Assembly: GCA_963575645.1 (NCBI GenBank)
Contig: OY754468.1
Location: forward strand, 5,146,001-5,210,000
Direction of reading: 5' to 3'
Source of the DNA: Xanthostigma xanthostigma
Taxonomy: Eukaryota > Arthropoda > Insecta > Raphidioptera > Raphidiidae
Length of the DNA stretch: 64,000 bases
The position numbers and the translations under genes were made by a program. Below the pieces are notes generated by a model. The model worked only from the letters and a program-made list of their open reading frames with translations. It had not been told where the DNA came from and made no database searches. This document shows positions 1 to 64,000 of the stretch, piece after piece (position 1 is the stretch's first letter; each line of letters opens with the position of its first letter).

Positions 1-948
1 CGCACCAGTTTTATCTATGTTTATTCAATAGATACAAAATGTCGGTTCGGAATTCCTTTTTTTTTTAATTCCAAACTCGCGATAGGCTGGTATACCTAAT
101 ACGCCTGTTCTCACTAGGAACTAGCCTACCAAACCCGTATATTTTTCCGATTTTTCGTGTAGACTTATTCATGGTTCGCTGAAAAATGTATCTACCTTAA
201 CGATCTATCATTTGAATATGTTTAACAGTTTCATCACGACGACGAAAGCAATGTAAGACACGAATGACAATCATAATTTTGAACATAATAATAAGTAATG
301 GCCTTTTTTAAGCACTTTTTAAATTCTACGTAGGGGGCCCCAATTTAACTTCTTGCTCCGGGGCCTCCGAGGTTCCAATTACCATTCCACAGCAATAGCA
401 GTAGTGGAGCTTTCAGCTCCACCATTTTGGTTCGACTTGCTTTACGGGGCTGTACCCCGTTCCGTAGCAACGTACTAAAACGGTGCTTGTTTGAAGGCAG
501 GAGACCTTCTAATGAAGAGAATTTCGACTTTTGTAAGTTAATGTTCCATTACAAAACTGCGTCTGTTTGGAGACAGTGACTGAACAAGAAAACGGAGGTT
601 AATGTTGCATTACAAAACCGTGGTTTTTGGAGGAAGTATTGCTTTCTATTGAATAAGGAAACGGAAATAAACGTCTTGAACAGTTCTGGATCCTTGTGAG
701 AAGACACTCAGTCCATTCGTGATTTGGTACCCAAATATCTGAGTAGCAAGGGGTCGAACATGACGCTCTTCCGCAGCACCTCATTCCATGTTCTTGTCAG
801 AATATGTTTCCAAACAGTCCTGAGAATTTAGCCCTTTCAAGGGCACAGCCCACTGTTTAGAAACAAATGTTCCTAGAATGTGGCCACCATTATCACCCTG
901 AGGGAACAAGTGATTGTAAATGATTGCATTTATATGATAAATATTTAC
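1..948 (-). other. Intron 5 of gene 1 (partial)
   Basis: Non-coding. It matches 14132-15080 (gene 2) and 27825-28793 (gene 3), so it is the intron between the b'/a' exon and the missing last exon. It holds a repeat-like stretch around 330-660 with the words GGGGCCTCCGAG and GGGGCTGTACCCC, a weak relative of which occurs at 38120-38150. No coding potential seen. Confidence 0.7.
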
Positions 949-3900
949 TTAAGTTTTTCAGCAACTTCCTCGAGAATTGGTGCCAGTTCTTTGCAAGGTC
1001 CGCACCAAGGTGCATAAAAATCTACAAGTACGTATTTCGATTCATCGAGGGTAACTGAATCATAGTTGGAGCTGACCAAAACTTTGACCGGCTTCTTGTC
1101 CCAGTCTGCTGGCAAATCTTGACTTAGCAAGTAAATTTCGAGTTGTTTATTGACAAATGCCTGCACAAAGGTTCTAATATTGTTCTCGTTGATTTCTTTA
1201 GCTTCAAGTTTATATTTTTCTTCACCATTTTTCCCGTAAGTCTGAATACGTATCGCGGGCACATCTTGCTTTTTTACACCCATGCTTTCGAGTAAATGTT
1301 GGTGGTCTTCAGAGTCGACATTAATTGCGACGAATCGAATCTATCACAAATGTTTAAAATTAAACTCTGATTAACCATTTGTATCGTAAATATTGGACAA
1401 AAAGCTGAAATTCTTATTTATTTCAGTGGGCAGATATTTGCATGATATTTCTTAGCGGATTTTTCGCCTTGCGCATCATTACGCGCAGTGCAAGAATCTC
1501 AAAATTTCTGCCCGTGTGGTGTACAGGCACTCCTCAACTTACGAACACCTTGTGTTCCCGGGACTCGTTTTTAAGTCGGATCAATAGATAGAGATTAGAA
1601 TGTATGGGGTAATACATATATGGATTATGTTACAAACTCCCCGTTGAGATGACAAAGAAGTTCGTGAGACGACAATTGACTCGTTATTCTAACAAAAACA
1701 CACCGATTGTCGTGGGAGACAACAATCGGCTTCATTGTTGTTCCAAAAACAGGCATAAGTAAAAAAGGCTTTGTTGTCAAATTCCAGACAACAATGAAAT
1801 TAACAAAGCAAAGAACTATCCAGAGCCTATAAAAACTACGGGATAGATTAGTGGAGACACAGTCACACAGGGACAGTCATACAGTGTCCCTCATCGAGTG
1901 ATACATAAATTCGACATAAATTAACAGTCAGTGAATAATGCTGAGGTAACTGCTGAAATAAATAGTTTAGTATAAATAATCTCCTGTAGATAAATAAATA
2001 AATGAACTGTGTAAATAATAGTGTACGAAATAAATAGAATTGTATATAGCAAATAAATAACTGTGTTAAATAAATTTTGGTGTGTTCCCGTGTTGTAAAT
2101 AATCTTGTGTATATAGTGACTTTGTATTCTTCATTAGTTATTATTTTATTAGTTAGAACTGTTGTTTGTTTCTATTACGTTTAGAGAACAGCTTTTTAGT
2201 TTGTTTATATGTTCTGTTAAAGTTTTGCTATTGTAAATAAACATTTTCCACCACGAACTAGAACAGTTTTGCTACAATATTTTTTCGTTTCGTCAAGGAT
2301 TTTTGTTGGCCATGAAAAGGGCCGATGTAAAACGGTTTTGTTGTTTCGTATATTTTTATTGGCCTGAAAAGGGCTGATGTAGAAAAATTTTACTGTATCA
2401 TTGTTGACTTTTCTGAGGTAATAGCTTTTGAAGGAGGATATGACTCCTTGGTCCATTGGCTGGAGTGGAGAGGTAGTGCTAAGCGGTTGGGTTGTGGGTG
2501 AATTTCATTGGTCTAATTACCACTGATCCGACTGTTCGTAAGCCCAGAGCGTTCGTCAATCGGAGAGTACCTGAATACTATTTTTCTTTATACTTCGGTC
2601 GAAAGTACGTACTTCCGGTATCAACTTTAAAGCAAAAAGTCTAGCGTGTGTTTAATCCTACCGATACACAAATTTTAGACTTTCTGCCTTAAAATTTATG
2701 CCGGAAGTACGTACTTTCGTCCAAGGTCTAAAGAGAAAAGAATGTTTTACTGAATATTTTTTAATTTTCCATTCAAAACTTACGTCTCTGAACTCCTTGG
2801 CAACAGGTTTAGCTTCACTAACATATTTATCGAAATTTCCCGCTTGTTTTGATAAGAACATGTAAAGAATTGGTTTGTCAAAATAATACAAGACCTCCCT
2901 TTGGCCAGCATCGTCCACATCTGTTATAAAATGTTCAGATTCAATTTGCAAAAATTTTCTGAGTTCTTCATCGTTGAAGTCACCTTCAAATGTTGCGTTT
3001 CCATCGTCGAACTAAAGACAATTATTATTTTTTTCAGAAAGGATTGTCAAAAAATCTGATTTGACAATGACCTTAGATTGTTTCAAATCGACCCTGTTTG
3101 AAAAATAATATCTACATGTAGGTATTTAACATTATTATTTTATATATTTTCTACTTCGAACCGAGCGGGGTGGCGTAGTGGCGAGAGCACTAAACTCGCA
3201 TTCGGGAGGTACCGGGTTCGAATCCCGGCGGAGTCAGATGTGGCTGGGAGTTTGTCCCACTGCCTCTCGCCGAGAAACGGTAATTCCTGTACCGGCCATC
3301 TTGTTGAGGTTTTCCATGGTTTCCCTGAACAATTCCACATAAATATCGAGATGGTTCCTTATTCAAGGCCATGGCCGATTACCTGTCAAACTCCTATGCT
3401 CAAAATTTGCCTACCTTATCCTAATTTCCTAAAAATTCCTTCATTCGTCCATTGCTATTAATTGGAAAATAGTAATGGTGCGAATGGCGTCTGTTATGAC
3501 ATAAAGTCGAGAAACGGACGTTAAACGCATTATTATTATTATATTTTCCACTTCGAAAACACATTTTTATACATATTTTGATCAAAATTTAGCTTGAAAA
3601 TATGACATCAGTACGAACACTGTAATTATATGTTCACAATAGGTTATTCTCAAATCAAATTTGACAATGCTTTGTGCAAGCCAGCATAACACTATTCATG
3701 CAATAGCGTTGTTCTGTATTTTTATAGCATCATCAGGGACCTCATAACGAACTAAAGTTTTATGCTGGCCGAATTTTGAAAGAACTATTTCACGTCATAA
3801 TATGATTTATTAATACTTTTACATGCATTAAATTAATTATTCTAGGTTGACTATGAATTCTGAGGCTGATGGTGCAATAAAAAAATTAAGGAGGCACAGG

Positions 3901-6900
3901 GCGGCTGTACCGCAAATTTTAAGTGAGAAAACATTTTGCAAATGTATAAAAATGGGTCACCGATATTTTATTACTAAGCTTAGAAAAAAACTGCTGAACC
4001 AATTTAAGAAAAAAATTTGTGATACAATCCTGAATGATCAAACTCGGTTTACAAATGCTAGAGATATGAGATAACATATAGGTACTAAGAAACCTTTTTT
4101 TAAGTCAGTTAAAAACAACTGAATCGATTTAAAAAAAATATATATGGGACTAATTTGCAATGTTTCCTTGTTTACTTTTGTGAATTGTGTCACAGTCCCG
4201 TTGAGGGGTTTTGTTCCCCTATTTTGATAAAAAGAGTGACCTATTAAGTAGAAGGTCACATCTACGTCAATATTAGAATTATTAATAACTAGCCGTTAGC
4301 TGCGGCGTCGCACGCGATTTAGATGAAACCTAAGTTCCCATTATTTGGCATACTTAGTTACTTTTTTCTCGACGTGGACCTTCTTAATAAATTTCAAAAT
4401 TGATGACATCCACGTGATCAACGTCCTGACAAACTTTGAAAACGACAGCCATGTAGATTTTTAGACTATTTGCCTCTTTTCACCCTCTGAAGGGATTGTT
4501 TTTAAAAAAGCATAAACACGTGTTTATTTATTTGTAGACAGGAGTAATCCTGCGCATTTTCGAATTGATACCTATCTTATATGATTTCTCCTTGCAAATT
4601 TTTAACCCCCGTTACGCCCTTTTGGAGGCTGAATTTCTAAAAATCTGTTCTTAGCGGATGCCTACGTTATAATAACTATATGTGTGCCAAATTTCAGCCC
4701 AATCCGTCCAATGGTTTGAGCTGTGCGTTTATAGATCAGTCAGTTAGTCAGTCAGTCACGGTTTCCTTTTATATATTTAGCAAATCAGAATCCGTTGCAT
4801 GTTTCACCTTTGGCCAGGTATACCTTTTTAAAAACTTTGACGGTGTTTTCTTCAGCATTAAATTCAGAAAATACAGCGTCTGCGGATGTGATTCCAAAAA
4901 GTATTACATCAGCCTTAACTGCCACAGACAAGAATGTCTGTGCTTCGTCGGACTCCAGATCTTTGAAGAAACCGATTGCCACCACCGGACCAAACTCTAT
5001 GAACGATTTTGCGTCCTCGACGGATGTCAGCACTTTAGCAGGTGGGCCTACTTTTTTAAATAGCCATTCGACCATGGCTTCGGCTTTCATATTACCTGTG
5101 CATATTAAGAAATAATATAAATATATATAATGTAACAGACAACAATCAGCTTGTTGTTCTAACAATGTAACACAGATTGTTATGGGGCAACAAACGGCCT
5201 GTTGTTCTACAATGACACACGGATTGTTGTGGGACAACAATTGGCTTGATTGTTCAAACGATAACAATATGCGTAGGTAAAAATATTTTTATCAAAAAAA
5301 TTGAACCGACTTCAAAATATGCACTAAAAAGTAAAAAATAATTGCGTATTGAAATGTTTTGGAGGCTGTGTCAGCCAAAATGAAATCTATTCCGAGAACT
5401 AGAGATATGTAAGATTTAAATTGCTACTTTAGAATTCCGATGTGACACCGACTCCAAAACATTTCAATACGCAATTATTTTTTACTTTTTAGTGCATATT
5501 TTGAAGTCGGTTCAATTTTTTTGTTAAAAATATTTTATTTATCTCTTTTTAGTGTTAGATATTTATTCAATAAATTATGCAGTTATTTTATGATTATTGC
5601 AATGGGTAAAATTTGAGAGTTTCCCTCGATTTCTCCGGATTCCACCATCAGATCCTGACTTGGTTCCGATGGGACCACCTCGGAAGTGCACTCTTTCGAA
5701 TAAAAAAAAATTTGAAAATCGGTCCATAATTAACGGAGAAATTGGTGAACATACATTAAAAAAAAAAAGAAAAAAAATATACAGTCAAACATAGAACCTC
5801 CTCCTTTTTTGAAGTCGGTTAAAAAAAGGCTTTGTTGCCAAATTCCAGACAACAATGAATGCAAGAAAAAGAAAGAATTACCCAGCGCATATATATACCA
5901 CCGCGATAGCTCAGAGGACGGTCAATCATGCATTGTGCTTCTTCGAGTTAACAATCGACAAATAGTTGTGACAAATTGACAGTCAGTACCGTGAACAGTA
6001 CTAAGGTAACTGCTGAGATAAATAGATAAATGAACTGTGTAAATAAACAGTGCGCGAAATAAATAGTTCGAAGTGGTTAATAGACCAATGATTTCAATTA
6101 TATAAATCTAGTTTAACATAAATACTCACTTGAATATAGTCATATAGTGTTTAGTTTACATAAATAGTGACTTTGTATTCTTTATTACTTATTCTTTTAT
6201 TTTATTGGTTAGAACTTGTTGTTTTGTTTCTGTTACGTTATAGAGAAGTGCTTTTAGTTTGTTTGTTTATTTGTTTGTTAACGTTTCACTATTGTAAATA
6301 AATATTTTCCACCAAGAACTAGTTTTGTTAAAATAATATTGTTACGCATGCCAGCCGCCACTGGCATTTGTAAATGCAAATAGAAGGAGTGTTGCACGCC
6401 ATCGACACTGCGTGCATTGGTAGAAGCAGGTAGTCTTGAGTATTAGTAGAAAATCAAATTTTTTGACGATACTTTCTGCAATCCACCATAAGAATGTGTG
6501 AAAAGGAATTGTTTTGTTGGAAAATTTTCATTTAGAATCGTTTGTTTACAAGGTGAAGTGTTAGGGTTCCTTAGTTAGGTTTTTTGAATTTGTGTAACGC
6601 TTCTTTTATGTTATGTTTAACAATAATTTTTTAACCTGACTTACCGTTATATTCTATTGCTACACCTTCACGATACAGTACGAGGGTTGGAAAGCTCATA
6701 ACATGAATAGTTTTAAACAAGTCTCTATTATCTCTTACGCTTAGCTCAGCTAAAAGTATTTTTGTTGGTTTCTCTTCTAAAATAGTCGCCAGTTTTTCAA
6801 GTTCTTCTGCTAATTTTTCTTTATACCAAGGCAAATCTAAAATAAAGTTGTGCATTTTTTAAACACATATCCTCTTTTCATCTTCAAAATAGCTTTAAAA

Positions 6901-9900
6901 TCGCGGGGCAGTTGAACAAAAAAACAATAATTAAAATGGACGATTCTAAAAAGTTGCCGTTGAAAACCTTTAGAGGCGCTGTCATCGTTATAAATGCAAT
7001 ATTTTAACCATATATAGTTCGAGAACGAAACATTCATCCCGGGTTGGGTACATGATTAAATCAATGTGTTTGCAAATATATAGGGTAACCGGTAGTTGTT
7101 CGTATTCCTTTCGCGAGAAGAAACTATGACTAATTTCAAATGATTTAACCTTATCACTTGGGGATCGGAAACGCGTAATTTTTTTATCATAATGACACTT
7201 CTGTGAAGAATTTCTATTTTATTTTTTTATTTATTGTAAATTTTAACACACAACATAAAATCTAACAGTAAATTTCGTAATTTTTAGCTTTAGGAAGGTA
7301 GGCCAATTAGTAAGCTATCAGATCATGGAAAAATTCAGGGCAAAAAGTGAGAGGATATTTGTTTTTAAATTTTTTAACTCCCAAAATTCTGATTTTTGGA
7401 AAAAGAAAACGAAGTAGATTTTCTAGAAAATGACGCATTTCTGACTCCATAGAGGTTAAATCATTCCAAATTAGTCATAGTTTCTTCTCCCAAAAGGAAT
7501 ACGAGCAATTACCGGTCACCGTATTCAGTGCCGGATTATACCAAGTGCCGCCTATACTCTAAAACAGGCTTGCCGCCCACTTAAGGCTAGCGTTTTCCCG
7601 AGTTTCTGTAGGTTATCTTTTCTTACATTGAAGTTACTATGGCCTTGCATCGCATATGGGTATTTCTGTTCGAAGAGTCGAACTTGAAGTGATGACTTCC
7701 GGATTGAATAATTTGAGGAAGGAGAAAAAAGTGCTTTCTCATTGAAGAGCGTAAAATATGAATATCTGATTCCGATTGGAGGTTCAAGACAGACTGTCAT
7801 TTCGTTAGTTAGAAATCTTTTTATTTTTTTTTTGCGACCGTCTCTGCCGCTCCTCCGACGAGTGCCGCCCTACGCTTCAGCGTAGTTAGCGGATAGGTTA
7901 ATCCGGCACTGACCGTATTATAGCCTTCTTTTTGTTTTTCAAGTGTTTGCAAAACACAAAAAAAAAATTTGAAAAGAAGTTTGACCCTGCAGGCCATCCC
8001 TGTAACTTCCCGCTATTTTCGAGTTCAAAACGCTCAAAAATATATAAAATATAGCAAGAAGTTTATTTTTTAGCTCTTTGAGTTAAAAAAAAAACACTTT
8101 GTTGCGAAATTTTCGTTCACGATATCTCATGAACAAATGAACCGATATTGATGCGATTTGCGGCAGTCGACGCAATTTTTTAACCTAAAAAAGTAATTTA
8201 ATACAGAAAAATCGATCTCATACGAATTTTACGAGCAATTTAAAAAAAACACGTTTTTAAAAATTTTTCGTTCACGATATCTCGTGAACAAATGAGCCGA
8301 TTTTGATGCTGTTTGCTGCAATCGACGCAGTTTTTTTAACCTAAGAAAGTAAATTATTACAAAAAAATCGATTTGATAAGAATTTTACGAGTAGGTACCT
8401 AATTTTAAAAAATTACTTTTTTCCTAATTTTTCGTTCACGTTATCTCATGAACAAATGAACCAATTTTGATATGGTTTGCGGCGATCGACGCAGTTTTTT
8501 AGCCTAAGAAAGTAATTTATTACAAAAAAATCAATCTGATAACAATTTTAAGAGTAATTTTTAAAAAACACTTTTTTACGATTTTTTCGTTCACGGTATC
8601 TCGTGAACAAATGAACCGATTTTGATGCGGTTTGCGGAATTCGACGCAGTTTGTTAAGGAGAAGAGCTGATTAGTTTTTGGAATTAATCGGTTTAGTAGT
8701 TTAGAAAATTTTTTACAAAAACAAATTTTTAAAAATTTTTGAAACTTGTTTTTTTAAGATTTTTCAAAATTTTTTGGGCCGAATCGTTTCAAATTTTCAG
8801 GAAGTCTAAGTTCACCAAGATCACGTCAGATGCCGCAAACCGCGTTTCAGTCGGACACTCCCTTCAAAAGATATAAAAGGTTTACATACATACACACACA
8901 CCCCCACACACACACACACACACATACAGCCCTACGGACATCATCGCCAAAATAGTTTCAATAGCTTCCTAGGACCTCAAAACGTCGAGATCTGGCGAAA
9001 ACTCGATTTTCGAAAATCGGGGTGAAACCAATAACCGATTTTTGAAAAAAAATTTTTTTTTTTTTTTTTTAAAGCGGGAAGTTAAAAACTGGGAACTAAT
9101 CGCTTTTTTTTAAGAATTATTCTTAGACATATTTTTGTATTTTTTTAATGAGGGCATTTTATTGTTAAGTTTTTTTTAGTATTCCGCTCAAACAAAACAC
9201 TTCGGTGTCCGTCCGTCTGTCTGTCACGGGGAATTGAAACTATTTGACTTAAAAAATTGAAGTTTGGCACAGAGGTCCAATCACAGGCGTCAAGTATAAA
9301 AAGTTGAATTTTGATTCTGAGGGGGTGAAATGAGAAATAAAAAAAGAAACTTTTTTTAAGGGCACCGTGCAGGATGCCAAATGAAAGATTATGAAATCAC
9401 GAACTCAACAATATATTTGTGGTCGTTTTATTTTCACTTTTATATATTTTTGGGGAGAAACGTTCAAAAATCGTTTGTACCCCTGATTTTTGCTAAAACT
9501 ATCGCTCAACAATATCACGAACATTGAGAATTAGGTGTAGATTGATTGAAAATTATCAAGATTGAAAAATCCTAGCACCATTAATTGTTATTTCATTAAC
9601 ACTTTCAAATTTTAGACTAAATTCAATTCCCGGAAATCCCCCTTCCCGTATTTATGCCACTAACTATCACCGCCGGAACTTAAACTCGAATCGTCCACTA
9701 TAATGGCGGATGAGTTGTCAATTACTCAACAGTGACATATCCAGAGTAATTGATAACTCATCCGCCGCGATAGTGAAAGATTCGGGTTGTGTCTCGACGG
9801 TGACAGCGTTTAAAAATAAATTTTTCTAATACAGCATTGTAACTATGGATGTTTCTAGATAATTATAGCAAATATAGTTATCATAATGCTAAAAAATAAC

Positions 9901-10201
9901 GTGTCTCAAACAGTCCTACGAATTCTACATTTTCAACATTTCATTCTAAGATCGTGTCGGCCAATTGGCTGGAATTTTTTTAAATCGATAAAAAATTATA
10001 AATAAATGAAATTAAAGACTGCATATAAATATACTTACACAAACTTATAAAAACATAATCATTTTCTTCGATAGTTTGGTTGAAATTATCGCCGTTTAAT
10101 TCAAGTATTTTTGTATTTGTATTTTCGACGTCTGAATTTTCACCCAGAACCTCGAAAACCGAGACCAAAAATATATAAGATATAATAAAAAAACACTTCA
10201 T
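949..10201 (-). CDS. PDI-family gene 1 (a-b-b'-a', dead first active site), 3' end off window
   Basis: Spliced gene, coding exons in order: 10039-10201, 6645-6836, 4824-5095, 2784-3011, 949-1340; the sixth exon lies left of the window. All junctions fit GT-AG (donors GTAAGT, GTAAGT, GTATAC, GTAAGT, GTAAAT) and keep frame. Residues 1-20 are a hydrophobic signal peptide ([20 protein letters not shown]), so the product should enter the ER. Domain a spans about 28-130; its active-site loop reads YLPWYKEKL (Y55-L63), so YKEK at 59-62 replaces the CGHC of active PDIs, though the cis-Pro (P104, SFPTL) remains. Domain b starts near KAEAMVEW, b' follows [11 protein letters not shown], and a' has [14 protein letters not shown] with C398 and C401. 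An N-Q-T glycosylation sequon sits at N41. The order and exon content match PDI; oxidoreductase or chaperone work in the ER lumen is inferred from family. A TATA-like TATAAA lies about 17 bases before the ATG. Confidence 0.9.
1628..2276 (+). mobile_element. Solo LTR, intron 4 of gene 1
   Basis: LTR-retrotransposon fossil, about 649 bp, opening TGTTACAAACTCCCCG and closing GAACAGTTTTGCTACA, with a TATA-like box (TATAAAAACTACGG) and AATAAA-rich 3' part. The same insertion is in gene 2, but gene 3 has an empty site near 29487. It therefore entered after gene 3 split off and before genes 1 and 2 separated. A 4-bp target duplication is seen in a sister copy (39706-40109), which suggests a Gypsy-like family; no internal region remains. 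Confidence 0.75.
2592..2728. repeat. Foldback repeat beside exon 4, gene 1
   Basis: CGAAAGTACGTACTTCCGG (about 2600) and CCGGAAGTACGTACTTTCG (about 2701) form the ends of a ~135-bp inverted repeat, with a second inner match (AAAGTCTA / TAGACTTT). Counterparts lie at 16734-16870 and 29803-29935, so it predates the array. Confidence 0.7.
3161..3542 (+). mobile_element. tRNA-derived SINE, intron 3 of gene 1
   Basis: SINE of 382 bp. Its head has an A box (GGCGTAGTGGCGAGAGC) and a B box (GGTTCGAATCCCGGC), then a body ending GGACGTTAAACGCATTATT and an ATT repeat. It is flanked by a 15-bp target duplication, ATTTTCTACTTCGAA (3146-3160) and ATTTTCCACTTCGAA (3543-3557). Gene 3 has the empty site near 30395. 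It lacks about 47 bp that the gene 2 copy has. Confidence 0.88.
4289..4781 (-). mobile_element. Helitron-like element, intron 3 of gene 1
   Basis: Non-autonomous Helitron-like repeat on the minus strand. Its 5' end reads CTAAATATATAAAAGGAAAC at about 4780, followed by GACTGACTGACTAACTGA and the AGCTCAAACCATTGGACGGA region; its 3' end is the CTAG at 4289-4292. Its 5' end lies only about 40 bp from the exon 3 donor (4823). Present in all three genes. No coding capacity. Confidence 0.65.
5131..6332 (+). mobile_element. LTR fossil in intron 2 of gene 1, with nested repeat
   Basis: Same LTR family as 1628-2276: GTTGTGGGACAACAATCGGC motifs, TATATATACCACCGCG box, then the AGTCAGTACCGTGAACAG and AATAAATA-rich 3' half. 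It lies just downstream of exon 3's acceptor side in genomic order and is present in all three genes, so it is older than the array's first duplication. A second repeat (about 5281-5820) is nested inside it. Confidence 0.65.
5281..5820. mobile_element. Nested 'GAAGTCGGTT' repeat, gene 1
   Basis: Element inside the intron 2 LTR. Its first 230 bp form a foldback: TTGAACCGACTTCAAAATAT at about 5302 is mirrored near 5490-5515 as ATATTTTGAAGTCGGTTCAA. It ends with CTCCTCCTTTTTTGAAGTCG before TTAAAAA. This word set is widespread in lepidopteran genomes. Gene 3 has the empty site; gene 2 has the element at 19729-20247. Confidence 0.6.
7526..7911. mobile_element. hAT miniature element, intron 1 of gene 1
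   Basis: 386-bp MITE with hAT-type ends (CAGTGCCGGATTATACC and GGTTAATCCGGCACTG) and an exact 8-bp target duplication ACCGTATT (7518-7525, 7912-7919). No transposase. Absent from gene 3. Confidence 0.9.
8003..9084. mobile_element. DNA element with TAACTTCCCGCT ends, intron 1 of gene 1
   Basis: About 1.08 kb bounded by TAACTTCCCGCT (8003) and its reverse complement AGCGGGAAGTTA (9073-9084). Inside are four imperfect tandem units of 155-164 bp starting TTCACGATATCTCATGAACA at 8116, 8271, 8435 and 8590, then a CA microsatellite (8893-8931). No ORF of note. Gene 3 lacks it between CAAAACACAAA and AACTGGGAAC (about 34760). Confidence 0.65.
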
Positions 10202-10688
10202 TTTTGATTTTTTATAGTGAATTTTTTCATATAATATGTACTACGCTTGGCAAAATACTGTTAATTTTTTAACTAAGAGCGGATATTGTTTGCGATTTGT
10301 GTGACTTTTAATTACTTTGATTAAATACCGGATGCTCTTTTTACAAAGTTAAGTAGCCAGTGGTGTGGTTCAAAATTATTTTTTATAAAATATATTTACC
10401 GTATGTACTTTAGATTCCACTTGACTTATATTTATATGTCAAGTATAAAAATCAAGTCAAGTCAAATAGTTCCTTATACAAAACTTATTTGTAAATTATA
10501 GATGCTCACATAGCCGTAGGCAGGGGGGGTGTTTTGTGGGTTCACCCCCCCCGAAATGCCTTAGCCAACCCACCATTTTATACACTAAAATATGTTCGAC
10601 TCTTTTCTCGGATAATTGGATTCCACGTTTTTCGGAACGAGTAAAATCGAAATGTAACGCATTGTTAATAAATTAAACGAATCATTAA

Positions 10689-11215
10689 GGTAGTACGAAC
10701 ACCAAGGCAATTTTAAATAAAAGGCTTGATTTTTTTTTATATGAATTTGGACTAAGTCTAAACCAATTCTGAAAATTTAGGGGGTTTGCCCGATTATTTA
10801 AATAAATCGGTGTCTTCAAAAGTAGACATATTTAACATTGGGCTTTATGGTAAAACGGTAGATGGATAATATGTTTTCATTGATTTCTCCAAAACTAGTC
10901 GGTGGAAATTAAAAAAAACTATTTAAATTAAAGTTGAAACCTTAATAAATTATTGAAAACAAAAAAAAACCGTTGTGCACGACTAATTAAAAAGATATTT
11001 AATTAAAAAGATTTAATATCTTTTTAATTAGTCGGGCACAACAGTTTTTTTTTTGTTTTCAATAGTTTATTAAGGTTTTAACTTTAATTTAAATAGTTTT
11101 TTTTTTAATTTCAACCGACTAGTTTTGGAGAAATCAATGAAAACATATCATCCATCTACCAAAATATAAAAAAATCAAGCCTTTTATTTAAAGTTGCCTT
11201 GGTGCTCGTACTACC
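10689..11215. mobile_element. TTAA-flanked long foldback element, upstream of gene 1
   Basis: About 527 bp with arms opening GGTAGTACGAACACCAAGGC and closing GTGCTCGTACTACC, flanked by TTAA at 10685-10688 and 11216-11219. The arms fold nearly to the centre, where AATTAAAAAGATATTTAATT repeats meet. A TTAA target is characteristic of piggyBac-type transposition, but the ends do not let me assign it. Confidence 0.75.
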
Positions 11216-12017
11216 TTAAACTCTTTCGTCGAAATCTACGTCGGCTGCCTTTAAAATAAATTTGTATTTATGTGAAATTATAATATATGTATGCTAATTT
11301 TCAAATAAAGTTATTTTTTAGTGTGTCTGGTCCAGAGCTCGACTATCCCCGGCCTTGGATGCTCAACAGCTAAGACTATTATCGCCAATATCAACATTTT
11401 TTTAACGTTTTATGTGATTTAGATAATAGAAAAATGGAACCTTTAGCCTACATTTTGAGCCTTGAAGAAGTCTCAATTTGTAGACAAAACGTTGGCAAGA
11501 AAAAAAACTCGGGTCGCAGTGCGAAACCCTGCCGACAATATAGTGTATTTGCTTTTATAAGCAGTGTGGCTCTATTGTATGAACTTAACTTTGTTTTTGG
11601 ACAAAATAAAAAAAATTACCCTCTAATACACCCCTTAAAACAACATTTTTTTACTTAATTTCAATACTACATACCAATTCAACATCTGTACCAAATTATA
11701 TACACCCTTCAGTATGTAAATCCATATCAGTAAACTTGCGTTTTCATAAAATTTGTAAGTCCGGTCCTGTCGGGCCGATTTTATTTAAATTTTAGCAGCA
11801 CATTTCAATAATTACTAAAGGGTTAAATTTCAAATTTGAAGTGATTCTGAAAATTTTTTCCGTATTTTTGGGCCCAAAAACATTTTTCAACCCCTAAATA
11901 CCCCCCTTAAAATGGCCCGATCGGGCCCATTTTAAATAGGCTTCTTGCGATGATGGATTCCAACATGTGGACCAAATTTCGTTTAAATCGATTAAGTCTG
12001 TCGAGAGTTATCGTGGT

Positions 12018-12020
<3 letters not shown>

Positions 12021-12091
<71 letters not shown>

Positions 12092-12100
12092 CATATATAT
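12021..12100. repeat. AT microsatellite
   Basis: Nearly pure AT dinucleotide tract broken by a few ATAAATAT words. It sits in the segment found only upstream of gene 1. Confidence 0.9.
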
Positions 12101-12654
12101 ATAAACATTTCCAAAAATGGTGCCAAACTTCTTAGAAACTTATGAAACGTCGAGAAATTTTGGTCCGACCCCTAGGTCCCGCCATCCGACCGACGCCAAT
12201 AGTGTAAGTGCCTTATGGCAAATACACTAATAAAGATATTGTACGGGCTGAAGGTTCCATTTTTTCCGTTATTATATTAATTATCTAAAGGTCATTATAA
12301 CTTTTTTTATATGCATTTTACGAGTCCTAACTAAAAACAACACATTCAATGTACTAAGTGAAAACACATTTTTTGAGTACACTTTCAACTTTATGAGATG
12401 AGCTCAAAACATTATTTTTGCGAAAATCTCAATAATCATCATTTTACGTTCGAGTGCCAATGGGAGAGCTGTGAGAGTGACAGAGAGGCGGAAATTAAAG
12501 GGGTTCGCAGTTTCCACGGAACCCTTAATTAAATCGGTATTTGAACTAAAACTTCTTTACGCACGCTTGACTTGGGGAGTACCTAAGCTGGTGAATGCTT
12601 GACGCGAGATTTACGGAAGTTGAGAGGGAGATATAAGTTAGTGAAGATAGAAAT

Positions 12655-12815
12655 AGGATGCCAAATACTTCACTGGCTAGTGGCGCCATCATGTGGCCGA
12701 TACAAATACTTCACTGGCTAGTGGCGCCGTCAGGTGGCCGAAAATATAAGCAGTACTAACAATAGAATGACACATACTTTACTTGCCAGTGGCGCTATCG
12801 GGTGACAGAAAAAAG
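12655..12815. repeat. Three ~52-60-bp direct repeats with a GTGGCGC core
   Basis: Repeats contain ACTTCACTGGCTAGTGGCGC (two units, from about 12666 and 12709) and ACTTTACTTGCCAGTGGCGC (about 12775). Also at about 26370-26510 between genes 2 and 3. They may be remnants of a transposon or clustered protein-binding sites. Confidence 0.6.
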
Positions 12816-13164
12816 TTTAGTAAACAATAGTCGGATTTTTCGGGGTTTTTCCGACTCACACAATCCACTAAAATAGAAAACATGACGTTAACTGAGAATC
12901 AAATGGCGGTTCTTATTGCATCAAATCGAAAAATGTTTGGTACAAAAGTTATTTTCTTTGACCCAAAGAACAAACAATCCGAGAAAAAAATATGGGCTCC
13001 TATTTAAAAAAGTGGAGGTGACTTTGATATCTTGAAGATACCTCAACCAAATGATAAAAAAATGCACTAATATTCTTCCCCCTTGATGCTGTTGTTTGAA
13101 ACTTTTTTCAAGAACTCTTCCACTATGAAAAAAAGGTCCATCCTGTAGATATCATTAACACGTC

Positions 13165-13170
13165 TTTATT
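13165..13170 (-). terminator. candidate poly(A) signal for gene 2
   Basis: AATAAA on the minus strand about 210 nt past the gene 2 stop, conserved at the matching place behind gene 3. Another AATAAA lies at 13357-13362, inside the former coding tail, and could serve instead. Poly(A) hexamers are frequent by chance in such AT-rich DNA. Confidence 0.3.
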
Positions 13171-13380
13171 TATAAAGATATTTTAGATACAAATAGTCTT
13201 TAAAATGACAAATTATTGTAAACGCAATACCTATTTTAATTTAATTAAATATATATTATGCATAGAATTTTCAGACGACATAATTCTAACAATAATTATT
13301 TAATTGTTGTCTTCTCTTCCAGTAGAAAAAGAGTCTTTTGGTGTTCAGAGTGTTTCTTTATTTTCATCTTTGTAATTATT

Positions 13381-16300
13381 CTAAGCATTGTCTTGGGTTA
13401 TTACGTCTTCGGATTTAGTAACTTCTTCATTGTTGGTAGCACTTTCTTCCTCTGGAGATTCTGTTACTTGATAAGTACCTTCAGATTCTATGAACTTGAT
13501 AAGGGCTTCAAACGTGCACACGCCACTGTAGTGGATGGGATCTTTATTGCCTTTCACGTAAAATTTCAATGTTGGTAAATAATGTATTTCAACCTGCTTC
13601 AACTCATTCAGATCACTATTTACTTTGGCTATGACGACATCATCACGCGACCTTTAAAAAATACGAACAGTTACGATTTTCTTGTACTTAATTTTAAGAA
13701 TTCTTCATATGAAACTAGCTGCTAGCCGCAATAATGTTTTATAGTCCATTCGCAGGGCCGTACCGACCACGGGGCAAGTGGGGCGGTGCCCAGAGGCCTC
13801 CAACAGAAAGGGGCCCCGAAGGAGCCTCTTTTCGTTGGCTACTTTTCAGGGGTTTAAAGGTGTCCACATTCGTTCTTTACTTTTTTGGGGCCCTTCCACA
13901 AATTACCTTTAGAATTGTATGTAAAAAACAGACTGATTTTTCCGAGGAAAAATTTGTTTTTGCTCCCTCTCTCCTGTTTCGAGAGAGAGGAAGAAAGAAC
14001 AAATCGCTATTGTTGAAGGAAATCACGTGAGGCGGTAGATGTCTCCACTACGTTAGACACTCTTCTCTCATCTCTGTCTAATAGACAGAGAAGAGAAGGC
14101 GCTCGCTTTAATATCAAGCTTGGGTGCCACACGCACCAGTTTTATCTAAGTTTATTCAATAGATACAAAATGTCGGTTCGGAATTCCTTTTTTTTTTAAT
14201 TCCAAACTCGCGATAGGCTGGTATACCTAATACGCCTGTTCTCACTAGGAACTAGCCTACCAAACCCGTATATTTTTCCGATTTTTCGTGTAGACTTATT
14301 TATGGTTCGCTGAAAAATGTATCTACCTTAACGATCTATTATTTGAATATGTTTAACATTTTCATCACGACGACGAAAGCAATGTAAGACACGAATGACA
14401 ATCATAATTTTGAACATAATATTAAGTAATGACCTTTTTTAAGCACTTTTTAAATTCTACGTAGGGGGCCCCAATTTAACTTCTTGCTCCGGGGCTTCCG
14501 AGGTACCAATTACCATTCCACAGCAATAGCAGTAGTGGAGCTTTCAACTCCACCATTTTGATTCGACTTGCTTTACGGGGCTGTACCCCGTTCCGTAACA
14601 ACGTACTAAAACGGTGCTTGTTTGAAGGCAGGAGACCTTCTAATGAAGAGAATTTCGACTTTTGTAAGTTAATGTTCCATTACAAAACTGCGTCTGTTTG
14701 GAGACAGTGACTGAACAAGAAAACGGAGGTTAATGTTGCATTACAAAACCGTGGTTTTTTGGAGGCAGTATTGCTTTCTATTGAATAAGGAAACGGAAAT
14801 AAACGTCTCGAACAGTTCTGGATCCTTGTGAGAAGACACTCAGTCCATTCGTGATTTGGTACCCAAATATCTGAGTAGCAAGGGGTCGAACCTGACGCTC
14901 TTCCGCAGCACCTCATTCCATGTTCTTGTCAGAGTATGTTTCCAAACAGTCCTGAGAATTTAACCCTTTCAAGAGCACAGCCCACTGTTTAGAAACAAAT
15001 GTTCCTAGAATATGGTCACCATTATCACCCTGAGGGAACAAGTGATTGTAAATCATTGCTTTTATATGATAAATATTTACTTAAGTTTTTCAGCAACTTC
15101 CTCGAGAATTGGTGCCAGTTCTTTGCAAGGTCCGCACCAAGGTGCATAAAAATCTACAAGTACATATTTCGATTCATCGAGGGTAACTGAATCATAGTTG
15201 GAGCTGACCAAAACTTTGACCGGCTTCTTGTCCCAGTCTGCTGGCAAATCTTGACTTAGCAAGTAAATTTCGAGTTGTTTATTGACAAATGCCTGCACAA
15301 AGGTTCTAATATTGTTCTCGTTGATTTCTTTAGCTTCAAGTTTATATTTTTCTTCACCATTTTCTCCGTAAGTCTGAATACGTATCGCGGGCACATCTTG
15401 CTTTTGTACACCCATGCTTTCGAGTAAATGTTGGTGGTCTTCAGAGTCGACATTAATTGCGACGAATCGAATCTATCACAAATGTTTAAAATTAAACTCT
15501 GATTAACCATTTGTATCGTAAATATTGGAGAAAAAGCTGAAATTCTTATTTATTTCAGTGGGCAGATATTTGCATGATATTTCTTAGCGGATTTTTCGCC
15601 TTGCGCATCATGACGCGCAGTGCAAGAATCCCAAACTTTCTGCCCGTGTGGTGTACAGACACTCCTCAACTTACGAACACCTTGTGTTCCCGGGACTCGT
15701 TTTTAAGTCGGATCAATAGATAGAGATTAGAATGTATGGGGTAATACATATATGGATTATGTTACAAACTCCCCGTTGAGATGACAAAGAAGTTCGTGAG
15801 ACGACAATTGACTCGTTATTCTAACAAAAACACACCGATTGTCGTGGGAGACAACAATCGGCTTGATTGTTGTTCCAAAAACAGGCAAAGGTAAAAAGGG
15901 CTTTGTTGTCAAATTCCAGACAACAATGAAATTAACAAAGGAAAGAACTATCCAGAGCCTATAAAAACTACGGGATAGCTTAGTGGAGACACAGTCACAC
16001 AGGGACAGTCATACAGTGTCCCTCATCGAGTGATACATAAATTCGACATAAATTAACAGTCAGTGAATAATGCTGAGGTAACTGCTGAAATAAATAGTTT
16101 AGCTTAAATAATCTCCTGTAGATAAATAAAGAAATGAACGAAATGAACTGTGTAAATAATACTGTACGAAATAAATAGAACTGTATATAGCAAATAAATA
16201 ACTGTGTTAAATAAATTTTGGTGTGTTCCCGTGTTGTAAATAATCTTGTGTATATAGTGACTTTGTATTCTTCATTAGTTATTATTTTATTAGTTAGAAC

Positions 16301-19300
16301 TGTTGTTTGTTTCTATTACGTTTAGAGAACAGCTTTTTAGTTTGTTTATTTGTTCTGTTAAAGTTTTACTATTGTAAATAAACATTTTCCACCACGAACT
16401 AGAACAGTTTTGCTACAATATTTTGTTATTTCGTCATAGATTTTTGTTTGCCATGAAAAGGGCCGATGTAAAACAGTTTTGTTGTTTTGTATATTTTTAT
16501 TGGCCTGAAAAGGGCTGATGTAGAAAAATTTTGCTGTGTCATTGTTGACTTTTTTGAGGTAATAGCTTTTGGAGAAGGATATGACTCCTTGGTCTATTTG
16601 GCTGGAGTGGAGAGGTAGTGCTGGGCGGTTGGGTTATGGGTGAATTTCATTGGTCTAATTACCACTGATCCGACTGTTCGTAAGCCCAGAGTGTTCGTAA
16701 ATCGAAGAGTACCTAAATACTATATTCCTTTATACTTCGGTCGAAAGTACGTACTTCCGGTATCAACTTTAAAGCAAAAAGTCTAGCGTGTGTTTAATCC
16801 CACCGATGCACAAATGTTAGACTTTCTGCCTTAAAATTTATGCTGGAAGTACGTACTTTCGGTCAAGGTCTAAAGAGAAAAGAATGTTTTACTGAATATT
16901 TTTTTAATTTTCTATTCAAAACTTACGTCTCTGAACTCCTTGGCAACAGGTTTAGCTTCACTAACATATTTATCGAAATTTCCCGCTTGTTTTGATAAGA
17001 ACATGTAAAGAATTGGTTTGTCAAAATAATACAAGACCTCCCTTTGGCCATCATCGTCCACATCTGTTATAAAATGTTCAGATTCAATTTGCAAAAATTT
17101 TCTGAGTTCTTCATCGTTGAAGTCACCTTCAAATGTTGCGTTTCCATCGTCGAACTAAAGACAATTATTATTTTTTTCAGAAAGGATTGTCAAAAAATCT
17201 GATTTGACAATGACCTTAGATTGTAAACATACATATTTCTCCATACGAAAAGCATTGTAGAGTTTTAAATCGATCCTGTTTGAAAAATAATATCTACATG
17301 TAGGTATTTAACATTATTATTTTGATATATTTTCTACTTCGAACCGAGCGGGGTGGCGTAGTGGCGAGAGCACTAAACTCGCATTCGGGAGGTACCGGGT
17401 TCGAATCCCGGCGGAGTCAGATGTGGCTGAGAGTTTGTCCCTCTCGCCGAGAAACGGTTATTCCTGTACCGGCCATCTTGTTGAGGTTTTCCATGGTTTC
17501 CCTCAACAATTCCACATAAATATCGAGATGGTTCCTTATTCAAGGCCATGGCCGATTACCTGTCAAACTCCTATGCTCAAAATTTGCCTACCTTATCCTC
17601 ATTTTCTAAAAATTCCTTCATTCGTCCATTGCTATTAATTAAGGTGAAGTTTAAAAATTGTATAAAATAACTGGAAGTGTGGTAGAAAAAAAAAATAGTA
17701 ATGGTGTGAATGACGTCTGTTATGACATAAAGTCGAGAAACGGACGTTAAACGGATTATTATTATTATTATTATTATATTTTCCACTTCGAAACCACATT
17801 TTTATACATATTTTGATCAAAATTTAGCTTGAAAATAAGTACGAACATTCAAATCTGAAAAATTGGTCGATGACGATAATTTTATTTATCGATAAGTACG
17901 AACATTTATATGTTCTCACTAGGTTATTCTCAAATCAAAGTCAATGCTTTGTGCAAGCCAGCATAACACTATTCATGCAATAGCGTTGTTCTGTATTTTT
18001 ATAGCATCATCAGGGATCTCATAACGAACTAAAGTTTTATGCTGGCCGAATTTTGAAAGAACTATTTCACGTCATAATATGATTTATTAATACTTTTACA
18101 TGCATTAAATTAATTATTCTAGCTTGACTATGAATTCTGAGGCTGATGGTGCAATAAAAAAATTAAGGAGGCATAGGGCGGCTGTACCGCAAATTTTAAG
18201 TGAGAAAACATTTTGCAAATGTATAAAAATGGGTCACCGATATTTTATTACTAAGCTTAGAAAAAAACTGCTGAACCAATTTAAGAAAAAAATTTGTGAT
18301 ACAATCCTGAATGAATGCCCCATTAACAGAAAAAGAACGATCAAACTCGGTTTACAAATGCTAGAGATATGAGATAACATATAGGTACTAAGAAACCTTT
18401 TTTTAAGTCAGTTAAAAACGGCTGAATCGATTTAAATAAAATATATATGGGACTAATTTGCAATATGTAATTATATTTCCATGTTTACTTTTGTGAATTG
18501 TGTCACAGTCCCGTTGAGGGGTTTTGTTCCCCTATTTTGATAAAAACAGTGACCTATTAAGTAAAAGGTCACATCTACGTCAATATTAGAATTATTAATA
18601 ACTATCCGTTAGCTGCGGAGTCGCACGCGATTGAGATGAAACCTAAGTTCCCATTATTTGGCATACTTCTCTCGATGTGGACCTTCTTAATAAATTTCAA
18701 AATTGATGACATCCACGTGATCAACGTCCTGACAAACTTTGAAAACGACAGCCATGTAGATTTTTAGACTATTTGCCTCTTTTCACCCTCTGAAGGGATT
18801 GTTTTTAAAAAAGCATAAACACGTGTTTATTTATTTGTAGACAGGAGTAATCCTGCGCATTTTCGAATTGATACCTATCTTATATGATTTCTCCTTGCAA
18901 ATTTTTAACCCCCGTTACGCCCTTTTGGAGGCTGAATTTCTAAAAATCTGTTCTTAGCGGATGCCTACGTTATAATAACTATATGTGTGCCAAATTTCAG
19001 CCCAATCCGTTCAGTGGTTTGAGCTGTGAGTTGATTCTCTATGCAAATTTTGAACCCCCGTTACACCTTTTTAGGGGTTGAATTTTCAAAAAACTGTTAG
19101 TGGATGCCTACGTCATAATAACTATCTGTGTGTCAAATTTCAGTCCAATCCGTCCAGTGGTTTAAGCAGTGCGTTTATAGATCAGTCAGTTAGTCAGTCA
19201 GTCACGGTTTCCTTTTATATATTTAGCAAATCAGAATCCGTTGCATGTTTCACCTTTGGCCAGGTATACCTTTTTAAAAACTTTGACGGTGTTTTCTTCA

Positions 19301-22300
19301 GCATTAAATTCAGAAAATACAGCGTCTGCGGATGTGATTCCAAAAAGTATTACATCAGCCTTAACTGCCACAGACAAGAATGTCTGTGCTTCGTCGGACT
19401 CCAGATCTTTGAAGAAACCGATTGCCACCACCGGACCAAACTCTATGAAAGATTTTGCGTCTTCGACGGATGTCAGCACTTTAGCAGGTGGGCCTACTTT
19501 TTTAAATAGCCATTCGACCATGGCTTCGGCTTCCATTTTACCTGTGCATATTAATAAACAATATAAATATATATAATGTAACAGAGACAACAATCAGCTT
19601 GTTGTTCTAACAATGTAACACAGATTGTTATGGGGCAACAAACGGCTTGTTGTTCTACAATGACACACGGATTGTTGTGGGACAACAATCGGCTTGATTG
19701 TTCAAACGATAACAATATGCGTAGGTAAAAATATTTTTAACAAAAAAATTGAACCGACTTCAAAATATGCACTAAAAAGTAAAAAATAATTGCGTATTGA
19801 AATGTTTTGGAGTCGGTGTCAGCCAAAATGAAATCTATTCCGAGAACTAGAGACATGTAAGATTTAAATTGCTACTTTCGAATTCCGATGTGACACCGAC
19901 TCCAAAACATTTCAATACGCAATTATTTTTTACTTTTTAGTGCATATTTTGAAGTCGGTTCAATTTTTTTGTTAAAAATATTTTATTTTTCTCTTTTTAG
20001 TGTTAGATATTTATTCAATAAATTATGCAGTTATTTTATGAATATTGCAATGGGTAAAATTTGAGAGTTTCCCTCGATCTCTCCGGATTCCACCATCAGA
20101 TCCTGACTTGGTTCACTCTTTCGAATAAAAAAAAAATTTTGAAAATCGGTCCATAATTGATGGAGAAATCGGTGAACATACATTAAAAAAAAAGAAAAAA
20201 AAATATAGTCAAACATAGAACCTCCTCCTTTTTTGAAGTCGGTTAAAAAAAGGCTTTGTTGCCAAATTCCAGACAAAAATGGATGCAAGAAAAAGAAAGA
20301 ATTACCCAGCGCATATATATACCACCGCGATAGCTCAGAGGACGGTCAATCATGCATTGTGCTTCTTCGAGTTAACAATCGACAAATAGTTGTGACATAA
20401 ATTGACAGTCAGTACCGTGAACAGTACTGAGGTAACTGCTGAGATAAATAGATAAATGAACTGTGTAAATAAACTGCGCGAAATAAATAGTTCGGAGTGG
20501 TCAATAGACCAATGATTTCAATTATATAAATCTATTTTAACATAAATATTCACTTGAATATAGTCATATAGTGTTTAGTTTACATAAATGGTGACTTTGT
20601 ATTCTTTATTACTTATTCTTATATTTTATTAGTTAGAACTTGTTGTTTTGTTTCTGTTACGTTATAGAGAAGTGCTTTTAGTTTGTTTGTTAACGTTTCA
20701 CTGTTGTAAATAAAAATTTTCAACCATGAACTAAGAACAGTAGTGTTACAATAATATTGTTACGCACGCCAGCCGCCACTGGCATTTGTAGAGGCAGATA
20801 GAAGGAGTGTTACGCACGCCATCGACACTGCGCGCATTGGTAGAAGCAGGTAGTCTTGATTATTAGTAGAAAATCAAATTTTTTGACGATACTTTCTGCA
20901 ATCCACCATAAGAATGTGTGAAAAGTAATTGTTTTGTTGGAAAATTTTCATTTAGAATCGTTTGTTTACAAGGTGAGAAGTGTTAGGGTTCCTTAGTTAG
21001 GTTTTTTGAATTTGTGTATAACGCTTCTTTTATGTTATGTTTAACAATAATTTTTATATCCTGACTTACCGTTATATTCTATTGCTACACCTTCACGATA
21101 CAGTACGAGGGTTGGAAAGCTCATAACATGAATAGTTTTAAACAAGTCTCTATTATCTCTTACGCTTAGCTCAGCTACAAGTATTTTTGTTGGCTTCTCT
21201 TCTAAAATAGTCGCCAGTTTTTCAAGTTCTTCTGCTAATTTTTCTTTATACCAAGGCAAATCTAAAATAAAGTTGTACATTTTTTAAACACATATCCTCT
21301 TTTCATCTTCAAAATAGCTTTAAAATCGCGGGGCTGTTGAACAAAAAAACAATTAAAATGGACGATTCTAAAAAGTTGCCGTTGAAAACCTTTAGAGGCG
21401 CTGTCATCGTTATAAATGCAATATTTTAACCATATATAGTTCGAGAACGAAACATTCATCCCGGGTTGGGTACATGATTAAATCAATGTGTTTGCAAATA
21501 TATAGGGTAACCGGTAGTTGTTCGTATTCCTTTCGCGAGAAGAAACTATGACTAATTTCAAATGATTTAACCTTATCACTTGGGGATCGGAAACGCGTAA
21601 TTTTTTTATCATAATGACACTTCTGTGAAGAATTTCTATTTTATTTTTTTATTTATTGTAAATTTTAACACACAACATAAAATCTAACAGTAAATTTTGT
21701 AATTTTTAGCTTTAGGAAGGTTGGCCAATTAGTAAGCTATCAGATCATGGAAAAATTCAGGGCAAAAAGTGAGAGGATATTTGTTTTTAAATTTTTTAAC
21801 TCCCAAAATTCTGATTTTTGGAAAAAGAAAACGAAGTAGATTTTCTAGAAAATGACGCATTTCTGACTCCATAGAGGTTAAATCATTCCAAATTAGTCAT
21901 AGTTTCTTCTCCCAAAAGGAATACGAGCAATTACCGGTCACCGTATTCAGTGCCGGATTATACCAAGTGCCGCCTATACGCTAAAACAGGCTTGCCGCCC
22001 ACTTAAGGCTAGCGTTTTCCCGAGTTTCTGTAGGTTATCTTTTCTTACATTGAAGTTACTATGGCCTTGCATCGCATATGGGTATTTCTGTTCGAAGAGT
22101 CGAACTTGAAGTGATGACTTCCGGATTGACTAATTTGAGGAAGGAGAAAAAAGTGCTTCCTCATTGAAGAGCGTAAAATATGAATATCTGATTCCGATTG
22201 GAGGTTCAAGACAGACCGTCATTTCGTTAGTTAGAAATCTTTTTATTTTTTTTTTGCGACCGTCTCTGCCGCTCCTCCGACGAGTGCCGCCCTACGCTTC

Positions 22301-24626
22301 AGCGTAGTTAGCGGATAGGTTAATCCGGCACTGACCGTATTATAGCCTTCTTTTTGTTTTCAAGTGTTTGCAAAACACAAAAAAAAAATTTGAAAAGAAG
22401 TTTGACCCTGCAGGCCATCCCTGTAACTTCCCGCTATTTTCGAGTTCAAAACGCTCAAAAATATATAAAATATAGCAAGAAGTTTATTTTTTAGCTCTTT
22501 GAGTTAAAAAAAAAACACTTTGTTGCGAAATTTTCGTTCACGATATCTCATGAACAAATGAACCGATATTGATGCGATTTGCGGCAGTCGACGCAATTTT
22601 TTAACCTAAAAAAGTAATTTAATACAGAAAAATCGATCTCATACGAATTTTACGAGCAATTTAAAAAAAACACGTTTTTAAAAATTTTTCGTTCACGATA
22701 TCTCGTGAACAAATGAGCCGATTTTGATGCGGTTTGCTGCAATCGACGCAGTTTTTTTAACCTAAGAAAGTAAATTATTACAAAAAAATCGATTTGATAA
22801 GAATTTTACGAGTAGGTACCTAATTTTAAAAAATTACTTTTTTCCTAATTTTTCGTTCACGTTATCTCATGAACAAATGAACCAATTTTGATATGGTTTG
22901 CGGCGATCGACGCAGTTTTTTTAGCCTAAGAAAGTAATTTATTACAAAAAAATCAATCTGATAACAATTTTAAGAGTAATTTTTAAAAAACACTTTTTTA
23001 CGATTTTTTCGTTCACGGTATCTCGTGAACAAATGAACCGATTTTGATGCGGTTTGCGGAATTCGACGCAGTTTGTTAAGGAGAAGAGCTGATTAGTTTT
23101 TGGAATTAATCGGTTTAGTAGTTTAGAAAATTTTTTACAAAAACAAATTTTTAAAAATTTTTGAAACTTGTTTTTTTAAGATTTTTCAAAATTTTTTGGG
23201 CCGAATCGTTTCAAATTTTCAGGAAGTCTAAGTTCACCAAGATCACGTCAGATGCCGCAAACCGCGTTTCAGTCGGACACTCCCTTCAAAAGATATAAAA
23301 GGTTTACATACATACACACACACCCCCACACACACACACACACACACATACAGCCCTACGGACATCATCGCCAAAATAGTTTCAATAGCTTCCTAGGACC
23401 TCAAAACGTCGAGATCTGGCGAAAACTCGATTTTCGAAAATCGGGGTGAAACCAATAACCGATTTTTGAAAAAAAATTTTTTTTTTTTTTTTTTTAAAGC
23501 GGGAAGTTAAAAACTGGGAACTAATCGCTTTTTTTTAAGAATTATTCTTAGACATATTTTTGTATTTTTTTAATGAGGGCATTTTATTGTTAAGTTTTTT
23601 TTAGTATTCCGCTCAAACAAAACACTTCGGTGTCCGTCCGTCTGTCTGTCACGGGGAATTGAAACTATTTGACTTAAAAAATTGAAGTTTGGCACAGAGG
23701 TCCAATCACAGGCGTCAAGTATAAAAAGTTGAATTTTGATTCTGAGGGGGTGAAATGAGAAATAAAAAAAGAAACTTTTTTTAAGGGCACCGTGCAGGAT
23801 GCCAAATGAAAGATTATGAAATCACGAACTCAACAATATATTTGTGGTCGATTTATTTTCACTTTTGTATATTTTTGGGGAGAAACGTTCAAAAATCGTT
23901 TGTACCCCTGGTTTTTGCTAAAACTATCGCTCAACAATATCACGAACATTGAGAATTAGGTGTAGATTGATTGAAAATTATCAAGATTGAAAAATCCTAG
24001 CACCATTAATTGTTATTTCATTAACACTTTCAAATTTTAGACTAAATTCAATTCCCGGAAATCCCCCTTCCCGTATTTATGCCACTAACTATCACCGCCG
24101 GAACTTAAACTCGAATCGTCCACTATAATGGCGGATGAGTTGTCAATTACTCAACAGTGACATATCCAGAGTAATTGATAACTCATCCGCCGCGATAGTG
24201 AAAGATTCGGGTTGTGTCTCGACGGTGACAGCGTTTAAAAATAAATTTTTCTAATACAGCATTGTAACTATGGATGTTTCTAGATAATTATAGCAAATAT
24301 AGTTATCATAATGCTAAAAAATAACGTGTCTCAAACAGTCCTACGAATTCTACATTTTCAACATTTCATTCTAAGATCGTGTCGGCCAATTGGCTGGAAT
24401 TTTTTTAAATCGATAAAAAATTATAAATAAATGAAATGAAAGACTGCATATAAATATACTTACACAAACTTATAAAAACATAATCATTTTCTTCGATAGT
24501 TTGGTTGAAATTATCGCCGTTTAATTCAAGTATTTTTGTATTTGTATTTTCGACGTCTGAATTTTCACCCAGAACCTCGAAAACCGAGACCAAAAATATA
24601 TAAGATATAATAAAAAAACACTTCAT
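13381..24626 (-). CDS. PDI-family gene 2, complete, short tail
   Basis: Six coding exons: 24464-24626, 21070-21261, 19270-19541, 16927-17154, 15081-15472, 13381-13651 (163, 192, 272, 228, 392 and 271 nt), predicting 505 residues. Signal peptide, a (inactive, YKEK at 59-62), b, b' and a' (CGPC at 398-401, cis-Pro P442 in YLPTL) follow in PDI order. It is almost identical to gene 1 in exons and introns; for example GVQKQ replaces GVKKQ in b'. The acidic tail ends TQDNA at a TAG where gene 3 has TCG and reads on for 16 more residues, and 15 bases of the old tail are missing downstream. No KDEL-type ER-retrieval signal is present. Gene 1 starts 3.2 kb downstream and gene 3 ends 2.4 kb upstream, all head to tail. 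Lengths match typical PDI (about 500). It looks intact and expressible; whether it is expressed is unknown. Confidence 0.93.
13738..14130. repeat. hAT-like terminal sequence in intron 5 of gene 2
   Basis: The stretch opens near 13752 with CAGGGCCGTACCGACC, a hAT-style terminus (CAGGGC...), and is followed by GC-richer sequence. The same block lies at 27474-27830 in gene 3. I cannot find a matching inverted end or target duplication, so the family is tentative. Confidence 0.35.
15760..16416 (+). mobile_element. Solo LTR, intron 4 of gene 2
   Basis: Orthologous copy of the LTR at 1628-2276, nearly identical and at the same intron site, duplicated together with the gene. LTR-retrotransposon fossil without internal sequence. 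Confidence 0.75.
16734..16870. repeat. Foldback repeat beside exon 4, gene 2
   Basis: Counterpart of 2592-2728, with the CGAAAGTACGTACTTCCGG and TGGAAGTACGTACTTTCG arms. Confidence 0.65.
17344..17777 (+). mobile_element. tRNA-derived SINE, intron 3 of gene 2
   Basis: Orthologous copy of the SINE at 3161-3542 with the same 15-bp flanking duplication (17329-17343 and 17778-17792). It is 434 bp long because it keeps a segment deleted in gene 1, with a longer ATT tail. Confidence 0.88.
18602..19229 (-). mobile_element. Helitron-like element, intron 3 of gene 2, internally duplicated
   Basis: Counterpart of 4289-4781, with an internal tandem duplication: the CAAATTTCAGYCCAATCCGT block occurs at about 18990 and again at about 19135. 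This accounts for part of the longer intron 3 in gene 2. The terminal CTAG has become CTAT. Confidence 0.6.
19577..20750 (+). mobile_element. LTR fossil in intron 2 of gene 2, with nested repeat
   Basis: Counterpart of 5131-6332. It carries the same nested repeat (about 19729-20247) and ends in AGTGTTACA. Confidence 0.65.
19729..20247. mobile_element. Nested 'GAAGTCGGTT' repeat, gene 2
   Basis: Counterpart of 5281-5820 at the same site within the intron 2 LTR, with small internal deletions. Confidence 0.6.
21948..22333. mobile_element. hAT miniature element, intron 1 of gene 2
   Basis: Counterpart of 7526-7911 with the same length, ends and ACCGTATT duplication, copied along with the gene. 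Confidence 0.9.
22424..23509. mobile_element. DNA element with TAACTTCCCGCT ends, intron 1 of gene 2
   Basis: Counterpart of 8003-9084 with the same four tandem units and CA tract, nearly identical. Confidence 0.65.
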
Positions 24627-26874
24627 TTTTGATTTTTTATAGTGAATTTTTTCATATAATATGTACTACGCTTGGCAAAATACTGTTAATTTTTTAACTA
24701 AGAGCGGATATTGTTTGCGATTTGTGTGACTTTTAATTACTTTGATTAAATACCGGATGCTCTTTTTACAAAGTTAAGTAGCCAGTGGTGTGGTTCAAAA
24801 TTATTTTTTATAAAATATATTTACCGTATGTACTTTAGATTCCACTTGACTTATATTTATATGTCAAGTATAAAAATCAAGTCAAGTCAAATAGTTCCTT
24901 ATACAAAACTTATTTGTAAATTATAGATGCTCACATAGCCGTTGGCAGGGGGGGTGTTTTGTGGGTTCACCCCCCCCGAAATGCCTTAGCCAACCCACCA
25001 TTTTATACACTAAAATATGTTCGACTCTTTTCTCGGATAATTGGATTCCACGTTTTTCGGAACGAGTAAAATCGAAATGTAACGCATTGTTAATAAATTA
25101 AACGAATCATTAAGGTAGTACGAACACCAAGGCAATTTTAAATAAAAGGCTTGATTTTTTTTTATATGAATTTGGACTAAGTCTAAACCAATTCTGAAAA
25201 TTTAGGGGGTTTGCCCGATTATTTAAATAAATAAATGTCTTCAAAAGTAGACATATTTAACATTGGGCTTTATGGTAAAACGGTAGATGGATAATATGTT
25301 TTCATTGATTTCTCCAAAACTAGTCGGTGGAAATTAAAAAAAACTATTTAAATTAAAGTTGAAACCTTAATAAATTATTGAAAACAAAAAAAAACCGTTG
25401 TGCACGACTAATTAAAAAGATATTTAATTAAAAAGATTTAATATCTTTTTAATTAGTCGGGCACAACAGTTTTTTTTTTGTTTTCAATAGTTTATTAAGG
25501 TTTTAACTTTAATTTAAATAGTTTTTTTTTTAATTTCAACCGACTAGTTTTGGAGAAATCAATGAAAACATATCATCCATCTACCAAAATATAAAAAAAT
25601 CAAGCCTTTTATTTAAAGTTGCCTTGGTGCTCGTACTACCTTAAACTCTTTCGTCGAAATCTACGTCGGCTGCCTTTAAAATAAATTTGTATTTATGTGA
25701 AATTATAATATATGTATGCTAATTTTCAAATAAAGTTATTTTTTAGTGTGTCTGGTCCAGAGCTCGACTATCCCCGGCCTTGGATGCTCAACAGCTAAGA
25801 CTATTATCGCCAATATCAACATTTTTTTAACGTTTTATGTGATTTAGATAATAGAAAAATGGAACCTTTAGCCTACATTTTGAGCCTTGAAGAAGTCTCA
25901 ATTTGTAGACAAAACGTTGGCAAGAAAAATAAAGATATTGTACGGGCTGAAGATTCCATTTTTTCCGTTATTATATTAATTATCTAAAGGTCATTATAAC
26001 TTTTTTTATATGCATTTTACGAGTCCTAACTAAAAACAACACATTCAATGTACTAAGTGAAAACACATTTTTTGAGTACACTTTCAACTTTATGAGATGA
26101 GCTCAAAACATTATTTTTGCGAAAATCTCAATTTTGTTTTTGAATCATCATTTTACGTTCGAGTGCCAATGGGAGAGCTGTGAGAGTGACAGAGAGGCGG
26201 AAATTAAAGGGGTTCGCAGTTTCCACGGAACCCTTAATTAAATCGGTATTTGAACTAAAACTTCTTTACGCACGCTTGACTTGGGGAGTACCTAAGCTGG
26301 TGAATGCTTGACGCGAGATTTACGGAAGTTGAGAGGGAGATATAAGTTAGTGAAGATAGAAATAGGATGCCAAATACTTCACTGGCTAGTGGCGCCATCA
26401 TGTGGCCGATACAAATACTTCACTGGCTAGTGGCGCCGTCAGGTGGCCGAAAATATAAGCAGTACTAACAATAGAATGACACATACTTTACTTGCCAGTG
26501 GCGCTATCGGGTGACAGAAAAAAGTTTAGTAAACAGTAGTCGGATTTTTCGGGGTTTTTCCGACTCACACAATCCACTAAAATAGAAAACATGACGTTAA
26601 CTGAGAACCAAATGGCGGTTCTTATAGCATCAAATCGAAAAATGTTTGGTACAAAAGTTATTTTCTTTGACCCAAAGAACAAACAATCCGAGAAAAAAAT
26701 ATGGGCTCCTATTTAAAAAAGTGGAGGTGACTTTGATATCTTGAAGAAACCTTAACCAAATGATAAAAAAATGCACTAATATTCTTCCCCCTTGATGCTG
26801 TTGTTTGAAACTTTTTTCAAGAACTCTTCCACTATGAAAAAAAAGGTCCATCCTGTAGATATCATTAACATGTC
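24627..26874. other. Intergenic region, gene 2 start to gene 3 end
   Basis: No gene found. It matches 10202-13164 closely, less the ~720 bp segment found only there. It contains the foldback 25114-25640 and the three direct repeats near 26370-26510. Confidence 0.7.
25114..25640. mobile_element. TTAA-flanked long foldback element, upstream of gene 2
   Basis: Counterpart of 10689-11215, flanked by TTAA at 25110-25113 and 25641-25644. Confidence 0.75.
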
Positions 26875-26880
26875 TTTATT
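26875..26880 (-). terminator. candidate poly(A) signal for gene 3
   Basis: AATAAA on the minus strand about 175 nt past the gene 3 stop, at the position equivalent to 13165-13170 behind gene 2. Support is positional only. Confidence 0.3.
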
Positions 26881-27054
26881 TATAAAGATATTTTAGATAC
26901 AAATAGTCTTTAAAGTGACAAATTATTGTAAACGCAATACCTATTTTAATTTAATTAAATATATATTATGCATAGAATTTTCAGACGACATAATTCTAAC
27001 AATAATTATTTAATTGTTGTCTTCTCTTCCAGTAGAAAATGAGTCTTTTGGTGT

Positions 27055-30000
27055 TCAGTGTGTTTCTGTGTCCGCTTCTTTGTTTTCATCTTTGTCATTA
27101 TTCGAAGCATTGTCTTGGGTTATTACGTCTTCGGATTTAGTAACTTCTTCATTGTTGGTAGTACTTTCTTCCTCTGGAGACTCTGTTACTTGATAAGTAC
27201 CTTCAGATTCTATGAACTTGATAAGTGCTTCAAACGTGCGCGCGCCACTGTAGTGGATGGGATCTTTATTGCCTTTCACGTAAAATTTCAATGTTGGTAA
27301 ATAGTGTATTTCAACCTGCTTCAACTCATTCAGATCACTATTTACTTTGGCTATGACGACATCATCACGCGACCTTTAAAAAATAAGAACAGTTACGATT
27401 CTGTAGTACTGAATTTTAAGAATTTTTTATATGAAACTAGCCGCTAGCCGCAACAATGTTTCATAGTCCATTCGCAGGGCCGTACCGACCACGGGGCAAG
27501 TGGGGCGGTGCCCAGAGTCCTCCAACAGAAAGGGGCCCCGAAGGAGCCTCTTTTCGTTGGCTACTTTTCAGGGGTTTAAAGGTGTTCACATTCGTTCTTT
27601 ACTTTTTGGGGCCCTTCCACAAATTACCTTTAGAATTGTATGTAAAAAACAGACTGATTTTTCCGAGAAAAAATTTGTATTTGCTCCCTCTTTCCTTTTC
27701 CGAGAGAGAGGGAGCAAGAACAAATCGCTATTGGCGGAGGAAATCTCGTGAATCGGTAGATGTCTCCGTTAGACACTCTTCTCTCATCTCTGTCTAATCG
27801 ACAGAGAAGCTCGGGTGCTACACGCACCAGTTTTATCTATGTTTATTCAATAGATACAAAATTTCGGTTCGGAATTCCTTTTTTTTTAATTCCAAACTCG
27901 CGATATACCAAATACGCCTGTTCTCACTAGGAACTAGCCTACCAAACCGTATATTTTTCCGATTTTTCGTGTAGACTTGACTTATTTATGGTTCGCTGAA
28001 AAATGTATCTACCTTAACGATCTATCATTTGAATATGTATAACAGTTCCATCACGACGACGAAAGCAATGTAAGACACGAATGACAATCATAATTTTGAA
28101 CATAATAATAAGTAATGGCCTTTTTTAAGCACTTTTTAAATTCTACGTTGGGGGCCCTAATTTTACTTTTTGCTCCGGGGCCTCCGAGATTCCAATTACC
28201 ATTCCACAGCAATAGCAATAAGCTCCACTACTGCTATTGCTGTGGAATGGTAATTGGAACCTCCACCATTTTGGTTCGTCTTGCTTTACGGGGCTGTACC
28301 CCGTTCGGTAGCAACGTACTAAAACGGTGCTTGTTTGAAGGCAGGAGACCTTCTAATAAAGAGAATTTCGGTTTTTGTAAGTTAACGTTCTATTACAAAA
28401 CTGTGCTTGTTTGGAGACAGTGACTGACCAAGAAAACGGAGGTTAATGTTGCATTACAAAACCGTGGTTTTTTGGAGGCAGTACTGCTTTCTACTGAATA
28501 AGGAAACGGAAATAAGCGTCTCGAATAGTCCTGGTCCCTTGTGAGAAGACACTCAGTCCATTCGTGATTTGGTACCCAAATATTTGAGTTGCAAGGGGTC
28601 GAACCTGAAGCTCTTCCGCAGCACATCATTCCATGTTATTGTCAGAGTATGTTTCCAAACAGTCCTGAGAATTTAGCCCTTTCAAGAGCACAGCCCACTG
28701 TTTAGAAACAAATGTTCCTAGAATATGGTCACCATTATCACCCTGAGGGAACAAGTGATTGTAAATCATTGCTTTTATATGATAAATATTTACTTAAGTT
28801 TTTCAGCAACTTCCTCGAGAATTGGTGCCAGTTCTTTGCAAGGTCCGCACCAAGGTGCATAAAAATCTACAAGTACATATTTCGATTCATCGAGGGTAAC
28901 TGAATCATAGTTCGAGCTGACCAAAACTTTGACCGGCTTCTTGTCCCAGTCTGCTGGTAAATCTTGACTTAGCAAGTAAATTTCCAGTTTTTTATCGACA
29001 AATGCCTGCACAAAGGTTCTAATATTGTTCTCGTTGATTTCTTTAGCTTCAAGTTTATATTTTTCTACACCATTTTCCCCGTAAGTCTGAATACGTATCG
29101 CGGGCACATCTTGCTTTTTTACACCCATGTTTTCGAGTGTATGTTGGTGGTCTTCAGAGTCGACATTAACTGCGACGAATCGAATCTATCACAAATGTTC
29201 ACAATTAAACTCTGTTTAACCATTTGTATCGTAAATATTGGACAAAAAGCTGAAATTTTTATTTATTTTAGTGGGTAGATATTTGCATAATATTTCTTAG
29301 CGAATTTTTCGCCTCGGGCATCATGACGCGCAGTGCAGGAATCTCAAACTTTCTGCCCGTGTGGTGTATAGGTACTCGTCAACTTACGAACACTTTACGT
29401 TCCGAGGACTCATTTGTAAGTCGGGTTTGTTCGTAAGTCGGATCATTTATAGAGATTAGGATGTATGGGTAATACTTATATGGATATTTTGTTGTTGTTT
29501 CGTCATAGATTTTTGTTGGCCATGAAAAGGGCCGATGTAAAACAGTTTTGTTGCTTCGTAAATTTTTATTGGCCTGAAAAGGGCTGATGTAGAAAAATTT
29601 TACTGTGTCATTGTTGACTTTTCTGAGGTAATAGCTTTTGAAGGAGGATATGACTCCTTGGTCCATTGGCTGGAGTGGAGAGGCAGTGCTAAGCGGTTGG
29701 GTTGTGGGTGAATTTCATTGGTCTAATTACCACTGATCCGACTGTTCGTAAGCCCAGAGCGTTCGTAAATCGAAGAGTACCTGAATACTATTTTCCTTTA
29801 TACTTCGGCCGAAAGTACGTACTTCCAGGATCAACTTTAAGGCAGAAAGTCTAGCGTGTGTGTAATCCCACCAATGCACAAATGTTAGACTTTCTGCCTT
29901 AAACTTTATGCCGGAAGTACGTACTTTCGGCCAAGGGCTAAAGAAAAAAAAATGTTTTACTGAATATTTTTAAATTTTTCATTCAAAACTTACGTCTCTG

Positions 30001-33000
30001 AACTCCTTGGCAACAGGTTTAGCTTCATTAACATATTTATCGAAATTTCCCGCTTGTTTTGATAAGAACATGTAAAGAATTGGTTTGTCAAAATAATACA
30101 AGACTTCCCTTTGGCCAACATCGTCCACATCTGTTATAAAATGTTCAGATTCAGTTTGCAAAAATTTTCTGAGTTCTTCGTCGTTGAAGTCACCTTCAAA
30201 TGTTGCGTTTCCGTCGTCGAACTAAAGGCAATTATTATTTTTTTAGAAAGGATTGTCAAAAAATTCGATTTGACAATGACCTTGGATTTTGAACATATCT
30301 TCATGTATGAAAAGCAATGTAGAGTTTTAAATCGATCCTGCTCGAAAAATAATTGATTAATTGAAATGTATTTAAAATTAATTATTATTTTTATATTCTC
30401 CGTTTCAAAAACACATTTTTGTACATACAGTTTGATAAAAAATTAGCTTGAAAAACGATCTTTTTCTATGTAGATAAAGCATTTGTTTTTGTCTGAGAAC
30501 AGTCTAATGTTCAACATGACAGGGATTTTGAATATCAGTGTGAACACTGTAATTATATGATCACAATCTAAGATTATTGTCAAGTCAAATTTTTGACAAA
30601 GCTTTAACACTATTAATGCAATAGCGTTGTTCCGTATTTTTTATAGCATCATCAGACAGCTCTAACGAACTTAAGAAATTGTAAAAGTTTTATGCTTGCC
30701 GAGCTTTCATTTTGAAAGAGCTATTTCACGTCATAATATGATTTATTAATACTTTTACATGTATTAAATTATTCTAGGTTGACTATGAACTCTTTGAGGA
30801 GGATGGTGCAATAAAAAAATGAAAGAGGCACATGGAGGATGTACCGCAAATTTTAAGTGGTTTACAAATTTCTCTTTTTTGAAGTCAGTTTTTTTTTTAA
30901 TATACGGTTTGTTGGCTTCTACGTCTGTAATACGCGTAATTAGCCATGACTGTGTTATAAAATTAATCTAAAAATTTTAGTAAATAAACAAAAATACTTT
31001 ACACAAAACACTGGGATACATGAAGGATGGACAAGGGATTTTCTTGGAAGGAACCATGGAGGTGCAAGAGAGCCGGGAACACGGACGGCGGGGATAGGCT
31101 AGGTAAGACACACGAGGTAATGTTAGTACATAATTATTTGAGTATACTATTTCTAATATAACGACCCTATCTAGATTTATCATACTCGAATGTTAATATT
31201 ATTTAGAAAATTAAGGATTTCAGAGTAAATTTTTTTGTTTTCGGATTTTAGCACATCGGGATACCACAAAGGTAATTTAATTCCAGCTTCCGTAATGGAA
31301 TTGGATAGCTGGATTCTGTGTCTCTCATAAATAGGGCACACAAACAGTATATGTATCGCATCGTTGAAGTCAGTTAAATACGACTGAATCGATTTAAAAA
31401 AAATAATTATATGGAATTAATTTGCAATAATTATATTTTGGTGTTTACTTTTGTGAATTGTGTCACAGACCCATTGAGGCGTTTCATTCTGTTTTGATAA
31501 AAACAGTGACCTATTAGGTAAAAGGTCACATCGATGTCAATATTAAGTACTTCGCACGCGATTGAGACAAAACATGCGTTACTATAATTTGGCATAGTTT
31601 CTCCTTTCTCGACGTGGACCTCCTAATAAATTTCAAAATTGATTTCATCCACGTGATCAACGTCCTGGCAAACTTTGAAAATGACGAATTGATACATATC
31701 TATCTTATATGATTTCTCCATGCAAATTTTGAACCCCCGTTACACCTTTTTGCAGGTTGAATTTCCAAAAATCTGTTCTTAGCGGATGCCTACGTCATAA
31801 TAACTATTTGTGTGCCAAATTTCAGCCCAATCAGTTCAGTGGTTTGAGCTGTGCGTTAATAGATCAGTCAGTTAATCAGTCAGTCAGTCACGGTTTCCTT
31901 TTATATTAATAAACCAAGAGAAAGATTTTTATTTTCTGTATTATTACAATGGATATAATAATAATCATTACGATTAGATTCCAAATACAGTATATTTTTT
32001 CACTGAATTAGTGAAAGCATAATAATATTAAACGATTATCGTCATAATATTTTTTTTAGAAGGCTTATATATAAGAAAAATTTAAATGTCACTGTCGGGA
32101 CATGAACCCGAAACAACCAATTTCGCGTTGGCTGAGTTACATTACTCTACACTCTACAGTGCCCACGACAGTTAGTTTTTGATTTCTCTCATATATAATA
32201 GCACAATGCACTGCAGAATCGACTACCTGCGAGAGCTATTTTAATAACAACACTACCCGACAGTGACATTTAAATTTTTCTTATATATAAGCCTTCTAAA
32301 AAAAATATTATGACGATAATCGTTTAATATTATTATGCTTTCACTAATTCAGTGAAAAAATATGCTGTATTTGGAATCTAATCGTAATGATTATTATTAT
32401 ATCCATTCCTTTTATATATTTAGCAAATTAGAATTCGTTGGCTAGGTATACCTTTTTAAATACTATAACAGTGTTTTCTTCAGCATTAAATTCAGAAAAT
32501 ACAGCGTCTGCGGATGTGATTCCAAAAAGTATTACATCAGCTTTAACTGCCACAGACAGGAATGTCTGTGCTTCGTCGGACTCTAGATCTTTGAAGAAAC
32601 CGATTGCCACCAACGGACCAAAATGTATGAACGATTTTGCATCCTCGACGGATGTCAGCACTTTAGCAGGTGGACCCACTTTTTTAAATAGCCATTCGAC
32701 CATGTCTTCGGCTTTGTCATTACCTGTGCATATTAAGAAATAATATTAATTATATAATGTAACAGAGACAACCCAGCAGGCGACAACAAATAATTTCGTG
32801 AGGCAACAATCGCCTCGTCATTCTAACAGCGACACATAGATTGTTGTGGGACAACATCGGCTTGTTGTTCTAGCAATTATACACATATTGTTATGGAGCT
32901 ACAATCGGCTTGTTGGTCTAACAATGACACACGGATTGTTGTGGGACAACAATCGGCTTGATTGTTCAAACAATAACAAAATGCATAGGTAAAAAAAGGA

Positions 33001-35856
33001 TATGTTGCCAAATTCCAGACAACAATGAATGCAAGAAAAAGAAAGAACTACCCAGCGCATATATATACCACCGCGATAGCTCAGAGGACGGTCAGTCATA
33101 CATGTGCTTCATCGAGTTAACAATCGACAAATAGTTGTGACATAAATTGACAGTCAGTACCGTGAACAGTACTGAGGTAACTGCTGAAATAAATAGATAA
33201 ATGAACTGTGTATATAAACAGTGCGTGAAATAAATAATGCGCAGTGGTTAAAAGACCATTGATTTCAATTATATAAATCTAGTTTAACATAAATAATAAT
33301 CTCTTGTATATAGTCATATATTGTTTAGTGTACATAAATAGTGACTCTGTATTCTTTATTACTTATTCTTTTATTTTATTAGTTAGAACTTGTTGTTTTG
33401 TTTCTGTTACGTTATAGAGAAGTGCTTTTTATTTGTTTGTTAACATTTCACTATAATTGTAAATAAATATTTTCAACCTGGCGTGCGTAACAATATTATT
33501 GTAACACAACTGTTCTAGTTCAGTTGTGTTACAATAATATTGTTACGCACGCCAGCCGCCACTGCTATTAGTAAAGGCAGGTAGAAGGAGTGTTAGGCAC
33601 GCCATCGACACTGCGCGCATTGGTAGAAGCAAGCAGAAGAATATTAGTAGAAAATCAATTTTTTTGGCGATACTTTCTGCAATCCACCATAAGAATGTGT
33701 GAAAAGGAATCGTTTTCATTTAGAATCGTTTGTTTACAAGGTGAGAAGTGTTAGGGTTTCTTAGTTAGGTTTTTTGAATTTGTGTAACGCTTCTTTTATG
33801 TTATGTTTAACAATAATTTTTTATCCTGACTTACCGTTATATTCTATTGCTACACCTTCACGATACAGTACGAGGGTTGGATAGCTTCGAACATGAATAT
33901 TTTTAAACAAGTCTCTATTATCTCTTATGCTTAGCTCAGCTACAAGTATTTTTGTTGGTTTCTCTTCTAAAATAGTCGCCAGTTTTTCAAGTTCTTCTGC
34001 TAATTCTTGTTTATACCAAGGCAAATCTAAAATAAAGTTGTACATTTTTTTAACACATATTTTTAGCCTCGTCTTTTCGTCTTCAAAATAGCTTTAAAAT
34101 CGCGGGGCAGTTGAACAAAAAAAAAAAAAAAACAATTAAAACGGACGATTCCAAAAAGTTGCCGTTGAAAACCTTTAGAGGCGCTGTCATCGTTATAAAT
34201 GCAATATTTTAACCATATTATACAGTTCGAGTCTTCGAGAACGGAACATTCATCCCGGGTTGGGACATGATTAAATGCAATCTGTTTGCAAATATATAGG
34301 GTAACCGGTAGTTGTTCGTATTCTTTTCGGGAGAAGAAACTATGACTAATTTAAAATGATTTAACCTTATCACTTGGGGGTCGGAAACCCTTATTTTTTT
34401 GATAATGACACATCTGTGAAGAATTTCTATGTTATTTTTTTATTTATTAAATTTTAACACACAACATAAAATCTAACAGTAAATTTCAAGTTTTTAGCTT
34501 TAGGAAGGTTGACCAATTAGTAAGCCATCAGATCATGGAAAAAGTCAGGCCAAAATGAGAGAGTATATATTTTTTTTTAATTTTGTAACTCCCAAAATTC
34601 TGATTTTTGTAAAAAGAAAACCGAAGTATATTTTTTCGAAAACGCATTTCTGACCCCCGAGTGATAAAGGTTAAATCTTTCCAAATTAGTCATAGTTTCT
34701 TCTCCCGAAAGGAATATGAGCAATAACCTTCTTTTTGCTTTTCAAGTGTTTGCAAAACACAAAGAAAAACTGGGAACTAATCGCTTCTTTTTTTTAAGAA
34801 ATATTCTGACATATTTTTGTATTTTTTTTAATGAGGGCATTTTATTGTTAAGTTTTTTTTTAGTATTCCGTTCAAACAAAACATAATATGAAATCACTTC
34901 GGTGTCCGTCTGTCACAGGCAGTTTGAAACTATTTGACTTAAAAAATTGAAGTTTGATTCTGAGGGTAAATTTCAGAGGGTGAAATGAGAAATAAAAAAA
35001 TAAACTTTTTTCAAGGGCACCGTGCAAGGATGCCAAATGAAAGCTTATGGAATCACGAATTCAACAATATATTTGTGGTCGTTTAATTTTTCACTTTTAT
35101 ATATTTTTTGGGGAGAAACGTTAAAAAATCGTTTGTACCCTTAATTTTTGCCAAAACTATCGCTCAAAAATATCACCAATATTGAGAATTAGGTGTAAAT
35201 TGATTGAAAATTCTCAGGATTGAAAAATCTTAGCACTATTAGTTGTTATTTAATTAACACTTTCAAATTTATGACTAAATTCAATTCCCGGAAACCCTCC
35301 TTCTGGTATTTATGCCACTAACTGTCACCGCCGGAACTTAAACTCGAATCTTCCACTATAATGACGAATTAGTTGTCAATTACAGATTACATATCTAAAG
35401 TAATTGATAACTCATCCGCCGCGATAGTGAAAAATTCGGGTTGTGTCTCGACGGTGACAGCGTTTAAAAATAAATTTTTATAATATAGAATTGTAACTAT
35501 GGATGTTTCTTGATAATTATAGCAAATATAGTTATGATAATGCTAAAAAATAACGTTTCTCAAACAGTCCTACGAATTGTACAATTTTCATCACTTCATT
35601 CTAAGATCGTGTCGGCCAATTGGCTGGAATTTTTTTAAATCGATAAAAAATTATAAATAAATGAAATGAAAGACTGCATATAAATATACTTACACAAACT
35701 TATAAAAACATAATCATTTTCTTCGATAGTTTGGTTGAAATTATCGCCGTTTAATTCAAGTATTTTTGTATTTGTATTTTCGACGTCTGAATTTTCACCC
35801 AGAACCTCGAAAACCGAGACCAAAAATATATAAAATATAATAAAAAAATACTTCAT
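27055..35856 (-). CDS. PDI-family gene 3, complete, most diverged copy
   Basis: Six coding exons: 35694-35856, 33835-34026, 32452-32723, 29994-30221, 28794-29185, 27055-27373 (163, 192, 272, 228, 392 and 319 nt), predicting 521 residues. Same signal peptide with small changes (MKYFFIIFY). Domain a has YLPWYKQEL, so YKQE replaces CGHC and is itself different from the YKEK of genes 1 and 2. Domain b opens [11 protein letters not shown], nearer to standard PDI than the [11 protein letters not shown] of gene 1 or the [11 protein letters not shown] of gene 2. The a' domain keeps [14 protein letters not shown]. The tail is strongly acidic and ends NKEADTETH before TGA, so no KDEL or HDEL is seen. 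This is the upstream-most copy of the array, and its introns lack several insertions shared by genes 1 and 2. A dual chaperone-thiol role in the ER is an inference from the family. Confidence 0.93.
28190..28259. repeat. 28-bp perfect palindromic duplication, gene 3 intron 5
   Basis: The 28-bp stretch beginning TTCCAATTACCATTCC at 28190-28217 is repeated as an exact reverse complement at 28232-28259, with a 14-bp spacer. The matching place in genes 1 and 2 has only the first arm. Confidence 0.9.
29803..29935. repeat. Foldback repeat beside exon 4, gene 3
   Basis: Counterpart of 2592-2728, with CGAAAGTACGTACTTCCAG and CCGGAAGTACGTACTTTCGG arms. Confidence 0.65.
30891..31361 (-). mobile_element. 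5'-truncated LINE in intron 3 of gene 3
   Basis: Minus-strand non-LTR retrotransposon tail, shown as poly-T at 30891-30898. It is flanked by a 12-bp target duplication, TTGAAGTCAGTT (30879-30890 and 31362-31373). The minus strand from 31361 to 31180 encodes a peptide containing [16 protein letters not shown], ending at TGA. The HILxxCPxY..R pattern is typical of the extreme C terminus of Jockey/R1/I-type ORF2 proteins. Genes 1 and 2 lack it. Confidence 0.8.
31545..31904 (-). mobile_element. Helitron-like element, intron 3 of gene 3
   Basis: Shortened counterpart of 4289-4781, with the GACTGACTGACTGATTAACT region and CGTGACTGACTG start. It is broken near its 5' end by a foldback insertion (31905-32406); the last bases resume at 32407-32424. 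Confidence 0.55.
31905..32406. mobile_element. Foldback element with ~150-bp arms, gene 3 intron 3
   Basis: Arms at about 31950-32100 and 32258-32406 are almost perfect reverse complements (ATGGATATAATAATAATCAT ... ATGATTATTATTATATCCAT). The host word TCCTTTTATAT flanks both sides, suggesting a target duplication. The loop contains, on the minus strand, GGGTTCATGTCCCGAC, similar to a tRNA B box. Absent from genes 1 and 2. Confidence 0.75.
32758..33477 (+). mobile_element. LTR fossil in intron 2 of gene 3, no nested repeat
   Basis: Counterpart of 5131-6332 but without the nested repeat: the sequence runs straight through the site near 32990. Its 3' end is altered by a local palindrome at 33480-33553. 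Being present in all three genes, this is the oldest dated LTR insertion here. Confidence 0.65.
33480..33553. repeat. 33-bp perfect palindromic duplication, gene 3 intron 2
   Basis: GGCGTGCGTAACAATATTAT... at 33480-33512 is the exact reverse complement of 33521-33553, with an 8-bp spacer. Genes 1 and 2 have only the right arm. Confidence 0.9.
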
Positions 35857-36283
35857 TTTTGATTTTTTATAGTGAATTTTTTCATATAGGTACTACGCTT
35901 GGCAAAATACTGCTAATTTTTTAACTAAAAGCGGATATTGTTTGCGATTTGTGTGACTTTTAATTACTTTGATTAAGTACCGGATGGTCTTTTGACAAAA
36001 TTAAGTAGCCAGTGGTGTGGTTCACAATTATTTTTTATAAAATATATTTAACGTAGGTAGGTACTATAGATTCCACCGATTTACGACTTCGCATGATTTT
36101 GAAATCAAGTCAAGTATTTATATTGTAACAAAACTGTTTTAATTCGTGGTGGAAAATATTTATTTACATTAGTGAAACGTTAACAAAACACAAACAAAAA
36201 GTACTTCTCTAACGTAACAGAAACAAAACATTAAATTCTAACTAATAAAATAAAAGAATAAGTAATAAAGAATACAAAGTCAC

Positions 36284-37276
36284 GGGTCCAGTACGATAAC
36301 ACTATGCACCCAAATTTTGAAAATTTTTTTTTTAAGTCATAGAAAACGCTAAATTTTGACGTTCAAAAAAAAAAACTTTGCGGATTATTCACAAATTTCC
36401 TCAAAAATACGTGAAAAAAATGGAACTACTTTTCGTCTTTCACTGTCATTTTTTGAATCTAACCAATCAAAAATCACAAATACACGTCATAGCAACTGGT
36501 GTAGAATTATTGTATAACTATCTCACTTTGAACGCAGCTTTCGATTGTGTTATAGATTCGCATACCCGTTTATCGTTCACCCTGGAATTGTTTTTTTAAA
36601 AACTCAACATTTGCCCCTTCCCGTTTCACTGCGAGACAATTCGCATACCCCTTTATCGTTCACCCCAGAATTACAATTCGCATACCCGTTTATCGTTCAC
36701 CCCGGAATTGTTTTTTTAAAAACTCCACATATGCCCCTTCCCGTTTCACTGCGAGACAATTCGCATACCCCTTTATCGTTCACCCCAGAATTACAATTCG
36801 CATACCCGTTTATCGTTCACCCCGGAATTGTTTTTTTAAAAACTCCACATTTTCCCCTTCCCGTTTCACTGCGAGACAATTCGCATACCCCTTTATCAAA
36901 AAAAGCGGTGGTTTTCAATCTTCATGAAAATGTGAGTTTTAAATTTAAAATTCGTTTTATAAATTAAAATTTCCAAATACGACTCTGCTCTGAACGTTCA
37001 ATTGTATTTCATTCCAACCAATTGATATTTCTATCTTTGTTTATCATAGGTACAGGTATATATAACTTTCTCTTTTCTTATCACTATATAAGACAAGATA
37101 GCGATCGCTATAGTAAATAATATATTTACTATACCATATTTAATTTTTTTAAATTAATTTATAAAAATTAATTTTCCGCACTTAAAACGACCAATAACGC
37201 TGTTATATGTTATATAAAACAATAATTGTGAATTTCCAGTGGATATTTTGCATAGCAAGTTATCGTACTCTTACCC
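36284..37276. mobile_element. DNA element (993 bp) carrying a 120-bp minisatellite
   Basis: Ends GGGTCCAGTACGATAAC and GTTATCGTACTCTTACCC are imperfect inverted repeats. An exact 8-bp host duplication AAAGTCAC flanks them (36276-36283, 37277-37284), inside an LTR. The 8-bp target size suits hAT, P or Merlin groups; no transposase is seen. Confidence 0.8.
36555..36900. repeat. Minisatellite, 120-bp period
   Basis: About 2.8 copies of a 120-bp unit, marked by TTTTTTTAAAAACTC at 36590, 36710 and 36830. Each unit is built from ~40-bp sub-units (CATACCCSTTTATCGTTCAC). The open reading frame running through it is a by-product of the 120-bp period (a multiple of three). Confidence 0.85.
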
Positions 37277-37932
37277 AAAGTCACTATTTATGTACACAAA
37301 ATATTTACAACACAGGAAAACACCAAAATTTATTTAGCACACTTATTTATTAACTATATACAGTTCATTTGTCTATTTATCTCAGCAGTTATTTACACAG
37401 TACCTATTGTCAATTTATGTCAACTATTTATCGTTTGTTAACTCGATGAAGCACAATGTATGACTGCCTACTGAGCTATCCAGTGGTTTATATATGCACT
37501 GAATAGTTCTTTCTTTTTCTTGCATTCATTGTTGTCATGAATTTGGCAACAAAGCCCTTTTTACCTACGCATATTGTTAGAACAACGATCAAGTCGATTA
37601 TTGTCTCCCACAACAATATGTGCCTCATTGTTAGAATGACAAGTAGATTATTGTCTCACGAACTTCTTTGTCGTCTCAACGGGGAGTTTGTAACATTATT
37701 ATTATTTATTTTTTTGCAATTATACCAGTTTTAGCTGTCTAATAATTACGATGTTACGCCTATGTCCGAATTTTGATAAAATAGTGCTATTATCAGCTTT
37801 CTTCTATCGTTTTAATTAATAATTTTTCATGTAAACCTGCTTGATAACATTGCATTGTTAATGCATTTCATATTTTAAAGAACATTTTCATAACGTTTAA
37901 AAAACAAACAAAACGTTTAGATTATAATAGTA

Positions 37933-38060
37933 CTAGGCGCTACCCGTGGCTTCGCATGCGATTAAAATGTTTTTATAGTTTTTTCTCGCGTTTTACTTTT
38001 ACTGATACAATTTTAAAATCTTATATAAGTGTATTATTTTTAAATTATTTAAAACTTTGA
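37933..38060 (-). mobile_element. Helitron-like 3' end fragment
   Basis: On the minus strand it ends AAGCCACGGGTAGCGCCTAG, the hairpin-plus-CTAG form of Helitron 3' ends. The 5' part is not recognisable. Confidence 0.45.
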
Positions 38061-38153
38061 GAACATTCGGTTCTCAGAAGAAGTTTCGCTTCCTATTGTC
38101 GAGCTTATGGCACCACTTGATTAGTCTTGCTTCGCAAAGCTGTGCCCCGCTCG

Positions 38154-38213
38154 GCAGAAGTTAATTATCGAAAATTATGAAAAACTTCATATTTTTCGAT
38201 AATTAACTTCTGC
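38154..38213. repeat. Short palindrome
   Basis: GCAGAAGTTAATTATCGAAA is mirrored as TTTCGATAATTAACTTCTGC after an 18-bp loop. Function unknown. Confidence 0.8.
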
Positions 38214-38368
38214 ATTCTATTATAAAATAAGTAGATTTTACTAATTAATTTTTTATATTTTTAGATATTTCTGAAGAAGGTCTAAACCCAGATTGAAACG
38301 TCATTTGTAATATTGATTTATAATTTTATTTTTGTCAATATGTATATATAGTCTGAAAAAAATTGGTC

Positions 38369-38660
38369 GACAATTTTATTTATTTGAATATCATAACTAT
38401 AATACCCGAAATGATAAACTTATGATACCACATAGCAGAACCAGCGTCGGAGCAAGTTCATTTTTTATATTTTTCTGTAAATTATGGAACGAAATACCGC
38501 CATACGTTCGTAATTCATCATCTGTTAGAAATTTTAGAAAAAATTGTAAAATGTTCTTGCTTCAAGAAATGTATTTTCCTATATTCTATTCTATTGTATA
38601 TTTTATTTTGATCAATTTTATTACTGCTCTATTATTTATTTTAGATTCTAAACTTTAATT
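38369..38660 (+). pseudogene. LINE ORF2 C-terminal fragment
   Basis: The plus-strand reading frame contains YHNYNTRNDKLMIPHSRT, then LWNEIPPYVRNSSSVRNFRK. This is the usual C-terminal region of reverse transcriptases of Jockey/CR1-type LINEs (HNYNTR...KLWNELP...SSLxxFKxxLK). Only the last ~95 residues remain, without catalytic motifs. It follows a hairpin motif at 38271. Confidence 0.75.
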
Positions 38661-38828
38661 TTTGTAACTGTTTGTCTTTTATTATTTACTAGTGGTTAAG
38701 CCTGTCTCCGTCAGGCGCAATATCGTAATCCGACAATTCAAAATAGCATCTTTCTTTATACATTATAACAAACAACAATAATAATTAATCTATCATCAAA
38801 ATACGGGATTTTTCTTTAAAAAAATTAT

Positions 38829-39306
38829 TCGTTGTTGAAACCGTGACTGTATGACTGATTTATCAACGCACAGCTCAAACCACTGGACCGATTGGGCTGA
38901 AATTTGGCACACAGATAGTTATTATGACGTAGGTGTCCGCTAAGAACTGCACATTTTTTAAAATTAAACCCCCAAAAAGGATGTAACGGGGGTTCAAAAT
39001 TTGCATGGAGAAATCATATCAGATGTAACAATTCGAAAATGCGCAGAATTACTGCCAACAAATAAATAAACACGTGTTTCATGCTTTTTCCAAAAAACAA
39101 CCCCTTAATTATTGACGAGTTCGTTCACTTAATTATTTTTTTTTTGTGTTTTCTGCGGGTAATTCGGACCCATACTTCGCTTCCTTTATCCTATCATCCT
39201 TAGCCGCAAATCACGTTTTCCTGTATTTTTAACTTAACATCTCACAAAAAAATCATATCTATCCTCGTAACAAATCTAGGCGGACGAAGCCGGGCCAGAG
39301 AGCTAG
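38829..39306 (+). mobile_element. Helitron-like element
   Basis: Same family as 4289-4781 but on the plus strand: ACGCACAGCTCAAACCACTG, GGCTGAAATTTGGCACACAG, then CGGACGAAGCCGGGCC, ending CTAG at 39303-39306. The 5' end is worn. Confidence 0.6.
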
Positions 39307-39705
39307 CTAAAATAATAAATGAATCCTGTGCAGGCGTTCCAACTTCCCCTGCCACAACACTGGCTTGAACCAAAAGAAAACAAGATGTACCTATATTAAA
39401 CGAGTTCCCATATAATGCATTCACGGTTCTCAGACTTCATTGCAACTATTAGCTAATCAATTCACGTTTTGTATAATAAAACTAAAAGCGTTAATTAAAA
39501 CCTAAAGAAATCAATGAGTAGTTGTTATTTGTACGTCATTTAGAAAGCTCTAAATAAAAATCTATTTTAATTGGTAAGATAAAATAATTATTTATGCTAT
39601 TGTGTATTCCTAATGAAATTCACCATAAAAAGATGATTAACGATTTTATAAATTTTATTTATATTTACAGCTCAGAGGTTATGTCGTAGTAGTTAACATA
39701 TATAC

Positions 39706-40109
39706 TGTTACACGCTCCCCGTTGCGACGACAAAGGATATCGTGAGACAACGATCGGCTCATCATTCTAAGAATGACACACAGATTGTTGTCTAACTACA
39801 ATCGGTTCGTCATTCTAACAATGATACACAGATTGTTGTGAGCAACAACAATCGGCTTGTTGTGTGTATATAGTTAATAGATAAGTGTGCTAAATAAATT
39901 TTGGGGTGTTCCTGTGTTGTAAATATTTTGTGTACATAAGTAGTGACTTTTTTTTCATTACTTATTCTTCTATTTTATCAGTTAGAATTGTTGTTTTGTT
40001 TCTGTTGTGTTATAAAGAAGTACTTTTGTTTGCGTGTTTATTTGTTTTGTTAACGTTTTACTATTGTAAATAAATATTTTCCACTACAAACAAGAACAGT
40101 TTTGTTACA
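39706..40109 (+). mobile_element. Short solo LTR with target duplication
   Basis: LTR family of 1628-2276, opening TGTTACACGCTCCCCG and closing AACAGTTTTGTTACA, flanked by ATAC on both sides (39702-39705, 40110-40113). It is shorter than its relatives. LTR-retrotransposon fossil. Confidence 0.8.
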
Positions 40110-40430
40110 ATACTTTTATTATATAGTACCGATCATAGGAATAAAATCGCAGTTAAACTATCAGGGTGCTAAGACATACTTCTATCTTTTTTTAAGTGGT
40201 AAGAACTCGTTGGCTCTGATTGGGTAACGGCATAGATAAAGACATGAAGCTTTTAATAAAGAGAGATATACTTCATGCTAATTTATATAGCATATATTGT
40301 CGGAATAACCAAGGAATTACTTCGAAAAAAGAGACGCAGATATATTTTCGATGCGCTTTGTTGTCTTTGTTCACCGCACATTGAAATAGACAATTCTTCA
40401 TATAGTAATTATTATATATATGAGTTATAA
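40110..40430. other. Unassigned
   Basis: AT-rich sequence between an LTR and a Helitron-like start. I recognise nothing in it. Confidence 0.5.
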
Positions 40431-40617
40431 TCCATACTACTTAATATTATAAACGCGAAAGTAGCTGTCTGTCTGTCTGTTATTTTTTCACGCTTAAATC
40501 GCTGAACAGATTTCGATAAAATTTGGCAAAGAGATATATTGCTTCCTGAGAAAGGACATAGGCTACCTTTTGTTTCAAAAATAAAAACCTGAAGGCGGTG
40601 AAAAAGGGTTATTAATA
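40431..40617 (+). mobile_element. Helitron-like 5' fragment
   Basis: Starts TCCATACTACTTAATATTAT and continues TCTGTCTGTCTGTTATTTTT and ATTTCGATAAAATTTGGCA, typical of the 5' part of lepidopteran Helitron-like repeats. It is cut by the element starting at 40618. Confidence 0.5.
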
Positions 40618-41075
40618 AATAGTATAGGTATTGTGCGACTAGTGAGAGAAGGAAAAGATTCCATGAGCGTGAAATTTGCCGCACGAGCGCAGCGAGTGCG
40701 GTAACACGCGAGTGGAATATTCTCCTTCGATCAATAGTCGCACATAATACTTTATTCAACTAGCACGAGTAATATGTAATCGGGGCCCTGATAAAAGAGG
40801 GACAAATAATAAATCACTTCATTGATTGACGTACCCACCGCCCTCGATGCACACAAGGTGGCCCTGACTTTTGCTGAATTGCGATGCTGTTTTCATATAT
40901 ATATAGATCGCTACCGCGTTCCTATTGGTCCAGAAACTATGCAGTAATATATTACCGTGCAATTTCGGCTCATTATTAGCACTCTACGCGTCAACATGAA
41001 GTAATTTATTATGTCTCCCGAATTTAGCAGGGCCCCGAAATTATATATTACTCACGCGTGTTGAATAAATAGTAT
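40618..41075. mobile_element. Repeat with inner inverted ends (copy A)
   Basis: Matches 50222-50745 in reverse. It contains ATTCAACTAGCACGAGTAAT and, facing it, ATTACTCACGCGTGTTGAAT, an imperfect inverted pair around a ~300 bp core with TCCTATTGGTCCAGAAACTA. No ORF. Family unknown. Confidence 0.65.
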
Positions 41076-41190
41076 ATTACACACCTAGGGAAGTAAAGTA
41101 AGAAATGCCTGAGATCACATATAATGATGTGATATATAGATGTGATCTTAGGCTTTCTTACTTTACTTCCCGTGGTGTGTATACTATTTT
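41069..41190. repeat. Hairpin repeat
   Basis: Arms AGGGAAGTAAAGTAAGAAAT and TTTCTTACTTTACTTCCC with GATCACAT / ATGTGATC inside fold to the centre; about 120 bp. Confidence 0.8.
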
Positions 41191-41272
41191 TTTGCTCGAC
41201 GTAGGCAGGAAGAGGCAACTTCGTTTAGCGCAGCGGGACGAAAGTGGTCGCTTTCTGCCCGTCGAGCAAAAA
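41188..41272. repeat. GC-richer hairpin
   Basis: TTTTTTTGCTCGACGTAGGC mirrored by GCCCGTCGAGCAAAAAAA, enclosing a GC-rich loop. It abuts the hairpin before it. Confidence 0.75.
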
Positions 41273-42139
41273 AAATATTTTCTTAATATAAAATTTTAAC
41301 TGATTTTTCTAATATTATTCATTATTAGCTATTATTGTCATTAAATAATGTTTAGTCAGCGTTACCATGGTACCCATTCTCATATGTGGCCAAAGTAATC
41401 GTTGATCCTATTAACTAATTTGCACAATGGAGTTTTTCTTTTATTCGATGTTCTGTGATACACCCTGTATAGAATATATGTGAATTGTCAACCTTTTGTC
41501 GGTTAATAAATAAATTAGTCTATTTTAAAATTAATGGGGGGTCGCGACAATTTTGCTAATCCCTAAGGTGTCGGTAGGTGAAAAAGTTCAGGGAACGCTG
41601 GCTTTAGCTGTTTCTAATTAGACAATGTGTTGGCCAACCCTGGTGTAGGTAGCTAAGCAGTTACCAGTCGATGCCACGGCGAATGTGTCTGTGTGTGTGT
41701 GTGGAAAGAAGCAGAAGTAGAAGTAAAAAGGGGGCCAATTATTTTCCTTGCTGCTACATCAATCTAGTTTCGCATTCACGCCGTGACGTTTGGGCAATTA
41801 AAGGCTATCTCTCTAACAAGCTCTCCGTGATTTAAACGAATTTTTTACATGTCCCGCTCTTTGTGTGAGAGTCTGTTTGCAAGGTAAAAGGAGATTGGTA
41901 GACGTGTGTATATGAGTTTATATATTATATATAGGTATATGTGTTACAGATAATGAGACGATAAAACTGTCTATAAAAATGAGGGTGTATAAGAAGCGAA
42001 AAAGTATTATTTCTGATTTAGGTACGTATCTACCCTAAGTATAACTGGGAGAGGCTAAGGCGTCGCTTTGTCTCCACAAAGATGCAAATGCTATCAGGTA
42101 TAGTAAAGATGAATACTGTTCAAAATTAAAAAAAATTGC
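41273..42139. other. Unassigned
   Basis: No gene seen. The word TACCCATTCTCATATGTGGC with its flank recurs at 50940-50960, so part of this is repeat. A GT tract lies near 41692-41702. Confidence 0.5.
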
Positions 42140-42222
42140 AGTCAATTGAGCGACGGGACATTTCCAACTTCAAAAACATTGAAATTTGACATATTATAAT
42201 AAAGAAAATAAAATTTCCGTTA

Positions 42223-43247
42223 AGCGGCCTCTAGACTGTCAATATTATTGAGCAATATTTTAGATTGCACAATATTATTGACAGTCTGTGAATGATATTG
42301 AAACATTGTACAATATACAGAGTGAGTCAGACCACCCGTAGCGGTCGTTTTTTTCGAAAACGGTTAGTCGTAGAGAGTTGTGTCAAAAATCTGTATCATA
42401 AAAGCCCATATCAAAATCGGTTTGATATTTATTGTGCAATCTAAAAAAAAGTTGTAGTCTGTGGTTAATATTGCACAATATAAACTATTACTATATTATT
42501 GTTGCAATGATATTGTATAAATACAACATTTAACCTAGACTGTCAATATTATTACGCAATAATATTGCGCAAAAAATAGAAATTTGCCCTATATTGCAGA
42601 ATTAAATAGCGCAATCGTTCTCTCTGAAAAGTCCTGATCAGTGAACATGCTGGCGGGAAAATAGCAAGAAAAAGCGTATAGATGGATGAGAGGGTGGTAT
42701 AAAAAAAGAGATCGGTACACTCACGAAAATTTGCTAAGTGACCTGAAAATAAGCGAACCAAAAGATTTTTGCAACTTTCTGCGATTGAACGCTTCAACAT
42801 TTTATGAACTTTTAAAAATGGTAACCCCCGCTATTGAGAAAAAGAACACCCATCTGCGTACCGCTATTCCTCCAATCCAGCGTTTGTCAATTACAACTGG
42901 TTATTATTGTGCAATATTAACCACAGACAAAACTTTTTTAGATTGCATAATAAATATCAAACCGGCTTTGATATGCTCAATATATTACCATGTAGCCAAT
43001 ATCATTCATAGACTGTCAATAATATTGCACAATATGTAACATTGCGCAATATTATTGATAGCCTAGGGGCTGCTTTTTTATATGTCCAATATATTGTACA
43101 ATGTTTCAGTATCATTCACAGACTGTCAATAATATTGTACAATATAAAATATTGCGCAATATTATTGATAGTCTAGGGGCGCTTCTGAAAGTTTCAATTT
43201 TTTGTGCAATATTATTGCGCAATAACATTGGTAGTCTAGAGGCCGCT
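42223..43247 (+). mobile_element. PIF/Harbinger-type element (1,025 bp)
   Basis: Ends AGCGGCCTCTAGACTGTCAA and its inverted form AGTCTAGAGGCCGCT, with target duplication TTA (42220-42222, 43248-43250). TTA/TAA is the Harbinger signature. Several internal copies of AGACTGTCAATATTATT suggest repeated self-insertion or rearrangement. Confidence 0.85.
42686..42910 (+). pseudogene. Harbinger transposase N-terminal fragment
   Basis: MRGWYKKRDRYTHENLLSDL, then DFCNFLRLNASTFYELLKMV and HLRTAIPPIQRLSITTGYY. This resembles the N-terminal segment of Harbinger transposases (RxW..R...G....L..EL...D...F..FFRMS...F..LL..V.P.I...T..R..I....RL..TL..L). The DDE catalytic part is absent, so it cannot be active. 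Confidence 0.8.
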
Positions 43248-43278
43248 TTAAGGCTGCAGTGACGCGGGTAACGGCTAG

Positions 43279-44332
43279 TATTTAATATTTTTGATATTTG
43301 CCATTCGTTGGCATAATTACCTAAATAATATGTCCAAGCATGAAATCTGTAACCAGTGTTTCGAGACTGACCGTTTTCTGGCACACGCAAGATGGCGCTG
43401 TTATCACTACCTGGGAAAACTCCAGTTTTTTTCCACCTGTTTTCACCATAGTAACCAAAGTTGTTTAGCTTCACAAGACACTACACATAAGTAAGCCATG
43501 AACGTGTGTGCGTAAACCAGAAGCTAACGCCATATTGGTTCATGCGACAGATATCGGCCCACCGCTACACTCGAGCTGGATCTCCTGATTAAGTCTTCCT
43601 GGTTCCAAGTCATGTAAAAATTAAAGCATGCTTAAATAATTTATTTTTAACAATTTAAAGGAGCTATGCCTTTTCTGTTTTCCGTATTTTCTAATTCAAA
43701 AGAAAATTAGATGATTGATGGTACGGAACCCTCGGGGCGCGAGGCCCACTCGCATTTGTCCGTCATTTTAGACGACGCCACGCTTTGGCCTCTTCTAATT
43801 TTAATATTATTCTAGGTAGGTACTTATTCTTATTGCACTTGGAAAATTGAGAAAAAGCTACAACTTATGGGTGACATTGCTGTTTCTTTATCTATTTTAT
43901 TATGCTTGACGCTTTCCCATTTTTATTTGATTTCAATAGTTTTAGACACAATACTTTTAAATACTAAAATAGTATTTTTAATTGGGGAATTATAAAACGG
44001 TCGAATAAAAAAAAAACTCAGTGACTGATGATGAGATACTGATTTAATAACTTGAGCGGTATGAAATAGAGTAAGCAAAAAAATAACTAAACTATCGACA
44101 AATATTGGTTAATAATAAAATCCAGAACGGGCTTACAAACATTGGTTTGTGAATAATCCATTTGAGATATTAAAATAATAGTTGGGTGACTAAATTACTA
44201 AGTGAGCGACTAGAATGCTTTCGGTAATTTTGAAGCAGATATCTTCTTTTGTTTTTACTTTTTATTTTTTTTTTCACTTTGAGACTACAACTTAAAACTC
44301 ACATTTTCATGAAGATTGAAAATCACCGCTTT
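43279..44332. other. Unassigned
   Basis: No convincing gene. Plain AT-rich sequence; a short reading frame at 43291-43494 has no family features I recognise. Confidence 0.45.
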
Positions 44333-44600
44333 TTTGATAAAGGGGTATGCGAATTGTCTCGCAGTGAAATGCGATGAGGCAAAGGTGGAGTTTAAAAAAA
44401 AAATAATTCCGGGGTGAACGATAAACGGGTATACGAGTTGTAATTCCGGGGTGAACGATAAACGGGTATACGAGTTGTAATTCCGGGGTGAACGATAAAG
44501 GGGTATGCAAATTGTCTCGCAGTGAAACGGGGAGGGGCAAATGTGGAGTTTTTAAAAAACAATTCCGGGGTGAACGATAACGGAGCATGCGAATTAAATA
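44333..44600. repeat. Related minisatellite, inverted orientation
   Basis: Sub-units GGGGTGAACGATAAACGGGT and GAATTGTCTCGCAGTGAAA are the reverse complement of those at 36555-36900. The flank AGATTGAAAATCACCGC is also shared, so this is a second copy of the same element, cut down at its outer end. Confidence 0.8.
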
Positions 44601-45629
44601 GTTAATTGTTTGAATAGAACTGCGTTTCAAATCTTCTTGGTTTCCGGGCTTGTATGCCTTGGTCCATTGGTATTACTACCTGACGTTTCGTCTACAACTG
44701 TATTTATTAATTACTGTAGTATTACACATCGTATTTTTAATAAATTATTATTGTTTTGATATATATTTTGAGCGATGCATCGACTGGTCAAAAGCTACAG
44801 CGCTTAATTTGAACAAGTAGCCCAGTATGTGGTCGAAATTCGACCGTAATTCAGTCCGCATTCACAACGCTAATTTTTTACAGTGCATGAATGTAAACAA
44901 TGAATATTTTTTACAATATATGAATGTATGTTTTGTTTTATTTAATTTAATGTATTTATAACACATATTGTACATACATTTTATTTTTCCGCATTCCTCC
45001 ATATGAACTTTAACTATTCCAAATCTCGCACTCCTCTTTGCGCGCAATGTGCTTAAAAAGAGGTACACAGTTTTTTCTTCACTGATTAATATATAGATTT
45101 ATTTCTGGGCTCTCACTTGATCCCGCCCACTTAGCCCAAAGTAAGCTTTTACCAGCCCCCCCTTCTTCTTAAAAGGACCAGGTGATATAATGGAAGGACC
45201 CAAATCATGAACCACAAATTGCTTTAATACTTTGACTATAACTTATAGACATTATATATGTATGTGCAGCGCCCTAATTATAACTAGCTCCCTCTGGCGG
45301 TAGGTAAACCATGTGCGTTCATTATAATATCTTGTTTTCATTAATTAGAGAAGCGAGAATGTTTCTTTTTTCGAAAAAATTCTCCCTGTGTGTTTATACA
45401 CTGGAAGAAGAGAGTGCCCTGGCTGTATACACACATATTATGTGTTTGTGTGTGTGTGTGTGTCTAAACAAGGATAGGGAAACTCACATACTTTATTTCC
45501 AATATAGGTATGGTAGGGCTGCCATAAGCTGGTAGAGATTAGGGAGCTGACGCGCAAAAAAAAATATCGTCCCAACTTTCTGCCGCCTGGTACATAAGGT
45601 ATTTAAGTAATTTAGAGCATTTTTTCTTA
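44601..45629. other. Unassigned, with GT microsatellite
   Basis: No gene seen. On the minus strand at about 44680-44705 lies GTAGACGAAACGTCAGG, related to the hairpin motif of 11459 and 49784. A GT tract lies at 45441-45463. Confidence 0.45.
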
Positions 45630-45974
45630 TCTATACCTATTAATATATAAAGCTGAAGAGTTTGTTTGCTTGTTAGTTTGGTTGAATGCGCTAATCTGAG
45701 GACCTACTGGTTCTAATTGATTTTTTTTTGTTGTATAGTCCATTTATCGAGGAAGGCTATAGACTATATAATATCACGCTACGGTTAATAGGAGCGGAGC
45801 ATCAATGGAAAATGTAACTCAAAATGCTTCCGTCCGAAAAAACCTTTGAACGGTAACTCGGATCATCATGGAATTTGGACACAACATTCATCTTGGTAAA
45901 CTAAGGTATATGTGCGTACTCATATCCCCCCATTCATTCTTTTGCACCTGGGTGAAATCGGGTGAGACCGCTAG
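45630..45974 (+). mobile_element. Helitron-like element, no tRNA module
   Basis: Starts TCTATACCTATTAATATATA and ends GGGTGAAATCGGGTGAGACC followed by GCTAG. This matches the family at 53214-53926 and 60866-61447, but without the tRNA-like insert; 345 bp. Confidence 0.75.
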
Positions 45975-46352
45975 TATGATATATAGGCGGAATCTGGACT
46001 CGTTTTAGGATAAGGGGGATAATTAATGATGTCAAAGATGGTAAAAAAATTGTTAACATTTAAAGACATTTCTGCCGCTCCGTTTCTAGGTTCTGTTAAA
46101 GCTAAATTACCGTGAAATACCAACGGCGGAAATTTTTTCCCAAATGCACTCTCCCCAAGCCACTCCGAAGATAGAGGATTCATGTTATAAATCCACTTTC
46201 TAAGGAGAGGGAAGAATGCAAATGGTCAAAAATTTCCGCTACAGGCATGTATCTCGAACGTAATGCATTTATGGCTAACCCTAGTTTTTCATTATGTCAC
46301 AACTCACACATAAAATAATGCATTACAGTCTAGATACATAAACTACTGTTAT

Positions 46353-47230
46353 ATAGACTTATGGGTCTAAAACCTGGAAAGTGACGAAGGCCATAACAAC
46401 TAAACTGCAAATCTTCATAAAGAAATGTCTCAAAACAATCCTCAAGGTGAAATGGTACGAGCACGTCTCGAACAGCGAACTTTGGAACGTGCATGTCTTG
46501 AGGAAATCTGGATAACTTTAAAACGTAGGAAATGGAATTGGATAGGACACACGCCACGAAAGACAGATGACGACATAGTAAAGAGAGCCTCGGATTGGAA
46601 ATTGGAACCCACAGGGATGTCGTAAAAGAGGAAGATCAAAAATATCCTAGAGAAGAACTGGTCTTGAAGAAGGTATGGAACAAGGAAGGGCACGTTTCGA
46701 ACAGTGACCTTTGGAAACATGCATGTCTTGGGGAAATCTGAATAACTTTAAAACGTAGGAAATGGAATTGGATAGGACACACGTCACGAAAGACAGGTGA
46801 CGACATAGTAAAGAGAGCCTTGGATTCGAAATTGGAACCCACAGGGATGTCGTAAAAGAGGAAGATCAAAAATATCCTAGAAAAGAACTGGTCTTGAAGA
46901 AGGTATGGAACAAGGAAGGGCACGTTTCGAACAGCGACTTTTGGAAACATGCATGTCTTGGGAAAATCTGGATAACTTTAAATCGTAGGAAATAGAATTG
47001 GATAGGACACACGCCACGAAAGACAGGTGACGACATGGTAAAGAGAACCTTGGATTGGATGTCGTAAAAGAGGAAGACCAAAAATATTCTAGAGAAGAAT
47101 TGGTCGTGAAGAAGGTATGGAACAAGAAACGGTCTGGCTTCTAGTAAAAAAATATGGCAAAATACAGAATCAGACTGAAAATTTTCGTAGAAGCCCTACG
47201 CTCCACTTAGAAATTTATTATTATTATTAT
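46353..47230 (+). pseudogene. RTE-like LINE 3' end with tandem triplication
   Basis: Plus-strand coding remnants read TYGSKTWKVTKAITTKLQIF and KKCLKTILKVKWYEHVSNSE, then RRKWNWIGHTPRKTDDDIVK, the usual order of the C-terminal part of RTE-type ORF2 (WIGH.LR motif). The segment with ATTGGATAGGACACACGCC is repeated three times at a 230-bp period (46531, 46761 and 46991). The 3' end is an ATT repeat at 47216-47230. Several frame breaks; inactive. Confidence 0.8.
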
Positions 47231-47652
47231 ATAAACTCGTTGTAAATGTTGAAACGAGTTTCTCAACCCTGTTTAGTTCATTTCGCTCTAAATTGCGTAT
47301 ACCTATCTTTTCTGACGAGGACATGAAGAAAAAAATAACTCTGTTAGCTTATTAACTTGATTCAGTAACGTAACAAACGTTTAAATTGAAATTGTGAAAC
47401 AACGGGCGGCTTTATGTCCACTAACAATGTAGTTTGCGGCCCAAATTAACTGTATAGCTACTGTTGTTTGTGGAGCCATTATTCTTTTCGTTCATCTGGC
47501 TCAAGAGAACTGCTTTCTGCATAGCTGCAAAATCATTGTTACATTGCTCTTAGTTATATAATTTATATTCATAGAGACTATAATCTCCAAAACAGTGTTG
47601 CCAACTGTGAGGATTTAGGCCAAAGTGAATAAGGATTATCTGCATATAAATG
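47231..47652. other. Unassigned
   Basis: No gene or repeat recognised between the LINE tail and the SINE. Confidence 0.45.
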
Positions 47653-47662
47653 TATAGAACAG

Positions 47663-48057
47663 ACCGAGCGGCGCAGCGGAGTGGTGAGAGCACTAGATAC
47701 GCATTCGGGAGGTACCGGGTTCAAATCCCGGCGAAGGTAGATGTGACTGGGACTTTTTCCTGCTGCCTCTCGCCGAGAAACGGTAATTCCTGTACCAGCC
47801 ATCTTGTTGAGATTTTTTATGGTTTCCTTCAATAATTCCAGATAAAAATCGAGATGGTTCCTATGCTCAAATTTGTCTACCTTATCCTAATGTCCTAAAA
47901 TTCCATCCATCCTAAAAATAGTCCATTGCTATTAATTAAGTGAAAATGTAGAAAATAACGAGAAGTGTGATGGATGGAAAATAGTAATGGTGCGAATGGC
48001 GTCTGTTATGCCATAAAATCGAGGAACGGACATTAAACGCATTATTATTATTACATT
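47663..48057 (+). mobile_element. tRNA-derived SINE, third copy
   Basis: Same family as 3161-3542: GCGCAGCGGAGTGGTGAGAGC A-box region, GGTTCAAATCCCGGC B box, and the GGACATTAAACGCATTATT tail. It is bounded by an independent target duplication, TATAGAACAG (47653-47662 and 48058-48067). Confidence 0.85.
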
Positions 48058-48067
48058 TATAGAACAG

Positions 48068-48608
48068 TAAAATTAACTCTAAGCCGGGGGATCAAAAAAA
48101 AATAAATCAAGGGTTTGAGTATCACAAATTGATTATTACTCTTTGCTCCAAATGTGGTGAAAAGTTTCCACAGAAAGACTGTCTGGTTTCGGAGAAGGAA
48201 AGGTATCAGATCTGTATGTTTTCACAGTTTTTCTCAAATATCTCGGGAATCTTCCACTACATTATTAGATATTGAGCGTCTATAATCTACAATCTAATCT
48301 ACATTACATTACATTTGATGGGAAATTTAACGTACTTTAATTTTGTATAGGGTAATGTACGCTCTACATTGGATAGTTTCCGAGATATTTGCGAATTTGC
48401 GAAAAACTAACGAAACGTATGATCTGACACCTTCCCTCCTTCTCTCATAAACCTGGCAGGTTTGCTGCGGAGACTTTTTAGAGTAAAAGGTAATAACCAA
48501 CTTGTGACACTCAAACATTTTTTTACCCAAGTTTTAATTAACTCTTTTTTTAATTAACTTTCTCGTGTGTCTGTCCGGGTGGCCAGATATATATAATTCA
48601 TTTATACT
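48068..48608. other. Unassigned
   Basis: AT-rich with a weak inverted relation between GTTTCCACAGAAAGACTG (48165-48185) and TGCTGCGGAGACTTTTTAGA (48461-48482), and ATATCTCGGGAATC near the left side mirrored by CCGAGATATTTGCG. Possibly a worn foldback element. Confidence 0.35.
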
Positions 48609-48671
48609 TGTTTACCATTTTGTTATTGTAAATAAATAGTTTCCACCACGAATTAGAACAGTTTTGTTACA
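48609..48671 (+). mobile_element. LTR 3'-end fragment
   Basis: 63 bp matching the LTR family's end (GTAAATAAATAGTTTCCACC ... CAGTTTTGTTACA). Fossil fragment only. Confidence 0.6.
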
Positions 48672-49535
48672 ATATATATGTGTACAACATACGTGAAGTC
48701 ACGAGCTTAGACTAGTAATAATTAGAATGAAATATTATCGTTTGTTTTTAATTATACCATATATGTGCATCGATAACGATATAGGTTTCGGTTGTTTTTT
48801 TCGTAAATGTACAACAAAAAGCCCATCATTGTTGTTCTTCTGTCTTCATTAAACACACAAAATATCATTGATGCAACTGCATTTCCAAACGAACAAGCGT
48901 CTACTTTTTGTCAGTAAATCTCCACGCTGGGACCGGGAGAAGAAGTTGGAGAGAAGAATCTCTTATTATAAGAGCTAAGAGGCACTTTATAATGATGTCC
49001 AAAGTTGTTACGTATACCAGAATCACAACATTCCTTTTCGTTAAATGGGGGATCAGTGCAGTAGCGCAGTGGCGTCGCGTCGTCGTTATAAACTAGTGGT
49101 TGATCAGCGACGATTTTAGCATTAACGATACGTAACCTGTACTACCAACTGTTAAATACTTAAATAGTTAACCAAAGAGCAGTGCCATTCGATAGCATTT
49201 TTTTTTTTTTTTTGGAGATGTTGATTTATAACAACTATCATTTCCGGCTTCACCCGAGTGAAAATCAGATTGAATTTGCTATACTGAACAGTTTTGAATG
49301 GGGTATGCACTAATGCACTATGCATACCAAAATAGTGTAAAATGTAAGTAGGCTTAAGGAAAATAATTAGATATATTTTAATAAATAAAATATTCGAATA
49401 ATTTTTCAGACAAACTAAAAAAACATTAACCAATTAACGTTTTAATTCGGTTCACAATTAAAGCTAAAAAATATAAAAAATGCATAGAAATAGAAAGTAT
49501 TGAAATCTTTGATTAACGTTTGAATAAAACTCTTC
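48672..49535. other. Unassigned
   Basis: No gene seen. The short frame at 49152-49433 has no recognisable family features. Confidence 0.45.
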
Positions 49536-49901
49536 AAATAAATAAAATTGTCGACCAATTTTTTTCAGACCATATATTGACAAAAAATTAATATAAAAAT
49601 ATAAATCAATATAACAAAAGATGACGATTCGATCCGGATTTGGATCTTCTTCAGAAATATCTAAAAAATATAAAAATTAATTAGTATTAGTTATTTATTA
49701 TCTATTAGAATGCACGAATGATTGATAGTTTGAATGAATAAAAAAATTAATGAAAAATTAATGATTATATTTTTTAGATATTTCTGAAGAAGATCCAAAT
49801 CCGGATCGAAACGTCATCTTTTGTTGTATTGATTTATATTTTTATTTTAATTTTTTGTCAATATATGGTCTGCAAAAATTGGTCGACAATTTTATTTATT
49901 T
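49536..49901. mobile_element. Foldback element with GTCGACCAATT ends
   Basis: Arms of about 135 bp (AAATAAATAAAATTGTCGAC ... GTCGACAATTTTATTTATTT) around a 95-bp centre. Each arm carries a CTGAAGAAGATCCAAAT hairpin motif. A one-armed relative lies at 38260-38390, and a short one at 50129-50226. Confidence 0.8.
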
Positions 49902-50128
49902 AGAAAGTTTTGAAATGGGAATTAAAAATTTCGAAAAGATAATTTAATTTAGTCATTTTTAATTCCCATTTCTATACTTTCTAATATACAGTGTGTATAC
50001 AGGAAACCGTACATAGGGAAAAGTAGACAGTACAAATTAGTTAAGATCAGATATTGCTTTGCCCTCTATTCAGGGGTCGTTACCATGGTTACCACGGTGT
50101 ACCTATACAGTAACAAATGTATATTCTA

Positions 50129-50226
50129 TAAATAAAATTATCGACCAATTTTTAAGACAATATATTAACAAAATATATAATTTTGTTAATATATTGTCTG
50201 AAAAATGGGTCGATAATTTTATTTAT
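50129..50226. repeat. Short foldback of the same family
   Basis: ATAAATAAAATTATCGACC and GGTCGATAATTTTATTTAT close a near-perfect 98-bp hairpin, an internally deleted form of 49536-49901. Confidence 0.85.
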
Positions 50227-50745
50227 TCAACACGCGTGAGTAATATATAATTTCGGGGCCCTGATAAATTCGGGAGAAATAATAAATTACTTAATGTTGA
50301 CGCGTAGAGTGCTAGTAATGAGCCGTACTGTACGATAATAAATTTTCTGGACCAATAGGAACGCAGTAGCGAGCGGAAGCGTACAATAATGAATAATAAC
50401 TGCATAGTTTCTGGACCAATAGGAACGCGGTAGCGATTTGTATATATTATGAAAACAGCATCGCAATTCAGCGAAAGCCAGGGCAATCTTGTGTGCATCG
50501 AGGGCGGTGGGTACGGTACGTCAATCAATGAAGTGATTTATTATTTTTCCCTCTTTTATCTGGGCCTCGATTACATATTACTCGTGCTAGTTGAATAAAG
50601 TATTATGTGCGACTATTGATCGAAGGTGAATATTCCACTCGCGTGTTACCGCACTCGCTAAGCTCGTGCGGCCACGCTTATGGAATCTTCTCCTTCTCTC
50701 ACTAGTCGCACAATATACTATTATTGAAGAGTTCTAATCAGACGT
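50222..50745. mobile_element. Repeat with inner inverted ends (copy B)
   Basis: Reverse-orientation copy of 40618-41075, sharing ACACGCGTGAGTAATATATA, TTCTGGACCAATAGGAACGC (here partly duplicated) and CTCACTAGTCGCACAATATA. Confidence 0.65.
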
Positions 50746-51890
50746 TCATTAAAGATTTGGACAAATGTACATTGCTGTTAATTTGACAGTTTAGTCAATG
50801 ATAAGACAAAGTGAGACAAGCTTAATTCAAAATTAAGGTTTATGTATTTGAACATTTGCTTTATTTTTTATTTTAACTGTTTGTTTTTTTTTAATTATTA
50901 ATAAAAAATATTGTTATTAAATAATGGTTAGTTACTATGGTACCCATTCTCATATGTGGCCAAAGTAATCGTCGATCCTAACTAATTTTCACAATGGAGT
51001 TTTCCCTATGTAATATGTTATTTATTTCGTGTGTTACTGTCGGTTCGTTCGTTATGTTACCGATAGATGAAGACGCGATTGAATCGTGAACTAATTAATT
51101 CTACAAACAGAAACATTTGTTTCGTTGACGAACGATTAATAGTTCGTTGAATTAACGCTCACCACTTTTATAAACAGAATAGCAAACAGACTGATTTTTA
51201 AGTTGATTTTTTTAACAGCTCATAGAAATCAAATAGAAGAACAAATATTTCAAATAACTTTTTTATCAAAACTCAAAAATGAAACAGAAACAGGCTTTCA
51301 AAGTTTTATTAAATTTCACCAAATTTGGAGATCGGTCCTGGCGTTATGTTATGTCACTATGGAAATATTTTAGGTATGTCATTATCAAGTATTCACAGAA
51401 ATTGATCAAAGTTGTCTCCGTTTTGTTAGACATAAAGATGCGTGCGCCGTAGCCATGCTTCTGTACATGCTTGTAGTAGCGATAAGAGAGCCTTTCCACG
51501 AATTATTTACGATCTATTTCCGATTCGTGATATCATTTCTTCGCGTGCTTTTGAATTAATTAAATAAAATTTTAAAAATGTAATTTAACTTTGAACGGTT
51601 GTTTCTCTCTTATTTTTGAGTTTTGATAAAAAGGTTACTTAAAATATTTGTTCGTCTATTTGATTTCTACACGCTGTTAAAAAGAAGAATCAACTTAAAA
51701 ATCATTCTGTGTATCCATTTAGGTACTATATCTACCAAACATTGTCTATTTACACAAAAAGCGTCTTTTTTCGAAGTAATTCCCTTGTTATTACAACAAT
51801 ATATTAACATGGAGTCAAAAGTTCTATGTCTTTATCTTTACCAGAGCCAACGATAAAAGTTGATTTTTTCAACATTTTTTAAATATATTT
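50746..51890. other. Unassigned
   Basis: No gene seen. It shares TACCCATTCTCATATGTGGC and flank with 41370, then contains palindromic words near 51170-51320 and 51590-51690 (GTTGATTTTTTTAACAGC / GCTGTTAAAAAGAAGAATCA) that indicate a worn inverted-repeat element. Confidence 0.45.
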
Positions 51891-52101
51891 TTTGACGTGA
51901 TAACGCCTTATAAATTGATGAAACACCGGCTGCATGCACGAAAAAGTGTCACGTTCCGCCTGAGCCTGAGCGTGCAGGCAAGAGCGCGGTATAAGCGATA
52001 GCGAGGCACGATCGGCCCAAGCGTCGGCTTGTACGCATTTCTCTCTCTTCTCGCGTGACGTCAGAGAGTTCATCAATGTTTCTTTATGACGTTATCACGT
52101 A
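51891..52101. mobile_element. MITE with GTGATAACG ends
   Basis: GACGTGATAACGCCTTATAA at the left and GACGTTATCACGTAAAAC at the right are inverted. The word GAAACACCGGCTGCATGCAC is shared with the copy at 62891-63055. Confidence 0.65.
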
Positions 52102-53213
52102 AAACTATCGTCCGTAAACCGACTTTACAGACAACCAATTTTTTTTTTCAAGGTTCGGTACAATTATCGCGGGTGCGATAGATATAATTCTGCAAAATGT
52201 ATTTCGTTTGCGACCCGGCGTCTGAACTAACAGCTTTGAGCAAATTCTACCAGATTTGCTTCTAAACTAATAGCTTTGAATATAGTTTACGAGATGTCGC
52301 TACATGTTACTAAAAACAGTTTATTTTCACAAAACACCGTAATTTTGTACAAAATATTAAATAAAAACTAACTAACAAAGCAAGACACATTTACAAAATG
52401 TAATTAAAATCGATTCAGTGGTTTCGGAGATTAGCGCGGCCAAAATTGTCACGCGAGAATTTTATATATATATTAGCAGCCCGGTCCGGCTTCGCCCGGC
52501 TTTGTGGTTTACCTATTAAACATTGACATTATTATGAGGTATCGGACTTTTTTTATAGAATTATAGCGGACTCGGTAAAACAATGATACACAGAAAACTA
52601 AACACATGCGTTGTTTTTACGTCGTATTATTTGTCTATGAAACACATGTGACGTGGAATTAATTATGTATAGCTATTGAACTAATAGCTTTGAGCAAATT
52701 TCTAACAGATATCCTATTTGATACTAAATCAGGAACTCATTAATCAGGAAACCTAGCTTCCTATGCCTGCTGTGTTTCGAAATGGACAACAGACAACCAA
52801 TTTTTTTTTTCGGACAAATTGCTTGTATAATGTACCTATGCCGAACCACCACTGACAAGAACGTGAAAAGATTACTAAATAGATGTTATGCTCGTTTTAA
52901 TAGTTTGTTACTTAAAATTGTTAGCGTCTTTTAATGTATTCTGCTGAGATTTTCTTACAAGAAAAAATTATTTCGCTATGTAAAGAAATATTGTAACTTA
53001 TCTATACTAAGATTATAAAGAGAAAAGATTTGTAACTATTTTTGTTTATAATGAATAAACTCAAAAATAACTGGATCGATTTAATTTTTTTTTCACTAAT
53101 AGAATGCTACATTATCACTGAGTACCATAGGTTATATTGTTAATCGAGTTAAATTAGGGATATCTACGAAAATTCCAATAATGTAACCCGAGGTGTAAAA
53201 TATATCTATATAT
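52102..53213. other. Unassigned, with a possible Helitron end
   Basis: No gene seen. AGCCCGGTCCGGCTTCGCCCGG near 52487 is a hairpin like Helitron 3' ends. GACAACCAATTTTTTTTTTC recurs at about 52133 and 52792, marking dispersed repeat. Confidence 0.4.
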
Positions 53214-53926
53214 TCTATACTAATATATAAAGCTGAAGAGTTTGCTTGTTTGTTTGAACGCGCTTACTCAGAAACTATTAGTTCGAATTGAAAAAAAATT
53301 GTTTGATAGCCTATTTATTGAGGAAGGCTATAGACTATATCACGCTACGACCAATTGGAGCATCAATGAAAAATGTTGCAAGATGTATCTCAAAATTTGT
53401 CCGTCCAACAAATATTATCAGGTGAAATGCCGTAACTAAATATTGCAATATTAGGGCCTCACGTTCACAAGCCCGGCTAGCTCAGTCGGTAGAGCATAAG
53501 ACTCGTAATGCCAGGGTCGTGGGTTCAAGCCCCACGTCGGCGAATATATTTTTATTTTTTTTTATTTTCTACGTTGCTTTCTTCTAAGACTTACATTTCA
53601 ATTTTTTTAAATTTTATTACGACTAATTAAAATTAAATAAATCTAATGAATAGCTCATTTGAAAACTTTTACAACTATAGGAATCTATATAAAAATAATT
53701 TTCCTACAGTGTTTTCAATTATATATTTATTATATTTTATTAATTACAGTAATTATTGTTTTAAAAGAAATTTATTAGGTAGGTACTTAAAAAAAATATA
53801 AATACTTAACGACAAAAAATTTTGAAATTATGAAATTTAGACACAACATTCATCTCGGTAAACTAAGATGAACGTCCGTACTCATTCGTTCTTTTGCACC
53901 CGGGTGAAGCCGGGACGAACCGCTAG
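53214..53926 (+). mobile_element. Helitron-like element with tRNA module
   Basis: Starts TCTATACTAATATATAAAGC, ends in a hairpin (CACCCGGGTGAAGCCGGGAC) and CTAG at 53923-53926. These are the TC...hairpin...CTRR hallmarks of Helitrons. A tRNA-like stretch sits in the middle (53471-53542). No Rep/helicase, so non-autonomous. Confidence 0.85.
53471..53542 (+). pseudogene. tRNA-Lys-like sequence inside Helitron
   Basis: GCCCGGCTAGCTCAGTCGGT and GTGGGTTCAAGCCCCAC fit the D and T arms of insect tRNA-Lys. The anticodon loop reads CTCGTAA, not CTCTTAA, and the acceptor stem's first two pairs do not form, so it should not be a working tRNA gene. It has intact-looking A and B boxes. Confidence 0.8.
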
Positions 53927-54181
53927 TTGTAGATATAAATAGAGGAAAGAAAATAAATTAATTTAATTTCTTTCTAATTAAATTGATTAAGTAATCGTTA
54001 ATTGGTGTTTTGTACCTTCAATTATTGACATAAAGAATTATTACAATATGTGTTTATAGTGTGTCCTAGACGACGCGTTGATTAACGTGGTGGTCAGTGT
54101 TGCGCGTGGACATATAGTCCAAGCCTCAGATAAATAAATGAAGGAGCTGTAGCTTTGCTCACATGTTTTGCAACTCGCAAC

Positions 54182-54955
54182 TAGAGAATACAATCCCGAG
54201 CATGTTTTTCAATCCCGGGATTACGGGATTATAGATTCGTAATCCCGGGATCCCGGGGCTATTCCGGGATTAGACTATGTGGTTTCTAATTGAGCTGAAA
54301 TGAAAAAAAAAACTTGAGTAATTACTTAAAAAATGTTTTTAATATCGTTGCACAACACAAATCACAATATAGTAAGAAAAGAAAATAGACAAAACCAAAA
54401 AAAAACTTTACTTTTGCAAGAAATCAAAAAGACAACACAAAAAAACTATTTAGTATTTCGAAAATACAATCGCAGAAATATCAAAGCAGCCAATGTTTGA
54501 CTTACAAGCCTGCTTTGTAGTTTATTGCCAACATAAGCAGCAGCAGCTGAAAACGCTCGCTCAGGTTCTACCCTGGTTTGAGGAATAGACAATAGAACTT
54601 ATATGCTGTTTCTAAGTGATATCCACGAACTCCTCCATTTTCGAACAGGCTTATTTCACGTCTAATACTATTTGTCAACCCCGATTCATTTTGTACGTAC
54701 TTCAGGATCTGGAGATTTCATACTCTTACGTATCGTACCGCGTATTTAAGGATTGTTTTTGTCGTTATGTAATAAATAATATTAATATAATCTAGGCAAG
54801 GTAATTGTAAAGGCACAACGGATTACGGAATGCAAGCTAGATCTGTTTGTGGCAATCCCGAAAATCCCGGGATTTGCCAAGTACGATCCCGGGATTTTCG
54901 GGACCAGAAAACGGCCGGGATCCCGAGATTCGGGATCCCGGGATTGTATTCTCTA
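54182..54955 (-). mobile_element. hAT element remnant (774 bp)
   Basis: Inverted ends TAGAGAATACAATCCCG and CGGGATTGTATTCTCTA, with an exact 8-bp target duplication CTCGCAAC (54174-54181, 54956-54963). Both subterminal zones are rich in the palindrome ATCCCGGGAT, likely transposase-binding sites. It keeps the 3' end of a transposase gene on the minus strand. Confidence 0.92.
54446..54583 (-). pseudogene. hAT transposase C-terminal (dimerisation) fragment
   Basis: The minus strand reads RVEPERAFSAAAAYVGNKLQ then SRLVSQTLAALIFLRLYF and a stop. This is the hAT C-terminal dimerisation motif (ERxFSxAxxxxxxxRxxLxxxxxxxLxFLxxN). The rest of the transposase is gone. Confidence 0.85.
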
Positions 54956-54963
54956 CTCGCAAC

Positions 54964-55350
54964 TGATCACATTCTAAGCGAACTCGGTGAAAACAAATCT
55001 ATATCAATTTTGTGAAACTGCAACTGAGCGTAATTTATAAAGTATAGATTAATAGAATCGACACATTCAAGTCAGTTGTTGTTGATGTTATCAATGATAT
55101 AAATAAAATAAAATTTGAAATGGGCAGTCAGTTTGCACCTGACACTTTATTATTTTCCTCTTTCTCAGAGCCGGCATTTGCTTTGGTAACTTTGAAAATT
55201 TGTCTATCTACAGCAGCCAAATTACTATGGAGACAACATAAGCATTATTTTAATTTATTATTTTTTCAAAAGTGACAAAATCTTTTTTTATGAGCCAAAA
55301 TAATTGACGTTTTTATATACTTCAAAACTGCACAATAATATGTCAGATAT
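54964..55350. other. Unassigned
   Basis: No gene or repeat recognised. Confidence 0.45.
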
Positions 55351-55918
55351 TGTTACACGCTCCCCGTTGAGACAACAATCGGCTTGTCATTCTAACAATG
55401 GCACACAGATTATTGTGGGATAACAATCGGCTTGTTGTTATAACAATAATACACACATTATTATCGGGCAACACTCGACTTGCTATTCTAACAAGGACAC
55501 ACGGATTGTTGTGGGACAACAATCGGCTTGATTGTTTAAACAATAACAATATGCGTAGGTAAAAAAGGCTTTGTGGCCAAATTCCAATTAATGCAAGAAA
55601 AATAAATAACTATCCAGCGCATATATTATATACCGCGGCGATAGCTCAGTGGACGTACAGTCATACATTGTTCTTCATCGAGTTAACAATCGACAAACTG
55701 TATATAGTTAATAAATAAGTGTGCTAAATAAACTTTGGTGTGTTCTTGTATTGTAAATATTTCGTGTACATAAATAGTGACTATGTATTCTTCTATTTTA
55801 TTAGTAAGAATTTGTTATTTCGTTTTTGTTCGTTAGAGAGAAGTGCTTTTAGTTTGTTGATTTGTTTTGTTAAAGTTTTACTATTGTTAATAACTATATT
55901 TTCCACCACGAATTAGAA
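55351..55918 (+). mobile_element. Solo LTR fossil
   Basis: Opens TGTTACACGCTCCCCGTTGA and runs through ACAACAATCGGCTTG motifs, TATACCGCGGCGATAGCTC and the A/T-rich 3' part to CCACGAATTAGAA. The final bases differ from relatives. Confidence 0.7.
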
Positions 55919-56719
55919 TTTCAATATTTTTGAAGTTGGAATGATCCCGTCGTCCAATTTTGATAGAATAATATTGAACAATGATGATGTATAAAAAAAT
56001 TTCACCGCGCCAAGGACGAGTATTTTGGTCAGTTTAAGTAATAACTCTAATAAGTAATTTCCGATCATTTTGTATATCATAGTCGAGAAGCTTGTTCCAT
56101 TGCTTACTTTACTTAATTGCCCCGCTCCTATGAGATAGCTATAGGTACGTACGGTATAGGAAATCTTTTGTTTCACTCAGACTCGCACACATACATCGGA
56201 CAGTGTTGGCGCCATGGAATATACTTAATATTTCGCTCCTTTTCAATTTTATAAATGAAATGCTCCAATGTTCAGTGACGTACTACGAGTAACATAGAAA
56301 CTAAAATGGGTATTCCGTCAATTCATCTCACGACAACCCATTTCCGTCAATCGTCACGTGACAACTCGTCCCTACGACAATTTCTCGCGAGACAATTCAT
56401 CGTAAAACATTCTGTTTTCATGATTATCTAATTTTTTAAATTTACATGTAAATGGCCTTTACTAACGGCTACTAATAAAAAATTTTTATTTTGCACATAC
56501 CGCTAACCTAGCGGAATTCTAGTCGCGCCTGTCTGGTTGTTCGTTTGATTCTTCTAACTATACAAGACTGGGTGGAATAAGTGCTGCCGTTCCGAATTCA
56601 AATCGGATTCAATTTTTGTTTTGCAGGAGACCGTACTGATTATGAAAACTTATGTTACTAGGCGGTAATCTGGTCTGATATCGTTTAAAACAATTTTTTT
56701 TTGACAATAATAATAGATT
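55919..56719. other. Unassigned
   Basis: A minus-strand frame at 55913-56176 begins in LTR sequence and has no motif I recognise. ACGACAA/GAGACAATTCAT words repeat at 56325-56405. No supported gene. Confidence 0.4.
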
Positions 56720-57659
56720 AAGCTCCCATGACAGAAAAAGTTACCCTAAAAAACACCTCAAAATTATAAAATGGCTGAAAAATATATCAGAAACATGTTA
56801 CGCCCGCCAGACTAGTAAAAATTTGTTAATTGTTATTTTTTATGAATTTTTGAATTTAAAAAAAACATGATTTTACTTTCCAAAACACCTGCTTGAAATT
56901 TATACAATTTGTAGTAAATAATGTACCATTTTTGAAAAAAAACATGTACCATTTTTGAAAAAAATTGCCTGGCTGACAATTTTTGTTAATACTTCATTTG
57001 TTATAAATTATTTTTTTTTATGAAAATGCATTTCATAACACCTCCTTGAATTTTTTTTTAAATAAAGTTTAAGATCTCTTCTATCTAATACAACTTTGGC
57101 TGACAATTTTTGTTAATAAATAAATAAATTTATTTGTTATAATTTTTTTTTTATGAAGTCTGTCATAGTAAAAACATTTTTTCGCTGACAGACCAATTTT
57201 TATGCATAAAATAGATGTCAAACTTTCTTTCAGAAAAAAATTAAGGTGGTGTTTTGACACGGCCCTTGTAAAAGCTGATTTGTTTATGAAAAACGCTGTC
57301 ACGGCCCTTAAAAATTGAATCTGGCATGGTAAAAAAAAATATTTTGATGAAAAATGTATTAAAGTATATAAAAGGAATCTACCGTATTAATTTAGAATTA
57401 AAAAAAAATGTCTAGTTAGCAACGATTATACCATATTTTTTCATTAAATGCGACCACATTTTTTAATGAAAAAATATGTAAGTAAAATATATAAGTAAAA
57501 TCATGTTTTTTTTTTAAATTCAAAAATTCATAAAAAATAACAATTAACAAATTTTTACTAGTCTGGCGGGCGTAACATGTTTCTGACATGTTTTTCAGCC
57601 TTTTTCACTTTATAATTTTGAGGTGTTCTTTGGGGTAACTTTTTCTGTCATGGGAGCTT
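56720..57659. mobile_element. Long-TIR foldback element (940 bp)
   Basis: Arms of about 160 bp: AAGCTCCCATGACAGAAAAA at the left and TTTTTCTGTCATGGGAGCTT at the right, sharing CGCCCGCCAGACTAGTAAAA / TTTTACTAGTCTGGCGGGCG. The interior is A/T-rich with short local duplications; no transposase. Confidence 0.85.
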
Positions 57660-58191
57660 GCACTATAAGAAAACATTAATTTCAATCAAACACATTTTTT
57701 TAAATATTTTTTGCCTGATTTTCAGCAAGAAATGTTCAAATTTTAAAAATTAAAAAACTCCAATTTCCAGTTTTTTGACGCTATGATAGCATAATAAAAA
57801 AAATTCATAATTTTTTTTCACGATTTTTAATTTTATATACGTACAGTGTGTTCGCAGAAAGTGGTACCAGTGAATAATTCGTGTATTCTTCTAGATACAA
57901 AAAAATGTTTAAATGGTTTTTTATTCAACCCGAGATTTGCCATCGGAAACTGTGAGGTACTTATGTTTTTTTTTTTGAACTTCTAACTCAACGAAAAGCG
58001 TACATGCATTTTTTTTCCAAATAGTAACATATATTTTTGTAAACATATTCGAAACCTTCATTTTTTCTCTATAAATTCATATAAAATTTTCATAAGATTA
58101 CATAAGAATAATATTCAAGAAAAACGTTATCAATTTATTAATAATAATTTACATATTTGCAAAGTACACATGTGAAATTATTGTTGCAAAC
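57660..58191. other. Unassigned
   Basis: AT-rich; no gene or clear repeat seen. Confidence 0.45.
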
Positions 58192-58588
58192 TCCCCGTTG
58201 AGACGACAAAGAAGTTCGTGAGATAATAATCGACTCGTCATTCTAACAAAGAAACACCGATTGTTGTGGGAGACAACAATCGGCTGGATTGTTGTTCCAA
58301 CAATATGCGTAAGTAAAAAAGGCTTTGTTGTCAAATTCCAGACAACAATGAAAGAAACAAACGAAAGAACTATCTAGCGCCTATATAAACCACGGGATAG
58401 CCTAGTGGAGACACAGTCCCTCATCGAGTGAACAATTGACATAAATTAACAGTCAGTAAACAATGCTGAGGTAACTGCTGAAATAAATAGTTTAACATAA
58501 ATAATTTCCTGCAGATAAATAAATAAATGAACTGTGTAAATAATAGGTTACGAAATAAATAGAACTGTATATAGTTAATAAATAACTG
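58192..58588 (+). mobile_element. Solo LTR fossil, 5' two thirds
   Basis: Opens TGTTGCAAACTCCCCG, close to the intron 4 LTRs (ACCACGGGATAGCCTAGTGG), and stops after TATATAGTTAATAAATAACTG, where other repeat sequence begins. Confidence 0.7.
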
Positions 58589-58679
58589 TATATGTATATG
58601 TTTATAATTTAGATCATAATATTATTATATCTAACAGTTACAATATTATGATCTAAATTATAAACATAATACATGTTCA

Positions 58680-60010
58680 TAGGCCCTGAAGATGAAAATA
58701 AATTTTTCGAAACGTTGGCCACTAGCGAAACATTAGTAAAGCTTATTTATTTATGATCCTCAACCAAAACCATCCTTCATCGTAACATTCTATTGGATCA
58801 ACACTACTTTATGCTGAATAATATTTACCGCCAGTGCAGCGACACACAGCGAGTTGCACATAGTATTGTTTCAGAATACGCAAATTCATAGAGTTACATC
58901 TTCAAAATGTTTAGGTATTATTGTAGACACTGATCTGAAATGGTTTAGCCAGGTAAATGCAGTGTGCAAAAAACTTAATTTGACTTATTATTACATAAGG
59001 ACACTAAGCAAAAGTTACACAAGCGAAACTCTCTTATCAGTTTACTATTCCTTTGCATACAGTGCTATGTCTTATTGTGTGGTTCTTTGGGGTCATTCAA
59101 CAGACTGCATCAGAGTATTCACGGCGCAGAAAAGATTAATAAAACTTATTTTTAAGCTTAAAGGTCGACAGTCATGTAGGCAAGTTTTTATTCAAAAGGA
59201 TGTTTTAACTATTTATGCTATTTACATGTACCTACTAATAAATAACGTGAAGACCAAATTAAACAATTTAAAGGATGGGTGTCAATAATATAGGTATATT
59301 TTCCCCTGAAGAGTTTTGGACTTTTATTCATATATTTATCAACTACGGGTAGTTATATTTAAGAAACAAGCCAAATAAAGTCAAATATTTTATTATGTTT
59401 GTAATAAAAAATAGTCAAATTTAAAAAGGTGATTAAGTTAAAAATTAACTAAAACAGTCGTCACTTACGCACACATTATGTGTAACATACGAGCGCATTG
59501 GACCAACACTTTTTTATTTATATATGTTATTCTTTACAATATGTTAAATCATATATGTAAAGGATAAAGTGTTGGAAAATTGCGCTGATGGATAAAAAAA
59601 AAGTAAAAAATTTTTTAAGAAATTCCTCAAAATATTCTATTTCAAACTATAAATAAAAATAAAAATATTTATGAAAGGCACAGGGTTGGTAATCTAGTAT
59701 TGAAAAAATGTAGCAATAGGGCTCTGTGGTATTATTTTATTTTCCGTGATTTATAAGGGAAATTACTTAGGTTATTGACACCCATCCTTTAAACTCCAAC
59801 ATACATGGGGCTATATTAGGTACTCGTACACAAAATGACATACATCTGGAACGTTGTAGAACTTCCAAATAAAGTAGCTCAACCAATAAAGGAAGTTATT
59901 TTTATAATAAGCTACCAGATACTATCGAAGATAGCCCTAGCCTGAGCATCTTTTACATGTAGTCTTATGGAAAATATGTCACCTAGCATGCAAACGGTTC
60001 CGAAAACTAA
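58680..60010 (+). pseudogene. LINE reverse-transcriptase fragment, split by a MITE
   Basis: Plus-strand frame 58854-59288 contains KCLGIIVDTDLKWFSQVNAV, LLSVYYSFAYSAMSYCVVLW and VFTAQKRLIKLIFKLKGRQS, matching the thumb and connection region of Jockey/CR1-type reverse transcriptases (YGIxLWG, QKRAIR). After the MITE (59273-59787) coding resumes with GTRTQNDIHLERCRTS and YFYNKLPDTI. The palm domain is absent, with stops present; inactive. Confidence 0.8.
59273..59787. mobile_element. MITE inserted in a LINE
   Basis: 515 bp with 16-bp inverted ends GGATGGGTGTCAATAA / TTATTGACACCCATCC, flanked by TTTAAA on both sides (59267-59272, 59788-59793). The target could be TTTAAA or TTAA. LINE coding lies on both sides. 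Confidence 0.88.
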
Positions 60011-60865
60011 CTATGTAAAGTATCGATGTCTTACGCATATTTTAATATTTTTTTCAATTTAATTAGGAGACTGTTAATCAATACAAAAAATTATTAAACC
60101 TTAGCACTTTTCGATTATGGACTTTTATTCTTGACAATTTTAACAATTTTAACTGAATTTTCATCTTTTTAATGATTTGATTTTAATTTTTATTACTTCT
60201 AATTTCTTTTTTTAATTATTTACTGCAAAAAATATGTAAAATACAGATATTTACATAAATTTATTTTTTCTAACCTAACTTTGTACAAAAAATTCAAAAG
60301 TTAGTCCATTAAGAGAAATACTGAAATAATTAATATTAAAAAGAATATGTACTTATGCCTTTATGACAATAATTTATTAAATAATCTAATAGTTTCTGCC
60401 TTTACTTGATGAAAATCCATTATAAATTAAAATAAATAAAACAATTAAGTTAATTGTTTTATTTATTTTATTTAATAATTTATTAGTATAATCGACTTAT
60501 AACCTTTTGTAAAAATTTATTATGGAAAAGTTCCCATTTAGAATTCGAATTACTTTTGATTGGGACTGTAACGCATCAACCTCCTTAATGTATGTAACTA
60601 CAATAGCTTTACGTGTCAGAGCTGTCTTTAGTTCAAACAAAAAGTTAAATCTAGTTTGCTTTTGCACGAAACTCACTCAAAATGTAGTTTTTTAGGAGAG
60701 ATTCTGATCTACCAAAAAGAACCATTAAATGATTCTAGTTCATAATACAACCTAAAACTGTAATTGAAAATAATATATTGCGAGAAACAGTTTTTGGTGG
60801 ATCTGTACGTACGTCCGAGCTCTATAGATCGCATTTCTTGACAAATCCGCTTAGTTTATTTTTTA
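60011..60865. other. Unassigned, with AT palindrome
   Basis: No gene seen. A short palindrome at about 60427-60472 (AAATAAATAAAACAATTAAG / CTTAATTGTTTTATTTATTT-like) lies in otherwise AT-rich sequence. Confidence 0.45.
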
Positions 60866-61447
60866 CTAGCGGTCCCGCCCGGTTTACCCGGGTGCAAAAG
60901 AACGAATGGGGAAGGAAGGGACATGAGTACACACATTCATCTTAGTTTACCGAGATGAATGTTATGTCCAAACTTCATAATGATCGGTGTTACCGTTCAA
61001 AAGTTTTTGTCGTTAGAAAGCAGTATTTATACCTTTTTTAAGTAATAAAATTTCTTTCAATACCTACATATAATAAATATTTAATTTTAATTAGTCGTAA
61101 TAAAATTAAAAAAAAATGAAATGTAAGGCTTAGAAGAAAGCAATGTAGAAAATAAAAATATATTCGCCGACGTGGGGCTTGAACCCAAGACCCTGGCATT
61201 AAGAATCTTACACTCAGCCGACAGAGCTATCCGATCTTGTGACCGTCATGTGCTAATATTGCAATATTAAGTTAAGGCATTTCACTTGATAATATTTGTC
61301 GGACGGACTAATATAGCCTATAGCCTTCCTCGATAAATGGGCTATCCAACAAAAAAGAATGTTCTTCAATTCGAACCAGTAGTTTCTGAGATTAGCGCGT
61401 TCAACCAAACAAACAAACAAACTCTTCAGCTTTATACATAATATAGA
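60866..61447 (-). mobile_element. Helitron-like element with tRNA module, minus strand
   Basis: On the minus strand it runs from TCTATATTATGTATAAAGCT to CACCCGGGTAAACCGGGCGG and CTAG (60866-60869). Same family as 53214-53926, again with the tRNA-like module (61165-61236). Confidence 0.85.
61165..61236 (-). pseudogene. tRNA-Lys-like sequence, second copy
   Basis: Minus-strand GGATAGCTCTGTCGGCTGAG and TTGGGTTCAAGCCCCACGTC, with anticodon loop TTCTTAA, so a CTT (Lys) anticodon is kept here. The stems are degraded; it is part of the Helitron-like element. Confidence 0.75.
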
Positions 61448-62589
61448 TTATTTTAGTATCAGAACAGAAATTCATTGAAATGCGTTCACTAGATTAATTT
61501 TCATAAACAATTTTGTTATTCAGTCTTCAGAAATCAAAGAACTATAGACGGTCGATTGGCTATAAATTGGAAGCCGGTTTGCGATAAGAAATCGAAGTAT
61601 TATTTTACGTATCCATAGGCAAGAGTAGATATATGCCGATTACATTTTCCGAGTTCACGACAGGGCCGGCGTATTAATTGATATCTACGTGTTGTGCATG
61701 ATTTTGATACATGAGTAACGTAATCATACGTCCCGCTTTGAGCTGTCCCGAAAATACGTAAAAATGTCCCGCTTTGGCAAAACCAAAACGTAGCAGCAAG
61801 CAAGTCTATCTGTCGCCCACAATAAAGCGGTAGATTAGGAAAAAAACGGTAGATTCAAAAAGTTTACAAAAATTATGTAAATTACTCTTAACAAATTTGT
61901 TGCTTATATGTATAGTCAGTTTTGACAGGTCATGATTCGGTCTCACTACCACAGTCTTCATACTCTGCTGATATGTCATTTCAATTAACAATAATAATTT
62001 AAGAGTGTCCCGCTCTGAGGAAAAAAAATAAATCGTTCTTATTTAAATATTTGATCATTTCACATTTCATAACTATATTACAAACATACGTTTTATTTTT
62101 AAAATAATAAGAATTAAAGGGTGTCCCGCCCTGAGAAAAAAAAATAAATGGTCACGTTATACATGAGTATACCTAAAACTTGAGGGTGTATTCACAATCG
62201 TTCTTGTTGCTGGTTGTTAACACGCTTTTGTTGGCTTCACCTGTATGTGTGTGTTTGTGTGTGTGTGGATGGAATCTTCAAAATTAATTTTTACTCAGTT
62301 TCACACGTGTGAGGAATTTGAAAATTTGCACACGTATTAAGAATCGACGACAACACAATAATTTATACAGTAGAACCTTTTTAAGTTGAAAAAAAAGTTT
62401 CTCTATATGTACCTAGTTTTCCGAGCGCCAAGGTGGCCTAACCCCTTAAGGGAGTTCCCCAACTCGATATAATTTAATTTTTTGAATAAACTAAGCTTGT
62501 TCAACACACAAACACATAAATGTTAAAAATGTAGATTTACACATTTTCGAGTACATTACAATAGCCTCCCAATATACTGGGAAGTTAAA
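61448..62589. other. Unassigned
   Basis: No gene seen. The phrase GTGTCCCGCYYTGAGRAAAA recurs at about 62007 and 62120, with GTCCCGCTTTG at 61730 and 61767, indicating a degraded tandem or dispersed repeat. Confidence 0.45.
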
Positions 62590-62715
62590 AAAAGAAAAAA
62601 TATCCAGCCAATTGGGCGACGGGACAATTCCAACTTCAAAATTTTGACATGTGAAATAGTATAATGAGAAAATAAAATTTCTGATATCGGGTGAGGTGAC
62701 GCGGATAATAGCTAG
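62590..62715 (+). mobile_element. Helitron-like 3' fragment
   Basis: ATTGGGCGACGGGACAATTC to GACGCGGATAATAGCTAG, the same repeat as 42140-43278 but without the Harbinger insertion. Confidence 0.5.
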
Positions 62716-62890
62716 TATTTAATATGACATTTGCTATTCGTTGCCAAGGCTACATACATAATATGTTCCACGTCATGTAAAAATTAATCAAAGCATGCTT
62801 AACTAGTTTATTTCTGACAGATCTGCAAAACAAAAGAACAGTTTTTATTTTCAAAATATTTCCAAAACTATAAAGTTAGGAAAATTTTTT

Positions 62891-63055
62891 TGACGTGATA
62901 ACGTCTTATAAATTGATGAATCACGTCAATATAAAAATTAAAAAGATGAAACACCGGCTGCATGCACGAAAAAGTGTAACGTTCCTAACGTTCCGCCTGA
63001 CCCTGTGCGTGATTATTAAATATGATACTCGAGCAGAATACGTTATCACGTAAAC
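62891..63055. mobile_element. MITE with GTGATAACG ends, second copy
   Basis: GACGTGATAACGTCTTATAA to CGTTATCACGTAAACTATCG, a shorter relative of 51891-52101 with a shared right flank (CCGTAAACCGACTTTACAGA). Confidence 0.65.
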
Positions 63056-64000
63056 TATCGTCCGTAAACCGACTTTACAGACAACCAATTTTTTTTAACG
63101 AAACTTTCTTGAAAAATTAATAATAACAAGCCGTTATTATACATATAAAAAAAACACTGTTATAGCATATATCTTCTCTGCCCATGCGCCGATTTTCCCC
63201 AAAAATAAGAAGGCTCTTCATATTTGCATACCAAACATCCTCCCAAAATTTGGTTTCAATCCGATCATCTGTTTGACGTGTATCGTGCTCACAGACTAAT
63301 AGACAAACAAACGCACAGAGTTTTTCCAAAATATGTTTTTTTTGATTCGGGACACCATAAAATAAAAAGATATTGTAAAATTTTGAAATGTAATTTTTGA
63401 CCTAAACGGGTTGGGATGGTAAAACTATAGAGATATAAGTAACTAGAGCACGCTAGTTCGTATGCTTGCCATATTATGTAAGTGAAAATAGTTGGGAGAG
63501 AGAGAACGCTGCAGAAATTCCAGAAAACCAGATACATATTTGTTTACTCAAATCAGCATTGTTTTGTATCATTTCATTAGTTACCATAGAGGTACGAAAC
63601 GGTTCTTTGTCTGAATTGCAGACACTTTAACTGCTAACTCGCGTACTCTAGTCTAAATCTAATATCTCTATGGGTTAAACAGTTTATTGTTTGGTCTTAA
63701 GAGTCGGTGGTCTTAAAAAAATGAGATGTTGACTGAATGCACATTTCTCCACCACTGCGAGCCGACACACATACATTGCCGCCGCGTCGCCCCTGCGGTA
63801 CTAACGACTCCTATGAACAATTTCAGGATAATTGGTTTTTTGTTTGTTATTTACCGGCTGACGTTGTTCCACAGATATACGCAACTACCTCTAAGTAATG
63901 AGTTCAGATTTCACTAATTGAAAATTTTCATACATTTTTCTGTACCGTTTTGATTATATTTGTCGTTTGATATAAATCACACATATACGACCATTTTTAA
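63056..64000. other. Unassigned, right edge
   Basis: No gene I can support. TTTTTCCAAAATATG and the TCATCTGTTTGACGTGTATC stretch on the minus strand look like repeat, but I do not recognise the family. Confidence 0.4.

What the first reader, a model, noticed from the sequence alone, without database searches (positions are those of the whole stretch)
949..35856. Tandem array of PDI-like genes whose first catalytic site is lost in every copy
Splicing exon 1 to exon 2 gives FISLYLPWY followed by KEK (genes 1, 2) or KQE (gene 3), exactly where PDIs have FYAPWCGHC. Both cysteines are gone in all copies, yet the thioredoxin-fold framework and cis-Pro remain, while a' keeps CGPC. The loss predates the duplication, and the two residues have since diverged (YKEK, YKQE). 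This points to a specialised single-site oxidoreductase or a chaperone, expanded by duplication.
Basis: partly seen in the sequence, partly recalled or inferred. Interest (0 to 1): 0.75.

Follow-up and report, generated by a model that had tools for sequence, protein, structure and literature searches.

The report
Tandem half-dead secreted-looking PDI genes
Three neighbouring copies of a protein-folding enzyme gene, probably from an insect, have all lost the first of two active sites and carry a thioredoxin-like second one, and the two complete copies lack the usual cell-retention tail, yet selection still largely preserves the protein.

Summary
Three head-to-tail minus-strand genes encode PDIA1-type (a-b-b'-a') proteins; the models have 17 exons and all 14 complete introns are GT-AG. 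In every copy the a site reads PW-YKEK or PW-YKQE. Against human PDI this is a two-residue deletion plus loss of both cysteines, not a four-residue swap. The site lies inside exon 2, so splicing to that exon cannot restore it; no alternative PDI-type CXXC exon was found in the window. These are not simple pseudogenes: dN/dS 0.31-0.42, no indels in the compared exons against 32, 83 and 98 events in introns. Constraint is strongest in b and a'; the a domain looks relaxed. Best reading: a single-site, probably reductase-leaning PDI chaperone, possibly secreted. New variant of a known kind. Organism, expression and biochemistry were not testable.

The parts
949..10201 (-). Gene 1 (5 exons seen: 10201-10039, 6836-6645, 5095-4824, 3011-2784, 1340-949); a sixth exon would lie off the window
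13381..24626 (-). Gene 2, complete model, 505 aa (exons 24626-24464, 21261-21070, 19541-19270, 17154-16927, 15472-15081, 13651-13381); residue 461 Cys where gene 3 has Arg; tail 16 residues shorter than gene 3
27055..35856 (-). Gene 3, complete model, 521 aa (exons 35856-35694, 34026-33835, 32723-32452, 30221-29994, 29185-28794, 27373-27055)
6645..6836 (-). Gene 1 exon 2: dead a site PWYKEK and cis-Pro
21070..21261 (-). Gene 2 exon 2: dead a site PWYKEK
33835..34026 (-). Gene 3 exon 2: dead a site PWYKQE
949..1340 (-). Gene 1 exon 5: end of b' and first part of a' with [14 protein letters not shown]
15081..15472 (-). Gene 2 exon 5, same CGPC site
28794..29185 (-). Gene 3 exon 5, same CGPC site
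13381..13651 (-). Gene 2 exon 6: rest of a' ([10 protein letters not shown]...), ends ITQDNA, no KDEL
27055..27373 (-). Gene 3 exon 6: rest of a', acidic tail ends DTETH, no KDEL
12229..25928 (.). Duplication unit of about 13.7 kb (copy 2); copy 1 lies to its left, ending at 11507, and copy 3 to its right, 25928 to about 36076

Best explanation
These are tandem duplicates derived from a PDIA1 gene (P4HB-type PDI). They make a secretory-pathway protein with one live thiol-disulfide site. Shown by sequence: an a-b-b'-a' layout with an N-terminal hydrophobic leader; an a domain without either cysteine, without the human buried Glu (Ser53 here) and without the human Arg of its TAGREAD segment (Met in genes 1 and 2, Asp in gene 3); a' with CGPC and a buried Asp in 3 of 3 copies and, in gene 3, the a' Arg; no KDEL-type C-terminus in genes 2 and 3; no other cysteine in gene 3. 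Inferred: b and b' hold the client and a' does the thiol chemistry. CGPC plus Asp makes a' more reducing than CGHC, so the protein acts as a reductase, isomerase or holding chaperone rather than as the main oxidase. The a domain survives as a fold or scaffold under weak constraint. Without a retention tail the protein is probably secreted, or retained only by partners.
For: PDIA1 origin (gene 3 as query): best solved relatives are human PDI chains (4ekz, E 6e-99), ahead of PDILT (6e-49) and PDIA3 (1e-47); TIGR01130 ER_PDI_fam 351.2 bits against a cutoff of 344.25. Dead a site. CGPC in 3 of 3 copies, and 0 nonsynonymous differences over residues 373-415 in 3 of 3 pairwise comparisons. Selection: dN/dS 0.31 (1v2), 0.42 (1v3), 0.35 (2v3); departure from the neutral N:S ratio p=0.010 (1v3), 0.0007 (2v3), 0.056 (1v2); 0 indels in compared exons against 32, 83 and 98 intron events; a neutral simulation gave a mean of 87 amino-acid changes (minimum 63 in 2000 runs) against 24 observed for 1v3. 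Constraint stronger outside the a domain: genes 1 v 3, a 14N:2S, rest 15N:15S, Fisher p=0.023. No C-terminus of the form [KHRQDESNA][DETN]EL-stop in six frames of the window. Precedents seen in passages: a table in PMC12781119 gives CGPC for ERdj5 Trx4; a wasp venom PDI with HDEL changed to SDEL (PMC5078806).
Against: No expression or assay data. No insect PDI was available, so the ancestral state is taken from human PDI. Redox direction is inferred from the motif alone. b' is the least conserved part (31 of 118 identical to human) and has dN/dS 0.60-0.81, which may mean a changed client or partial decay. Gene 2 lacks the a' Arg and part of the tail, so at least one copy may be decaying. A separate tail exon, a split retention codon or a retention variant outside the scanned pattern (such as KSEL) is not ruled out. 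The a-versus-rest contrast is post hoc, was tested for genes 1 v 3 only, and is affected by few synonymous differences around exons 1-2.
Confidence: 0.55

Rival explanations
1. A mainly non-redox protein: a chaperone or a structural subunit (such as a beta-like partner of a prolyl 4-hydroxylase or lipid transfer protein) in which CGPC is retained for contact rather than turnover.
For: PDI is the beta subunit of C-P4H and of MTP, and in the MTP complex its cysteines are reduced and no covalent complex is seen (passages of PMC9676403). PDILT shows that a PDI with non-classical motifs can lack oxidizing or reducing ability and still form disulfide-bonded complexes (passages of PMC3500226).
Against: CGPC, the buried Asp and the rest of residues 373-415 are unchanged in 3 of 3 copies, which suggests that chemistry is kept.
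Confidence: 0.22
2. A dispensable, slowly decaying duplicate family: one constrained copy plus recent copies on the way to pseudogenes.
For: Gene 2 has Cys461 for Arg and a stop 16 residues earlier than gene 3, and its DNA after that stop lacks 12 bases of the gene 3 tail (sequences printed); the a domain is not distinguishable from neutral (14N:2S, p=0.75).
Against: Open frames in all three models and all 14 complete introns GT-AG; no indels in the compared exons; dN/dS 0.31-0.42.
Confidence: 0.13
3. Part of the array (copies 1 and 2) is an assembly artefact: two haplotypes placed in tandem.
For: 98.2% intron identity between copies 1 and 2 is within the range of allelic divergence in insects (recalled).
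Against: Copy 3 is about 90% identical in introns and is unlikely to be allelic. Copies join end to end, with a 0.7 kb insertion only at the 1/2 junction. Even if true, the loss of the a site stands in 2 distinct copies.
Confidence: 0.1

Closest known systems
PDIA1 / P4HB (protein disulfide-isomerase)
   Same: a-b-b'-a' layout and best sequence match; gene 3 a' 54/109 and b 42/97 identical to human
   Different: a site deleted; CGPC and Asp instead of CGHC and Glu in a'; no KDEL-type tail in genes 2 and 3; gene 3 has only 2 cysteines
PDILT (PDIA7)
   Same: a-b-b'-a' PDI with no CXXC in the a domain
   Different: PDILT has SKQS and SKKC and a KEEL tail; here a' is CGPC, and gene 3 matches PDIA1 much better
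Conotoxin-specific PDI (csPDI) of cone snails
   Same: lineage-specific PDI family made by gene duplication
   Different: csPDI has CGHC in both catalytic domains (passages of PMC6275033); here one site is gone and the other is CGPC
ERdj5 / DNAJC10
   Same: has a CGPC thioredoxin domain (Trx4 in a table of PMC12781119; a table of PMC7563561, assigns the same four motifs to other domain numbers)
   Different: different domain order, J domain (recalled) and KDEL
Venom and salivary PDIs of insects (Psyttalia PDI with SDEL; planthopper LsPDI1)
   Same: insect PDIs found outside the cell
   Different: LsPDI1 has two CGHC sites and a HEEL retention signal; no a-site loss is described in the passages read

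Membership tests
PDIA1 (P4HB-type PDI) | a-b-b'-a' order of thioredoxin-like domains | tested here: met
   Pfam Thioredoxin and Thioredoxin_6 in genes 2 and 3; TIGR01130 over residues 31-497 of gene 3, above cutoff; alignment to human PDI end to end
PDIA1 (P4HB-type PDI) | closer to PDIA1 than to other PDI subfamilies | tested here: met
   gene 3, phmmer: human PDI 6e-99, PDILT 6e-49, PDIA3 1e-47; only solved structures compared, no insect sequences, no tree
PDIA1 (P4HB-type PDI) | two CGHC active sites | tested here: not met
   a: YKEK/YKQE with 2-residue deletion; a': CGPC
PDIA1 (P4HB-type PDI) | C-terminal KDEL-type ER-retention signal | tested here: not met
   ends DTETH (gene 3) and QDNA (gene 2); 0 matches to [KHRQDESNA][DETN]EL-stop in six frames of the window; the end of gene 1 is not visible
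PDIA1 (P4HB-type PDI) | N-terminal signal peptide | tested here: inconclusive
   hydrophobic leader MK(C/Y)FFII(S/F)[12 protein letters not shown] read; no predictor run
PDIA1 (P4HB-type PDI) | hydrophobic client pocket in b' | tested here: inconclusive
   b' aligns but only 31 of 118 residues are identical to human; pocket residues were not mapped and no model was made
PDILT | both sites non-CXXC (SKQS, SKKC) | tested here: not met
   a' is CGPC in 3 of 3 copies
csPDI-type expanded PDI | CGHC in both catalytic domains of duplicated PDIs | tested here: not met
   csPDI feature
ERdj5 | J domain plus several thioredoxin domains | tested here: not met
   no J domain among the Pfam families of genes 2 and 3 at E up to 0.001

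The most novel reading that the evidence does not exclude
A PDI has been converted into an exported, single-site thioredoxin-like reductase-chaperone: the a site was deleted, a' was retuned to Asp + CGPC, the KDEL tail was dropped, and the gene was amplified in tandem, perhaps to serve one abundant secretion (saliva, venom, silk or seminal fluid) of this animal.
Probability: 0.25. Interest if true: 0.62.

Novelty: new variant of a known kind. Interest (0 to 1): 0.42.

Why it matters
Classical PDI has two catalytic domains that cooperate (recalled). A naturally selected PDI that keeps only a', with a thioredoxin-like motif and without the ER tether, would be a natural test of what one site plus the b-b' core can do, and of how PDIs are recruited to secretions. 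PDILT shows that loss of sites occurs and csPDI shows that expansion occurs; I saw no description of the combination found here in the listings of ten paper searches or in passages of eight papers.

Tried and rejected
No whole genome is held for the window, so a canonical PDI elsewhere in the same genome could not be sought. Relatives were sought in viral contigs with gene 3 (13 pattern matches) and with alignment A1 (258), and in genome contigs with gene 3 (95) and with A1 (214); 0 of these were confirmed as relatives. These collections hold viruses and prokaryotes, so this says nothing about insects. No insect ortholog, tree or ancestral reconstruction was possible.

Rejected: a hidden CGHC exon. 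A tblastn of human PDI against the window found the known exons and then only chance-level hits; a six-frame scan for C[GSTAP][HPYSTQ]C gave 7 matches, the three CGPC sites and four others (CAQC three times, CTQC once) without PDI context. An ER tail on a further exon: 0 matches to [KHRQDESNA][DETN]EL-stop in six frames; variants outside that pattern and codons split by an intron were not covered. Plain pseudogenes. PDILT membership.

Results against my reading: b' is the least conserved domain (31 of 118 identical to human) and has dN/dS 0.60-0.81; gene 2 shows Cys461 for Arg and a shorter tail, and the printed DNA shows 12 bases of the gene 3 tail missing after the gene 2 stop, which the indel count did not cover because it ends at the gene 2 stop; the a domain's low synonymous divergence (2.3 differences, genes 1 v 3) inflates its dN/dS; tests used fractional counts rounded to whole numbers; genes 1 v 2 alone do not reach p=0.05 (0.056); the neutral simulation took a divergence of 0.095 that includes some poorly aligned repeat sequence. 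Domain borders were set by me. The labels of the poly-A scan came out blank through a script slip; it is not used, though AATAAA about 174 bases after the gene 3 stop can be read in the printed sequence.

Eight of the 204 ORFs, outside the PDI exons, were scanned against Pfam and gave no family at E up to 0.01.

Full report
Observation. The window (33.85% G+C, 64,000 bases, no N) carries three head-to-tail genes on the minus strand. Gene models were built from the splice signals: gene 1 at 10201->949 with 5 exons seen, gene 2 at 24626->13381 with 6 exons (505 aa), gene 3 at 35856->27055 with 6 exons (521 aa). All 14 complete introns are GT-AG, and exon lengths agree exactly between copies for exons 1-5 (163, 192, 272, 228, 392 bases).

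The a site. In all three copies exon 2 reads LPWY followed by KEK (genes 1, 2) or KQE (gene 3). MAFFT of genes 2 and 3 against human PDI, and the 11 phmmer domain alignments to PDB chains printed for the gene 3 a domain, put a two-residue gap directly after PW. The lesion is thus a deletion of two residues with both cysteines absent, rather than a four-for-four change. The human buried Glu (LLVEFYAPW) is Ser53 here (VFISLYLPW), and the human Arg of TAGREAD is Met (genes 1, 2) or Asp (gene 3), as read from the alignment and the sequences. The role of these two residues in setting cysteine pKa is recalled, not from a call. The site lies wholly inside exon 2, and only codon 55 spans the junction, so no choice of splice site to this exon can restore CGHC. 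A tblastn of human PDI found no further PDI exon, and a six-frame scan for C[GSTAP][HPYSTQ]C gave 7 matches, of which only the three CGPC sites are in PDI context.

The a' site and the tail. All three copies read [14 protein letters not shown]. Human PDI has VFVEFYAPWCGHCK there. CGPC with Asp is the thioredoxin form (recalled). Among human PDI family members a table in PMC12781119 lists CGPC for ERdj5 Trx4 (passage); a table in PMC7563561 assigns the same four motifs to other domain numbers (passage). Gene 3 has only the two active-site cysteines (398, 401); gene 2 has in addition Cys3 in the leader and Cys461, the latter where gene 3 has Arg. Gene 3 ends DTETH, gene 2 ends QDNA at a stop 16 residues earlier. 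No C-terminus of the form [KHRQDESNA][DETN]EL followed by a stop occurs in any of the six frames of the window.

What it is. Pfam finds Thioredoxin (two stretches) and Thioredoxin_6 in genes 2 and 3. For gene 3, NCBIfam TIGR01130 matches residues 31-497 above its cutoff (351.2 against 344.25 bits), and the best solved relatives are human PDIA1 chains, well ahead of PDILT and PDIA3. Identity of gene 3 to human PDI by domain, with borders set by me: a 33/104, b 42/97, b' 31/118, a' 54/109. It derives from PDIA1, but it does not meet two defining features of a classical PDI (two CGHC sites; KDEL-type tail).

Duplication history. Self-comparison (matches of 250 bases or more listed) shows a unit of about 13.7 kb: copy 1 to 11507, copy 2 12229-25932, copy 3 25928 to about 36076, with a 0.7 kb insertion only between copies 1 and 2. 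Intron identity is 98.2% (1v2), 90.5% (1v3) and 90.0% (2v3); exon identity 99.1, 96.3 and 96.25%. The shared two-codon deletion is most simply older than both duplications.

Selection. Nei-Gojobori dN/dS: 0.31 (1v2, 415 codons), 0.42 (1v3, 415), 0.35 (2v3, 505). N:S against the neutral site ratio: p=0.056, 0.010 and 0.0007. Compared exons carry 0 indels in all three comparisons; introns carry 32, 83 and 98 events. That count stops at the gene 2 stop codon: beyond it the gene 2 DNA lacks 12 bases of the gene 3 tail (sequences). A neutral simulation at a divergence of 0.095 gave a mean of 87 amino-acid changes over exons 1-5 (minimum 63 in 2000 runs) against 24 seen for 1v3. By domain, genes 1 v 3: a with leader 13.7N:2.3S, b 5N:10S, b' 10N:3S, residues 373-415 of a' 0N:2S; exon 6, genes 2 v 3, 3N:3S. 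Rounded a versus the rest, 14:2 against 15:15, Fisher p=0.023; a versus b p=0.003; a alone against neutral p=0.75. So b and the seen part of a' are held and the a domain is relaxed. Caveats: b' is also fairly loose (dN/dS 0.60-0.81), the tests are post hoc and on genes 1 v 3 only, and synonymous differences are few near exons 1-2.

How it probably works (inference). b and b' bind a client, a' does the thiol chemistry with a more reducing site, and a stays as scaffold. With no retention signal the protein may leave the cell. Precedents: a PDI in Psyttalia wasp venom with HDEL changed to SDEL (passages of PMC5078806; the same paper suggests no specific PDI expansion there); planthopper salivary LsPDI1, which has two CGHC sites and a HEEL signal yet is secreted (passages of PMC7848103); cone snail csPDIs, made by duplication, with CGHC in both domains (passages of PMC6275033). 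The passages of a survey of Conus PDIs show CGHC in the a domain of the listed a-b-b'-a' proteins, with one CKYC in an a' position (PMC4747531). PDILT shows loss of sites, with SKQS and SKKC and no ability to oxidize or reduce disulfides reported (passages of PMC3500226). A non-catalytic subunit role is the main rival; in the C-P4H-II structure the proximal cysteines of both a and a' contact the alpha subunit through disulfides (passages of PMC9676403), which the a domain here could not do.

Novelty. In ten paper searches no listed title or abstract start describes an a-dead, CGPC-a', KDEL-less PDI array. Several lists were capped well below the number of papers found (for example 15 of 137, 15 of 270, 12 of 7,107), one search found 0 papers, passages were read in eight papers only, and the library lacks most subscription journals. 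Without insect sequences I cannot say whether this family is already annotated in databases. Verdict: a real and somewhat unusual variant of a well known family, of moderate interest.

Noticed in passing
8089-8657 and 22509-23074: About 155-base unit repeated 3.6 times in intron 1 of genes 1 and 2; no such array was reported in gene 3 at the score threshold used.
   Followed up: no
10857-11160, 25282-25585, 5280-5536, 19728-19984, 49502-49932: Long self-inverted repeats (about 267-439 aligned bases, 81-91% identity) upstream of genes 1 and 2, in an intron of genes 1 and 2, and far right.
   Followed up: no
36556-36897 and 44289-44595: A 120-base tandem repeat (2.8 copies, 97% matches) with inverted relatives about 8 kb away.
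   Followed up: no
46461-47056: 230-base tandem repeat, 2.6 copies, 94% matches, open over long stretches in several frames.
   Followed up: no
3160-3546, 17343-17767, 47663-48058: Dispersed repeat in an intron of genes 1 and 2 and at 47.7 kb whose start reads by eye like a tRNA-derived SINE (GGTTCGAATCCC box).
   Followed up: no
53471-53542: Weak tRNA match (32.2 bits, Rfam RF00005) that ARAGORN does not call; possibly SINE-derived.
   Followed up: partly
5138-5259, 19586-19707, 32804-32978, 55371-55530: A 47-48 base repeat (GACAACAATCGGCTTGTTGTTC...) in an intron of all three gene copies and elsewhere, a lineage marker that might identify the organism.
   Followed up: no
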